DNA of 64,000 nt from Muricea muricata. Its lineage: Eukaryota; Cnidaria; Anthozoa; Malacalcyonacea; Plexauridae. The first letter of the stretch is position 1, and every line of letters begins with the position of its first letter. The notes below the pieces were generated by a model, which saw nothing but the letters and a program-made list of their open reading frames with translations, made no database searches and was not told the origin of the DNA. Location: NCBI GenBank assembly GCA_963855995.1, contig OY979722.1, positions 4,092,001-4,156,000 of the forward strand, written 5' to 3'. Position numbers and translations under genes: made by a program. Positions 1-64,000 of the stretch are shown here, in pieces.

Positions 1-213
1 TTAATTGTTATTGTTCTCCTGCCATGTTATGTTTTCTTTTATTGTTATTTGAATAAGTACAAGTTTGTTGTAGTTAATCTCTTTTTATTGTTATTTAAGT
101 TGTAATCTTTACAAATTCTTTTCAATAAATTGTTTACAAAATTTACATGTGACCCCTTTTAATTAAAAATTCAATTCCCATGGGAATTGAGAAATTAAAT
201 AAAAAAAATCCCC

Positions 214-331
214 CTACCCCGGCCAGCTCTCCAAATGCTACTTCCACCTAAGTAGAAGTACTTGTACATATACTACAAGTACTTCTACTTATTTACGGTG
301 GAAGTAGCACTCGGAGAGCTGGCCGGGGTAG
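214..331. mobile_element. 118-bp hairpin MITE (CTACCCC...GGGGTAG)
   Basis: The termini CTACCCCGGCCAGCTCTCC and its complement at 313-331 are inverted repeats. Almost the whole interior is also self-complementary: GTAGAAGTACTTGTA faces TACAAGTACTTCTAC around a loop of a few bases. The same element sits at the equivalent position in both P1 arms (10723-10840, 28391-28508), so it predates P1 formation. It has no coding capacity. Confidence 0.8.
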
Positions 332-2476
332 CGAGGCGAAGAGAAGACCAACCTTGCAAATGCTAATGCAAATTGCTAAGTTGATCTTCCCTAGAGAGCA
401 GCCGCGCATACCTAACAAATTAAGACAACAAACGTTAGTGACTTAAGTACTTAGCATGCAAATTTGATTCCCAAAGCCAAAATGACAAGTGCCCCCCGCT
501 GATCCTACCAACTGCCTGCCTGCCTCAGTTCTAAGCTGTCTTCCTCAGTCCTAAGCTCCTGCATTCCATTCGTTGCTTTCCCTTTCCTCACCATCGCACA
601 GTCACTCGCGCTGATAAACCCGCGTGCACCACCACCACCCCGACTGCCACCCAAATCCGAAAATTAAAAGAATTAAAATTTTGGTAAAGTATGCATTTTA
701 AATGTAATTTATTTGGACATTTCAGGTCAACGTAAACATAAAAGGTCAAATGTAAAAACACCAAAAGTCGTATATAAAAACAGGTGAGAATTCTTAAAAC
801 TCAATTCGCATTTTTTCCAGTCAGAATGATAATAGTCCTACAACTTAGTTGGATGTTGAGACTTACTCTTAGCTGTTTTGTGTGGAAGTGATGATAGATT
901 TTTGTTTTAAGCATACTTTAAAAAATTTTAAATCCTTTAATTTTAGCCTAACCCCATGCAACTTACACACGGCGCACACCCTCGCACTCCACACTTTTAG
1001 CTAATAAAATACGTTATAAACAAAAAAGCAAAATAAAAAGGTAAATTACGTTATCTCTAGCTGCTTAAACCCACTTACACTGAGAATTTCATAAATTTTT
1101 CACACGTAAAACCTTAACTGAAAGGGCATGGGCTTTTCGTTGTCTTAACTGGTCCGAAGTTAACATAAACTTGATAATTGTCGAAGTCTAAGGCTGGCTC
1201 AAATAAGCATGAGAATTATGCGAAGATAAAATCATTTTAAAACTTGAAACACAACGAAAGCTGTTCTCTCATCTATGGCAATGTAAATCCTTAGCTGTAG
1301 TTGACATGCATTTTTTAATGGCCTTATATTTGTTATGGTTTCTCTATTAGTTTAAAATTTAAAACTTTACCGCATTCCTCATACTTATTTAACCGAAACG
1401 CCTTCATGTGCATGGTACCTCGCAGCTGCTCTCAACTACTTCCGTAATTTGTTTTAGTGCACACAAACAATGACCTAATTGTTCCATTGTTCCTGCTTAA
1501 CAAAACAAACCCGAAAGCACCAAGATACTTATCATATTTGCAATCAAAGAGGATTATCGATATAATGTCAAGTTTCACCATGAACAAACTCATTACCGTC
1601 AAAACAAAGCAAGTTGTATTCCCATGGGAATTAAAAATGCGCAGAGAATAATGAATCCAACTGATTACGTATAAAAATACTGTTTAAAATACTGCATGAT
1701 GATGAATTTTAAGAGTAGAGTTAATAAACCTGAATTAGTGAACTCATTTTTTAAACGTAGAACGACGGAATACTAAAAATGCTTCAACTAAGTAGTGTTA
1801 TTAAGAAACTGCTTAGAAATATCCAAACTCAAATGCTAAAGGCATATTTTTAGGCGTTAAGTTACTGTAGATTCAACATTATATTTTTGCAGCTGATTTT
1901 TTAGACTGGAAAGTTGACTTCTGAACTCCTGTAACATTCTATGTAATTTTTTCCTTGGCAAGCATTCAAAATCAGTGCTGTTCAGTCTAAATTAATTTTT
2001 TTCAGTATTTGTTACCTTTTCTCTTAACGGTAAGCAATAAAATTTGCTTAAATCCTCTTTGATATCTCAATAATAAGTATCTTTTTTCTACTAACTTGTA
2101 AATTACCACTACTTTGTATTATAATGTCGTCCCATCTCGCTCTTGTGGATTGGTTATTGTTTTGACCAGGATCATTTATTCTGCACTTTTTTCTTACCAT
2201 CATCACCTTTTGCAATGACACAATGGAATCATTAGATAATGATTACAAATAATTTATAAACTGTAATATATGATAATTTATAAACTATAATATATAATAA
2301 TTTGTAAACTGATTTTTCAAGGCAAACTAAATTACTGTTTCTGTTAATACAAAGAACTTTTATAAAATTTTCACGGTAATTCCGTTAGGTATTAGGTATT
2401 CATGCAAACTATTTCTTAAAGGGAAGTGGCAACAATAATTTTTATTGTCTTATTTGAAAGAGACCTCAAAACAATA

Positions 2477-3061
2477 TACAGGGTGTATCAAAAAAAAGGT
2501 AACTTTGCAGTGCTCTAGCGCGTTCATTATACAATCTACAGAAATCATTCTTTCACATGCGGAAAGACCAGGCGTTTAGCTTTCGATTGTCATCATTTTT
2601 GTGAAATTTGAAGAAAGATTGGGCAAATACGAATTAAATGAAAATAGCCGGTCGAAATCGCATATTTCCACTTCTGAGCATTAGCGAATAAGCGCAGCGA
2701 ATAAGAAAAGAAAATTTCATTAATCATTTATCTGTCACGAGAAACAATTAACATCACTAATAAAATGCCAGAAGTTTACTACCTAAGCTAAAATTGGTCG
2801 ATTAATTTTGTAATTTAATTCCCTAATGGGATTAAATTTCAACAGATTTTCAATAAACTCCCAACGGTGAAAATATGCGATTTCGGCCTGCAACTTTTAT
2901 CGCATTTGTATTTGCTTGATTTTTCTTCAAATTTTATAAAAACGATGGCAATTAAAAGCTAAAAGCCTGGTCTTTCCAACTAAGAATTATTTCTGTATGT
3001 TAAATATTGAACGCCCTAGAACACATCAAAGTTCGATTACCTTTTTTTTACACACCCTGTA
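2477..3061. mobile_element. 585-bp Tc1/mariner-type MITE, TA target duplication
   Basis: It begins TACAGGGTGTATCAAAAAAA and ends with the complement TTTTTTACACACCCTGTA. It is flanked by TA at 2475-2476 and 3062-3063, the usual Tc1/mariner target duplication. The interior is also an imperfect long inverted repeat; the AATCGCATATTT motif near 2656 faces AAATATGCGATT near 2872. There is no transposase ORF, so it is a non-autonomous foldback derivative. A second element with the same termini but a different body lies at 48771-49578. Confidence 0.85.
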
Positions 3062-4933
3062 TAGAGTCTATTACAGAATTTTTATATCTGCCTTATTTGG
3101 TGAGATATTTTGACTTGAAATCTTTAGTTATCCGCCTCTTGTATATTTGTAGATATGCATGATACGTCACAACTGGGGTCACGCATTTTTTTTTCTTACG
3201 ACACAATGATTAATCTTCTCCATTAACCACACACATGGTAAGTGTTTCGGATTTCAGCACGGACTGAAAAGGTTTCACAAATATTTTATAGGTGGTAGGT
3301 ATTTTGGAGAAGCTTTGAATGGCTTATCCTTGTTGTGACGTCACCAAAACATTGTTAATGAGGTTAAAAAATAATCCGAGATGGCAGATAGTTCGATTAT
3401 TCAGGTACAATATCTCCCAAGTAAAACAGATATAAAAATTTTGTAAAAGACTTCTATATATTATTTTTAGAGTCTCTTTCAAATGAGACAATAAAAATTT
3501 TTGTTGCCATTTCCTTTAAAATCAGTTCAATGGTTTACAATTAAAGGTTCTGAACAGGACGTTATATTATCTGCATATAATTCACTGATCTCTAAAATTT
3601 CGGGTAAATGGCCCAAGTTTAGGTGAACCCAAGATGACAAAATTTGATGTGCAGCAACAATAAATAAATGTCATTATAGCTTCAAAATTGCGAGAGTGTT
3701 TATGTAAATTTGGATCATCAGTGCATATATAAATAGTGATAGACAATTTTGGTACCAAGTTATAAGTTCCTAAACTGTAACATTACTTATCAAAGTTAAA
3801 AAACTTATTAATAATCCATGAACAAAACACAAAGGAATCATGGCCGTAAAGGAGAATTTATTTGTGATGACACACACATAGATTTTCACAAAAGTTTTGC
3901 TTCGATTTTCTCGCAATTTTTTGTAAACAAACTGACAAGTTGTAGCATAAAAAGGTATTGAAGCTATTTAAAATACTCGCAGTTCGCGCTTTATCAGATG
4001 TAATAATATACAAGGAAATGTTTCTCGGCTTTGCTTGGTCAATTTCAGTGCAGTTAATCCCAAACAGGAGTGCAAAAATCTATAACAACAGTGCAAAAAT
4101 CTGTAATAATACAAGAACCAATCAAATTTGAGATAAGAAAACGGGATTGCAAATTTTTTAACAAAACAAATAAACATGGCGGGTGAACTTGGCGAGCCAT
4201 TGTGGTCAAATTTGGCTGGGTTTTTCAACTAAATGGATGCATTTAAACAATCTCAACAATGCGAAGTTCTTGATAGTATACACGTATTTATTTCGAACAT
4301 TTCCTTTTATATTATACTCGTGAGTTTTATACTCGTATACTCTTTTACGTTTGTACAACGCGACGTTTGGCCGTTTGAAACGGAAGTCGGAAGCCAATCA
4401 AATGAAAAAACCCAGACTGCTCTGTGACTGCGATTGCCATGTTATGTCATGTTTTGATGCATTTTTTATCAATTTTATTATAAAACATATCAAATTTGTG
4501 GAGTAGAAGCTTGTATAGGTTTTCAAATGATACAAAAGCGATGAAACTTGCAAAAAATCGTTTCTTACAAGTAAAACAGAATCAGTTTTGTTTATTTGGA
4601 ACAGTAACAATTATAACGGTAAACGTTGAAAAATGTTTGCGCTTAGTGGTTGGACGCAAATTGCTGTATAATCTGATAAAGCACTCTTGCTCCTGTTTCA
4701 TACATTACTAGAAACATTAAATCTCGATACATTCTTGGCAAAATGGTAGCAGCCGCGCCAACAAAATTAAAAACAATAGAAAGGGACTGGTACTTGAACT
4801 TCAATTTACTTATAGTTACCCCTCCCCCAGACGTTACGCCTCTGTCGTGTATGGTTAGAACTCTTGGACCCCCCCCCCGAAATTTACGATATTTCGACGA
4901 AAAACATGGGATTTGAATCTTTTATCAACTTAC

Positions 4934-5072
4934 ATTTGTAAATCTTGCATGTACTGTGGACCTCGGCTGTTTGTTTGATGCTGTATTCTCTGTTTGTCCA
5001 CCTTTTGCGTCCTTTTTGAGAATTAGGAAATATTTTATTAGATACTAGTGAAAATCTCAAAAATTGTAGCAT
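4934..5072 (-). pseudogene. candidate exon with strong splice donor near the P1 outer edge
   Basis: On the minus strand an open frame of 62 codons contains KGRKRWTNREYSIKQTAEV followed by HSTCKIY. The strong donor GTAAGT (complement at 4928-4933) lies just after the CKIY codons. The right-arm copy (about 34160-34298, plus strand) has the same donor and one changed residue. The acceptor side is weak. I do not recognise the protein. It lies on the same outward-reading strand as the other exon relics, so it may belong to the same decayed gene. This is a pattern call without a homologue. Confidence 0.3.
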
Positions 5073-5258
5073 TCATGTATCTAGAAAACTAAGTTATAAT
5101 ATACGTAACATTCCACGTGCAAGGAAATATGGCAATAAATTAGAATCTGTCTTGCTCGAAAGAAATGTAATTATGTAGAAAACTATTTTACACCCTCCCG
5201 AAATGTTTTTTAATTCTCGAAATATTTTGATTCCAAACAAATAAATTAGGGTAATTAC

Positions 5259-5345
5259 TCCGCCTGCCGTAGGCGAGGCGGAGTTTTAAATTCGCCCCGT
5301 TTCTGTTTTTTTTTTTTTATTTATTTTTTTTCGGTGTCAGAAGTC
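5259..5345. other. ACTCCGCCTGCC hairpin block
   Basis: ACTCCGCC, a GCC-rich loop and GGCGGAGT form a short hairpin followed by an A/T tract. The block recurs inverted in the P1 right arm (33890-33975) and again at 34976-35040, where it marks the left edge of P3. GGCAGGCGGAGT near 41848 is a possible matching opposite end. It could be the terminus of an older element buried in the P1 arm. The assignment is uncertain. Confidence 0.4.
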
Positions 5346-6086
5346 GGTGCAGCGCTCATGGGTGATACCGCTGGCACAAACCGCGTGAGCCGACCTAAAC
5401 ACGGCGTTTAAACTCAATTTCTAGCGAAATGTGTCAACAAAACACGCATTTAAACGTGCATGCTAGAACATCTAAACCGCAAGAAGGTTTTACGTGCAAA
5501 GATTCTCATGCAAAATGCTTTAAAACGACAAATTCCAGCGATGTGTCGCGGTGAAGTTTTGAGAGCGTGTTTCCGTCATTTTCTGGTTTATTCCTACTTT
5601 TAAGGAAATTTAGAAATTTCTACACAAGAATCAAACGCAAATTCTACTGAAATATCTACATACATACAAAATGAAGATCGGTGAAGGAACTTCGCAAAAA
5701 TATTCATTTTTGTACTTTCGAACGGCGTTTTTCCTATGCTTTTGACTGAAAACACGACGAACGACACTTGCCAGAGCAATTTGCGTGGCGCGTGGAATGA
5801 CGTGAGCACGGGGACACAAAAATTGAGGTTATTGAGTGCGAGTTCCCTATCTGTATATATCTGATCTGTGATACAGCTTCTTCTGAATCAGGAACAAGGA
5901 ACTTGCTCGGAGCATGTCGACACAAAGTGGTAGTTTCGGCGTTCCTCGGAATTCGTCGGTTTCCGACGCTGCTCGAAGATTTTCCGAATACTATTTTTTC
6001 AAAATTTTTCTCTAGCTCGAAGATTTTGCTCCTTGAAAGTCCTCTAAATTTTCATGCATCCTAACTTTGTTTTAAGGTAATATGCT

Positions 6087-6389
6087 TTATTTTCTATCAT
6101 TATTTGTAGCAAAGTACTTAGATTGTGCATAGAGATCGATTTTTGAGAGATCAGACTGGAAATAAGTACAATTTTCGAGTATTGTAAGTTTGTGCTTTCC
6201 AAGCATGGCTATGGTCGCATGTAAGATTAAGGCTACCGTTTTCAGTTGAAATTGGTTCGATAATAATACCATGAAATCCGCTATAGAAACTGAATGAGGT
6301 CTTGAATTGTTGAGATTGTCGAAGAAAGTATGCTGAGACAGTTCTATGTATAGAGTTGGTTCTGGTTCAAATTTATTGAAAAAAGGCAA
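6087..6389 (-). CDS. hypothetical 100-codon ORF in P1 arm
   Basis: This is one of the longest open frames in P1, on the outward strand of the left arm; the mirror copy is at 32842-33144 (+). The two copies differ by F-to-L changes at two positions. The older related sequence at 60930-61040 is clearly homologous at DNA level, but there the frame is broken and the residues are not kept, which argues against a conserved protein. There is no recognisable domain or signal peptide. It may be chance or a decayed exon. Confidence 0.15.
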   Translation of the reverse strand: MPFFNKFEPEPTLYIELSQHTFFDNLNNSRPHSVSIADFMVLLSNQFQLKTVALILHATIAMLGKHKLTILENCTYFQSDLSKIDLYAQSKYFATNNDRK

Positions 6390-6567
6390 TTTAATTTTAA
6401 TTTTGTGAATTTCGATTACAAAACATGCCTTGGACTGTCGACCAATTGATTTCGTCAGGCGATTACAGACTTGTGAGAGGAGGGGGGTAGCCTAATTACT
6501 AAAATGTAGTGAAAAAAGGACTTTCCATCTAATGGTGGGAGCAGGTTGGCGGGAACACTGGAGAATA

Positions 6568-6998
6568 AAGGTCCTGTCACAATGCAATTTTTCTTGCAAC
6601 TTGAAATGCAATTCTACTATTGGGAGATGTAAAATTGGCAAATGCAAGTTTCCATCACAGTTTGCTGGGGTTTTTTAACGTACCAAACATTTGTCACAAA
6701 TTTACTTAAGAGTAGATTTTCCCTGTAGCAAAAAAGATGGCAAATGTCGATTTTACCAGAGTGCATGGCAGTCTGAAATTGTTTAAAAAGGCAAATTAAC
6801 GTCTTTTGAAGAACAGACAGAAGACAATAGGTTATTTTCACACTTGTGTTAAAATTTCAATCCAGTAGCTTTGCTTCTTGTCATCTTTTCCCACGTATTC
6901 TTTCTTGATACCTGCAATGCATTCTGGTAAAATCGACATGTCGCCATCTTTTTTGCTACGGTGAATGCAAGGAAAAGTGCACCGTGTGACAGGGCCTT
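6568..6998. mobile_element. MITE with AAGG(C/T)CCTGTCACA termini, hosting a nested MITE
   Basis: The left end AAAGGTCCTGTCACAATGCA and the right end TGCACCGTGTGACAGGGCCTT are inverted repeats. A second complete right end occurs at 7041-7076, next to a duplicated GGTGGATAG..GGAGACGGAGCAG stretch, so the end region has been tandemly duplicated. A 233-bp MITE (6726-6958) sits inside. The mirror copy in the right arm is about 32233-32663. Confidence 0.55.
6726..6958. mobile_element. 233-bp MITE, TAGCAAAAAAGATGGC termini
   Basis: The terminal inverted repeats of about 38 bp begin TAGCAAAAAAGATGGC, end GCCATCTTTTTTGCTA and contain TCGATTTTACCAGA. Related copies are 12420-12647 in this arm, the mirror copies 26586-26813 and 32273-32505, and 34397-34629. 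Lengths cluster at 228-233 bp and the element carries no ORF. This is a repeated, non-autonomous family. Confidence 0.8.
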
Positions 6999-8394
6999 AA
7001 GGGTAAGAGGTGGATAGAGAAGGAGACGGAGCAGTTACAAGTGCAAGAAAAATTGCACCGTGTGACAGGGCCTTGAGGGTGGGAGGTGGATAGGAGGAGA
7101 CGGAGCAGGATGTGGGAGTCGTGCAAGGTCGGGATGTTAAAAAAGAACAAGGAATGTTATGTTTTTAATGCCTTTTAGAGTTTTCTTGAGGCAATTAAAA
7201 TTCAAACTGTCAAATCCAAACACTGTACAGAATGGCCGACTTTACGTGGTCTTTAGTTTTTACACAACCACTTGCATTGTTATCTTTTGCAGTTTGTTTA
7301 CCATTTCAGTTATCTATCTTCAATAGAATTCTTTGAAATTTGTTTGTAGATCGACAAAATGCTTAACCTCCTCTCAACAACTGGCAGATTATGAAAAATG
7401 AAATTGTTAAAGGTATTGGAATATTGCATGTACAATATTGAATATGGGACAATTTGGGACGGTATAATTTTGGACATGACGGTTTCATTCTCACCTAATT
7501 TGACGATTATTTTGTGGGTACACATACCGTGGAATCTCATGTGCTCCAGAAGCATTTTAATCTTAGAAAAAGTCAAATAATGATGAACTGTGTTTTAAAA
7601 GAAAGTTAGAATCTTATTTGGTTCAAATCAATTGAATTATGGCCCAAGAGTTCATGAAAACACATACAAAAGGCTTTCTTAAAAAACTGAAATATCAAAT
7701 CTAGCAATTTTATATGTTATGCCTCTAAACAACACAATTCTGTTTCTAAAAATTGGTACCCTACTAGACCTATATGCATGATTATACTAATTTGGACATA
7801 TTTATTTTTACCCATTAAAATATAAATTTGTGTTTAATCATTCGTGTTTGTCATTATTTGACTTTGTAATGTTGGTTAAACATAAGGAGATTGAGGTGAC
7901 TTTGCCAGAAACAAAAACATCCATTATTATACTAAAATTTCAATATATATAGCAATTAAAACTAACCACAGGAAATATATTTCTACTTTTTAATTGAAAT
8001 GTTTCTGTTATCTGCACTATATCATATTTTTGATAAAAAATTACAACACCTATGTTATTTCCTGGTTTACTATCTCAATCATCTTTTGTTTAAGCTGGCT
8101 TTGAGTGTTCATTTGAAAGTTTGGAAAGTTCATTTGAAAATCACAATAGTTCTCAATGTTATATTGGACCCTTTAAAGTTAAAAAAATACTTTGTAATAT
8201 TTTATACTACTGGTAATTTATCTTAGATACAGACTTTGTGATTTTGTACTAGAATGTTGACTTTCAAACTTTAAGATGAACTACTTATTAAGGACAAAAT
8301 AAGCTAGCATATTGTCTTTTGTTTACAAAGTGGAACTTGTTTGGAATTGAGATGAACTGATGCAGTTGTTCTTTAACTTTATCAATTAATTACA

Positions 8395-10081
8395 TATCTT
8401 AAATGAAAAAGAAAACCACAACTTGCCAAATAAATTCTGTGGGCTCTTTTTATTAGCAAAGAAAAGATGTGGCAGATGTAAGAATTTAAGAGTAAAAAAG
8501 TTTCCTTGGACTAAAAAAATTGACAGTATGCCAGATTTTCTAGATAAACAAGCAGTACAGATGTCGGCCAATAATAAGTATAAGTAACTACAATTTTTAA
8601 TTTTAAAAGTTTTCTATTGATGCCTGGATACAGTAAATACTTTACCAGAGTTCTTCGTATTACATCGACTTGAAAAAGTTTTAAGTCACATGAAGCTTTT
8701 AGTTGATACTATGCAATTTCAAATTTTACAGACTTCTTAATTAACATGCCAAATTTACCTTGTTAAACATAAGGTCTTTCCTGAGAAAAAGTAAAACTGT
8801 CTGGCATTATATGGAGTAGAATAATTTAAATTAGTTTGAGACTTTGATTTGATAACAATTTTGATTTGTACTATTTACAATACAAGTGACCGGGTTGTAT
8901 CGGATATACAAACCCAAGCTGAAGGCGAGATATCTGACATACACAGATGCGAATGTTGTAAATGGCTTGTGAAACTCGTCAATTTTATACATCAGATCTA
9001 TAGCAAAGTGATTTTGAAAATACCGATTCTGTAAGATGAGAAAATGATTTCTTTTGTGTTTCCTGTATGATTTATTACTTTATAAGTTTCTTAATTAAAA
9101 TTACAACATATTGCCTACTGGAACTTTTTATATTGTTTGGTTGTGGTGAATTTGTATTTTGGCAATTGAAATATTTCTGAATTTGTATGTGCATTTCCTT
9201 TGCTTCAGTTCAAGTTTACATTTCAAATATTCCACTTTGTAATACTTGTGTGGTAATAATAATATAAGAAAACAGGTTTACATGGCTCTTGAATATAGTC
9301 TTTTCAACAAGTAAGTAAAGATGAATTTATACTTCAAAGAGATATGTTCCTAACCTGACAATGGTACCTTCCAAAAAGACTAAATTTAAATTGATTCTTC
9401 GAATAAATTTTTTACTTTTCAATCCAAGATCAATCTAAGTTATGTATTTCTACTTTTATTTTGGTCTCTTTAACACTGAAACTATCAATTGTATATAAAG
9501 CAACTTCACTATCGAGTGACTTCATTAGTTGCTGGGCAAAGCCAAAGCATTGATTTTTCGGCTGTTTTCAATGAAAAATAGAATTTTGCCCAAAGTTATC
9601 TCAAATAAATTATCACAATTTGAACAAAAAGCTTCTGTTCTTGTGCCCACCAGAAAAATGAGATGTCTGAGACTTTCTTTGTATTTTTTTGCGAAAAATA
9701 GATCGCATGCACTGTTATGCAAAGAAAAGTGTAAGAGATTGGTTTCTGAAAAATGTCGTGCTACACACAATATTCTAAAAATGCTTGGTTTTTATTCTAT
9801 GTATTTTTGAATTTTTTGTTAAAAAAAATAAAGGTAGCAATGTTTAGTGCATTTCACATTGTCAGGTTAGAAACGCAATAAGAAAAATGTGGCTCCAAAC
9901 ATTACAGCTTGGTCAATTTGGAATTTATAAAAAAATCGTTTCTTCGTTGTTTTTCGACGTTTTGAAGGGTTGTTTCGAGTACAAAAAAGTATTTTTAGGA
10001 AGAATTATGTGCCCACGTTACATGTCTCAAAGCCATCAAAATTCGTTGGTAATTCGTGCATGTATTTTTTCTGACTTATAA
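8395..10081. other. unresolved ORF cluster in P1 left arm
   Basis: Several short open frames occur here on the plus strand. 8395-8587 includes RCGRCKNLRVKKFPW, 8849-9034 includes HRCECCKWLVKLVNF, 9529-9810 has 93 codons, and 9887-10081 has 64 codons. They are repeated with almost no change in the right arm, but at about 99% DNA identity this says little about selection. The Cys pairs are suggestive of zinc binding, yet I find no family match and no clear splice sites. Treat as candidate exon debris. Confidence 0.15.
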
Positions 10082-10722
10082 AAGCACAATTGATTAAAAA
10101 TAATATTTTTCTTTTGACAAAAATACCTTTCTTCTGTGAGGCTGGCTGTATTTGAAAAAGCGTTGGTCAACGCTCCACCAAAACTCGTGGGTTTTCTCCG
10201 GGTACTCCGGTTCTTCCCACTGGGAGAGTTGACAGGGTAGTTACATATGGTTATAAAAATGTGACTAACTTTTGAAAACCTTTCTACTTAGACTTGTTAA
10301 GCCTTCTCGTCATCTCTATCAGTTGCATGTTTTGAGCCACATGTTTTTCTTTGTAATTGTGAAACAACTCGTTATATGCTGGGTAAACCTTTGCAAAACT
10401 CTCAAAATTTATCACTTCAAGTTGTTTCATTGTTATAATATATTTTGAAGTATAAACATTTACTTACGTTGAAAAGACCCAAGTTTTTTAGGACTTTGTT
10501 CATTCACTTGTGTTATTGTTCTCTCTGCCATGTTCTGTTTTCTTCTGTTGTTATTTTAATAAGTACAATGTGTGGTAGTTAATCTCTTTTTATTGTTATT
10601 CAAATTGTATGTAATCTTTACAAATTTTTTCAATAAATTGTTTACAAAATTTACTTGTGACCCCTTTTTAATTAAAAATTCAATTCCCATGGGAATTGAG
10701 AAATTGAATAAAAAAAATCCCC

Positions 10723-10840
10723 CTACGTCGGCCAGCTCCCCAAGTGCCACTTCCACCTAAGTAGAAGTACTTATACGTGTAGTACAAGTACTTCTACTTA
10801 TTCACGGTGGAAGTAGCACTCGGAGAACTGGCCGGGGTAG
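10723..10840. mobile_element. 118-bp hairpin MITE, P1 left-arm copy
   Basis: This is the same element as 214-331, with a slightly altered left end (CTACGTCGGCC). The interior hairpin GTAGAAGTACTT..AAGTACTTCTAC is intact. The mirror copy is at 28391-28508. Confidence 0.8.
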
Positions 10841-11675
10841 CCGGCAAAGAGAAGACCAACTTTGCAAGTGCTAATACAATTGCTAAGTTGATCTTCCCTA
10901 GAGAGCAGCCGCGCGTACCTAACAAATTAAAACAACAAACGTTAGTGACTTAAGTACTTAGCATGCAAATTTGATTCCCAAAGCCAAAATGTCAAGTGCC
11001 CCCCGCTGATCCTACCAACTGCCTACCTGCCTCAGTTCTAAGCTGTCTTCCTCAGTTCTAAGCTCCTGCATTCCATTCGTTACCTTCACTTTCCTCACCA
11101 TCGCACAGTCACTCACAGCTGATAAACCCGCATGCACCACCACCACCCCGACTGCCACCCAATTTCGAAAATTAAAAGAGTTAAAATTTCGGTAAAGTAT
11201 GCATTTTAAATGCAATTTATTTGGATATTTTAGATCAAACGTAAACAGAAAAAGCTCGTACATAAAAACAGGTGAGAATTCTATTTAAAATTTGCTTGCA
11301 AAATATAAAACTTAATTCGCATTTTTCTTAGTTAATAGTATAGATCGATTTAGTTGATGTTGAAATCCTACTCTTAACTGTTTTGTTAGAAGTGACGACA
11401 GATTTTGGTTTTTAAGCATACTTTCAAAAATTTTAATTCCTTTAATAAACCTAATCCCATGCAACTTACACACGGCGCACACCCTCGCAGTCCATACATT
11501 TAGCTAATAAATTACGTTATAAACAAAAAAGCAAAATAAAAAGATAAATTACGTTATCTCTAGCTACTTAAACCCACTTAGACTGAGTTTTTGATTGAAT
11601 TTTCAAACGTAAAACCTTAGCTGAATGGGCATGGGCTTTTCGTTGTGTTAACTGTTCCGGAGTAAATATAAACCT

Positions 11676-11917
11676 GGGGCCGGTTGTATCAAAGGCGTTT
11701 AGCTTAAACGGTGGATAAGTGAAATTTAAAAATCAGTTTTACACCTAGTACGGAACCGAAATTATGAGTTGAAATAGAATAAATATTTAGTTTTATATAT
11801 AATTGTTCTTCTCAGGTCAAATAACTTCAGCTGGTTTGTTTATACAACATGGAAACGTGTTTCATATTTTTGACTTATCCACCGTTTAAGCTAAACGCCT
11901 TTGATACAACCGGCCCC
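11676..11917. mobile_element. 242-bp MITE, GGGGCCGGTTGTATCAAAGG termini
   Basis: The terminal inverted repeats of about 45 bp start GGGGCCGGTTGTATCAAAGG and continue through GGTGGATAAGT. The body is AT-rich without an ORF. The same 242-bp element lies in the right arm (27316-27557) and, independently, at 63671-63912. Identical length in unrelated locations marks a defined mobile family. I cannot fix the target duplication. Confidence 0.88.
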
Positions 11918-12419
11918 TGATACTTACCAAAGTCCAAGGCTGGGTCAAATAAGCATGAGAATTAGGCAAAAATAAAAAGCAATTGAAACTCAACAGATTC
12001 ACTAAAGTTGTTTTTTTTTTGGCAACTTATATCCTTAAGTGTAGATGACATGCAATTTTTAATGCCGTAATTCTCACACTTATTTAACCGAAACGCCTTC
12101 ATTTGCATGGTACCTCGCAGCTGCTCTCAAACCACCTTCGTAATTTGCTTTAGTGTACACAAACAATGACTTCATTGTTCCTGCTTACCAAAACAAATCT
12201 GAAAGCACCAAGATACTTATCATATTAATAATCAAAGAGGATTCGCATTATGTAGTAATTACCATAAACAGACGCATCACCATTGAAACAAAGCATGCCG
12301 TATTCCCATGGGAATTTAAAATGCACAAAAAAATATAATGATCCTACTGATTTGCATGGATGTATGAACCAAATTAGCTAAGAAACAAAGAAATGATATA
12401 TTCCCTTGGGAATTTAATG

Positions 12420-12647
12420 TAGCAAAAAGATGGCGGGTGTTGATTTTACCAGAATGCCTTGCGGTCTGAAATCGTTTAAAAACTTAAGGTAAATTAACCT
12501 CGTTTGAGGAACAGACAGATAGGTTATTTTGTCACTTGTGTTAAAATTCCGTCCATTAGCTTATCTTAAATATCATTTCACTGGTATTCTTGATTGATAC
12601 CCGCATTAAATTCTGGTAAAATCGACATGCCACCATCTGTTTTGCTA
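12420..12647. mobile_element. 228-bp MITE of the TAGCAAAAA family
   Basis: The ends TAGCAAAAAGATGGCGGGTG and CACCATCTGTTTTGCTA are inverted repeats. It is related to 6726-6958 but diverged. It is inserted next to a TTCCCTTGGGAA palindrome. The mirror copy is 26586-26813. Confidence 0.75.
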
Positions 12648-13590
12648 CGGTGAATTGGAATACAAGTCACATTTTCTCGCTTTTTAACCAGAGAACACAT
12701 TCTTTAAAGGTAGAACGACGGAATTGATCGTTTGCAATCGACGCCATCTTTGTTGACGTTTGAAACACATGGCAACCACAAAGTATCTATTCATTATATC
12801 TGATCCTATCGAGCCATACATCTTTAAAGTATCATTCATAATACGCTAAAACTAACGATGAAATAGTAAATTGACACTAGTGTTTCGCTGTAAACAGCTG
12901 AAGTAATCTGCAGAGTCAACCAAGATGGGGCCCAATCACACGAAATGACGGCATGTGCAAACCAAAAATAGTGACCAAATGCATCAACTATAATTTAGTG
13001 GCATTATTACGAAACTTATTTTTGTAAAACGTTCAATCCTACATGTTATTTTGTTTTGTTTTTAGAAATATCCAAATCCAAATGTTAGAGACGAAATTTC
13101 CAGGCGTTAAGGTATTGTTTCTTTAAAAAATATTGTCGACATTTACCATATTTTTACCTGTTTTTTGACTCGAAAATTGACTGCCAAACTCCTAGATATT
13201 CTATTTAATTATTTTGTTGAATGTATTTGATATCAATGTTATTTCAATCCAATTTTTTTCACTTAATTTGCTGTCTTTTCTTTTTCATTAACGAGAAATA
13301 TCTATTAAATCCTCTTTGATCCCTCAATAATAAGTATCTTGTTTTCTACTAACTTGCACATTACCACTACTTTCTATTACAATGTCGTGTCTTCTTATTC
13401 TTGTGGATTGTTGTTTTGTGGGTCTTGCCGTCCAGGATCGTTCATTCTTTTCTCTTCTTGTGCGTTTTTTTCACATCCCATCACCCTTTGCAATAGTAGA
13501 AAGAATTAAGTCATGAGATGATAGTTACGAATAATTTATAAACTATAACATGATAAGTTTCTTGTACGTTTGCATGGTGAATACAATATA

Positions 13591-13672
13591 CTTATTAAGC
13601 TTTGTGGAAACACCACGTAAATTTATTATTGCAATAATAAATTTACGTGGTGTTTCCACAAAGCTTAATAAG
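13591..13672. mobile_element. 82-bp perfect palindrome, left-arm-only insertion
   Basis: Two exact 41-bp halves start CTTATTAAGCTTTGTGGAAA and meet at TTATTATTG/CAATAATAA. The surroundings show a duplicated string TAAACTATAACAT (about 13542 and 13674). The right arm (about 25670-25700) has a single copy of that string and no palindrome, so this arrived after P1 formed. It may be a miniature hairpin element. Confidence 0.75.
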
Positions 13673-13749
13673 TAAACTATAACATATTAAGCACTTATTG
13701 GATGAGGTTTTTGTGATATGCGAAATGATCAATGTCGAGGTAAGAGTTA

Positions 13750-14010
13750 TCAGCCGAGCCGAAGGCGAGTCAGATAACTCTTACCAAGACATTGATAATT
13801 TTGCATATCACAAAAACCGAATCCGATAATTGCTTTATTATACATTGTAAGTCTTTTTCCTCGAGCAATTGACGAATTTCGCCTTCGGAAGAGCTTAAAA
13901 AGCAAGATGCCATAACATGAAACAGAAAATATCGAAAAAATGTTGTTGCCATGCCAACCATTGATGCCAACGAATACCGCATACTGTAATAATCTGCACC
14001 GTAGGCTCAA
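13750..14010 (-). pseudogene. exon-like frame containing SSEGE.RQLLEEKDLQCIIKQ
   Basis: In both arms (this one on minus; 25389-25589 on plus) a frame runs through SSEGE, RQLLEEKDLQCIIKQLSDS and VFVICKII. The arms differ at several residues and the upstream part is shifted. Direction is outward, as for the other relics. It is flanked by long CAGATAACTGAG palindromic runs. It may be a decayed exon; function is unknown. Confidence 0.2.
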
Positions 14011-14051
14011 CGTGCAGATAACTCAGTTATCTGCTAGCAGATAACTGAGCC

Positions 14052-14272
14052 ATAGAATAAGAATACATAGAAGGGCCACTCGCGTCGGAGCCTTTGGAGT
14101 TTTTGAAGCCGCGCATGTCGCATTACGCACGTTATTAGCATTTTCTCAGCCAGTCAATTGCATTTTCTGGCCAATAGGAATGCTGAACTGGCTGGTGGCA
14201 GCCAGTAGACTGCATAAACATAGTGTGACATGTTGCACTGCTGAGTGGCCCTTCTATGTATTCTTATTGTAT
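14052..14272. mobile_element. 221-bp MITE, left-arm-only insertion
   Basis: The inverted termini carry GAATAAGAATACATAGAAGG (left) and its complement (right), continuing into GGCCACTC. The flanking string ACTGAG is duplicated (14043-14048 and about 14274-14279). At the mirror position near 25315 the right arm has one uninterrupted CAGATAACTGAGTTATCTG. This is a clean empty-site comparison. Confidence 0.85.
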
Positions 14273-14367
14273 GACTGAGTTATCTGCAGATTGTGTGGTA
14301 GTCGCATTTATCTGCATACAACTGACCAATCACAACGCATAAAACAACTGCAATGTATAGTAATTAA

Positions 14368-14730
14368 CACTTATTGACTGAGACCGAGGGAAACAGTATG
14401 TTTTGTGGACCAGAGACTGTCGATGTCGAGGGTCCACAAAACATACTGCTTTCCCGAGGTCTCAGTCAATAAGTATTTTATTATATACTGAGTGCCAAAA
14501 GAGAAGAAAAGTACCACAAATCAATCAAACATGTGTAAAAAGGATTACCTTTTACCTGACATGGCTACGTGAGGCTTTGTGGATTTGTTGTCTACCGGTG
14601 AATAAAAGTAATGTCCACCGCTTAGCTACGTTGCCAGGGAGACAATAGAATTTCTCCACTATCACGTGATACGTTCTTAACCAATAAGAAACAGGAATAA
14701 ATGAACTTTGACACTCAGTATATTATAAAA
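14368..14730. mobile_element. composite hairpin plus MITE, left-arm-only insertion
   Basis: Part 1 (about 14370-14473) is a hairpin whose arms contain TTGACTGAGACC and CAGTATGTTTTGTGGACC. Part 2 (about 14474-14730) has inverted ends TATACTGAGTG and CACTCAGTATAT. The same two parts in the same relative arrangement, inverted, occur at 36391-36771 inside the P element. The right arm of P1 has only TATAATAAAATAG at the mirror site (about 25220-25240). Confidence 0.75.
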
Positions 14731-15381
14731 TAGTATTAATTAGGCCGGCCAAATTATTGTGTAAGCTGTTAATATGAAATTTTTTTATTAAAATCTCGAG
14801 AATCATTAATAAATCGTGAGCAAAACACAAAAGAAAATCATAGCCGTGAAGGAGTCTTTATTTCTCACACGCGCACAACTTGCAGCTACCCTAATTTATG
14901 AATTTAGATTAAAATATCTCGAGAATTAAACAACACGTAAGGAATGTGTAAATTCTTAAAGCTCTTTCGAACAATAAAGATTAATATCTCGCACTAATCT
15001 CTCTCAAAAGCTCTCTCAAATTTATTGCCGATATCTCTTTGAGAATTACTGTGCACGTGAAATGTAACTTATATCAAAACTAGCTTACTTCAAGCTGTTT
15101 GGGAATCAAGATTTTACGTGTCAACGAGATCAAATATGAATCTAAGATGGCCGACAGCGCATTAAATTTCTATCTTTACGACCAACTCCCCAACGAAAGG
15201 CTTTAATTCGCTCGAAAGTCGAATTTTGTTTTTTTTTATTGTTTCAGGTAGTGAAAGATCCTGTGTGCTTTTTACAGTACTACCGACACTAGCAACGTTA
15301 GTGCGAGATGTTAATTTTTATTGAAACAAAAGCTGAACTGCTAAAAAAATGGAAACGACAAGATAAAATAAAAAAACTTAC

Positions 15382-15517
15382 TTTCACTCTATCTTTGGAT
15401 CTTCTTGGCTTCGGTTGTTCTCGTTTCATCATGCTGTTTATGGTTTCATCTGGTTGGCGCACTCTCTTCATGGAGCATCAAGGCGGTCCAGTAGGTAACT
15501 AGCTCACTCGTGTCCAG
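15382..15517 (-). pseudogene. arm gene relic, exon e (P1 left arm)
   Basis: Mirror of 24436-24571. The minus strand reads into the splice donor GTAAGT (complement ending at 15381). The frame in the right-arm copy begins MKRVRQPDETINSMMKREQ and ends RRSKDRVK at the donor. The older P3 copy (42665-42769) retains VKRECQPD and DRVK plus the same donor. I do not recognise the protein; the basic, Pro-rich tail resembles a nuclear linker. Confidence 0.45.
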
Positions 15518-15725
15518 TCAACCAACATAAAATAAGGAGAAAATTAATGTTACAAAATATTTTAGAATATAGGACACTAAGCTTTAATTGAATTGACTTT
15601 AACAAACCGTACATTGTGATAGTATTTGCATCTTAACATCTGATGGAGACGGCTTGTGATTTACTTCTTATGTCGATATGAATTCTTTCCCATCTTGTTG
15701 CATCATTAGTTGATGGTTGTTGTAT

Positions 15726-16055
15726 TCACTTTTTACTTGGCATTCTTTGAAAAAAAAAATTACGATGTTCAGAAAACTGTTTACAAGATAAGCAAAGAAA
15801 ACTACGTTCACAAGCATTAGAGAGGACTAAGTAATTATAATAGGCGTGACAGGTCACAGAGGTTAGTCGACGAAGAAACTCATGGACAAATTCCCGGCAT
15901 GATGATACCCCGATAGCAAGAAATACAGCAAGTGTAGAACGTGTACGTGTGAGCTTAAACTGTATGTATGCAACTCCAAGAAAAGCGCAACACAAAATGG
16001 CGGAATTTAAAGACATTTCTGGTGTCATTTCCAGTTCCCTAACTTTCGCGGACAA
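15726..16055 (-). pseudogene. conserved ORF, 109 codons, with RRLTSVTCHAYYNYLVLSNA
   Basis: This is the longest P1 frame. It has a hydrophobic segment (AILCCAFLGVAYIQF, residues 19-33), then RRLTSVTCHAYYNYLVLSNA and a Cys-rich tail (ERSFLCLSCKQFSEH). The right-arm copy has an in-frame stop at the GVA*IQ position but continues after CKQFSEH in a frame ending QDGKEFIST. The P3 copy (about 42910-43321, minus) shares FFLGVA, RRLTSVTCHAY, CKQFSEH, KSEY and QDGK...IST but has its own stop. Each copy is broken in a different place, so the ancestral frame was probably coding. There is no family assignment; the hydrophobic segment might be a membrane span. Confidence 0.4.
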
Positions 16056-16480
16056 ATATATTTATATATTTTTCTCAAATTTTTTTGAAGTAAATCTAGA
16101 TGGATTTTGTGAATAAACAAATTAAAAAAAGTATTGCCCACGTTAGGAAACTAGAACGGGCGCCCAGGAATGCCCACAATTTCTCCAATCTGGATTATAT
16201 TTATTGATTGCGCAAATGACTGATAAAAAATAAGAGAGTAATAAAATACCAAATGGTTTCCTCTTCAAGATAGTGTCATACATGCGCGCGGCATTTCGGG
16301 ATATTTGGGAAAACTCGTGTTGAAGTTGAACCTAAGGCAACATGCCAAGTACATGGATGACGCTATCCTGCTCAGGAAACTATTTAGTAATTGTCTTACA
16401 AAATGATGACAGTGAAACACAAGTCAACGCCACGGCATTTAAATTTCTCGTGTAGGATTGTTTGATCCTGCACAGTAATA

Positions 16481-16552
16481 GCCAAGTGGCGCAATCGTCA
16501 GAGCAAACGCCTATCACATGTGAGGTCGTGGGTTCAATCCTTACTTCAGACT
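16481..16552 (+). repeat. tRNA-derived (SINE-like) sequence, P1 left arm
   Basis: AGTGGCGCAATCGTCAGAGC resembles a pol III A box (TGGCNNAGTGG) and GGGTTCAATCC at 16530-16540 a B box, with normal spacing. The acceptor stem does not close, so it is not a functional tRNA. A GGGTTTATTCCGGGTACTCC stretch follows at 16585-16604; a related GGGTTTTCTCCGGGTACTCC occurs at 10189. Mirror at 23401-23472; old copy at 43723-43795. Confidence 0.6.
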
Positions 16553-16815
16553 CGTGACACCCATGTGAGGAGTTAGTCAGTCGTGGGTTTATTCCGGGTA
16601 CTCCGGTTTGCGAATGTTGACTGGATGGTTAAAATTGTAAAATATCAGTAATCACCGGAACACGGGTACTTAACTAAACTGATGACGATGAGGCGGAACT
16701 CATAATGAATTAATGAAAATGTGTTTCACTGTAGTTATCATATAATGTAATTGCCAAGCTGAATGAATAATTCTCCAGTAACTACGTCATATGAATAACT
16801 TACAATTATGAGAGT

Positions 16816-17075
16816 AGTGGGGGGGGGGGGGGGCAGCATAAAGATTGAAGTAGTGTCAAGGAAGGGGTACTACCCTGACGGGTACTAGGCGAAGAAGTAG
16901 AGTAAACAGGAGGAAGAAGATTAAATTGGAGTAAATAAGGGGGATTGGGGTAAAGAAGGGGAGAAGCAGGATAAAGAAACCAGTGGAAGGGGGTGCTATC
17001 CTGGAAGGAGTACCCGGGAAAGAAGAGGGTGAACAGGAGGAAAAGTAGATTGGAGAAAAGAAAGGGGAAATTAAA
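16816..17075. repeat. purine-rich low-complexity tract with G-run
   Basis: A run of about 15 G is followed by about 240 bases in which the plus strand is almost all purine (GGAGGAAGAAGATT, AAGAAGGGGAGAAGCAGG). The mirror is the C/T tract 22880-23140. The open frames here (Pro/Leu/Tyr/Ser-rich) come from composition. The tract could form triplex or G-quadruplex structures. Confidence 0.6.
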
Positions 17076-17434
17076 CGGATCAGGAAATTCAGACTTGCAA
17101 TTCAAATGAAAGGCAGCTCATTGGTCATGTAAACACTCGTTGAATCATGGTTCTCGCTTGCCTTTAGCTTGGAATCATCTTTGAATTTGAACTGAAAGTC
17201 TGAATTTGCATGTTTCTTGTATAGAGTGCAGTGTATCAGAACAGAAGAGGTTTTGAAGAAAAAGAAAGAAAGAATAAAAGTAAGTTAAAATTTGTAAAGA
17301 ATAATGAAGAAACTATTGGTACAGCACTTGATACATGATGATAATCATCATTATAAACTCTCTATTAATCCGGGGGGGGGTATAATAGAGAATTTGCAAT
17401 GATAGTAAGTATATTGTAATATTTGGGTTTTTAC

Positions 17435-17520
17435 CACTAAATCCTCTTGAAAGTTCTTTTTGGCTGTGGCTTCTCTCATCACAGTTGTCTGTGCTTGTCT
17501 TGCAAAATCTCTGGAATATC
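17435..17520 (-). pseudogene. arm gene relic, exon c (P1 left arm)
   Basis: Mirror of 22436-22520. The exon is bounded by AG and GT on the minus strand and ends in codons for NFQEDLV. The P1 versions are frameshifted relative to the P3 left copy (44405-44490), which is open throughout. Confidence 0.5.
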
Positions 17521-17853
17521 TATAACGTGAAGGTCAATATTTAAGATTAGAAAAATAGAAACCGTAAAATAGAAAGAAATTTAAATCGTGGCGAATACTT
17601 TTTACGGTCTTGCTGGCATGACAAAAAGAGAGTATAGATTTATAAGATCATGTTGATTTATCCTTTATCTGAACTATATTTAACTTAGATTTTAAAATAG
17701 ATTTCACCCTGGTAAGCAGACCGAATGGGTTTTCAAACAAGATAACATTTAATGACTAAAACGTGCACAGAATAGTTAGAGAATGCTTACATGTCGAATA
17801 AAAATCCAATACTTTTAATGTCCAACTACACAATAGCGATTTTCGTTGCATTT

Positions 17854-18015
17854 CTAGACTGGAGAAGAAGACGACGCCATTTTGATTTTGATTTTTCCCG
17901 ACAACGGCAGATTTGTCTTCGCAATTTTTTTCCATTTCTTCGTCGTTTTAGCTCCAATTTGCTCGTTGTGTTTCTTTCGTACCTTCCTCGCCATTTCCGT
18001 ACAATCAATGGACAT
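17854..18015 (-). pseudogene. arm gene relic, exon a (P1 left arm), 53-codon frame
   Basis: The minus-strand frame starts MSIDCTEMARKVRKKHNEQI and ends IKIKMASSSSPV before TAG. P3 right reads LEMAQKIQGRHQE followed by the equivalent of IGAKTTKKWEKI, and P3 left reads LEMVKKMQEKHQEQIG. The shared residues (KKH.EQIGAKTTKKW.KI) point to a helical, Lys-rich nuclear-type domain. A DNA-binding (Myb/SANT-like) role is conceivable, but I cannot confirm it. The upstream part has been lost in P1. Confidence 0.45.
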
Positions 18016-18763
18016 TTATACTCAAGATTAAGACTGTATTGAGACTTTCAAAATGTTCGTCAGGAGACATAAAAATCGAAGCTTCTTCTTCGGGTTGCAG
18101 AAGCAAATGACGTCAGACGACCTTTGTCCGCCAGCAAATACCCGTATGTATAACATTCAATGATCTTTTTAGGAAGCTGAAAATCAGTTTTTATTGCGCG
18201 AACGAAGTGTTTTTGCCATTATTTCTTACTCAGGTCTTTGTTCTACTACTTTACTTCCAGTTTAGTTAGGTAACTTGCCAAAAGAAACGCCTGTAAGGGA
18301 CAATTTTGCATTTTTTTTTTATTTCGATGCTGATGAAGAAGAGAAGACTCGTTAGAGCTTTCATTGGCAAATATCTTTCCCTCCGTGGCCGAGAGGTAAA
18401 GACAACTGTCTTGACTTCGATTTTGGGTGGATCGAGGACCGGTCCAGTTCAACTGAGTTTGGTAAGAATTTAATTCTGATCGGTGCTCGATCCACCCAAA
18501 ACTGAATTCAAAGCTGGGCGTGGAGTGCAGGAAAACACTAGGCAGTACCGCGAGGCCAAGGAGGCAAACGTTATTTTCCTAGTGTTGTTAACTAATATTT
18601 AAGCAAATTTCATTAACTTGACTGTTGGGGACAGACCTGTAGGGTTGGTGCATTGAAGACTTCTCGTCGTTATTTCCCTTCGTTCAAGAAGACAAGTTGT
18701 CTTCATCGAGAAATAACGACGAAAAGACTTCAAGACACCACTAAACCACTACACTTTAAAGCT

Positions 18764-18801
18764 ACAGTGTAGTGGTTTAGCTAGCTAAACCACTACACTG
18801 T
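18764..18801. repeat. 38-bp perfect palindrome (left arm)
   Basis: ACAGTGTAGTGGTTTAGCT meets its own complement exactly at the centre AGCT/AGCT. It lies next to a longer imperfect hairpin (18655-18735, CGTCGTTATTTC facing GAAATAACGACG). Mirror at 21155-21192; the P3 version at 45782-45819 is imperfect. Confidence 0.85.
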
Positions 18802-19703
18802 GCCAATAATATATGGCTGACTTCTTCCTAACGCTTACGGTACGACCATGGATGCGCAAAGATGCGCAAACACATTAAAGCCTTGAAAGCAAGTGTTTTC
18901 TTTTAGGAAAGAATCAAGGACGACAACGCTTACTAAATCAAAGCCGTCTAGTCATGTTTTAAGTACTTCAGCTATGTTTAACGATCTTTTACCAGATCTT
19001 TGCAAGAGGAAAAGTAAAATTTTGCATCATTATTATTAACTTTCTGTCAGTCGTTTCTTTCTTGATCGAGCATTATATGCCATTGTGTTCAGTGTCCTTG
19101 ATATAGGAGCCATATACTTATGGCCTTGGGTTTAATTCCCAAACACTGAATGGCAGTGTTTTGCTCTTCCAATGAGATAACAAGATGGCACTGTAGAACG
19201 CGTGGTTTTATATAAGCTACGAGCGTCAAGATATCCTTGATAGGTAACTATTGATCCTACAATGGACGCTTATGTTCACTGCCAATAGGAACGTTTCCAA
19301 CTCACAGCTTGTACATAATGGATTTTATAGGTTGTGTCACAAGAAAACTGCAGTTCGGTCGTAAAATCAACTTGTTTTCAAGGTTGCCGGGTTTTAAACA
19401 TTACTGACACTGTTAATGTTGTAGCTCGGAATTGTAAAACAACGGCGGCAATGCAGTTTTCTTGTGCCATAACCTGTAAAATGGGTGGTTTTATCATTTA
19501 TATAAGCTACGACCGCCAAGCTTTATCCTTGATAGGAAACAATTGATCCCACCAACGACATTTGTATTCTCTACCGATAGGAACGTTTGAGACTTACAGC
19601 TTGTACATAACGCATTTTATCGGTGAGTCGTAAAACCAACCTGTTACTGCTCAGCAAACTACCAGTTCCCTCGATCAACGATAGTCGATGAAGCTTGGCG
19701 CTC

Positions 19704-20278
19704 GTAGGTTGTGTAAAACCAAGCATTTTACAGGTTATAGCCAGGTTAGCAGTATCTGCAATGTTTCAAAGCAACCACGAATAGAAACTGACAGCCAACG
19801 TTCTGAGTTAAGGTTTGTAGAATATACTACATGATTAGTTACAGCATGACCAGGCATATAGTAAATAACGCATTGCCATCTTGTTCCAAAGTTATCTTAT
19901 TACTTGAAAGAGCTGAAGACTGCCATGCAGTGTTTGGGAATCAAACCCAAGGCCATAAATACATGACTCCTATATCAAGGACACTGAACACAATGACATA
20001 TAAAGCTCGATCAAGAAAGAAACGACCGACGGAAAGTCAATAGTATATGCAAACTTCGACTTTCCTTCTTGCAAAGGCCTGGTCATAAAAGATCGTTAAA
20101 CATAGCTGAGCAACTTAAAACATGCCTACACAGTTTTGATTTAATAAGCGTTATCGTCTTTGACTCTTTCCCGAAAGAAGACATATTCTTTACAGGCTGT
20201 ACAGTGTTTGCGCATCTATGCTTCATGCCTTCTTGAAAAGACCTCGCCATAAAAGATCGTTTAACTTAGCTGAACAAC
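19704..20278. repeat. P1 core between the arms
   Basis: The core is not mirror-symmetric as a whole, but it holds a further diverged copy of an arm segment: 19860-20260 resembles 20770-21110 and, inverted, 18850-19190. Both include the strings GGGAAT.AAACCCAAGGCCAT and CCTATATCAAGGACACTGAA. Close to the core, each arm also contains two divergent tandem units of about 260 bp (for example 20395-20490 and 20655-20750). The centre of P1 was therefore built by repeated inverted and direct duplication. Confidence 0.7.
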
Positions 20279-21154
20279 TCGAGCGCCAAGCTTCATCGAC
20301 TATCGTTGATCGAGGGAAATGGTAGTTTGCTGAGCAGTAACAGGTTGGTTTTACGACTCACCGATAAAATGCGTTATGTACAAGCTGTAAGTCTCAAACG
20401 TTCCTATCGGTAGAGAATACAAATGTCGTTGGTGGGATCAATTCTTTCCTATCAAGGATAAAGCTTGGCGGTCGTAGCTTATATGGTTATGGCACAAGAA
20501 AACTGCATTGCCGCCGTTGTTTTACAATTCCGAGCTACAACATTAACAGTGTCAGTAATGTTTAAAACCCGGCAACCTTGAAAACAAGTTGATTTTACGA
20601 CCGAACTGCAGTTTCCTTGTGACACAACCTATAAAAGCCATTATGTACAAGCTGTGAGTTGAAAACGTTCCTATTGGCAGTGAACATAAGTGCCATTGTA
20701 GGATCAATAGTTACCTATCAAGGATATCTTGACGCTCGTAGCTTATATAAAACCACGCGTTCTACAGTGCCATCTTGTTATCTCATTGGAAGAGCAAAAC
20801 ACTGCCATTCAGTGTTTGGGAATTAAACCCAAGGCCATAAGTATATGGCTCCTATATCAAGGACACTGAACACAATGGCATATAATGCTCGATCAAGAAA
20901 GAAACGACTGACGGAAAGTTAATAATAATGATGCAAAATTTTACTTTTCCTCTTGCAAAGATCTGGTAAAAGATCGTTAAACAGCTGAAGTACTTAAAAC
21001 ATGACTAGACGGCTTTGATTTAGTAAGCGTTGTCGTCCTTGATTCTTTCCTAAAAGAAAACACTTGCTTTCAAGGCTTTAATGTGTTTGCGCATCTTTGC
21101 GCATCCATGGTCGTACCGTAAGCGTTAGGAAGAAGTCAGCCATATATTATTGGC

Positions 21155-21192
21155 ACAGTGTAGTGGTTTAGCTAGCTAAACCACTACACTGT
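21155..21192. repeat. 38-bp perfect palindrome (right arm)
   Basis: Exact copy of 18764-18801, still perfect in this arm. Confidence 0.85.
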
Positions 21193-21939
21193 AGCTTTAC
21201 AGTGTAGTGGTTTAGTGGTGTCTTGAAGTCTTTTCGTCGTTATTTCTCGATGAAGACAACTTGTCTTCTTGAACGAAGGGAAATAACGACGAGAAGTCTT
21301 CAATGCACCAACCCTACAGGTCTGTCCCCAACAGTCAAGTTAATGAAATTTGCTTAAATATTAGTTAACAACGCTGGGAAAATAACGTTTGCCTCCTCGG
21401 CCTCGCGGTACTGCCTAGTGTTTTCCTGCACTCCACGCCCAGCTTTGACTTCAGTTTTGGGTGGATCGAGCATCGATCAGAATTAAATTCTTACCAAACT
21501 CAGTTGAACTGGACCGGTCCTCGATCCACCCAAAATCGAAGTCAAGACAGTTGTCTTTACCTCTCGGCCACGGAGGGAAAGATATTTGCCAATGAAAGCT
21601 TTAACGAGTCTTCCCTTGTTCATCAGCATCCAAATAAAAAAAATTGCAAAATTGTCCCTTACAGGCGTTTCTTTTGGCAAGTTACCTAAGTAAACATGAA
21701 GTAAAGTAGCAGAAGAAAGATTTGAGTAAGAAATAATGGCAAAAACACTTCGTTCGCGCAATAAAAACCGATTTTCAGCTTCCTAAAAAGATCATTGAAT
21801 GTTATACATACGGGTATTTGCTGGCGGACAAAGGTCGTCTGACGTCATTTGCTTCTGCAACCCGAAGAAGAAGCTTCGATTTTTATGTCTCCTGACGAAC
21901 ATTTTGAAAGTCTCAATACAGTCTTAATCTTGAGTATAA

Positions 21940-22101
21940 ATGTCCATTGGTTGTACGGAAATGGCGAGGAAGGTACGAAAGAAACACAACGAGCAAATTG
22001 GAGCTGAAACGACGAAGAAATGGAAAAAAATTGCGAAGACAAATCTGCCGTTGTCGGGAGAAATCAAAATCAAAATGGCGTCGTCTTCTTCTCCAGTCTA
22101 G
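21940..22101 (+). pseudogene. arm gene relic, exon a (P1 right arm), 53-codon frame
   Basis: Mirror of 17854-18015 with a few changes (for example IGA followed by E instead of K). Same stop at 22099-22101. The whole frame is kept in both arms of P1 while the neighbouring exons are frameshifted. Confidence 0.45.
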
Positions 22102-22435
22102 AAATGCAACGAAAATCGCTATTGTGTAGTTGGACATTAAAAGTATTGGATTTTTATTCGACATGTAAGCATTCTCTAACTATTCTGTGCACGTTTTAGT
22201 CATTAAATGTTATCTTGTTTGAAAACCCATTCGGTCTGCTTACCAGGGTGAAATCTATTTTAAAATCTAAGTTAAATATAGTTCAGATAAAGGATAAATC
22301 AACATGATCTTATAAATCTATACTCTCTTTTTGTCATGCCAGCAAGACCGTAAAAAGTATTCGCCACGATTTAAATTTCTTTCTATTTTACGGTTTCTAT
22401 TTTTCTAATCTTAAATATTGACCTTCACGTTATAG

Positions 22436-22520
22436 ATATTCCAGAGATTTTGCAAGACAAGCACAGACAACTGTGATGAGAGAAGCCACAGCCAAAAAGA
22501 ACTTTCAAGAGGATTTAGTG
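22436..22520 (+). pseudogene. arm gene relic, exon c (P1 right arm)
   Basis: The acceptor TTATAG precedes ATATTCCAGAG and the donor GTAAAA follows GAGGATTTAGTG. The end reads EATAKKNFQEDLV, matching EGTAKKEFQEDLV in P3 left and EGTAKKDFQENLV in P3 right. The exon has 85 bases against 86 in both P3 arms, hence a frameshift in the middle. This is a conserved splice-bounded exon, dead in P1. Confidence 0.55.
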
Positions 22521-23400
22521 GTAAAAACCCAAATATTACAATATACTTACTATCATTGCAAATTCTCTATTATACCCCCCCCCCGGATTAATAGAGAGTT
22601 TATAATGATGATTATCATCATGTATCAAGTGCTGTACCAATAGTTTCTTCATTATTCTTTACAAATTTTAACTTACTTTTATTCTTTCTTTCTTTTTCTT
22701 CAAAACCTCTTCTGTTCTGATACACTGCACTCTATACAAGAAACATGCAAATTCAGACTTTCAGTTCAAATTCAAAGATGATTCCAAGCTAAAGGCAAGC
22801 GAGAACCATGATTTAACGAGTGTTTACATGACCAATGAGCTGCCTTTCATTTGAATTGCAAGTCTGAATTTCCTGATCCGTTTAATTTCCCCTTTCTGTA
22901 CTCCAATCTACTTTTCCTCCTGTTCACCCTCTTCTTTCCCGGGTACTCCTTCCAGGATAGCACCCCCTTCCACTGGTTTCTTTATCCTGCTTCTCCCCTT
23001 CTTTACCCCAATCCCCCTTATTTACTCCAATTTAATTTTCTTCCTCCTGTTTACTCTACTTCTTCGCCTAGTACCCGTCAGGGTAGTACCCCTTCCTTGA
23101 CACTACTTCAATCTTTATGCTGCCCCCCCCCCCCACTACTCTCATAATTGTAAATTATTCATATGACGTAGTTACTGGAGAATTATTCATTCAGCTTGAC
23201 AATTACATTATATGATAACTACAGTGAAACACATTTTCATTAATTCATTATGAGTTCCGCCTCATCGTCAGCAGTTTAGTTAAGTACCCGTGTTCCGGTG
23301 ATTACTGATATTTTACAATTTTAACCGTCCAGTCAACATTCGCAAACCGGAGTACCCGGGATAAACCCACGACTGACTAACTCCTCACATGGGTGTCACG

Positions 23401-23472
23401 AGTCTGAAGTAAGGATTGAACCCACGACCTCACATGTGATAGGCGTTTGCTCTGACGATTGCGCCACTTGGC
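23401..23472 (-). repeat. tRNA-derived (SINE-like) sequence, P1 right arm
   Basis: Mirror of 16481-16552 with intact A-box-like and B-box-like motifs on the minus strand. Confidence 0.6.
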
Positions 23473-24435
23473 TATTACTGTGCAGGATCAAACAATCCTA
23501 CACGAGAAATTTAAATGCCGTGGCGTTGACTTGTGTTTCACTGTAATCATTTTGTAAGACAATTACTAAATAGTTTCCTGAGCAGGATAGCGTCATCCAT
23601 GTACTTGGCATGTTGCCTTAGGTTCAACTTCAACATGAGTTTTCCCAAATATCCCGAAATGCCGCGCGCATGTATGACACTATCTTGAAGAGGAAACCAT
23701 TTGGTATTTTATTACTCTCTTATTTTTTATCAGTCATTTGCGCAATCAATAAATATAATCCAGATTGGAGAAATTGTGGGCATTCTTGGGCGCCCGTTCT
23801 AGTTTCCTAACGTGGGCAATACTTTTTTCAATTTGTTTATTCACAAAATCCATCTAGATTTACTTCAAAAAAATTTGAGAAAAATATATAAATATATTTG
23901 TCCGCGAAAGTTAGGGAACTGGAAATGACACCAGAAATGTCTTTAAATTCCGCCATTTTGTGTTGCGCTTTTCTTGGAGTTGCATAGATACAGTTTAAGC
24001 TTACACGTACACGTTCTACACTTGCTGTACTTCTTGCTATCGGAATATCATCATGCCGGGAATTTGTCCATGAGTTTCTTCGTCGACTAACCTCTGTGAC
24101 CTGTCACGCCTATTATAATTACTTAGTCCTCTCTAATGCTTGTGAACGTAGTTTTCTTTGCTTATCTTGTAAACAGTTTTCTGAACATCGTAATTTTTTT
24201 TTCAAAGAATGCCAAGTAAAAAGTGAATACAACAACCATCAACTAATGACGCAACAAGATGGGAAAGAATTCATATCGACATAAGAAGTAAATCACAAGC
24301 CGTCTCCATCAGATGTTAAGATGCAAATACTATCACAATGTACGGTTTGTTAAAGTCAATTTCAATTAACGCTTAGTGTCCTATATTCTAAAATATTTTG
24401 TAACATTAATTTTCTCCTTATTTTATGTTGGTTGA

Positions 24436-24571
24436 CTGGACACGAGTGAGCTAGTTACCTACTGGACCGGCGTGATGTTCCATGAAGAGAGTGCGCCAAC
24501 CAGATGAAACCATAAACAGCATGATGAAACGAGAACAACCGAAGCCAAGAAGATCCAAAGATAGAGTGAAA
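24436..24571 (+). pseudogene. arm gene relic, exon e (P1 right arm)
   Basis: A 30-codon frame from the ATG at 24482 runs without a stop to the donor GTAAGT at 24572. Upstream, another frame (LDTSELVTYWTG) matches P3's LDMNELSTYWTV, so P1 has a one-base frameshift between the two halves. The matching residues in P3 and the exact shared splice donor support a once-real exon, now broken in P1. Confidence 0.5.
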
Positions 24572-26585
24572 GTAAGTTTTTTGATTTTATCTTGTCGTTT
24601 CTATTTTCTTTAGCAGTTCAGCTTTCGTTTCAATAAAAATTAACATCTCGCACTAACGTTGCTAGTGTTGGCAGTGCTGTAAAAAGCACACAGGATCTTT
24701 CACTACATTAAACAATAAAAAAACAAAATTCGACTTTCGAGCGAATTAAAGCCTTTCGTTGGGGAGTTGGTCGTAAAGATAGAAATTTAATGCGCTGTCT
24801 GCCATCTTAGATTCATATTTGATCTCGTTGACACGTAAAATCTTAATTCCCAAACAACTTGAAGTAAGCTAGTTTTGATAGAAGTTACATTTCACCTGCA
24901 AAGTAATAGTTGAAGAGATATTGGTAATAAATTTGAGAGAGCTTTTGAGAGAGATTAGTGCGAGATATTAATTTTTATTGTTCGAAAGAGCTTTAAGAAT
25001 TTACACATTCCTTACGTGTTGTTTAATTCTCGAGATATTTTGATTTAAAATCATAAATTAGGGTAGCTGCAAGTTGTGTGCGTGTGAGAAATAAAGACTC
25101 CTTCACGGCTATGATTTTCTTTTGTGTTTTGTTCACGATTTACTAATGATTCTCGAGATTTTAATAAAAAAATTTCATATTAACAGCTTACACAATAATT
25201 TGGCCGGCCTAATTAATAAACTATTTTATTATACATTGCAGTTGTTTTATGCGTTGTGATTGATCAGTTGTATGCAGATAAATGCGACTATCACACAATC
25301 TGCAGATAACTCAGTTATCTGCTAGCAGATAACTGAGTTATCTGGATGTTGAGCCTACGGTGCAGATTATTACAGTAAGCGGTATTCGTTGGCATCAATG
25401 GTTGGCATGGCAACAACATTTTTTCGATATTTTCTGTTTCATGCTATGGCATCTTCCTTTTTAAGCTCTTCCGAGGGCGAAATGCGTCAATTGCTCGAGG
25501 AAAAAGACTTACAATGTATAATAAAGCAATTATCGGATTCGGTTTTTGTGATATGCAAAATTATCAATCTCTCGGTAAGAGTTATCTGACTCGCCTTCGG
25601 CTCGGCTGATAACTCTTACCTCGACATTGATAATTCCGCATATCACAAAAACCTCATCCAATAATTGTTTAATATGTTATAGTTTATAAATTACTCGTAA
25701 CTATCATCTCATGATTTAATTCTTTCTACTATTGCAAAGGGTGATGGGATGTGAAAAATGGAAAAAAACGCACAAGAAAAGAAAAGAATGAACGATCCTG
25801 GACGACAAGACCCACAAAACAACAATCCACAAGAATGAGAAGACACGACATTGTAATAGAAAGTAGTGGTAATGTGCAAGTTAGTAGAAAACAAGATACT
25901 TATTATTGAGGGATCAAAGAGGATTTAATAGATATTTCTCGTTAATGAAAAAGAGAAGACAGCAAATTAAGTGAAAAAAATTGGATTGAAATAACATTGA
26001 TATCAAATACATTCAACAAAATAATTAAATAGAATACCTAGGAGTTTGGCAGTCAATTTTCGAGTCAAAAAACAGGTAAAAATATGGTAAATGTCGACAA
26101 TATTTTTTAAAGAAACAATACCTTAACGCCTGGAAATTTCGTCTCTAACATTTGGATTTGGATATTTCTAAAAACAAAACAAAATAACATGTAGGATTGA
26201 ACGTTTTACAAAAATAAGTTTCGTAATAATGCCACTAAATTATAGTTGATGCATTTTGTCACTATTCTTGGTTTGCACATGACGTCATTTCGTGTGATTG
26301 GGCGCCATCTTGGTTGACTCTGCAGATTACTTCAGCTGTTTATAGCGAAACACTAGTGTCAATTTACTATTTCATCGTTAGTTTTAGCGTATTATGAATG
26401 ATACTTTAAAGATGTATGGCTCGATAGGATCAGATATAATGAATAGATACTTTGTGGTTGCCATGTGTTTCAAACGTCAACAAAGATGGCGTCGATTGTA
26501 AACGATCAATTCCGTCGTTCTACCTTTAAAGAATGTGTTCTCTGGTTAAAAAGCGAGAAAATTTGACTTGTATTCCAATTCACCA

Positions 26586-26813
26586 TAGCAAAACAAATGG
26601 TGGCATGTCGATTTTACCAGAATTTAATGCGGGTATCAATCAAGAATAGCAGTGAAATGATATTTAACATAAGCTAATGGACGGAATTTTAACACAAGTG
26701 ACAAAATAACCTATCTGTCTGTTCCTCAAACGAGGTTAATTTACCTTAAGTTTTTAAACGATTTCAGACCGCAAGGCATTCTGGTAAAATCAACACCCGC
26801 CATCTTTTTGCTA
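26586..26813. mobile_element. 228-bp MITE of the TAGCAAAAA family, right-arm copy
   Basis: Mirror of 12420-12647, with both TAGCAAAA and TTTTTGCTA ends present. Confidence 0.75.
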
Positions 26814-27315
26814 CATTAAATTCCCAAGGGAATATATCATTTCTTTGTTTCTTAGCTAATTTGGTTCATACATCCATGCAAATCAGTAGGATCATTATAT
26901 TTTTTTGTGCATTTTAAATTCCCATGGGAATACGGCATGCTTTGTTTCAATGGTGATGCGACTGTTTATGGTAATTACTGCATAATGCGAATCCTCTTTG
27001 ATTATTAATATGATAAGTATCTTGGTGCTTTCAGATTTGTTTTGGTAAGCAGGAACAATGAAGTCATTGTTTGTGTACACTAAAGCAAATTACGAAGGTG
27101 GTTTGAGAGCAGCTGCGAGGTACCATGCAAATGAAGGCGTTTCGGTTAAATAAGTGTGAGAATTACGGCATTAAAAATTGCATGTCATCTACACTTAAGG
27201 ATATAAGTTGCCAAAAAAAAAACAACTTTAGTGAATCTGTTGAGTTTCAATTGCTTTTTATTTTTGCCTAATTCTCATGCTTATTTGACCCAGCCTTGGA
27301 CTTTGGTAAGTATCA

Positions 27316-27557
27316 GGGGCCGGTTGTATCAAAGGCGTTTAGCTTAAACGGTGGATAAGTCAAAAATATGAAACACGTTTCCATGTTGTATAAACAAACC
27401 AGCTGAAGTTATTTGACCTGAGAAGAACAATTATATATAAAACTAAATATTTATTCTATTTCAACTCATAATTTCGGTTCCGTACTAGGTGTAAAACTGA
27501 TTTTTAAATTTCACTTATCCACCGTTTAAGCTAAACGCCTTTGATACAACCGGCCCC
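27316..27557. mobile_element. 242-bp MITE, P1 right-arm copy
   Basis: Mirror copy of 11676-11917, with both termini intact. It was present before the two arms were formed. Confidence 0.88.
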
Positions 27558-28390
27558 AGGTTTATATTTACTCCGGAACAGTTAACACAACGAAAAGCCC
27601 ATGCCCATTCAGCTAAGGTTTTACGTTTGAAAATTCAATCAAAAACTCAGTCTAAGTGGGTTTAAGTAGCTAGAGATAACGTAATTTATCTTTTTATTTT
27701 GCTTTTTTGTTTATAACGTAATTTATTAGCTAAATGTATGGACTGCGAGGGTGTGCGCCGTGTGTAAGTTGCATGGGATTAGGTTTATTAAAGGAATTAA
27801 AATTTTTGAAAGTATGCTTAAAAACCAAAATCTGTCGTCACTTCTAACAAAACAGTTAAGAGTAAGTTTCAACATCAACTAAATTGTCTATACTATTAAC
27901 TAAGAAAAATGCGAATTAAGTTTTATATTTTGCAAGCAAATTTTAAATAGAATTCTCACCTGTTTTTATGTACGAGCTTTTTCTGTTTACGTTTGATCTA
28001 AAATATCCAAATAAATTGCATTTAAAATGCATACTTTACCGAAATTTTAACTCTTTTAATTTTCGAAATTGGGTGGCAGTCGGGGTGGTGGTGGTGCATG
28101 CGGGTTTATCAGCTGTGAGTGACTGTGCGATGGTGAGGAAAGTGAAGGTAACGAATGGAATGCAGGAGCTTAGAACTGAGGAAGACAGCTTAGAACTGAG
28201 GCAGGTAGGCAGTTGGTAGGATCAGCGGGGGGCACTTGACATTTTGGCTTTGGGAATCAAATTTGCATGCTAAGTACTTAAGTCACTAACGTTTGTTGTT
28301 TTAATTTGTTAGGTACGCGCGGCTGCTCTCTAGGGAAGATCAACTTAGCAATTGTATTAGCACTTGCAAAGTTGGTCTTCTCTTTGCCGG

Positions 28391-28508
28391 CTACCCCGGC
28401 CAGTTCTCCGAGTGCTACTTCCACCGTGAATAAGTAGAAGTACTTGTACTACACGAATAAGTACTTCTACTTAGGTGGAAGTGGCACTTGGGGAGCTGGC
28501 CGGGGTAG
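28391..28508. mobile_element. 118-bp hairpin MITE, P1 right-arm copy
   Basis: Mirror of 10723-10840. Its end keeps the CTACCCCGGCC form seen in the 214-331 copy, so the CTACGTCGG end of the left-arm copy is a private change made after the palindrome formed. Confidence 0.8.
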
Positions 28509-31500
28509 GGGGATTTTTTTTATTCAATTTCTCAATTCCCATGGGAATTGAATTTTTAATTAAAAAGGGGTCACAAGTAAATTTTGTAAACAATTTATTG
28601 AAAAAATTTGTAAAGATTACATACAATTTGAATAACAATAAAAAGAGATTAACTACCACACATTGTACTTATTAAAATAACAACAGAAGAAAACAGAACA
28701 TGGCAGAGAGAACAATAACACAAGTGAATGAACAAAGTCCTAAAAAACTTGGGTCTTTTCAACGTAAGTAAATGTTTATACTTCAAAATATATTATAACA
28801 ATGAAACAACTTGAAGTGATAAATTTTGAGAGTTTTGCAAAGGTTTACCCAGCATATAACGAGTTGTTTCACAATTACAAAGAAAAACATGTGGCTCAAA
28901 ACATGCAACTGATAGAGATGACGAGAAGGCTTAACAAGTCTAAGTAGAAAGGTTTTCAAAAGTTAGTCACATTTTTATAACCATATGTAACTACCCTGTC
29001 AACTCTCCCAGTGGGAAGAACCGGAGTACCCGGAGAAAACCCACGAGTTTTGGCGGAGCGTTGACCAACGCTTTTTCAAATACAGCCAGCCTCACAGAAG
29101 AAAGGTATTTTTGTCAAAAGAAAAATATTATTTTTAATCAATTGTGCTTTTATAAGTCAGAAAAAATACATGCACGAATTACCAACGAATTTTGATGGCT
29201 TTGAGACATGTAACGTGGGCACATAATTCTTCCTAAAAATACTTTTTTGTACTCGAAACAACCCTTCAAAACGTCGAAAAACAACGAAGAAACGATTTTT
29301 TTATAAATTCCAAATTGACCAAGCTGTAATGTTCGGAGCCACATTTTTCTTATTGCGTTTCTAACCTGACAATGTGAAATGCACTAAACATTGCTACCTT
29401 TATTTTTTTTAACAAAAAATTCAAAAATACATAGAATAAAAACCAAGCATTTTTAGAATATTGTGTGTAGCACGACATTTTTCAGAAACCAATCTCTTAC
29501 ACTTTTCTTTGCATAACAGTGCATGCGATCTATTTTTCGCAAAAAAATACAAAGAAAGTCTCAGACATCTCATTTTTCTGGTGGGCACAAGAACAGAAGC
29601 TTTTTGTTCAAATTGTGATAATTTATTTGAGATAACTTTGGGCAAAATTCTATTTTTCATTGAAAACAGCCGAAAAATCAATGCTTTGGCTTTGCCCAGC
29701 AACTAATGAAGTCACTCGATAGTGAAGTTGCTTTATATACAATTGATAGTTTCAGTGTTAAAGAGACCAAAATAAAAGTAGAAATACATAACTTAGATTG
29801 ATCTTGGATTGAAAAGTAAAAAATTTATTCGAAGAATCAATTTAAATTTAGTCTTTTTGGAAGGTACCATTGTCAGGTTAGGAACATATCTCTTTGAAGT
29901 ATAAATTCATCTTTACTTACTTGTTGAAAAGACTATATTCAAGAGCCATGTAAACCTGTTTTCTTATATTATTATTACCACACAAGTATTACAAAGTGGA
30001 ATATTTGAAATGTAAACTTGAACTGAAGCAAAGGAAATGCACATACAAATTCAGAAATATTTCAATTGCCAAAATACAAATTCACCACAACCAAACAATA
30101 TAAAAAGTTCCAGTAGGCAATATGTTGTAATTTTAATTAAGAAACTTATAAAGTAATAAATCATACAGGAAACACAAAAGAAATCATTTTCTCATCTTAC
30201 AGAATCGGTATTTTCAAAATCACTTTGCTATAGATCTGATGTATAAAATTGACGAGTTTCACAAGCCATTTACAACATTCGCATCTGTGTATGTCAGATA
30301 TCTCGCCTTCAGCTTGGGTTTGTATATCCGATACAACCCGGTCACTTGTATTGTAAATAGTACAAATCAAAATTGTTATCAAATCAAAGTCTCAAACTAA
30401 TTCAAATTATTCTACTCCATATAATGCCAGACAGTTTTACTTTTTCTCAGGAAAGACCTTATGTTCAACAAGGTAAATTTGGCATGTTAATTAAGAAGTC
30501 TGTAAAATTTGAAATTGCATAGTATCAACTAAAAGCTTCATGTGACTTAAAACTTTTTCAAGTCGATGTAATACGAAGAACTCTGGTAAAGTATTTACTG
30601 TATCCAGGCATCAATAGAAAACTTTTAAAATTAAAAATTGTAGTTACTTATACTTATTATTGGCCGACATCTGTACTGCTTGTTTATCTAGAAAATCTGG
30701 CATACTGTCAATTTTTTTAGTCCAAGGAAACTTTTTTACTCTTAAATTCTTACATCTGCCACATCTTTTCTTTGCTAATAAAAAGAGCCCACAGAATTTA
30801 TTTGGCAAGTTGTGGTTTTCTTTTTCATTTAAGATATGTAATTAATTGATAAAGTTAAAGAACAACTGCATCAGTTCATCTCAATTCCAAACAAGTTCCA
30901 CTTTGTAAACAAAAGACAATATGCTAGCTTATTTTGTCCTTAATAAGTAGTTCATCTTAAAGTTTGAAAGTCAACATTCTAGTACAAAATCACAAAGTCT
31001 GTATCTAAGATAAATTACCAGTAGTATAAAATATTACAAAGTATTTTTTTAACTTTAAAGGGTCCAATAAAACATTGAGAACTATTGTGATTTTCAAATG
31101 AACTTTCCAAACTTTCAAATGAACACTCAAAGCCAGCTTAAACAAAAGATGATTGAGATAGTAAACCAGGAAATAACATAGGTGTTGTAATTTTTTATCA
31201 AAAATATGATATAGTGCATATAACAGAAACATTTCAATTAAAAAGTAGAAATATATTTCCTGTGGTTAGTTTTAATTGCTACATATATTGAAATTTTAGT
31301 ATAATAATGGATGTTTTTGTTTCTGGCAAAGTCACCTCAATCTCCTTATGTTTAACCAACATTACAAAGTCAAATAATGACAAACACGAATGATTAAACA
31401 CAAATTTATATTTTAATGGGTAAAAATAAATATGTCCAAATTAGTATAATCATGCATATAGGTCTAGTAGGGTACCAATTTTTAGAAACAGAATTGTGTT

Positions 31501-32272
31501 GTTTAGAGGCATAACATATAAAATTGCTAGATTTGATATTTCAGTTTTTTAAGAAAGCCTTTTGTATGTGTTTTCATGAACTCTTGGGCCATAATTCAAT
31601 TGATTTGAACCAAATAAGATTCTAACTTTCTTTTAAAACACAGTTCATCATTATTTGACTTTTTCTAAGATTAAAATGCTTCTGGAGTACATGAGATTCC
31701 ACGGTATGTGTACCCACAAAATAATCGTCAAATTAGGTGAGAATGAAACCGTCATGTCCAAAATTATACCGTCCCAAATTGTCCCATATTCAATATTGTA
31801 CATGCAATATTCCAATACCTTTAACAATTTCATTTTTCATAATCTGCCAGTTGTTGAGAGGAGGTTAAGCATTTTGTCGATCTACAAACAAATTTCAAAG
31901 AATTCTATTGAAGATAGATAACTGAAATGGTAAACAAACTGCAAAAGATAACAATGCAAGTGGTTGTGTAAAAACTAAAGACCACGTAAAGTCGGCCATT
32001 CTGTACAGTGTTTGGATTTGACAGTTTGAATTTTAATTGCCTCAAGAAAACTCTAAAAGGCATTAAAAACATAACATTCCTTGTTCTTTTTTAACATCCC
32101 GACCTTGCACGACTCCCACATCCTGCTCCGTCTCCTCCTATCCACCTCCCACCCTCAAGGCCCTGTCACACGGTGCAATTTTTCTTGCACTTGTAACTGC
32201 TCCGTCTCCTTCTCTATCCACCTCTTACCCTTAAGGCCCTGTCACACGGTGCACTTTTCCTTGCATTCACCG

Positions 32273-32505
32273 TAGCAAAAAAGATGGCGACATGTCAATT
32301 TTACCAGAATGCATTGCAGGTATCAAGAAAGAATACGTGGGAAAAGATGACAAGAAGCAAAGCTACTGGATTGAAATTTTAACACAAGTGTGAAAATAAC
32401 CTATTGTCTTCTGTCTGTTCTTCAAAAGACGTTAATTTGCCTTTTTAAACAATTTCAGACTGCCATGCACTCTGGTAAAATCGACATTTGCCATCTTTTT
32501 TGCTA
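32273..32505. mobile_element. 233-bp MITE, TAGCAAAAAAGATGGC family, P1 right arm
   Basis: Mirror of 6726-6958. It lies inside the 604-bp segment that is duplicated at 34372-34975. Confidence 0.75.
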
Positions 32506-34371
32506 CAGGGAAAATCTACTCTTAAGTAAATTTGTGACAAATGTTTGGTACGTTAAAAAACCCCAGCAAACTGTGATGGAAACTTGCATTTGCCAATTTT
32601 ACATCTCCCAATAGTAGAATTGCATTTCAAGTTGCAAGAAAAATTGCATTGTGACAGGACCTTTATTCTCCAGTGTTCCCGCCAACCTGCTCCCACCATT
32701 AGATGGAAAGTCCTTTTTTCACTACATTTTAGTAATTAGGCTACCCCCCTCCTCTCACAAGTCTGTAATCGCCTGACGAAATCAATTGGTCGACAGTCCA
32801 AGGCATGTTTTGTAATCGAAATTCACAAAATTAAAATTAAATTGCCTTTTTTCAATAAACTTGAACCAGAACCAACTCTATACATAGAACTGTCTCAGCA
32901 TACTTTCTTCGACAATCTCAACAATTCAAGACCTCATTCAGTTTCTATAGCGGATTTCATGGTATTATTATCGAACCAACTTCAACTGAAAACGGTAGCC
33001 TTAATCTTACATGCGACCATAGCCATGCTTGGAAAGCACAAACTTACAATACTCGAAAATTGTACTTATTTCCAGTCTGATCTCTCAAAAATCGATCTCT
33101 ATGCACAATCTAAGTACTTTGCTACAAATAATGATAGAAAATAAAGCATATTACCTTAAAACAAAGTTAGGATGCATGAAAATTTAGAGGACTTTCAAGG
33201 AGCAAAATCTTCGAGCTAGAGAAAAATTTTGAAAAAATAGTATTCGGAAAATCTTCGAGCAGCGTCGGAAACCGACGAATTCCGAGGAACGCCGAAACTA
33301 CCACTTTGTGTCGACATGCTCCGAGCAAGTTCCTTGTTCCTGATTCAGAAGAAGCTGTATCACAGATCAGATATATACAGATAGGGAACTCGCACTCAAT
33401 AACCTCAATTTTTGTGTCCCCGTGCTCACGTCATTCCACGCGCCACGCAAATTGCTCTGGCAAGTGTCGTTCGTCGTGTTTTCAGTCAAAAGCATAGGAA
33501 AAACGCCGTTCGAAAGTACAAAAATGAATATTTTTGCGAAGTTCCTTCACCGATCTTCATTTTGTATGTATGTAGATATTTCAGTAGAATTTGCGTTTGA
33601 TTCTTGTGTAGAAATTTCTAAATTTCCTTAAAAGTAGGAATAAACCAGAAAATGACGGAAACACGCTCTCAAAACTTCACCGCGACACATCGCTGGAATT
33701 TGTCGTTTTAAAGCATTTTGCATGAGAATCTTTGCACGTAAAACCTTCTTGCGGTTTAGATGTTCTAGCATGCACGTTTAAATGCGTGTTTTGTTGACAC
33801 ATTTCGCTAGAAATTGAGTTTAAACGCCGTGTTTAGGTCGGCTCACGCGGTTTGTGCCAGCGGTATCACCCATGAGCGCTGCACCGACTTCTGACACCGA
33901 AAAAAAATAAATAAAAAAAAAAAAAACAGAAACGGGGCGAATTTAAAACTCCGCCTCGCCTACGGCAGGCGGAGTAATTACCCTAATTTATTTGTTTGGA
34001 ATCAAAATATTTCGAGAATTAAAAAACATTTCGGGAGGGTGTAAAATAGTTTTCTACATAATTACATTTCTTTCGAGCAAGACAGATTCTAATTTATTGC
34101 CATATTTCCTTGCACGTGGAATGTTACGTATATTATAACTTAGTTTTCTAGATACATGAATGCTACAATTTTTGAGATTTTCACTAGTATCTAATAAAAT
34201 ATTTCCTAATTCTCAAAAAGGACGCAAAAGGTGGACAAACAGAGAATACAGCATCAAACAAACAGCCGAGGTCCACAGTACATGCAAGATTTACGAATGT
34301 AAGTTGATAAAAGATTCAAATCCCATGTTTTTCGTCGAAATATCGTAAATTTCGGGGTCAATATGTCAATG

Positions 34372-34975
34372 GGTGCACTTTTCCTTGCATTCACCGTAGC
34401 AAAAAAGATGGCGACATGTCGATTTTACCAGAATGCATTGCAGGTATCAAGAAAGAATACGTGGGAAAAGATGACAAGAAACAAAGCTACCGGATTGAAA
34501 TTTTAACACAAGTGTGAAGATAACCTATTGTCTTCTGTCTGTTCTTTAAAAGACGTTAATTTGCCTTTTTAAACAATTTCAGACTACCATGCACTCTGGT
34601 AAAATCGACATTTGCCATCTTTTTTGCTACAGGGAAAATCTACTCTTAAGTAAATTTGTGACAAATGTTTGGTACGTTAAAAAACCCCAGCAAACTGTGA
34701 TGGAAACTTGCATTTGCCAATTTTACATCTCCCAATAGTAGAATTGCATTTCAAGTTGCAAGAAAAATTGCATTGTGACAGGACCTTTATTCTCCAGTGT
34801 TCCCGCCAACCTGCTCCCACCATTAGATGGAAAGTCCTTTTTTCACTACATTTTAGTAATTAGGCTACCCCCCTCCTCTCACAAGTCTGTAATCGCCTGA
34901 CGAAATCAATTGGTCGACAGTCCAAGGCATGTTTTGTAATCGAAATTCACAAAATTAAAATTAAATTGCCTTTTT
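34372..34975 (+). repeat. 604-bp direct duplicate of 32248-32851
   Basis: Both stretches begin GGTGCACTTTTCCTTGCATT and end TTAAATTGCCTTTTT, with about six substitutions noted (about 99% identical). The duplicate contains the MITE 34397-34629. It starts 11 bases past the P1 edge and ends exactly where the ACTCCGCC block of P3 begins, so it bridges the two palindromes. Confidence 0.9.
34397..34629. mobile_element. 233-bp MITE, TAGCAAAAAAGATGGC family
   Basis: This copy sits inside the 604-bp duplicate, with the same ends as 32273-32505. Confidence 0.75.
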
Positions 34976-35049
34976 ACTCCGCCTGCCGTAGGCGAGGCGG
35001 AGTTTTAAATTCGCCCGGTTTCTGTTTTTTTTTTTTTCGGTGTCAGAAG

Positions 35050-35320
35050 CATTGATCTGAATAATACTGGATCGCGCATACATAATAAAATTTTGAAGCC
35101 ATCGCCGCCATCTTGGTACTCCAGGTCCAGTGTTCTTTGCGGGTGTAAGAGTAAGCTTTTAAGCAGCGTTTTCAATTTCCGTAAATTTCCTTAAAATAAG
35201 GAAGTTTATTTATCTATTGAAAATGCTGATTGTCCGCCATCTTGGTACTCCAAATTCGTCATCTCTGCTGGCTTCACTTGATGCCACTCTATGCGCGATC
35301 CAGTATTATCCAGGTCAATG
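35050..35320. mobile_element. 271-bp MITE with 8-bp target duplication GTCAGAAG
   Basis: The ends CATTGATCTGAATAATACTG and CAGTATTATCCAGGTCAATG are inverted repeats of about 31 bp. GTCAGAAG stands on both sides (35042-35049 and 35321-35328). The uninterrupted site is visible in P1 at about 5337-5346 (GTGTCAGAAGTCGG). An 8-bp duplication with CA...TG ends fits the P superfamily; hAT also makes 8-bp duplications. It has no ORF. Confidence 0.88.
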
Positions 35321-36390
35321 GTCAGAAGTCGGTGCCGCCCACTGAGCTATACTATATATCTGGAGATCGGGCTCTCGACTTCAAAGTGTCCCCAAAAACA
35401 TGGCGGATTTGACGTCACTGGGGTACAGCTGGGGTACGCCGTTAATGCGGTTTACCACTGACCAGGGCTCATTCACTTGCGGGCGACACGAAATTCCCCC
35501 CCTGATTTAGCGATTGAAATTGTTGTTTTATTTCTACAATCTACATCGTGTATTAAAAAAATCGTATCGTCGTTTGAAATTATTATGAATTTATGGTCAA
35601 GAACTTTAAACCGCCTGCGAATATGATGATAGCCTCTGCAGTCAACAGCGGGAAACAGGACGAAAGATATGAAAGGTCAGGTAAAGTTTTATATTTTACA
35701 TGGCTAGTAAACTTGAACAACATAAAACCTGACTTTGAGTGACCCATGAATACTTTAATATTTAGTACTCAGATGCGATGATATCATCATATCAATACAA
35801 CACAATTTATACATATGTCCATGCTTTATTTAAAACAGCATGTCAGTTGTCTTGGGCTGAAAGAACCTTTGTTTGGTTTTGCTCTACAATTGTATATTGT
35901 AAACACAACTTGCATCAAGTTTAACGTACAAAAAAATGTACATCTTCAATAAAACTGTTTCACAAATTCGTTTTTACCATTTTTTCTTAAATTTGTCATT
36001 TTCTGTTTAGTTTCATATGAGTGGTAATAAATTTTACACATGTCATATGAGTGAATGCTTTTCACTTTTCAGGGGAATTGTACTGAACATTACTAATGCA
36101 CCAGATAAATGTAAGCCCACATGGCAGTCAATATGACAAGGACAAGGCCAGGAAGGTAAGAATTTTTTTCATATTTTCATCAACATAAATCAAAGTACTC
36201 TCTCAATCTACACGTATAAGTTTAAATTAGTGTGTTCTCAATGGATTGGGATCCCAAGGAATATTTGCCTGAGTTACCAAATTGCATACCTAGACCATTT
36301 CAGCAAGATAGTGTCCTTACCTGAACAATATATATTTGGGCTATCCAGAGCAGTGTCATGCCATTAGCACTTAAAGGGTCATAACAATTG

Positions 36391-36771
36391 TTATTATATA
36401 CTGAGTGTCAAAGTTCATTTATTCCTGTTTCTTATTGGTTAAGAACGTATCACGTGATAGTGGAGAAATTCTACTGTCTCCCTGGCAACGTAGCTAAGCG
36501 GTGGACATTACTTTTAATTCACCGGTAAATAACAAATCCACAGAGCCTCGCGGAGCCATGTCAGGTAAAAGGTTTAAATGTTTGATTAAATATACACGTT
36601 TGATTGATTTGTGGTACTTTTCTTCTCTTTTGACACTCAGTATATAATAAAATACTTATTGACTGAGACCTCGGGAAAGCAGTATATTTTGTGGACCCTC
36701 GGCTTTGCCTCGGGAAACATCGACAGTCTCTGGTCCACAAAACATACTGTTTCCCTCGGTCTCAGTCAATA
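36391..36771. mobile_element. composite hairpin plus MITE inside the P element
   Basis: This is the inverted counterpart of the 14368-14730 insertion: TATACTGAGTGTCAAAG ... TTGACACTCAGTATA followed by the TTGACTGAGACC hairpin. The hairpin loop here is longer (CCTCGGCTTTGCCTCGGG). The flank is an ATAATAATA run. Confidence 0.75.
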
Positions 36772-37336
36772 ATAATAATAATATTATCATATGTATGTAT
36801 AATTATAATACTTGATATATAATAAAAAACAACTATATTAATGAACAATGATTTTATTAATCAAAACAATACCAGTATTAACATATATAATTATTATATA
36901 CATATATAAATTTATAAGATTTAAATTATGCAGCACCAGCATTTCATTCCTGTTTAGTGAAAAAAAAAACATAATTGACAAGGGCAGATTTTAGGGGAGG
37001 GGGGTGGATGGGGGTTGGGAGGGGTGTGTACTAATGCCACTCCGCTTAGGAACATCTGCACTTCTTCTGTCAGATGAGAATTGATCTGCCATTAATAATT
37101 GAATATATACTTCACTTTTATAGATTCAGGCCTCTAGATGCCCAAAAATTCAGGACAGCCAGAAATTGTCAAACTGTAATTATCCAATTAAAATGTAGAG
37201 TAAAGAGAAAATTCAGTTGCTGTTAATAGATGAAGACTTTATTAAAAATTGACTTAATAGAAATAGACATTGTTAATAGAAAATAGACTTGCTATTAATA
37301 TGAAATTAATAAATACTGGTAATAGCCTAAAAAATT

Positions 37337-37600
37337 TACAATTCAATGTTCAATTTTACAATGTTCAAGTTTGCTTTCTCTTCCCTTGTGAGACCATTCA
37401 CCAGAAAATATCCACATGGTATTTTCCAGTTGGAATTTAAGGAGACTACCATAAACATTAGTGTGTCTGAAGCTTCTGGCAACAAGTCATCGTCGACATC
37501 AATGCCATAGTCAACAAACCCGCAATACTTCCCTGCCTTACCATCCCACTAGACATGCTTGTGTATAGACATATCATCCTGGATATGCACCAGGATTTTT
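37337..37600 (-). pseudogene. P-element transposase relic: RNase H-like segment
   Basis: The minus strand reads DDMSIHKHV, a stop (TAG), then WDGKAGKYCGFVDYG. It continues through LLPEASDTLMFMVVSLNSNW and KIPCGYFLVNGLTREEKANL to a stop at 37337-37339. This pattern (a D.MSIHKH motif, then GFVDYG, a hydrophobic strand, then W K.P.GYFL) is typical of the catalytic N-terminal RNase H-like part of P-element/THAP9 transposases. One in-frame stop and no visible C-terminal half make it inactive. The family call is from memory of the motif order. Confidence 0.8.
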
Positions 37601-38108
37601 CTTCTTCTGTGTGATTAACCTTTTCATAAGTTCCTTAGTAAGAGGGTGGTAAAGGGTTTTTTCGTGAGCCGTGAATTGCCAGTATTTGTTGTTGTGAAAT
37701 GAGATTTGACAAATTTTTGTGTCATGAAATGTGATTTACATGCCTATATCTGAGTCGTGATTGGCAGCTGGACGAGTAGGGATAAGTGCTAAAGAACAAA
37801 GTACAATGCATTGGTTACAACAATTTTACTAAATGCATTTATTTTCTTCATTCTTTTCTACATGTGTTGGCTGTTTTTACAAAAATTCGTCCGAATTTGA
37901 GCTTTCAATGGTGCTTTTTACTTTCTACAGCGTAAAATTAGGCTGACGGGTTAAGAAAGGGGTTAAATTTACACAGTTAAAAACGAGTTCATTAAATTTC
38001 GTGAAATTACTAATTTTTTATCTGTGAAATGTGAAATGGCTGTTTTTCCTCTCATGAAACATGATCCGACCCCCCCCCCCTTTTAGCAGCTTACCTTTTT
38101 ATTTAACC

Positions 38109-38193
38109 TACATGTTTTTTTTTCTGAGATATATTCAATTTCTTCTTCAAACTTTCAACCTGGTCCATAAGATCATCAACTTTTCTTCTTAAT
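38109..38193 (-). pseudogene. P-element transposase relic: coiled-coil exon
   Basis: Acceptor CTCCTTGCAG on the minus strand is followed by LRRKVDDLMDQVESLKKKLN, with hydrophobic residues at heptad-like spacing. THAP transposases usually have such a dimerisation helix after the THAP domain. The position between the THAP exons and the RNase H segment fits. Confidence 0.65.
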
Positions 38194-38339
38194 CTGCAAG
38201 GAGATCTTATAAAGTAGGAATGATCTTAATCATTTGCCTCATTACTACTCACTTTACTTTGACACTCATCAGGCTGTTTCCTTTTTTTCCTGGCTGGCTA
38301 CTTACAATATTGAAAACCTTCATTCCTAAGTTGTCATTA

Positions 38340-38450
38340 CCATCATACAGTAACAACTTCAACACAACCTGGTTCTGTGGATGCAGCTTCAAATTCCTCC
38401 GTCACAAGAACTGTTTCCTTCAAACCACTAGGCACCTTTTGTTTTTCTAC
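38340..38450 (-). pseudogene. P-element transposase relic: acidic linker exon
   Basis: The minus-strand frame reads ETVLVTEEFEAASTEPGCVE followed by VVTV and a stop. The acidic, low-complexity composition and location between the THAP domain and the coiled coil fit the linker of THAP proteins. There is no independent domain evidence. Confidence 0.45.
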
Positions 38451-39370
38451 CTAAACAATAGATATTTATTTGTTTCAGCTGGACAGTGACAATAATTGTT
38501 TATTATAATAATTTGTAGATTATTTTAAAATTGACCAACCTACTCAGTATTCAACAGTGCTAAATTAATCTTTCAGGCAATTTTAAAACATTGTTAGATA
38601 AAACAGTTCTACCAACTATATACACAAATCCGTAACATACAAAATTCGAAACATACAAAAAGAATAAAATTTTGCAAAATTTCTGTGGACTAACCTGGAT
38701 ATACATAACTTTCAAAGGCTCTTAATTCAACAAGAACTAAAAAAATCAAGATTGCTGTATAATTGTCTTATATGAAATAGTTACTAATGAAATTTCTGAT
38801 AATGCATGTTTTGTTTCTGTACTAATTACTGCAACCTGAAATATCACATTCTTGACAGCATAACAATTTTTTAGGCATATTTAATAAAATCGAAAATTCA
38901 CTTATCAGACCTGAAAAGGTACAAATAAAAGGCAAAATGGAATTGTCCCGTAAGACAATTAGTCGTCAGAATTATTTTAATTTGTTCCTTTATCTGCTGT
39001 ATTAACCCTAGGGGGCTAGTTTCAGTACAGACACTTTTGAAAACATGGTTGAAAAACTACAAGTTTTGAGTTATATTTGACCCCAATTGATAATGGGCCA
39101 TGAATGGGATTTGGGGTTGTAAACTGATATTTTTAATATGTCAAACAAAGTGACCTTCCTGACAAACAACCTTCACTTGTAACCTTGATGTCTTGTTTGT
39201 AAATATTGTTTTTATATAGTGAAATAACCTATGGAAATATCATGTGTGCATTACCTAATCTAGTGGGTCATACGTGACCTATGGAATTCTCAATGTTTAT
39301 ATGCCATTCATTAGCATCTTATTGGATACAGTAAATGTAATATGACACGAGAACAAGGTACAGCACCAAC

Positions 39371-39567
39371 CTCAGCAAGCCACTTAAAGATTGTGGGCAC
39401 AGCATATGGCTTCAATACTGCTTTTCCACCAGGGCCATCTTCTTCAAACATGTCAGTGCTCTGAACTCATACGGCTATCTTTCACCGGGACAAATTTCGC
39501 TGGTCCACCTGTTTACATTTCTTACCCATATGCTGTACAGTGTACAACTCTGGATTTTTCACAGAAT
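39371..39567 (-). pseudogene. P-element transposase relic: THAP domain exon 2
   Basis: Acceptor CTTTCCAG is followed by frames reading KNPELYTVQHMGKKCKQVDQ, then (shifted) KDSRMSSEH, then (shifted again) GGKAVLKPYAVPTIFKWLAE. The order NPEL, SR.CS.H and the terminal AVPTIF is diagnostic of a THAP zinc finger. The Trp normally before KQ is Cys here and the Cys of CSEH is Ser. Two frameshifts and two lost key residues mean the domain is dead. Confidence 0.85.
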
Positions 39568-39715
39568 CTGGAAAGTACAAATCGATATTGCATGCGTAGA
39601 AACTTTAATGTCAAGTCGTCAACTGTCAAGCGATTAAAAAAAGTCGTGCATGCGTGATTACTTTTTACAAAAAATATACAAATAGCTGTCAAAACTATTC
39701 AGTATTTATACTCAC

Positions 39716-39783
39716 CGGTGAAGAGACAAATTTTTTCTTTTTCCGGTGTTCCAAAACCAAAAGACGGAGCAAGATTTGGGCAT
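39716..39783 (-). pseudogene. P-element transposase relic: THAP domain exon 1
   Basis: From the ATG (complement at 39781-39783) the frame reads MPKSCSVFWFWNTGKRKNLS followed by LHR and the donor GTGAGT at 39715. THAP proteins start M..SC....C.N......S.HRFP. Here the first zinc-binding Cys is kept (residue 5) and the second (residue 10) is Phe. Together with exon 2 this identifies the N terminus of the transposase. Confidence 0.85.
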
Positions 39784-40503
39784 TTTGTACTTTTTCTCAA
39801 TAAAAAAATGAATATATTTCTCGCTCAAGTTTTAAAAAGAAACGCCAGGGGGGTGAAAATATTTTATTTTTAACCCCTTTTTCCACATTCATTGCTGGTC
39901 AGTGGTCTATACCATAAATTTGTGACGTAAAAATGACGTATTTTTGGCCAAAAGCCGCCATGTTTTCGGGGACACTTTTTTGACTGGCGAGGTATTAGAG
40001 CCCGATCTCCAGATATATTAGTAGAGCTCAGTGGTGCCGCCGCTAATGGGTGATACCGCTGGGCACAAGCCGCGTGAGCCGACCTAAACACGTCGTTTAA
40101 ACTCAATTTCCAGCGGAATATGTCAACAAAACACGCATTTTAACATGTATGCTAGAACATCTAAACCGCAAGAAGGTTTTACGTGCAAAAATTCTCATGC
40201 AAAATGTTTTAAAACGACAAATTCCACCGCGAAACTTTACCGAGGAGCGATGAGAGCGTGCTTCCGTCATTTTCTGTTGTATTCCTACTTTTAAGGAAAT
40301 TTAGAAATTTCTACACAAGAATCAAACGCAAATTCCACTGAAATATCTACATACAAAACACAATTTTTAACATGTAATAGTCAACAAAAAGGGACAGGAA
40401 GGTTCTTTATCAAAAAATTGCTCCAGAAATGTTTTAAAACGGCAAATAAAAGGTAAGAGACATTTTACATTCCAATTCCAGAAATACATATGTTAGTCTA
40501 AAG

Positions 40504-41422
40504 TTCCCAACAAATTATATCGTGGAGACTTCAGACTTAATAGCTTAGTCTAATTTTTAATTTTTGTTGTTTTTATGAGCGATTTTAATACTTGTTTTGT
40601 TAGAACGTCACGTTGAATAGTTGACTCAGAGAAAGGATTTCAAATTGGATATCACAGAAAATACAGATCACAGAAATACTTTTAAGTCGATTACTGTAAA
40701 GATTGTTGCTATAATTATTAAAATAGCAAGAAAAAAACTCAAAAATGCAAAATAAAAAAAAGAACAAAATTTAACTTAAATTTAGTAAAATTTCAACTGG
40801 CACTTTCTTAATTTGCCAAAACTTTATCAGACACCCTGCCTATATACCAATGTTTTAACTGACACCTGAAGCTTTCTGGAAGTAAATACTTTGTCAGCAT
40901 GTCGAAAGTCTAACTGACAACTTGTGGGCATGTACAGGTCAAAGTCTAACCGACATCTTGTCAACAAGCCAAAAGCCTAACTGATATCTTTTCAACAAGT
41001 GAAAAGCCTTACCGACATCTTGTCAACAAGCCAAAAGCCTTACCGGCATCTTGTCAACAAGCCAAAAGCCTAACCAACATCTTTTCAACAAGCCAAAAGC
41101 CTAACTGACATCTTGTCAACAAGCCAAAAACCTAACCGACGTCTTGTCAACATGCCAAAAATCTAACTAGGAGCATATCAACATGTCAAAAGTCCATTTC
41201 AAAGCTTGTCCACATATCAAAAGACTAACTCAGATCTTATCAACATGTCAAAAGTCTGCTCGAAAACTTGTCAACTAGTCAAAATCCTTACCAACATTTT
41301 ATAAACATGCCAAATATTTACCTGACACCTTATCAACACATCAAATATCTAATTCAAAGCTGGTCAATATATCAAAAGGCTAGCCAACATTTTCCCAACA
41401 AATTATATCGTGGAGACTTCAG
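40504..41422 (+). repeat. segment bounded by exact 31-bp direct repeats
   Basis: TTCCCAACAAATTATATCGT plus GGAGACTTCAG occurs at 40504-40534 and again at 41392-41422 without a mismatch. Between them lie AT-rich sequence and a 31-bp satellite. Exact repeats in otherwise decayed DNA suggest a recent duplication or a slippage product. Confidence 0.8.
40891..41397 (+). repeat. 31-bp tandem satellite, about 16 units
   Basis: The unit is approximately CAACAAGCCAAAAGCCTAAC followed by TGACATCTTGT. Units near 40930-41150 are very similar; those after 41160 drift (ACATGTCAAAAGTC). There are no unique spacers between units, so this is a plain satellite. Confidence 0.85.
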
Positions 41423-42664
41423 GCAGTGTGCTACAGAATAGATTTAATAAATTGATGGATTTAATAGACTGATGTATTGTATACACTTTTAGTAAAATTT
41501 TCTTTACTTGCAAAATAAAACAGCTATTTGTTGGTGGCATTATGGCAAAAGAATCTTGTTTAACATATGTACTATTAAAGTCTTTAATCTAAATTAAATT
41601 CTAAAAAATGCAATCCTACTAGGACTCTGGACAGAGTGCCTGGCAGGTCACTCAGACATTGATTTTTGGTTATCTTAGTGATTGCATAAGATGTGCTAGC
41701 AATGTCTTAAAATGCCTTGGAAGGTACCGTAATAATAATTTATTTAAAAAGGAATTAGTTGGACAGAACAGAAATAAGTGAATGTACCCCACCCCCAATG
41801 AACTCTCTAGTTACAGCCCTGCCTGGCCTTGTGCCCATTTTCGTTTGGCAGGCGGAGTGAACGCCTTAGCAGGCGTCTTGTTGTAATACGAGGTACAATT
41901 GTAAGCTCTACAAAGATTGCGCGAATAATAGACACCTGTGTATTAATATGTACACCGTTATCAACTGTTATCTACCATTACCTAGCCCTATATTCGCACA
42001 TATAGATTGTAGTATTTTTGCAAAGTTATTTTGGAGTTATTACAAAAATTATATATCCTTTCGCCATCTTAGGTTATTTTAGATATGCATGTTACGTCAC
42101 AAGCAGGGTGGCGTGAAATTAGATTTTCGGTCAATTTTTGGCCTTTCATTAGCTATATTTTAATTTGTGTAGGAATCGTTTTACGTGGGTTATATAAAAA
42201 ATAAATCACCAAAACGAGCGGTATTGAGATCAGTCAAAAATGCCTAAGATATAGCGGACAGCCCATTAAATTTCTATCTTTATCACCAAGTAAGTACTAA
42301 CTGCCCGTAGAAGGGCCTTAGTTCAAAACATCGAATTCTGTTTTGAATGTGAGGCTTTAGACTATGTGCACACGAGGGCGATTCCGAGCGTTTTCACAAC
42401 AGTCAAAATGAAAACGATATGAACTATAAAAATTCTCATGCCATGAAGTTTTTAGTTTTTGTCCTTAGAGGTGGTTTATGCTGGTTTTCATTAAATTGTG
42501 TCAACAAGTCGGAAGCTTTTTGAAATAATTTGGAATGAAAACGCTCGGAAACGACACCATGTGCACTTATGCTACCGACACTGGTAAAGTTAGTTCGAGA
42601 TGAAACGAAAGCCGATATATATGACAAAGAAAATGAAACGACAAAATTAATTCAACAAACTTAC

Positions 42665-42769
42665 TTTCACTCTATCTTGGATCGTCGTGGCTTCGGTTGG
42701 TCTTGTTTCGACATCTGGTTGGCATTCTCTCTTCACAGTCCAGTAGGTAGAAAGCTCATTCATATCCAG
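42665..42769 (-). pseudogene. arm gene relic, exon e (P3 left arm)
   Basis: The minus frame runs LDMNELSTYWTVKRECQPDV through ETRPTEATTIQDRVK to an intact donor GTAAGT (complement 42659-42664). It is 35 codons and uninterrupted. Of the three copies seen, this one joins the two halves that are frameshifted in P1. Confidence 0.55.
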
Positions 42770-42909
42770 TGAAGCATCATAAAATAAGAAGAGAATTAAT
42801 GCTATATATCATAATATCTCAGACTATTAGAAACTAAATGAAAATTGACAAAATTGACATTTTACAAACCGTACATTTTGATAGTATTTGCATTTTGATG
42901 GACACGGCT

Positions 42910-43321
42910 AGCGATTCACTTTCTAGGTCGATATCGATTTTTTCCCATCTTGTTCAGTCGTCCGTTGGTAATAGTATTCACTTTTTGCTTGACATGCTTT
43001 GAATAATAATAAGCAACTATGTTCAGAAAACTGTTTACAAGATAAGTAAGGAAAACTACGTTAATATGCATTAGAGAGGACTAAGTAATTATGATAGGCG
43101 TGGCAGGTTACAGAGGTTAGTCGACGCGGACAAAACTTTAAGATGATTGAAATCCGTGGACAAAATCCCGGCGTGATAATATTCCGGGGGCGAGAAACAC
43201 ACCAGGTGAAAATCGTGTACGTATAGGCACTAAACTGTACGCGTGCAACTCCAAGAAAAAATACAACACAAAATGGCGGAATTTGAAGGCATTCAAGCCA
43301 ATTCCCAAATGTCGCCGGCAA
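42910..43321 (-). pseudogene. conserved-ORF relic (P3 left arm copy of 15726-16055)
   Basis: 86 codons to a stop after RRLTSVTCHAYHNYLVLSNA Y. Beyond the stop, in the same frame, come CKQFSEH, CQAKSEY and EQDGKKSIST. Similarity to P1 is visible at residue level through most of the length, including FFLGVA. It is broken by one stop. Confidence 0.4.
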
Positions 43322-43722
43322 ATATATTTATATATTTTTCTGGATTTCTTAGCAAAATCAAAATGAATTTTCTGAATGAACTAATATATTTTATCTACGC
43401 CAAATTGCAACACGGGATATATATTTTATATTATTTGACCGCCCACGTCAGGAGACTAAAACGAGCGCCCAAGAATGCCCAAAATTTTCGTACGTAAACA
43501 GCTGATCAGAAAATAAAAGAGTAATAAAATACCAAATGGTTTTCTGTTCAAGATAGCGTCATACGCATGCGCGTGGGATCGAGTCGAAGCTGAACCACCC
43601 AAGTACATGATGACGCTATCCTGCTATGTAGCGATTGTTTTTTAAAATAATTACAGTGAAAAACAATTGAACGCCAGGGAATTTAAATTTATCGTGTAGG
43701 ATTGTTTGATCCTACACAGTAA

Positions 43723-43795
43723 TGTCCAAATGGCGCAGTGGTGAAAGCAAGCGCCCGTCAGCTCCGAGGTCGTGAGTTCAATCTAGAAACGGTGC
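43723..43795 (+). repeat. tRNA-derived (SINE-like) sequence, P3 left arm
   Basis: AATGGCGCAGTGGTGAAAGC (A-box-like) and GAGTTCAATC (B-box-like) are correctly spaced. It is the diverged counterpart of 16481-16552. A small hairpin GTGTAGGAT..ATCCTACAC lies just upstream (43695-43718). Confidence 0.6.
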
Positions 43796-44404
43796 TCGGG
43801 TAATGAAGGGGACAAAGAAGGGACATTTCATGTCGAAATTAAACAAGAGCCTGAATTGCAAGGATCCAGAAATTCAGACTTGCAGTTCAAATCAAAGGCA
43901 GTTCGAAGGTCATAGAAACACTTCTTGAAGTCAGCGTTCTGAGTACCCCTACCTTGGAATCGCCTTTGAATTGAACTGGAAGTCTGAATTTCCATGTTTC
44001 TTGTATAGAGTACAGTGTATCAGTGGACAGAAGAGGTTTGGAAGAAAAAGAAAAAGAAAGGAAAACTCAATGTAAGTTATCATAACGTTTATAAAGAATA
44101 ATGAAGAAACTATCTATACAACAATTAATACATGATAATAATCATCATTATAAACTCTCTATTAATCCCCATTGGGTGGGTGTGGTCTTACTGGCGAGAA
44201 AGGATTTAAAAAAAGCGAGGTTTATTCATCACAAAAAGAAAAGGATTGTAAGAGAAGGATTCGTGAAAAGGATGTTTATCAAGAAGCTTTGCAAACAGAG
44301 GGCCTAATAATTAATTTTTTCCTAATCGCTTAGCGGTGGGGGGGGGGGGTGATAGAGAATTTGCAATGATAGTAAGTTTGTATTATAATATTTGGTTTTC
44401 TCAC

Positions 44405-44490
44405 CACTAAATCCTCTTGAAATTCTTTTTTGGCTGTGCCTTCTTCCATTGCAATTGTCACGAGGTTGTCTCGCAATATCTTTGAAATAT
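44405..44490 (-). pseudogene. arm gene relic, exon c (P3 left arm), frame intact
   Basis: Acceptor TTGCAG and donor GTGAGA bound an 86-base exon reading ISKILRDNLVTIAMEEGTA then KKEFQEDLV with no stop. Among the four copies this is the only one fully open. The protein is unrecognised; composition is helical and charged. Confidence 0.55.
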
Positions 44491-44620
44491 CTGCAATGTA
44501 AAGTGCAATATGTAAGATATGTAAAAATAGAATAATTTCAAATGGCGGCAAATACTTTTATTTCGGAAGCAAAATTAATCAGTTGTATTAAATGATGCAA
44601 ACTTTAGATAATTATTTTAC

Positions 44621-44685
44621 CTCGAAAAGGTTCTGTTTTACTCGTGTCACCCTGGTGTTCCATTTCAAACGGTTCATTTACGATC
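44621..44685 (-). pseudogene. arm gene relic, exon b (P3 left arm), frame intact
   Basis: A pyrimidine-rich acceptor (TTTTCTCTTTCTATCAG) precedes IVNEPFEMEHQGDTSKTEPF and the donor GTAAAA follows. P3 right has the same exon (49627-49690) with small changes. P1 arms have lost it. Short acidic linker exon; function unknown. Confidence 0.55.
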
Positions 44686-44842
44686 CTGATAGAAAGAGAA
44701 AAATAAAAAATGAGATTTCAACCTTGTAAGCAGGCCGAATATTTGTCAAATAAGACAACATTTAATAACTAACTTGCACAGAATAGTTAGGGAATACTTA
44801 CATGTTGAATAAAAATGCAATGTAATCAATGTCCAACTATAC

Positions 44843-45137
44843 TAGGGCGATTTTAGCTGCATCTTTAGATTGGAGAAGAAGATGACGCCATTTTGATTCT
44901 GACTTGTTTCGACAACGTTAAATTTGGCTTCGCAAATTTTTTTCCTATTTCGTCGTCGCTTTAATTCCAATTTGCTCCTGATGTTTCTCCTGCATCTTCT
45001 TCACCATTTCTAGGTAATCAATTCTCTTTTTAAAACAGTTTCTTACGTTTCTCGAGACTTTTAGTTTCTAAATTTTGGTTTGTCGCGTAGCCATGAAGAT
45101 CGAAGCTTCCTCTTCGAGTAGCAGAAGTAAATGACGT
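44843..45137 (-). pseudogene. arm gene relic, exon a (P3 left arm)
   Basis: It reads LETKSLEKRKKLF, a frameshift, then RIDYLEMVKKMQEKHQEQIG and a stop a few codons later; it then resumes as AKPNLTLS and IKMASSSSPI. Homologous to 48338-48590 and to the P1 copies. Damaged by at least one shift and one stop. Confidence 0.45.
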
Positions 45138-46692
45138 CAGATGACCAGCGAGTACCCGTATGTATAATGTTCAATGATCTTTTAGGAAGCTGAAAATAAG
45201 TTTCTTTTGCGCAAAAGAAGTGTTTTTGCCATTATTTCGTACTGGGATCTTTTTTCTACTTCTTTACTTCTAGTTTACTGTGTTAGGTCGCCTTATAAAC
45301 GCCCAAAAGGAGTGTTTTTGTTATTTTTTTTTATTTACATGCTGATGAGCAAGAAATGACCGGTTCGAGTTTTCATTAGCAAACATCTTTCCCTCCGTGG
45401 CGGAGAGGTAAATGAAACTGTCTTCCTACTTGCCCACGTCATTTGACTTACGTTTTGGGTGTATCGCGGACCGGTCAAGTCCAACTGAAGAGACAGATCA
45501 GTCTTCGATCCACCCAAAACTCAAGTCAAAGCTGGGCGTGAAGTGCAGGAAAACACTAAGCAGTACCGCGAGGCCAAGGAGGCAAACGTTATTTGCCTAC
45601 CGTTTTTAACTAATATTTAAGCAAATTTCCTTAACTTGACTGTTGGGGACAGGGCTGTAAGGTTGGTGCATTGAAGTCTTCTCGCCGTTATTTCTCTTCG
45701 TTCAAGAAGGCAAGTTGTCTTCCTCGAGAAATAGCGACGAGAAGACTTCAAGGCACCACTAAACCATTACACTGTAAAACTACAGTGTAGTGGTTTAGGT
45801 AAGTAAACCACTACACTGTGCCAAATACATATGGCTGACTTTTTTCCAAAGCTTACGGTACAAGCATGGATGCGCAAAGATGCGCAAACACTTTAAAGCC
45901 TTTAAGGCAAGTGTTTTCTTTCGGAAAAGATCCAAAGACGACAAGGTTTACCAAATGAAAGCCGTGTAGTCACGTTTTAAGTTGTTTAGCTATGTTTTAT
46001 AGCAAGGTCTTTGCAAGAAGTTAATTTGGCGTTTGCATAATTAATAGCTGTTGTTTTTTTTACTTTCCGTGGGCTTTCTTCTTTCGTGATCGAGCTTTAT
46101 ACGCCATGGCGTCCAGTGTCCTTGATATAGGAGTCATTTATTTATGGCCTTGGGTTTAATTCCCAAACACTGAATGGCTGCCTTCAGCTCTTTCAAGTAA
46201 TGAGATAACATTGCAAGTAGATGTCACAACGTTGTTACGCTGTAACCGATTTGCCAACTCACGCCGAAACAGCGACAAATACACATATAGTATATTCTAT
46301 CAGCCTTAACGCAGAACGTGTGATTGTATGTGGATCATTAGATAGTTTACATCTGATATAACGTATAAAATACATGGTTATATTACAAGCTGCCTAGTAA
46401 CGAGAAAGATTGCTGTTCAAAACTTGCTTATAATCAGGCATTTATAGGTTATATCACAAGTAAACTGCTGAGTAAACTTATGCATGTCGTCTTAAAAAAC
46501 ATATTACTTTTGGGGAATACAGCTTTGAGCTTCGTATCAACGAGAAAGCTTGATGCTCACAGCTTGTATATAATCATCCCTTTAAAACGTTCTATCGAAT
46601 GTAAACTATAAAATACTTCAAATTGAATCGCACGTTCTGCCTTAAGGCTGTTAGAACATATTATGGGTGTATTGAGCAAATGAGTCCAAGAG

Positions 46693-46828
46693 CTACTGTG
46701 TATATTGAACAAAAATAAAAGGTAACTAAATTGATGATAAGAGCCGTATAAAGTTTAGAACCCTTTGAACCGTTATACTTTTATCATCAATTTAGTTATC
46801 TTTTATTTTTGTTCAATATACACAGTAG
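46693..46828. repeat. hairpin at the centre of P3
   Basis: CTACTGTGTATATTGAACAA and the following AAATAAAAGGTAACT pair with 46782-46828 around a ~40-base loop. The hairpin axis (about 46760) nearly coincides with the P3 symmetry axis (about 46745 before correction for indels). Confidence 0.8.
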
Positions 46829-46833
46829 CTTTT

Positions 46834-47026
46834 ACTATTTATTTGTTCTTCCAGATTAACAAAAAGTTTAAATACTTTTGTCCAACGTTTCGGTCTCCTC
46901 TACGGAAACCATTATCAAAGACTATATATTATCAAATAGTCTTTGATAATGGTTTCCGTAGAGAAAACCGAAACGTTAGACAAAAGTATTTAAACTTTTT
47001 GTTAATCTGTAAGACAAATAAATAGT
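46834..47026. repeat. near-perfect 193-bp hairpin with hammerhead-like cores
   Basis: ACTATTTATTTGTTC...AACAAAAAGTTTAAATACTT faces its complement around ATATATTATCAA. Each arm, read outward, contains TTTGATAATGGTTTCC..GGAAACCGAAACGTT or a close variant. That arrangement resembles a hammerhead ribozyme (CUGANGA, stem II, GAAA), but the first box is degenerate. See findings. Confidence 0.6.
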
Positions 47027-48337
47027 AAAATGTTTCAACCTGGATTCAAACCCTTCAATGATACACAGTAGCTCTTGGCCTTTTTTAAAATATTTTTGTA
47101 TTTAACTTTGCCAACTAACATGCAACATTTTACACTAAATTTACGACATTATATAATATATTTTACATTTGAACACTATTATTTTCTATCAATCATACAA
47201 CTGAAGGAAAACTTTCGACGTCATATAATATGTGTGTCTGTCGTTGTTTCAGCAAATTGGTTACAGCGTGACAACGTAGTGCCATCTTGTTGCCATGTTG
47301 TCTTATTGCGTGAAAGAGCTAAAGACGGCCATTCAGTGTTTGGGAATTAAACCCAAGGCCATAAATAAATGACTCCCATATCAAGGACACTGAGCGAAAT
47401 AGCATGTAAAGCTCAATCAAGAAAGAAGAAAAAGGCCCATGGAAAGTCAGAGACAACAGTCATTAATTATGCCCACGTCGAATTCGCTTCTTGCAAAGAC
47501 CTTGCTATAAAACATAGCTAAACAAGCATGACCACACAGCATTGATTCAGTTGTCGTCTTTGATTCCTTCCTGAAAGAAAACACTTGCTTTAAAGTCTCT
47601 AAAGTGTTTGCGCAACCATGCTTGTACCATAAGCTTTGGGAGGACGTCAGCTCAATATAATTTCCAACTACAGTGCAGTACACTGTCTCAATTATATTTT
47701 GGTGACTTTTTCCCAACGCTACGGTACTGTAGTTTTACAGATGTAGTGGTTTAGTTGTGCCTTAAAGCCTTCTCGTCGCTATTTCTGGGGGAAGACAACT
47801 TGTCTTTTTGAACAAGAAGAAATAAAGTCTTCAATGCACCGACCCTAAAGGCATGTCCCCAACAGTCAAGTTAAAGTAATTTGCTTAAATATTAGTTAAA
47901 ACATTAAGCAAAATTTGTCTCCTTGGCCTCACGGTACTATCTAGTGTTTTTTTGCACTCCACCACCCAAGCTTTGACTTTAGTTTTAGGTGGATCGGTGA
48001 CCGATCTGTCTCCTCATTTGGGCTCGACCGGTCGGCGATACACCCCAACCTGAGGTCTAATGATGTGCATGTTGGAAAACAGTTAACCTTTATCTCTCGG
48101 CCACGCAGGGAAAGATGCTTACCAATGAAAACTCGAACGGGTTTCTCCTTGCTCATCAGCATGCAAATAAAAAAAATTACAAAAACGCCCCTGGCAGGCG
48201 TTTTTTGGGCGAATTATCAAAGTAAACTAGAATTAAAGAAGTAGAAAAAAAACGTGAGTAAGAAATAATGGCAAAAATACTTTGTTCGCGCAATAAAAAC
48301 TTATTTTTAGCTTATTTTTACTGGTCATCTGACATCA

Positions 48338-48590
48338 TTTACTTCTGCTACTCGAAGAAAAAGCGTCGACTTTCATGGCTATGCGACGAACAAAGATTTA
48401 GACACTAAAAGTCTTGAGAAACGCCAGATTCTGTTTAAAAAAGAGGCAATTGATTACCTAGAAATGGCCCAGAAGATACAAGGGAGACATCAGGAGTAAT
48501 TGGAGCTAAAACGACGAAGAAATGGGAAAAAATTTGCGAAGCAAATGGCTTCATCTCCTCCAATCTAAAGATGCAGCTAAAATCGGCCAG
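48338..48590 (+). pseudogene. arm gene relic, exon a (P3 right arm)
   Basis: 53 codons are open from FTSATRRKSVDFHGYATNKD through LDTKSLEKRQILFKKEAIDY and LEMAQKIQGRHQE to a stop at 48497. The homologous stretch then continues in a shifted frame and ends at CGGCCAG/GTATAG, a possible donor. It has the longest 5' part of any copy. No match to a family I know. Confidence 0.5.
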
Positions 48591-48770
48591 GTATAGTTGG
48601 ATATTGATAACATTGTATTTGTATTCAACATGTAAGTATTCCCTAACTATTTAGTGCTAACTATTCTGTGTATCAAATGTTATCTTGTTTGACAAATATT
48701 CAGTGTGCTTACAAGGTTGAAATCTCATTTTCATAAATTTAATCATAAAATTCAAGTAAACGTACTGCTA

Positions 48771-49578
48771 TACAGGGTGTATCAAAAAAAACGGAGCCCA
48801 TCTTTTGTGTCTAATTATTTCTAAATTACTGAAGCTTATAGTACAATTTTGCACTTGTTTTAAACCACGTTCTTTTCTCTTTCGAACAAGCCGTAATTCG
48901 TATTTTTACTCCCAGTAACGTATGTGCTATGACAAATTTAGTAAAAGCTATCGGTTTGAGATGCCCTCCAATTATGCAAATTCACTATGTCTTTCATGGT
49001 CGCCTGTTAAATTTTTAATTTTTTCGCTTATTACATAAATGGTATTTCTGTTAAACTTAATAAAACTTGTTATAAAGCTTTACAGAAGATAACGGACCGT
49101 TTACTTTAACAAAAACCTTGGATTTATGCCAAAATAATGATCGAAATTAGCGTTTTGTTTATCCGCGCGTACAGAATGTTGTCGAAATTGCATAATGTCA
49201 ATATTCATGTCGATACAAGCTTAAACTATCCGTTCGTAGTGCACGTTAACGGTCCGTTATCTTTTGTAAAGCTTTATAACAAGTTTTATTAAGTTTAACA
49301 GAAATACCATTTATGTAATACGCGAAAAAGGTAAAAATTTAACTGGTGACCATGAAAGACATAGTGAATTTGCATAATTGGAGGGCATTACAAGTCCATA
49401 GCTTTTACTAAATTTGTCATAGCACATACGTTACTAAGAGTAAAAATACGAATTACGGCTTGTTCGAAAGAGAAAAGAACGTGGTTTAAAACAAGTCCAA
49501 AATTGTGCTATAAGCTTCAGTAATTTAGAAATAATTTGACACAAAAGATGGACTCTGTTTTTTTTTATACACCCTGTA
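48771..49578. mobile_element. 808-bp Tc1/mariner-type foldback MITE, TA duplication
   Basis: It starts TACAGGGTGTATCAAAAAAA and ends TTTTATACACCCTGTA, with TA at 48769-48770 and 49579-49580. The halves are complementary over nearly their whole length (GGACCGTT at 49093 faces AACGGTCC at 49249). It shares ends, but not its body, with 2477-3061. It is present only in the right arm of P3. Confidence 0.88.
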
Positions 49579-49626
49579 TACTCAACTGAATTTCTATTTT
49601 TCTCTGTCTATTTTTCTATTTATCAG

Positions 49627-49690
49627 GATCGTAAATGAACCGTTTGAAATGGAACACCGTTGAGAAGATTAAAAAACGAACCTTTTCGAC
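49627..49690 (+). pseudogene. arm gene relic, exon b (P3 right arm)
   Basis: TATCAG/GATCGTAAATGAACCG opens the exon as in 44621-44685. The donor is mutated (GACGGACAA instead of GAGGTAAAA), so it could no longer splice normally. Confidence 0.5.
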
Positions 49691-49813
49691 GGACAATAAT
49701 TATCTAAAGTTTGCGTCATTTAGCTCTACGGGTGATTAATTTTGTAAACTATTTGCCGCCATTTGAAATGATTCTATTTTTACATATGTTACAAATTACA
49801 GTTTACATTGCAG

Positions 49814-49899
49814 ATACTCCAAACGTATATCGAGACTGCCACGTGACAATTGTGATATAAGAAGGTACAGCCAAAAAGGACTTTCAAGAGAATTTAGTG
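49814..49899 (+). pseudogene. arm gene relic, exon c (P3 right arm)
   Basis: Acceptor ATTGCAG is kept; the frame carries one stop (CACGTGACAATTGTGATATAA region) and ends EGTAKKDFQENLV. The donor GTG/ATAC is lost. Same 86-base length as the left-arm copy. Confidence 0.5.
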
Positions 49900-50753
49900 A
49901 TACAAAAACCAAATATTATGATATACTTAATATCATTGCAAATTCTCTATTACCTCCCCCCCCCCCCCCGCCAAGCGATTTGTAAACAAATTAATTAAGC
50001 CATCTGTCTGTGAAGCTCCTTTCTTAGCCTTTTTTATGGTAAAAATTATTTTTTGCAGTCCAGGTAATGAATAAGCCCTGCTCTTTTTAAAAGACCACAC
50101 CCACCCTATGGGGATTAATAGACAGTTTAGAATGATGATTATTATCATGTACCTAGTGCTGTATCAATAGTTTCTTTATTATTCTTTATAAACGTTATGA
50201 TAACTTACTTTAATTTCTTTTCTTTTTTCTTTTTCTTCAAAACCTCTTCTATTTACTGATGGACTATACTCTAAAAAAATCAGATTTCTCGTTCAAATTC
50301 AAAGGCGATTCCGAGCTTGGGACAAGAAGTCAGAAACTCTGACTCAACAAGTGTTTCCACATGACCTCTAAACTGCCTTTGATTTGAACTGCAAGTCTAA
50401 ATTTCTTGATCCTTGGAACTCAGGCCCTTGTTCAATTTCGACATGACATGTCCTCTCTTTGTCCTCTTCTTTCTCCAAGTACCGTTTCTGGGGTGTAGTA
50501 CCCTCTTCCTTCACACCATTCATTTTCTCCAGCTACCCCTCTTATCATGAGAATCCGCACGATGTGTGAAACAATTATTGGTAAAGGTGTAGGTAACCAT
50601 AGTATCATGTCCAAATTGATGAATTGATGACATTTATTTAAATGAATTATTTTTTACCTATTTGTAATAGTACCCATATAAAACCACTTCGTTTAAATAT
50701 TAATATTTGGAATAATGAAGCTATAACTGCGTATTAAATATCTGACATTATTA

Positions 50754-50987
50754 TTGTCACATTATATCCAGAAAACGCGCGCCAATTTTAAACATTGCAC
50801 GCGAATACCGCATTCGAGGCGCATCAAACAGAGAATGTTCAAGCAAGTATATTCGCACTGTTTGGACAAAACAAAGAGTTGGTACGCGTACAATAAATTG
50901 CTTTTCGGTTATCAAAAAAATCGTAGCCCCGAATGTTGCAAGGCATTCAAATGCTTTCCAACAGAGGTCAAGAAGGTCAAACGGTGA
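50754..50987 (+). CDS. hypothetical 77-codon ORF in P2
   Basis: This lies in the unpaired left part of P2. It is basic, with aromatic and Cys residues (RIKQRMFKQVYSHCLDKTKS, then WYAYNKLLFG and RSPECCKAFKCF). It is locally more GC-rich than its surroundings, which is mild support for coding. No recognisable domain. It could be an exon of a lost transposase gene. Confidence 0.25.
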   Translation: MSHYIQKTRANFKHCTRIPHSRRIKQRMFKQVYSHCLDKTKSWYAYNKLLFGYQKNRSPECCKAFKCFPTEVKKVKR

Positions 50988-51191
50988 CGGTCGCCAAATC
51001 TCATATCGGTAATTCTTCGCTGGGTCAAGAAAAAGGTTGTACCTAGCCTATATTAAAACATTATAAACCTTGAATATATACACGGTAAACTTTTTGTGCA
51101 CGGGACCTATATAACTATGTGAATAATGATTACATACATATTATGCATTGTATGTATCAATTTAACTGAGTTAAATTAAGTCTGCGAAAAA

Positions 51192-51299
51192 AACTTAGCT
51201 GAGACTCTTGTGTCAGAAAGATGCAGTCATCTTTTGCTGACAGGTTAAGAAGATGTAATCATCTTTGCTTAATCAGTTGACGCGAAGTCTTTGTAATGA
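51192..51299 (+). repeat. 108-bp direct repeat, copy 1 (P2 left end)
   Basis: Starts AACTTAGCTGAGACT and ends GAAGTCTTTGTAATGA. The second copy is 51471-51578, 279 bp downstream, with only a few differences. It contains the internal inverted motif AAGATG.AGTCATCTT. Confidence 0.85.
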
Positions 51300-51470
51300 T
51301 CATGAAAATACTATATGTTCATATACTTTACCTGTTCGCAATTCATGTCTTGAGTTAACTGATCAAATCTGCGACCAAATAAGTATAATTATCCGAACAT
51401 TATAGTCAGATTGAACTGAACACAATCGAGCGAATTTCAAAGCAAGCTTTGTGTGTGTTCCATTATAAAG

Positions 51471-51578
51471 AACTTAGCAGAGACTCCTGTGTCAGAAAGA
51501 TGCAGTCATCTTTTGCTGACAGGTTAAGAAGATGTAGTCATCTTTGCTTAATCAGTTGACGCGAAGTCTTTGCAATGA
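51471..51578 (+). repeat. 108-bp direct repeat, copy 2 (P2 left end)
   Basis: Partner of 51192-51299, the same length and nearly identical. Confidence 0.85.
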
Positions 51579-51907
51579 AAATTATAATATGTAATAAGTG
51601 AATATAGGCCATATGTTATTGTGGTATGCACGGAAAAAGTATGAATTTTATTGCATTATATATAGCTAGTATATACCTGAAAGCAAACTATTACAATTAA
51701 GTCACTAACTCTCTTAATGCACCGGATATATGGTTAATCCATAGGACTGCATTTACCACGTATATTCTGAAAACTATTAACAGTAGCTGGATGCGCGTTT
51801 TTATCCAGATATTATTTCAGACAAAATTTGTTCAAAAACCAACAACAGAAACCAAGGCATGGTTACTAAGCTAAACGCGATCAAAGGTACTGGTAAGTAA
51901 TTTCAAC

Positions 51908-52032
51908 ATGGCTTCCTTTTCTAACAAGAGTCAAAATATGAATATGGAAGATATTGGATGATATGGATTAGATATGGATGAGCTTTCTAATAATGAGGGC
52001 TTGAATATTCATGAACGACGGAATGTAGCGAG
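51908..52032 (+). pseudogene. candidate first exon in P2 left arm
   Basis: ATG then ASFSNKSQNMNMEDIG, an in-frame TGA, then YGLDMDELSNNEGLNIHERR NVAR and a GAG/GTAAAT donor. The mirror copy (59958-60146) has the same TGA but then differs by small indels and stays open longer. The acidic N-terminal style resembles transposase or nuclear-protein starts. Shared TGA means it was already inactive, or spliced around, before duplication. Confidence 0.3.
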
Positions 52033-54668
52033 GTAAATAGAATTGGTAATATTTTTTCTGAGTACAGACTGTACGATTACGTGGTTTGTTTATGAATTTC
52101 ACCAGTTTAATATACGTACGGATATTGGATGATATTAATAATATTAAAATGGTGCGCGGAGTCGCAGAGATACCAGATTTATTTCGAGTGTTGAACATGA
52201 TATCCTAAGAGTGAGTGCAGCGAACGAGGGCATTTCCTAGCACCATGTATTTTTCTGTTTATATAAACTACAGTGTTTTCTACTAATATAAAACATCCAG
52301 AAGCTATTAGTTGATTGTTTGAAAAGCGATAATTTTCACATGTCATGATCTCACATTTGAGATTATCAATTTTATCAGTGCTGGAAATCTTTATGAAGCA
52401 CTGTACTTTAAATAATAAGTATTGATAGACTATAGTCTGTCTAGTCACGAAGGTTAGTAATTCATTGCATGTAGTGATCATGTGATGGCAAACAGGCAGG
52501 TAAAAATTCGAGATTGTATTCAACCTACAATTATAGTCCTATATAAAACCCACAAGTAAGTCTCTTTTGACTTTATTTTGTAATCAGCCGGTATGGTCTG
52601 GAAAGTATGGCAACTAGCCACTCAAGAATTTTTGTTGTGTTCAGGTTTGCATACTTGGCTTAATACTGAATATGGTGAATATGGCCAGTGCTAGGTATCT
52701 AACATGCACACTGAAGTGCATTTGACACAGGTTTGCACACTGTACATTTGAAATTTTTGAAACCCGAGATCTTGTTAAAAACAGCCATACTTTCCAGTCT
52801 AGGTCATCAGTCTACAGTATCTGACTGCCTATCAAAGTAGATTGTTTGTACTGCACAGCCAAGATACAGTATTGGGCTGCAATTTTGATGTCTTCTAATA
52901 AATTTTCTATTAAATGTCTTCTATTAAATTGCCTATATTTTAGTCCCTATATATTTTCTATTAAGTATTTTAAATCTCAGCACATAATCTTTCCAGTCTG
53001 GACTGCAGGTTCATAAACATGAAAATTTTCGAACAATCAACATTATTGATTTCTTGTGGGTACAAGACTGTTGTTTGAAACATTTGAAAATGTGAAAATA
53101 ATGCAACCGACTGTGGCTAGTTTGAAAATAAGCTAGTTAAGTGGACTATTTTTTATCACTCCCTTTATACTATTCTTCTGCCCACGCCATCTTTTTGCAA
53201 CATTCAGTAACTGTCTTATTAAGGTTAAGTTAACAGTATCTAGCCATCCACAGAAGTTTAATGTTTATTTAATCAGAAATCTTTAGTAATGTTTGGTCAC
53301 TATATACTTTGGAACTTCAGTATTAGTAGAGAATAGCCAACAATAAGTCTCACTCATGTTGGGACCTATATGTTTTTGTCTCCTTGGCTGTGACAATGCC
53401 ATCATTCTAGCAGCTAAACCTGGGGCATAAAAAACGTTTGAAAAACTTCATGAGATTTAGTCTGTGCAGAGATTGTGCAGAATGGAAATATATGAGCATG
53501 CACCCCCCCCCCCCAATTATCAGTAATTTATATTTGATAATTATTTTTAGTCTCTGAGGCTGAGAAACAAATTCACACAATTGCCTGCATGGTAAATATT
53601 GTTTGGCCGGACCAACATTTCAGTCCTGTAAAGTATGCATTCACCAAAGGATCTGGCCTGCACAGTCATATTTGGACAATTCAGTCATCCACGAAAATGC
53701 ACAACATAAATTCCAACAAAACGTCTGGAAGCTGTTTTAGGAAAAGAAAGGAACTTTAAAAAGACACACAATGGATGTGCTGTAAAGCCATGGATTAAGG
53801 ATAAACAGATCTGCAACTGGATACGTGCCAGTCTCTCATGTTCCATGCTAATATACGACGTCATATCCACGAACCATGAAAGTGTTCATAAAATCGTCAA
53901 TTAATTGACATTTCTCTTTCAAATTCGTTATAAACTTTGGCTTGTGTACTCGCCAGTATACTGCGCATATGACCTGGTTTTTGTTGGCAGCATGAGCATC
54001 AGTAAAATAAAAAGGGATAACGTTTCCAGTGAATTTCGCGAAAAAATGCTGAAAGAATTTTCTTTAAAATTTGTTTTTGTTCCGACGCACATTTCGGTAC
54101 TGTTGATTTCTTTGTTTTTTAACCGTGTGCTTATGTTCATCTTGCTAGTCAAAATCAGGTCTAATTAAATGTTCATTTATCTTATACTAAATATACCGTA
54201 ATTAGTCAAACGAATACGGTTTTTGTTAATAATAGAATTTAATAAATAATTTCTTCTTATCTTGTGTTCAGATTTATTTATAAATCAAAATACAATATAA
54301 TAATCTTATTACGAAAAACAGTGCATGTACCATATATTTTTGCTAACCTCATACATATATTATTCAATTTTCAACATACCTTTTTCTCGCTACTAGCCTA
54401 GTATTCACTCTTAAGCGCTTAAGATAATATTCTCCCTCTCCAAAATGCATGGTTACATAAATGTAGTTGTATACAAGACCGAATTTTGGGAGAGGTGCGC
54501 GCCTCCTCTGGGAATAGGAGAGGTGCACACCTCCCCAAAAAAACCCCACATTCCCTTACAATTTCTCCAAAATCTGGCCTTGGTTATATGTTAACTCGGT
54601 TTTTGCATGCATGCCACTTGATTTCTTATCTTTACTTCAAAGTTCAAATGGTCATTGTGGCCATGCAT

Positions 54669-55683
54669 GTGTCTTTAGTATTGGAAAATGTTATTATAAG
54701 GATTGAAATTATTGTTTTCAGAGATTTTATGACTTTGGTTAAATAGGAACAAATTTTGTCATTGTTTAACCAAGCCTATTATTACACGAATTATTATGTA
54801 TTTAGTGTTTGAAAATGTTATTATAAGGATTGAAATTATTGTCGTTTTCAGAGATTTTATGACTGGTTGAATAGGAACAAATCTTGTCATTATTTAACCA
54901 AGCCTATTATTACACGAATTATTATGTGTTTAGTGTTTGAAAATGTTATTATAAGGATTGAAATTATTGTTTTCAGAGATTTTACGACTTTGGTTAAATA
55001 GGAACAAATTTTGTCATTATTTAACCAAGCCTATTATTACACGAATTATTGTGTCTTTAGTGTTTAAAAATGTTATTATAAGGACTGCTGTATTGTTTTC
55101 TGAGATTTTATGAGTTTGGTTAAACATGATCAAATTTTGTCATTATTTAACCAAGCCTATTATTACACGAATTATTGTGTCTTTAGTGTTGGAAAATGTT
55201 ATTATAAGGATTGAAACTATTGTTTTCAGAGATTTTATGACTTTGGTTAAATAGGTATAAATTTTGTCATTATTTAACCAAGCCTATTATTACACGAATT
55301 ATTGTATCTTCAGTGTTGGAAAATGTTATTAGAAGGATTGAAATTATTGTTTTCAGAGATTTTACGACTTTGGTTAAATAGGAACAAATTTTGCCATTAT
55401 TTAACCAAGCCTATTATTACACGAATTATTACGTATTTAGTGTTTGAAAATGTTATTATAAGGATTGAAATTATTGTTTTCAGAGATTTTATGACTTTGG
55501 TTTAATAGGAACAATTTTTGTGATTATTTAACCAAGCCTATTATTGCACGAATTATTGTGTATTTAGTGTTGGAAAATGTTATTATAACGGCTGCTGTAT
55601 TGTTTTCAGAGATTTTATGAGTTTGGTTAAACGTGATCAAATTTTGTCATTATTTAACCAAGCCTATTATTACACGAATTATT
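54669..55683 (+). repeat. 127-bp satellite, 8 units, forward block
   Basis: The unit runs GTTTGAAAATGTTATTATAAGG, through TTTTCAGAGATTTTATGAC and CAAATTTTGTCATTATTTAACC, to TATTATTACACGAATTATT. Starts recur at about 54672, 54800, 54927, 55054, 55181, 55308, 55436 and 55561. The period is not a multiple of three, so the overlapping 64-codon frames are not genes. Confidence 0.93.
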
Positions 55684-57421
55684 GATCATGTTTAATCAAA
55701 GTCATAAAATCTCTGAAAACAATACAGCAGTCCTTATAATAACATTTTTAAACACTAAAGACACAATAATTCGTGTAATAATAAGCTTGGTTAAATAATG
55801 ACAAAATTTGATCATGTTTAACCAAACTCATAAAATCTCTGAAAACAATACAGCACTAACAACAGCCCTTACAACAACATTTTCCAACACTAAAGACACA
55901 ATAATTCGTGTAATAATGGGCTTGGTTAAACAATGACCAAATTTGCACATATTTAACCAAAGTTATAAAATCTCTGAAAACAGTAACTTCAATCCATATA
56001 ATAACATTTTTAAACATTAAAGACAAAATAATTCGTGTAATAATGGGCTTGGTCAAACATTGACAAAATTTGTACATATTTAACCAAAGTTATAAAATCT
56101 CTGAAAACAGTAACTTCAATCCATATAATAACATTTTTAAACATTAAAGACAAAATAATTCGTGTAATAATGGGCTTGGTCAAACATTGACAAAATTTGT
56201 ACCTATTGAACCAAAGTCATAAAATCTCTGAAAACAATAATTTCAATCCTTATAATAACATTTTCAAACACTAAAGACACAATAATTCGTGTAATAATAG
56301 GCTTGGTTAAATAATGACCAAATTTGCACATATTTAACCAAAGTTATAAAATCTCTGAAAACAGTAACTTCAATCCTTATAATAACATTTTTAAACATTA
56401 AAGACACAATAATTCGTGTAATAATGGGCTTGGTTAAATAATGACAAAATTTGTACATATTTAATCAAAGTTATAAAATCTCTGAAAACAGTAACTTCAA
56501 TCCTTATAATAACATTTTCAAACACTAAAGACACAATAATTCGTGTAATAATAGGCTTGGTTAAATAATGACAAAATTTGCACATATTTAACCAAAGTTA
56601 TAAAATCTCTGAAAACAGTAACTTCAATCCTTATAATAACATTTTTAAACATTAAAGACACAATAATTCGTGTAATAATGGGCTTGGTTAAGTAATGACA
56701 AAATTTGTACATATTTAATCAAAGTTATAAAATCTCTGAAAACAGTAACTTCGATCCTTACAATAACATTTTCCAACACTAAAGACACAATAATTCGTGC
56801 AATAATAGGCTTGGTTAAATAATCACAAAAATTGTTCCTATTCAACCAAAGTCATAAAATCTCTGAAAACAATAATTTCAATCCTTATAATAACATTTTC
56901 AAACACTAAATACATAATAATTCGTGTAATAATAGGCTTGGTTAAATAATGGCAAAATTTGTTCCTATTTAACCAAAGTCGTAAAATCTCTGAAAACAGT
57001 AACTTCAATCCTTATAATAACATTTTCCAACACTAAAGACACAATAATTCGTGTAATAATGGCTTGGTTAAACAATGACAAAATTTGTACCTATTTAACC
57101 AAAGTCATAAAATCTCTGAAAACAATAATTTCAATCCTTATAATAACATTTTCAAACACTAAAGACACAATAATTCGTGTAATAATAGGCTTGGTTAAAT
57201 AATGACAAGATTTGTTCCTATTCAACCAGTCATAAAATCTCTGAAAACGACAATAATTTCAATCCTTATAATAACATTTTCAAACACTAAATACATAATT
57301 CGTGTAATAATAGGCTTGGTTAAACAATGACAAAATTTGTTCCTATTTAACCAAAGTCATAAAATCTCTGAAAACAATAATTTCAATCCTTATAATAACA
57401 TTTTCCAATACTAAAGACACA
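55684..57421 (-). repeat. 127-bp satellite, 14 units, inverted block
   Basis: Same unit in opposite orientation, starting abruptly at 55684 (ATTATT/GATCATG). About 14 units against 8 in the forward block. Variants of the unit (CAGTAACTTCAATCC versus CAATAATTTCAATCC) alternate in 56200-56850, suggesting a higher-order two-unit repeat. Confidence 0.93.
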
Positions 57422-59957
57422 TGCATGGCCACAATGACCATTTGAACTTTGAAGTAAAGATAAGAAATCAAGTGGCATGCATGCAAAAACCGAGTTAACA
57501 TATAACCAAGGCCAGATTTTGGAGAAATTGTAAGAGAATGTGGGGTTTTTTTGGGGAGGTGTGCACCTCTCTTATTCCCAGAGGAGGCGCGCACCTCTCC
57601 CAAAATTCGGTCTTGTATACAACTACATTTATGTAACCATGCATTTTGGAGAGGGAGAATATTATCTTAAGCGCTTAAGAGTGAATACTAGGCTAGTAGC
57701 GAGAAAAAGGTGTGTTGAAAATTGAATAATATATGTATGAGGTTAGCAAAAATATATGGTACATGCACTGTTTTTCGTAATAAGATTATTATATTGTATT
57801 TTGATTTATAAATAAATCTGAACACAAGATAAGAAGAAATTATTTATTAAATTCTATTATTTACAAAAACCGTATTCGTTTGACTAATTACGGTATATTT
57901 AGTATAAGATAAATGAACATTTAATTAGACCTGATTTTGACTAGCAAGATGAACATAAGCACACGGTTAAAAAACAAAGAAATCAACAGTACCGAAATGT
58001 GCGTCGGAACAAAAACAAATTTTAAAGAAAATTCTTTCAGCATTTTTTCGCGAAATTCACTGGAAACGTTATCCCTTTTTATTTTACTGATGCTCATGCT
58101 GCCAACAAAAACCAGGTCATATGCGCAGTATACTGGCGAGTACACAAGCCAAAGTTTATAACGAATTTGAAAGAGAAATGTCAATTAATTGACGATTTTA
58201 TGAACACTTTCATGGTTCGTGGATATGACGTCGTATATAAGCATGGAACATGAGAGACTGGCACGTATCCAGTTGCAGATCTGTTTATCCTTAATCCATG
58301 GCTTTACAGCACATCCATTGTGTGTCTTTTTAAAGTTCCTTTCTTTTCCTAAAACAGCTTCCAGACGTTTTGTTGGAATTTATGTTGTGCATTTTCGTGG
58401 ATGACTGAATTGTCCAAATATGACTGTGCAGGCCAGATCCTTTGGTGAATGCACACTTTACAGGACTGAAATGTTGGTCCGGCCAAATTTGTTTCTCAGC
58501 CTCAGAGACTAAAAATAATTATCAAATATTAATTACTGATAATTGGGGGGGGGGGGGGTGCATGCTCATATATTTCCATTCTGCACAATCTCTGCACAGA
58601 CTAAATCTCATGAAGTTTTTCAAACGTTTTTTATGCCCCTGGTTTAGCTGCTAGAATGATGGCATTGTCACAGCCAAGGAGACAAAAACATATAGGTCCC
58701 AACATGAGTGAGACTTATTGTTGGCTATTCTCTACTAATACTGAAGTTCCAAAGTATATAGTGACCAAACATTACTAAAGATTTCTGATTAAATAAACAT
58801 TAAACTTCTGTGGATGGCTAGATACTGTTAACTTAACCTTAATAAGACAGTTACTGAATGTTGCAAAAAGATGGCATGGGCAGAAGAATAGTATACAGGG
58901 AGTGATAAAAAATAGTCCACTTAACTAGCTTATTTTCAAACTAGCCACAGTCGGTTGCATTATTTTCACATTTTCAAATGTTTCAAACAACAGTCTTGTA
59001 CCCACAAGAAATCAATAATGTTGATTGTTCGAAAATTTTCATGTTTATGAACCTGCAGTCCAGACTGGAAAGATTATGTGCTGAGATTTAAAATACTTAA
59101 TAGAAAATATATAGGGACTAAAATATAGGCAATTTAATAGAAGACATTTAATAGAAAATTTATTAGAAGACATCAAAATTGCAGCCCAATACTGTATCTT
59201 GGCTGTGCAGTACAAACAATCCACTTTGATAGGCAGTCAGATACTGTAGACTGATGACCTAGACTGGAAAGTATGGCTGTTTTTAACAAGATCTCGGGTT
59301 TCAAAAATTTCAAATGTACAGTGTGCAAACCTGTGTCAAATGCACTTCAGTGTGCATGTTAGATACCTAGCACTGGCCATATTCACCATATTCAGTATTA
59401 AGCCAAGTATGCAAACCTGAACACAACAAAAATTCTTGAGTGGCTAGTTGCCATACTTTCCAGACCATACCGGCTGATTACAAAATAAAGTCAAAAGAGA
59501 CTTACTTGTGGGTTTTATATAGGACTATAATTGTAGGTTGAATACAATCTCGAATTTTTACCTGCCTGTTTGCCATCACATGATCACTACATGCAATGAA
59601 TTACTAACCTTCGTGACTAGACAGACAATACTTATTATTTAAAGTACAGTGCTTCATAAAGATTTCCAGCACTGATAAAATTGATAATCTCAAATGTGAG
59701 ATCATGACATGTGAAAATTATCGCTTTTCAAACAATCAACTAATAGCTTCTGGATGTTTTATATTAGTAGAAAACACTGTAGTTTATATAATAAACAGAA
59801 AAATACATGGTGCTAGGAAATGCCCTCGTTCGCTGCACTCACTCTTAGGATATCATGTTCAACACTCGAAATAAATCTGGTATCTCTGCGACTCCGCGCA
59901 CCATTTTAATATTATTAATATCATCCAATATCCGTACGTATATTAAACTGGTGAAAT

Positions 59958-60146
59958 TCATAAACAAACCACGTAGTCGTACAGTCTGTACTCAGAAAAA
60001 ATATTACCAATTCTATTTACCTCGCTACTTTCCGTCGATTCATGAATATTCAAGCCCTCATTATTAGAAAGCTCATCCATATCTAATCCATATCATCCAA
60101 TATCTTCCATATTCATATTTTGACTCTTGTTAGAAAAGGAAGCCAT
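59958..60146 (-). pseudogene. candidate first exon in P2 right arm
   Basis: 63 codons from ATG to stop with one internal TGA at codon 18. After NEGLNIHE this arm reads STESSEVNRIGNIFSEYRLY, whereas the left arm reads RRNVAR. The difference is a pair of one-base indels. Confidence 0.3.
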
Positions 60147-60243
60147 GTTGAAATTACTTACCAGTACCTTTGATCGCGTTTAGCTTAGTAACCATGCCTT
60201 GGTTTCTGTTGTTGGTTTTTGAACAAATTTTGTCTGAAATAAT

Positions 60244-60458
60244 ACCTCTTTTATCTTAACCAACGCTGTGCCAATATCGTCTTTCATTTCAGTAACCTAT
60301 TTCCTAATATTAAACTGAGAACCACATGCAGCTGCTTCCATACCAACTGTGAATAGAGCCGGATTGATGACAGCTTTACCTATTAAATTTGTTGGAATTA
60401 GGCATAATTGCATCCGGAGAAACGCACAAATTTTGTGCGTTTGACACCTTTTTTCGGC
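60244..60458 (-). pseudogene. short coding relic at P2 right end
   Basis: The minus strand gives LIPTNLIGKAVINPALFTVG then MEAAACGSQFNIRK, a stop, and VTEMKDDIGTALVKIKEVLF running into the palindrome arm. About 57 codons with one stop. Looks like degraded protein-coding sequence of the element. No family recognised. A small hairpin (AAACGCACAAATTTTGTGCG) lies beside the terminus. Confidence 0.35.
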
Positions 60459-61209
60459 CGTGCGGATTCTCATGTTGTAAGTTATTCGTTTGGCGTGGTT
60501 ACTGGAGATTCATTCAGCTTGAAAATTACATTATATGATAACTACAGTGAAACTCGCTTTTATTCATTTATCTATATTTAATTCTACATTGTCGTTAACA
60601 GCCTTAGTTAAGTTATTATATATTACAGTTTATAAATTATTCATAACATTGGTATCTAATGATTCCGTTGCGTCATTGTAAAAGGTGATTGCAAGAAAAG
60701 AGAATGCACGAGATCCTGGACGACAAGACCCGACAAATTTTTTTAATTATTTTGTCCCTTAGTCTATAGAAATGAAATGTTTTATTTTCCATCCTAATCT
60801 ATTATTTTCTGTTTCCATCCTAATTGCAGATTCAAAGCTAACCCCCTCTCCCATTATGGAACAAGTCTGCAATCAGTAGATAAATCGATTTGTCAACAGT
60901 TTTTAGGCTAATATCGGCCCTTCGCCAAGCTTGGAAAGCACAAACTTTATACTCCAATACTGTACTTAATTGCAATCCGATTTCATAAAAAATCGTTCTT
61001 TATAAGCAATCTAGATAGTATACTACAAATACAGATAGAAAATTAAGCATGTTACCTTTCAAAAACGAAGTTACTATCAATAGAGTTGTGAACTTGTTAT
61101 CCTTTTCTCGTGCACAGCAAAAATTTTGAAAAAAATTCGGAAAATTGTTGAGCACTGTCGGGCACCGAGGCTTGCGACTTTCTGTCGACAAATTCCGAGC
61201 ATGTTTTGC

Positions 61210-61640
61210 ATACTAATTAGTTTTGATCCTGACTGGTGAATAGGGATAAAACGCGGACACGGATACGAATGAGAAAATACGGATGAGAAATTGCTGATGG
61301 GGGACTGGGTAGGGGATAAAATGTGGATGGAAGATAAACGTGGATGGGGGGTTAAACGCAGTTCAGACACCCAATCCGCAAATTCTAACCCGATAAGATT
61401 ATCGCATCGAGTAAATTATTGAGACTGTTACAGTGAGAGTCTGCTTCTTTTTATGTGCATGAAATTACAATTGCAATGAGTTATTGGAGCTGTTAAACGA
61501 TGTCATCAATAATCTTATCGTTTTACGACGTGCGGAACGGCTGAATGCGGACGGCAAATAAAATAAAATGGATGATAAAATGTGGATGGGGGATAAAACG
61601 CGAATGAGGGAATGCGGAATATTAAACTGAATATTACAAT
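61210..61640 (+). repeat. degenerate GGATAAAA..TGGATGGGGG simple repeat
   Basis: Motifs such as GGGATAAAACGCGGA, GGGGATAAAATGTGGATGG and GGATGATAAAATGTGGATGG recur at 61243-61360 and 61560-61620. No ORF support; possibly a minisatellite remnant. Confidence 0.5.
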
Positions 61641-61848
61641 ACTCGAATATGAAATCTTGGAAATGTTTATCTTGAACCTTAATCATGTTATTTTATCTAA
61701 TCCCATATTACATGAACAAATTATTATAGTTAAAATTTACTGCATATAAACATAGTTACATTATATAAAAATATTCAATTTAAAAATTGTTTCGGACATC
61801 GTCGACGTCCTCAAGTAGGCGATTCAGAATTGGAACTTTCGATGTTTT

Positions 61849-62021
61849 AAGCTCGTTTTCCACTAGGCGAATTTGTTCGTGCGAACAGCAAAAAAGTAGG
61901 AACGCTTCCTACTTGTTCGCAGCGAATTTTTTCGCCAGCCAATTTTTAACCATTCACGTTGCCGGATTCTTGTTTTCGCTTCGCGTCGCGCGAACAAATT
62001 CACCTAGTGGGAAACGGGCTT
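61849..62021. mobile_element. 173-bp MITE
   Basis: Inverted ends AAGCTCGTTTTCCACTAGG and CCTAGTGGGAAACGGGCTT, extending inward through CGAA.TTGTTCG.GCGA. Short GC-rich body, no ORF. It ends about 30 bp before the stop codon of the neighbouring 326-codon ORF, possibly in its 3' region. Confidence 0.75.
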
Positions 62022-62051
62022 TATTCGTTAACTATAGCGATTATCCATTTA

Positions 62052-63032
62052 TTAATCATTCTCAACTACGACTGACTTACAAAATCGCGGCTTGTTTGAA
62101 AACAATGGCTTGTATACGATTTTCTCTGCATCTCTCTTACTTGTGACGTCCGTTTTACAATGCCGAAGTCTACCTCTTGTAAACTCTTTTTCCTCGCTAA
62201 AAATCGTGCATTCATCTTCGGTGCAACTTTCAGCACTTTCAGGTGGAGTTATGTTAAATGGTGGTACCCTAGGATTTGACTTCGAAAACGTCGAGGTAAC
62301 ATACAAGCTTGCTATCCTCGGAGTGGTATACGACGTTGGTATTCTGCGGCTGTCCGATGTTGGAATCCCAGGGTTTATGTGGGATATTGATACCTCGTGT
62401 GAATAAGTGGGCGCCCTGTTAGCTTTAGGGGTACTTGTGGTCTGAAATGGACCCCGAGTTGAATTTTTCTTTGTATGCAACCCGTTTGCAAAGCAATCAA
62501 TTACGGATACTTTTAAATCCTCTGTTAGCTTTTTCTCGTTTTGTCTTGATCTACCAACTTGCACAGAATTGATATCGGGATTTTTACAAGCCAAAGTTCT
62601 ATTAATGCTATCCGTTTTTTCAGTGCTCTGTTCATGATGGTTTCTAGTAAGTTTTGTGTCATTTCTATCCCGAGCCTTCCTTTTTACATTTACTAGCTCA
62701 AAACTTTGGATTTTTGCCGAACATCTGCGAGTTCTTACACCAGACATAACCTCACTTTCATCATGTTCTGAGCCCAAACGCAATCTTTTAACTCGATCAT
62801 TTTCAATACTTCCACTCGCCCCACGCTTGATATTCCTATGCTTAAATCTAAAAAAAAATTCTTTTGTGGAGTTTGGCTCCTTGACTTTGTGTCTTCCTCT
62901 CTTCATCCATAAAGAATACGTTTCGTCCAGTTTTTTGCATTGCCTTTGGCGTTTGGTAGCCCTTACTCTTTTCTTTTTATCGACCTTATTTAAGTTGCGT
63001 GGCAGAAAACATGGGACACGACCTGCATACAC
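62052..63032 (-). CDS. hypothetical basic nuclear-type protein, 326-codon exon
   Basis: By far the longest frame in the window and outside the palindromes. Residues 1-80 are strongly basic (DKKKRVRATKRQRQCKK, HKVKEP, FRFKHRNIKRG), consistent with a nuclear localisation region. 180-270 is rich in Ser, Thr and Pro (TSTPKANRAPTYSHEVS, TPRIASLYVTSTFSKSNPRV, PPFNITPPESAESCTEDE). There is no membrane span and no recognised domain. At 63021-63022 (minus) the sequence TATGCAG/GTCGTG is a possible splice acceptor, so the real exon may start at GRVPCFL and the listed Met may lie in an intron. Near the stop, TTTT/GTAAGT is a possible donor. Codon content is normal and the frame is clean, so I take it as a real gene fragment, probably a chromatin or cell-cycle protein by composition only. 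Confidence 0.6.
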   Translation of the reverse strand: MYAGRVPCFLPRNLNKVDKKKRVRATKRQRQCKKLDETYSLWMKRGRHKVKEPNSTKEFFFRFKHRNIKRGASGSIENDRVKRLRLGSEHDESEVMSGVRTRRCSAKIQSFELVNVKRKARDRNDTKLTRNHHEQSTEKTDSINRTLACKNPDINSVQVGRSRQNEKKLTEDLKVSVIDCFANGLHTKKNSTRGPFQTTSTPKANRAPTYSHEVSISHINPGIPTSDSRRIPTSYTTPRIASLYVTSTFSKSNPRVPPFNITPPESAESCTEDECTIFSEEKEFTRGRLRHCKTDVTSKRDAEKIVYKPLFSNKPRFCKSVVVEND

Positions 63033-63670
63033 GAATGTAACAAATAGTTAAGGAAAATATAAGGTGAATATTAAAGCCTGGTACTAGCTAGCAACATAAA
63101 CACAAGCTAAAACAAAAGACATAACAAAGAAATTCAGTGAAATGTGCCACATAAACATCAACACAAGCACAAGACTACGAGCATAAACTATGGTGGAACT
63201 TCAGCAAATTCAAAAGAAAACTCTTGCTTCTCTTCTTCGTAAACCTCCGAGGAAAAGTTATCTTTTTTATGTTCCTTATGCAGGCTTAAGCTTATGACGC
63301 CAGTTAGGCCCAGGCTTGAGGTGCTGTTGTTAGACTATACATGCAACTCGCCTCGCAACAAATTTATTTTGGGCTGCATGATGGATGGATGTTACACTGA
63401 GTGTGTAAGGTTTCTTGCAATTTGTCTCACAATTAATCGTATTGATATTTTGTAGAGGCTAAGAACTATTTTCAAATAGCGAGTAAAAATATTGGCTGCA
63501 CGACAGAAATCTTGCGAGACAAGTTGCAAGAGGTATTTCACACTGTGCATTGTTCAATGGCGTAAAAATTTGTCACAGCATTGCGGTAATCGCTGATAAA
63601 AGTAGAACCTGATTCTAGTGTATATGATTGTAAGGCATGTCACACCTTTCAATATCGCTTGGAAGTGACT
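63033..63670. other. flank or intron of the 326-codon gene
   Basis: AT-rich, no conserved ORF. A short frame ATGGTGGAACTTCAGCAAAT (63190 on, 35 codons) is too short to support. 63340-63545 has partly inverted ends (GCAACTCGCCTCGCAA and TTGCGAGACAAGTTGC), perhaps another small MITE. Confidence 0.4.
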
Positions 63671-63912
63671 GGGGCCGGTTACATCAAAGGCGTTTAGCTT
63701 AAACGGTGGATAAGTGAAAAATATAAAACAAGTTTGCATGTTGTCTAACAAACCAGCTAAAGTTATTTGACCTGAGAAGAACAATTATATATAAAACTAC
63801 ATATTTATTCGATTAAACTCATAATTCCTGTTCCATACTAGGTGTAAAAGTGATTTTTAAACTTTTCACTTATCCACCGTTGAAGCTAAACGCCTTTGAT
63901 ACAACCGGCCCC
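63671..63912. mobile_element. 242-bp MITE, third copy
   Basis: Same family and length as 11676-11917, ends GGGGCCGGTT and AACCGGCCCC, with scattered substitutions. Outside the palindromes, so it shows independent mobility of the family. Confidence 0.88.
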
Positions 63913-64000
63913 TGGTAACTAACAAAATTGTGAGGTAACGCCTTCACGGTATATTATTGACAGCGGTTTGGGAGAATCCCCCTAGCCAACCATTATAGGC

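Follow-up and report, generated by a model that had tools for sequence, protein, structure and literature searches.

What kind of entity builds the very large palindromes in the 64,000-nucleotide window, the whole stretch of DNA analyzed here, and how do their arms come to be so alike? The original prediction saw one ordered unit at different ages in P0, P1 and P3. Self-comparison of the window shows that P1 (4875-34357) forms an almost perfect palindrome of 29.5 kb, with outer arms matching at 99.4% (4875-13551 versus 34357-25674), inner arms at 97.6% (14721-19704 versus 25233-20280) and a spacer of ~575 bp. By its sequence, P3 is an old relative of the P1 core, as its arms (42572-46319 versus 47223-50489) are 76-78% identical in long stretches and it shares 69-81% identity with the inner part of P1 (15280-20221). 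The shared unit holds for P1 and P3 and only partly for P0, a single arm with 70-88% identity to P1 10511-13559 that is cut by the window edge and is therefore not callable as a palindrome. P2, with arms 96.4% identical, is a palindromic family distinct from P1, to which the window self-comparison reported no similarity. The features are as follows.

6-2271, plus strand: P0, old relative of P1 arm segment 10511-13559, single arm (self-comparison)
4875-5253, plus strand: host flank at the P1 left end, original side of the copied segment (colinear paralogue)
5257-5284, plus strand: left 5' terminal hairpin (LTS), Helitron2-like type (DNA fold, TNAT^T junctions)
5257-19704, plus strand: P1 left arm, A type inside ~12.5 kb (self-comparison)
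19705-20279, no strand: asymmetric P1 centre, containing the 37-mer with 260 genome matches (self-comparison, exact genome count)
20280-33975, minus strand: P1 right arm, whose outer end bears another LTS (self-comparison, junctions)
33979-34357, minus strand: mirrored flank, an inverted copy of the left host flank (379-bp match)
34358-34373, plus strand: filler at the joint, ~16 bp (exact limits are a reading; ungapped matching starts at 34364)
34374-34975, minus strand: putative remnant outer piece of a P1 right arm (positions ~6985 to 6380), outward-facing (matching)
34976-41881, plus strand: Helitron2-like element lying at P1 position 6380, target T^T (junctions, ends)
35050-40032, no strand: later 5-kb insertion inside that element (copy comparison, profile match)
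42572-50489, no strand: P3, old diverged palindrome, homologue of the inner part of P1 (self-comparison)
51807-60247, no strand: P2, palindromic family of its own, with central 127-bp tandem repeats (self-comparison)

The Helitron2-like element that forms the tail (34976-41881) has its LTS at 34976, a minisatellite at 40941-41314 and, on its 3' side, the inverse of the 5' repeat (41847-41858), a hairpin (41861-41876) and the end CTTGT. Pfam searches of 30 frames in all returned one family above cut-off. The sole P-type transposase domain found, an RNase H domain at 37339-37548 (minus strand; 10 frames tested), lies in the 5-kb insertion within this tail and not in P3, where a P-element insertion had been proposed.

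A 37-mer from the P1 centre has 260 exact matches in the 453-Mb genome, interspersed across many contigs, with 258 of them outside contigs C1-C3. With 15100-19200 as the query, the best 36 places (36 of 2748 candidates scored) are 98-100% identical, and all six copies read whole, including that of the window, are palindromic with common outer ends. The predicted high-copy family of very large palindromes, with P3 as an older relative, is thus borne out, and the copies read are not the single, non-mirrored sequences without shared ends that would speak against it. No Pfam family scored above cut-off in the 17 P1 frames tested, of 98 left-arm frames of at least 50 aa, and P1 is probably a giant, non-autonomous element. 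Arm-to-arm copying is seen at the C6, C12 and C9 loci. Divergence between the loci read averages 0.39%, compared to 0-0.40% between arms within a locus, which indicates that arms drift after copying events and are not constantly kept alike; the proposal that arms stay homogenized until insertions break their pairing is therefore half right. A gall-midge source, with germline-restricted or E chromosomes, was rejected on mitochondrial gene order and CCT matches: on the mitochondrial contig C74 (19,292 bp), cox1 faces the opposite way to cox2-atp8-atp6 and nad1 lies past these, an order that we take to be octocoral-like, and CCT matches are carried by C4-C7 and C10-C14.

The outer ends of P1 are the 5' end (LTS) of a Helitron2-like family. 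The LTS hairpin begins ACTCCGCCTGCC, and small family members pair the LTS with a hairpin 3' end (RTS), displaying an asymmetric terminal inverted repeat, with ACTCCGCCTGCC at the 5' end and GGCAGGCGGAGT 23 bases before the 3' end. Folding of the 5' hairpin gives -12.7 kcal/mol for the LTS at 5257-5284 (z -4.1) and a further z of -3.4; a 3' stem is predicted for the RTS (z -1.3; 23 of 200 shuffles fold as well). Among 23 distinct 5' junction 14-mers, T at -5 and TT at -2,-1 are invariant and A at -3 occurs in 20; empty sites of two kinds run uninterrupted at the LTS insertion point, and T follows (C/T)TTGT at all five RTS 3' ends read. Junctions and empty sites thus show a TNAT^T or T^T target that is not duplicated on insertion; in no LTS-RTS copy were both sides of one empty site matched. 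TNAT^T sites are described for Helitron2-type elements in passages of PMC5148889. A same-strand RTS lies downstream within 6.5 kb for 25 of the 43 LTS scripted, with any other arrangement in 1 of 43; these 43 come from C1 and from C2 as far as 13.2 Mb, whereas the genome counts are 486 LTS and 590 RTS. Two P1 copies run from LTS to RTS (C7:10977060 and C12:4291430), the RTS being supplied by a nested element, and C7:5750542 has the same joint at 6380, the sequence read there stopping short of any RTS. In contrast, the 3' terminator is absent at the ends of two-LTS P1 copies. Helitron Rep domains are present in the genome, with 150 of 352 candidates scored, and none of them was linked to the LTS of P1.

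Target duplications at the outer ends, which had been proposed as a check, are not seen in the direct, foldback-type form. Instead, at 9 of 19 loci the sequence immediately flanking the element or arm is mirrored yet locus specific, over 379 bp to at least 1.55 kb. The tally leaves aside L041-L044, L046-L049 and the LTS at C9:9529360, which are single or facing ends with their own partner outside the sequence retrieved. All five paired-end loci have mirrored flanks (479, at least 1546, 394, 584 and at least 1552 bp), with a bias toward mirrored loci, as these pairs were picked up because both ends scored high. The mirror spans 379 bp at the window, ~1,090 bp at C6, 1,222 bp at C9 and at least ~150 bp at C8:11.75 Mb. 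For five of seven single ends, no partner end was found within the 1.2 kb fetched. Two mirrored stretches are perfect, C11 at 12.18 Mb over 1647 columns and C8a over 685, each including ~100 bp of element; those at the window, C13, C9a and C11b differ by single bases or gaps. The facing ends of two neighboring palindromes, L041/L042, are mirrored, and the facing ends L043/L044 are not.

Two loci bear on where such flanks come from. At C8:2689491, with two LTS, the flanks are unmirrored, and the locus was held to be a counterexample until a likely donor was found: it carries a stretch 202/202 identical to C8:11783258, where the same stretch recurs inverted 29.5 kb away, and we count this as a prediction of the mirrored-flank model borne out. 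Similarly, the left flank of C8a, together with its small element, recurs as the right flank of C8:9578034 (98.3% identity across 1,569 columns), as expected of a read-through copy. At the window, a paralogue (C6:10378221-10378762; 71%) is colinear with 4712-5253, crossing the 4875 boundary. Neither the filler (100 of 2000 shuffles equally good) nor the RTS flank (607 of 2000) has a convincing match to this empty-site paralogue, leaving the two sides of the original insertion unmatched.

When the mirroring took place is clearest at C9, where the right arm carries a 2.1-kb insert at 5706 with a 9-bp TSD, TACAAAAAT. The first 1,222 bp of this insert are mirrored at the left end, and the arms have 0 substitutions from 5706 to 12457 (6.75 kb), then 101. 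As the nested transposon is partly mirrored at the other end, the copied tract crosses it, proving for C9 that copying came after insertion into the arm; the mirror stops inside the transposon and joins other DNA. The DNA mirrored at this locus is the nested transposon and not host flank. At the window (34374-34975 plus the tail) and at C8a (the small element from 40162 on, 99.7%), pieces resembling arm ends lie past the mirror and look like the far end of an original RTS-bearing arm. In-place timing at these two loci rests on such leftovers, and elsewhere copying may have occurred during insertion. Only one half of the target repeat is present at C8a. At C9a the DNA past the mirror carries the target repeat on, ~24-57 bp further along. 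An insertion-time origin for all mirrored flanks was abandoned after C9, the window and C8a, and is retained as a rival.

The explanation that we regard as best, and as a whole fairly likely, is a Helitron2-type giant palindrome followed by outward arm copying in place; its anatomy is read directly, and its steps are conditional. P1 would move by Helitron2-type rolling-circle transposition, presumably driven by a Rep-helicase of the same genome, with replication starting at the LTS, passing through the palindrome and stopping at an RTS where one had been acquired from a nested small Helitron2-like element. Once in the chromosome, a break in the palindrome or a template switch at a fork would trigger copying: the broken arm would pair with the opposite arm, and copying would proceed outward along the latter, past its end, taking in 0.38 to at least 1.55 kb of adjoining DNA. 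Whatever remains on the other side would then be joined to this fresh end, probably by end-joining. The usual product would have closely similar outer arms, an LTS at either end but no RTS, and flanks that mirror each other.

Mirroring during transposition itself is an unlikely but coherent alternative. Here a single palindrome-bearing strand would be joined to the target by its 5' end, and its incomplete 3' half, folded onto the joined arm, would act as a primer there and be extended through the LTS into the target, the target DNA copied in replacing the missing 3' terminator. Such a terminator-less Helitron, self-primed by its own palindrome, would rebuild the outer arm and mirror host DNA at each insertion, a picture we entertain only tentatively; over successive rounds, palindromes would enlarge outward layer by layer (identity of inner arms ~98%, outer ~99.6%, flank 99.5-100%). 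In favor of mirroring during transposition are outer arms that, in five of the six loci, differ less within the locus than loci differ on average, the continuing target repeat at C9a and the need of Helraiser for its LTS but not its RTS, as given in parts of PMC4778049. Against it are the later copying at C9 and the apparent remains of an RTS-bearing arm at the window and C8a. An assembly artifact, one arm walked twice by the assembler, is very unlikely. Accurate reads are typically about as long as a P1-size arm or shorter, and two mirrored stretches are 100% identical, but the arms differ truly (133 differences in the window, 101 at C9), four mirrored stretches vary by single bases or gaps, the C9 mirror ends within a transposon and joins other DNA, and one mirrored flank is found again at a second locus.

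The two classes named in the original prediction fare worse. The palindromic form and sharp common ends would suit an ordinary long-TIR (foldback) transposon with a cut-and-paste transposase, yet this is highly improbable, as the ends are of the Helitron2-like 5' type without direct target duplication where read, small relatives pair the same end with a different 3' end, and flanks mirrored over hundreds of bases and LTS-RTS copies contradict it. An ampliconic region homogenized by gene conversion, like sex-chromosome palindromes, would account for the arm-to-arm copying at C6, C12 and C9, but with 260 interspersed centres, discrete transposon ends and no gene found in the frames tested, its probability is close to negligible.

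If in-place outward copying is correct, the P1 family offers a naturally replicated example of the way long palindromes may lengthen, and a connection between rolling-circle transposons and the inverted duplication of host DNA. Hundreds of sites have received a palindrome from a single mobile family, and cross-arm copying extends these into adjacent DNA with readable start and end points, so that many independent events could be dated and compared within one genome; to our knowledge, other work on the growth of palindromes takes one locus at a time. Among the entries listed from a limited collection, none dealt with palindromic Helitrons or mirrored flanks, which falls short of showing that no such work exists.

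Minisatellites occur in Helitron2/Helentron-type elements, and the small P1-family member has one. Foldback and Galileo elements have very long inverted repeats, as does P1, which differs in its ends and in having no direct target duplication seen. P1 shares with Helitron2/Helentron and the non-autonomous DINE/HINE elements, as portrayed in sections of PMC5148889, an asymmetric terminal inverted repeat, a hairpin at the 5' terminus, with a predicted stem at the 3' terminus of the family, and a TNAT^T or TT target; unlike them, it is a palindrome with >13-kb arms and mirrored flanks that often bears a 5' end on both sides and lacks a 3' end. Helraiser read-through, in the portions of PMC4778049 concerned, similarly has an essential 5' end, a dispensable 3' end and a pickup of neighboring DNA, but the DNA captured there lies beyond the 3' end, whereas that of P1 is mirrored outside a 5' end. 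Y-chromosome palindromes with gene conversion (PMC3723533) likewise undergo arm-to-arm copying; in contrast, P1 is interspersed and geneless in the frames tested, and its copying overruns the arm ends. Foldback inverted duplications formed by template switching or break-induced replication (PMC3907307, PMC7467729, PMC10766186) also yield an inverted copy through pairing of inverted sequences, whereas a single transposon family seeds the P1 events at several loci, and those followed to their end stop after ~0.4-1.2 kb.

Self-comparison of the window bears out the prediction that P1 is a palindrome, with a spacer of ~575 bp and arm identities of 99.4% in the outer and 97.6% in the inner part. 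P3 is likewise palindromic, with long stretches of arms 76-78% alike, and is kin to the inner part of P1. P0, which the original prediction had placed with them, is a diverged relative; it cannot be called a palindrome here, being one arm alone, interrupted at the window edge. P2 shows no similarity to P1 in the same self-comparison. The features are as follows.

4875-34357, P1, giant palindrome
34976-41881, small Helitron2-like element
35050-40032, 5-kb insertion within the small element
37339-37548, minus strand, RNase H domain of a P-type transposase within that insertion
42572-50489, P3
51807-60247, P2, second palindromic family, with 3.8-kb arms and 127-bp tandem repeats at its centre
62055-63047, minus strand, open frame of 331 codons at the right edge, for which Pfam gives no family

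All 40 P2 copies scored (best 40 of 284 candidates) are 98-100% alike and lie on contigs C4-C16; P2 is flanked by a 7-8 bp direct duplication, TTTTATC, as judged by eye.

The outward end of either P1 arm reads T^ACTCCGCCTGCCGTAGGCGAGGCGGAGT (caret, junction), and the 23 distinct junctions of this 5' terminal hairpin end (LTS) have T-W-A-T-T upstream, with few exceptions. An empty-site paralogue of the window flank, 71% alike and without the element, reads GGGTAATTCCAAG; its counterpart in the window is GGGTAATT^ACTCC. Empty copies of a recurrently targeted short repeat read CTAATTATAA. This repeat, CTAAT^TATAA, is an insertion hotspot, with the LTS repeatedly at one base (L016, L037-L040, L050, L074 and L029) and empty copies in L016 and L013. 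The small element starts with a P1-type 5' end, finishes GGCAGGCGGAGTGAACGCCTTAGCAGGCGTCTTGT^T at a 3' end with a predicted hairpin (RTS), and contains the 5-kb insertion. Genome-wide there are 590 occurrences of the RTS sequence and 486 of a 44-base version of the LTS. Among 43 listed LTS on C1 and on C2 to 13.2 Mb, a range also spanned by 100 listed RTS, 25 have a same-strand RTS downstream within 6.5 kb, and any other arrangement is found for one. Helitron2-type elements are described in PMC5148889 as having inverted repeats placed asymmetrically, hairpins, and insertion at TNAT^T. We assign the P1 and small-element ends, as candidates, to the Helitron2 type. Helitron Rep domains are numerous in the genome, with at least 150 matches (150 scored); by our own count ~123 of these lie on C1-C3, the opposite of the P1 and P2 spread. 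As Pfam gave nothing above cut-off for 17 P1 frames, P1 is probably non-autonomous.

The genome searched (G000) has 453 Mb in 74 contigs, with the window at C7:4092001-4156000, and its mitochondrial gene order points to an octocoral. In it, a 37-mer from the P1 centre has 260 exact occurrences. With 15100-19200 as query, the best 36 of 2748 candidates, those scored, have 98-100% identity, and the P1 outer end gives 40 long matches at 99-100% (best 40 of 2631 candidates scored), plus one 83% match over 60 bases. Since the first 100 centres in contig order include none on C1 or C2 and two on C3, 258 of the 260 lie beyond C3. From match positions, C1, C2 and C3, the three largest contigs, measure at least 123.8, 68.7 and 59.9 Mb (together at least 252 Mb); none of the 40 scored P2 copies is on them. 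Small Helitron2-like ends are present on C1-C3 and also on C6, C7, C8 and C12; the 49 CCT matches fall on C2, C4-C7 and C10-C14. As separate observations, C4:5567947 and C4:5596156 are facing outer ends of two adjacent P1 palindromes, 28.2 kb apart, with mirrored flanks in common, as if within a larger inverted structure, and C1:38414782-38416095 holds mitochondrial cox1 copied into the nuclear genome, its translation showing one stop.

Five loci were compared at their two ends; the DNA outside P1 differs between them and is mirrored inside each, over 479, at least 1546, 394, 584 and at least 1552 bp. Loci compared in this way include C11a (C11:12180339-12209794), C11b (C11:2525684-2555138) and C13 (C13:2352200-2381650). 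The mirrored flank spans 379 bp in the window, ~1,090 bp at the C6 locus, beyond which identity falls to ~91%, 1,222 bp of nested transposon DNA at the C9 locus, and at least about 150 bp at C8:11.75-11.78 Mb. A tally of 19 loci comprises nine mirrored, three with an LTS and a joint of arm position 6380 to the small element, five whose second end was not found, and two read-through types:

C8:9578034, with a right flank 98.3% identical to the left one of C8a (C8:10260324-10289734) over 1,569 columns, small element included
C8:2689491, with two LTS and flanks unlike each other

The five pairs were selected by both ends ranking high, which biases toward mirrored loci, and the seven single ends are biased in the opposite direction. 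Six loci, picked by inner-arm similarity, were read whole: the window plus the C6, C7, C8, C9 and C12 copies, which are among the seven highest-ranking other 15100-19200 matches. Three of these six are mirrored. If two-LTS forms arise by mirroring, C8:2689491 should derive by read-through from a mirrored donor. At its right end 202/202 bases agree with C8:11783258, where the stretch recurs inverted 29.5 kb off.

Complete LTS-RTS copies number only two among those read, C7:10977060-11004612 and C12:4291430. In both, one end is an LTS and the other is arm position 6380 joined to the small element, which terminates at the RTS with T next; C7:5750542 has the same joint and stops short of the RTS. 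In such copies a nested small element has thus supplied the P1 terminator. In the window, past the mirrored flank and ~16 filler bases, lie an outer fragment from a P1 right arm (~6985 to 6380) and the small element to its RTS, both oriented like an original right end. Past the mirror of C8a is the same small element as in the window, from 40162 onward, 99.7% identical. We take both leftovers to be the putative distal part of an LTS-RTS copy that broke. At C9a (C9:2253578-2282212), the target repeat resumes ~24-57 bp past the insertion point beyond the mirror, in keeping with little loss of target DNA; at C8a the other half of the target is missing.

The C9 right arm is interrupted at position 5706 by a 2.1-kb insert, with TACAAAAAT as its 9-bp duplication; the remaining arm, LTS and flank come after it. 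At the left end the identical 5706 joint is followed by 1,222 bp from the start of the insert, inverted, and then by other DNA. Between the arms, gaps left out, there are no substitutions over 5706-12457 and 101 inward from 12458. This is a single copied tract of ~8 kb, later than the arrival of the insert. The change near 12.5 kb from like arms to two arm types, A and B, is common to the window, C9 and C8, so it was probably inherited. As the 76 diagnostic sites derive from these same three loci, only C6, C12 and C7 test them: C6 arms have an A-type match outward from ~16.8 kb and are A/B farther inward, C12 is A at nearly all sites in both arms, and the C7 right arm is mosaic. Within-locus differences in the outer arm (6380-12400) at six loci are 0.27, 0.00, 0.17, 0.18, 0.18 and 0.40%, against a between-locus mean of 0.39% (range, 0.23 to 0.53), which argues for copying first and drift afterwards.

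The mirrors could be an assembly artefact, a reading to which a second mirrored stretch of 100% identity lends some weight; we hold it to be unlikely. The explanation we prefer, and consider fairly likely from these sequences, is that broken arms were mended in place by outward copying of the opposite arm into neighboring DNA, followed by end-joining. In yeast and man, inverted duplications are known to arise by template switching or by break-induced replication. For the Helraiser transposon, PMC4778049 gives the 5' end as essential and the 3' end as not. Among the results listed, our literature search gave no account of Helitron-borne giant palindromes, nor of flanks mirrored at numerous loci. 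The component parts are thus of known kinds, and it is their combination and scale that look new.
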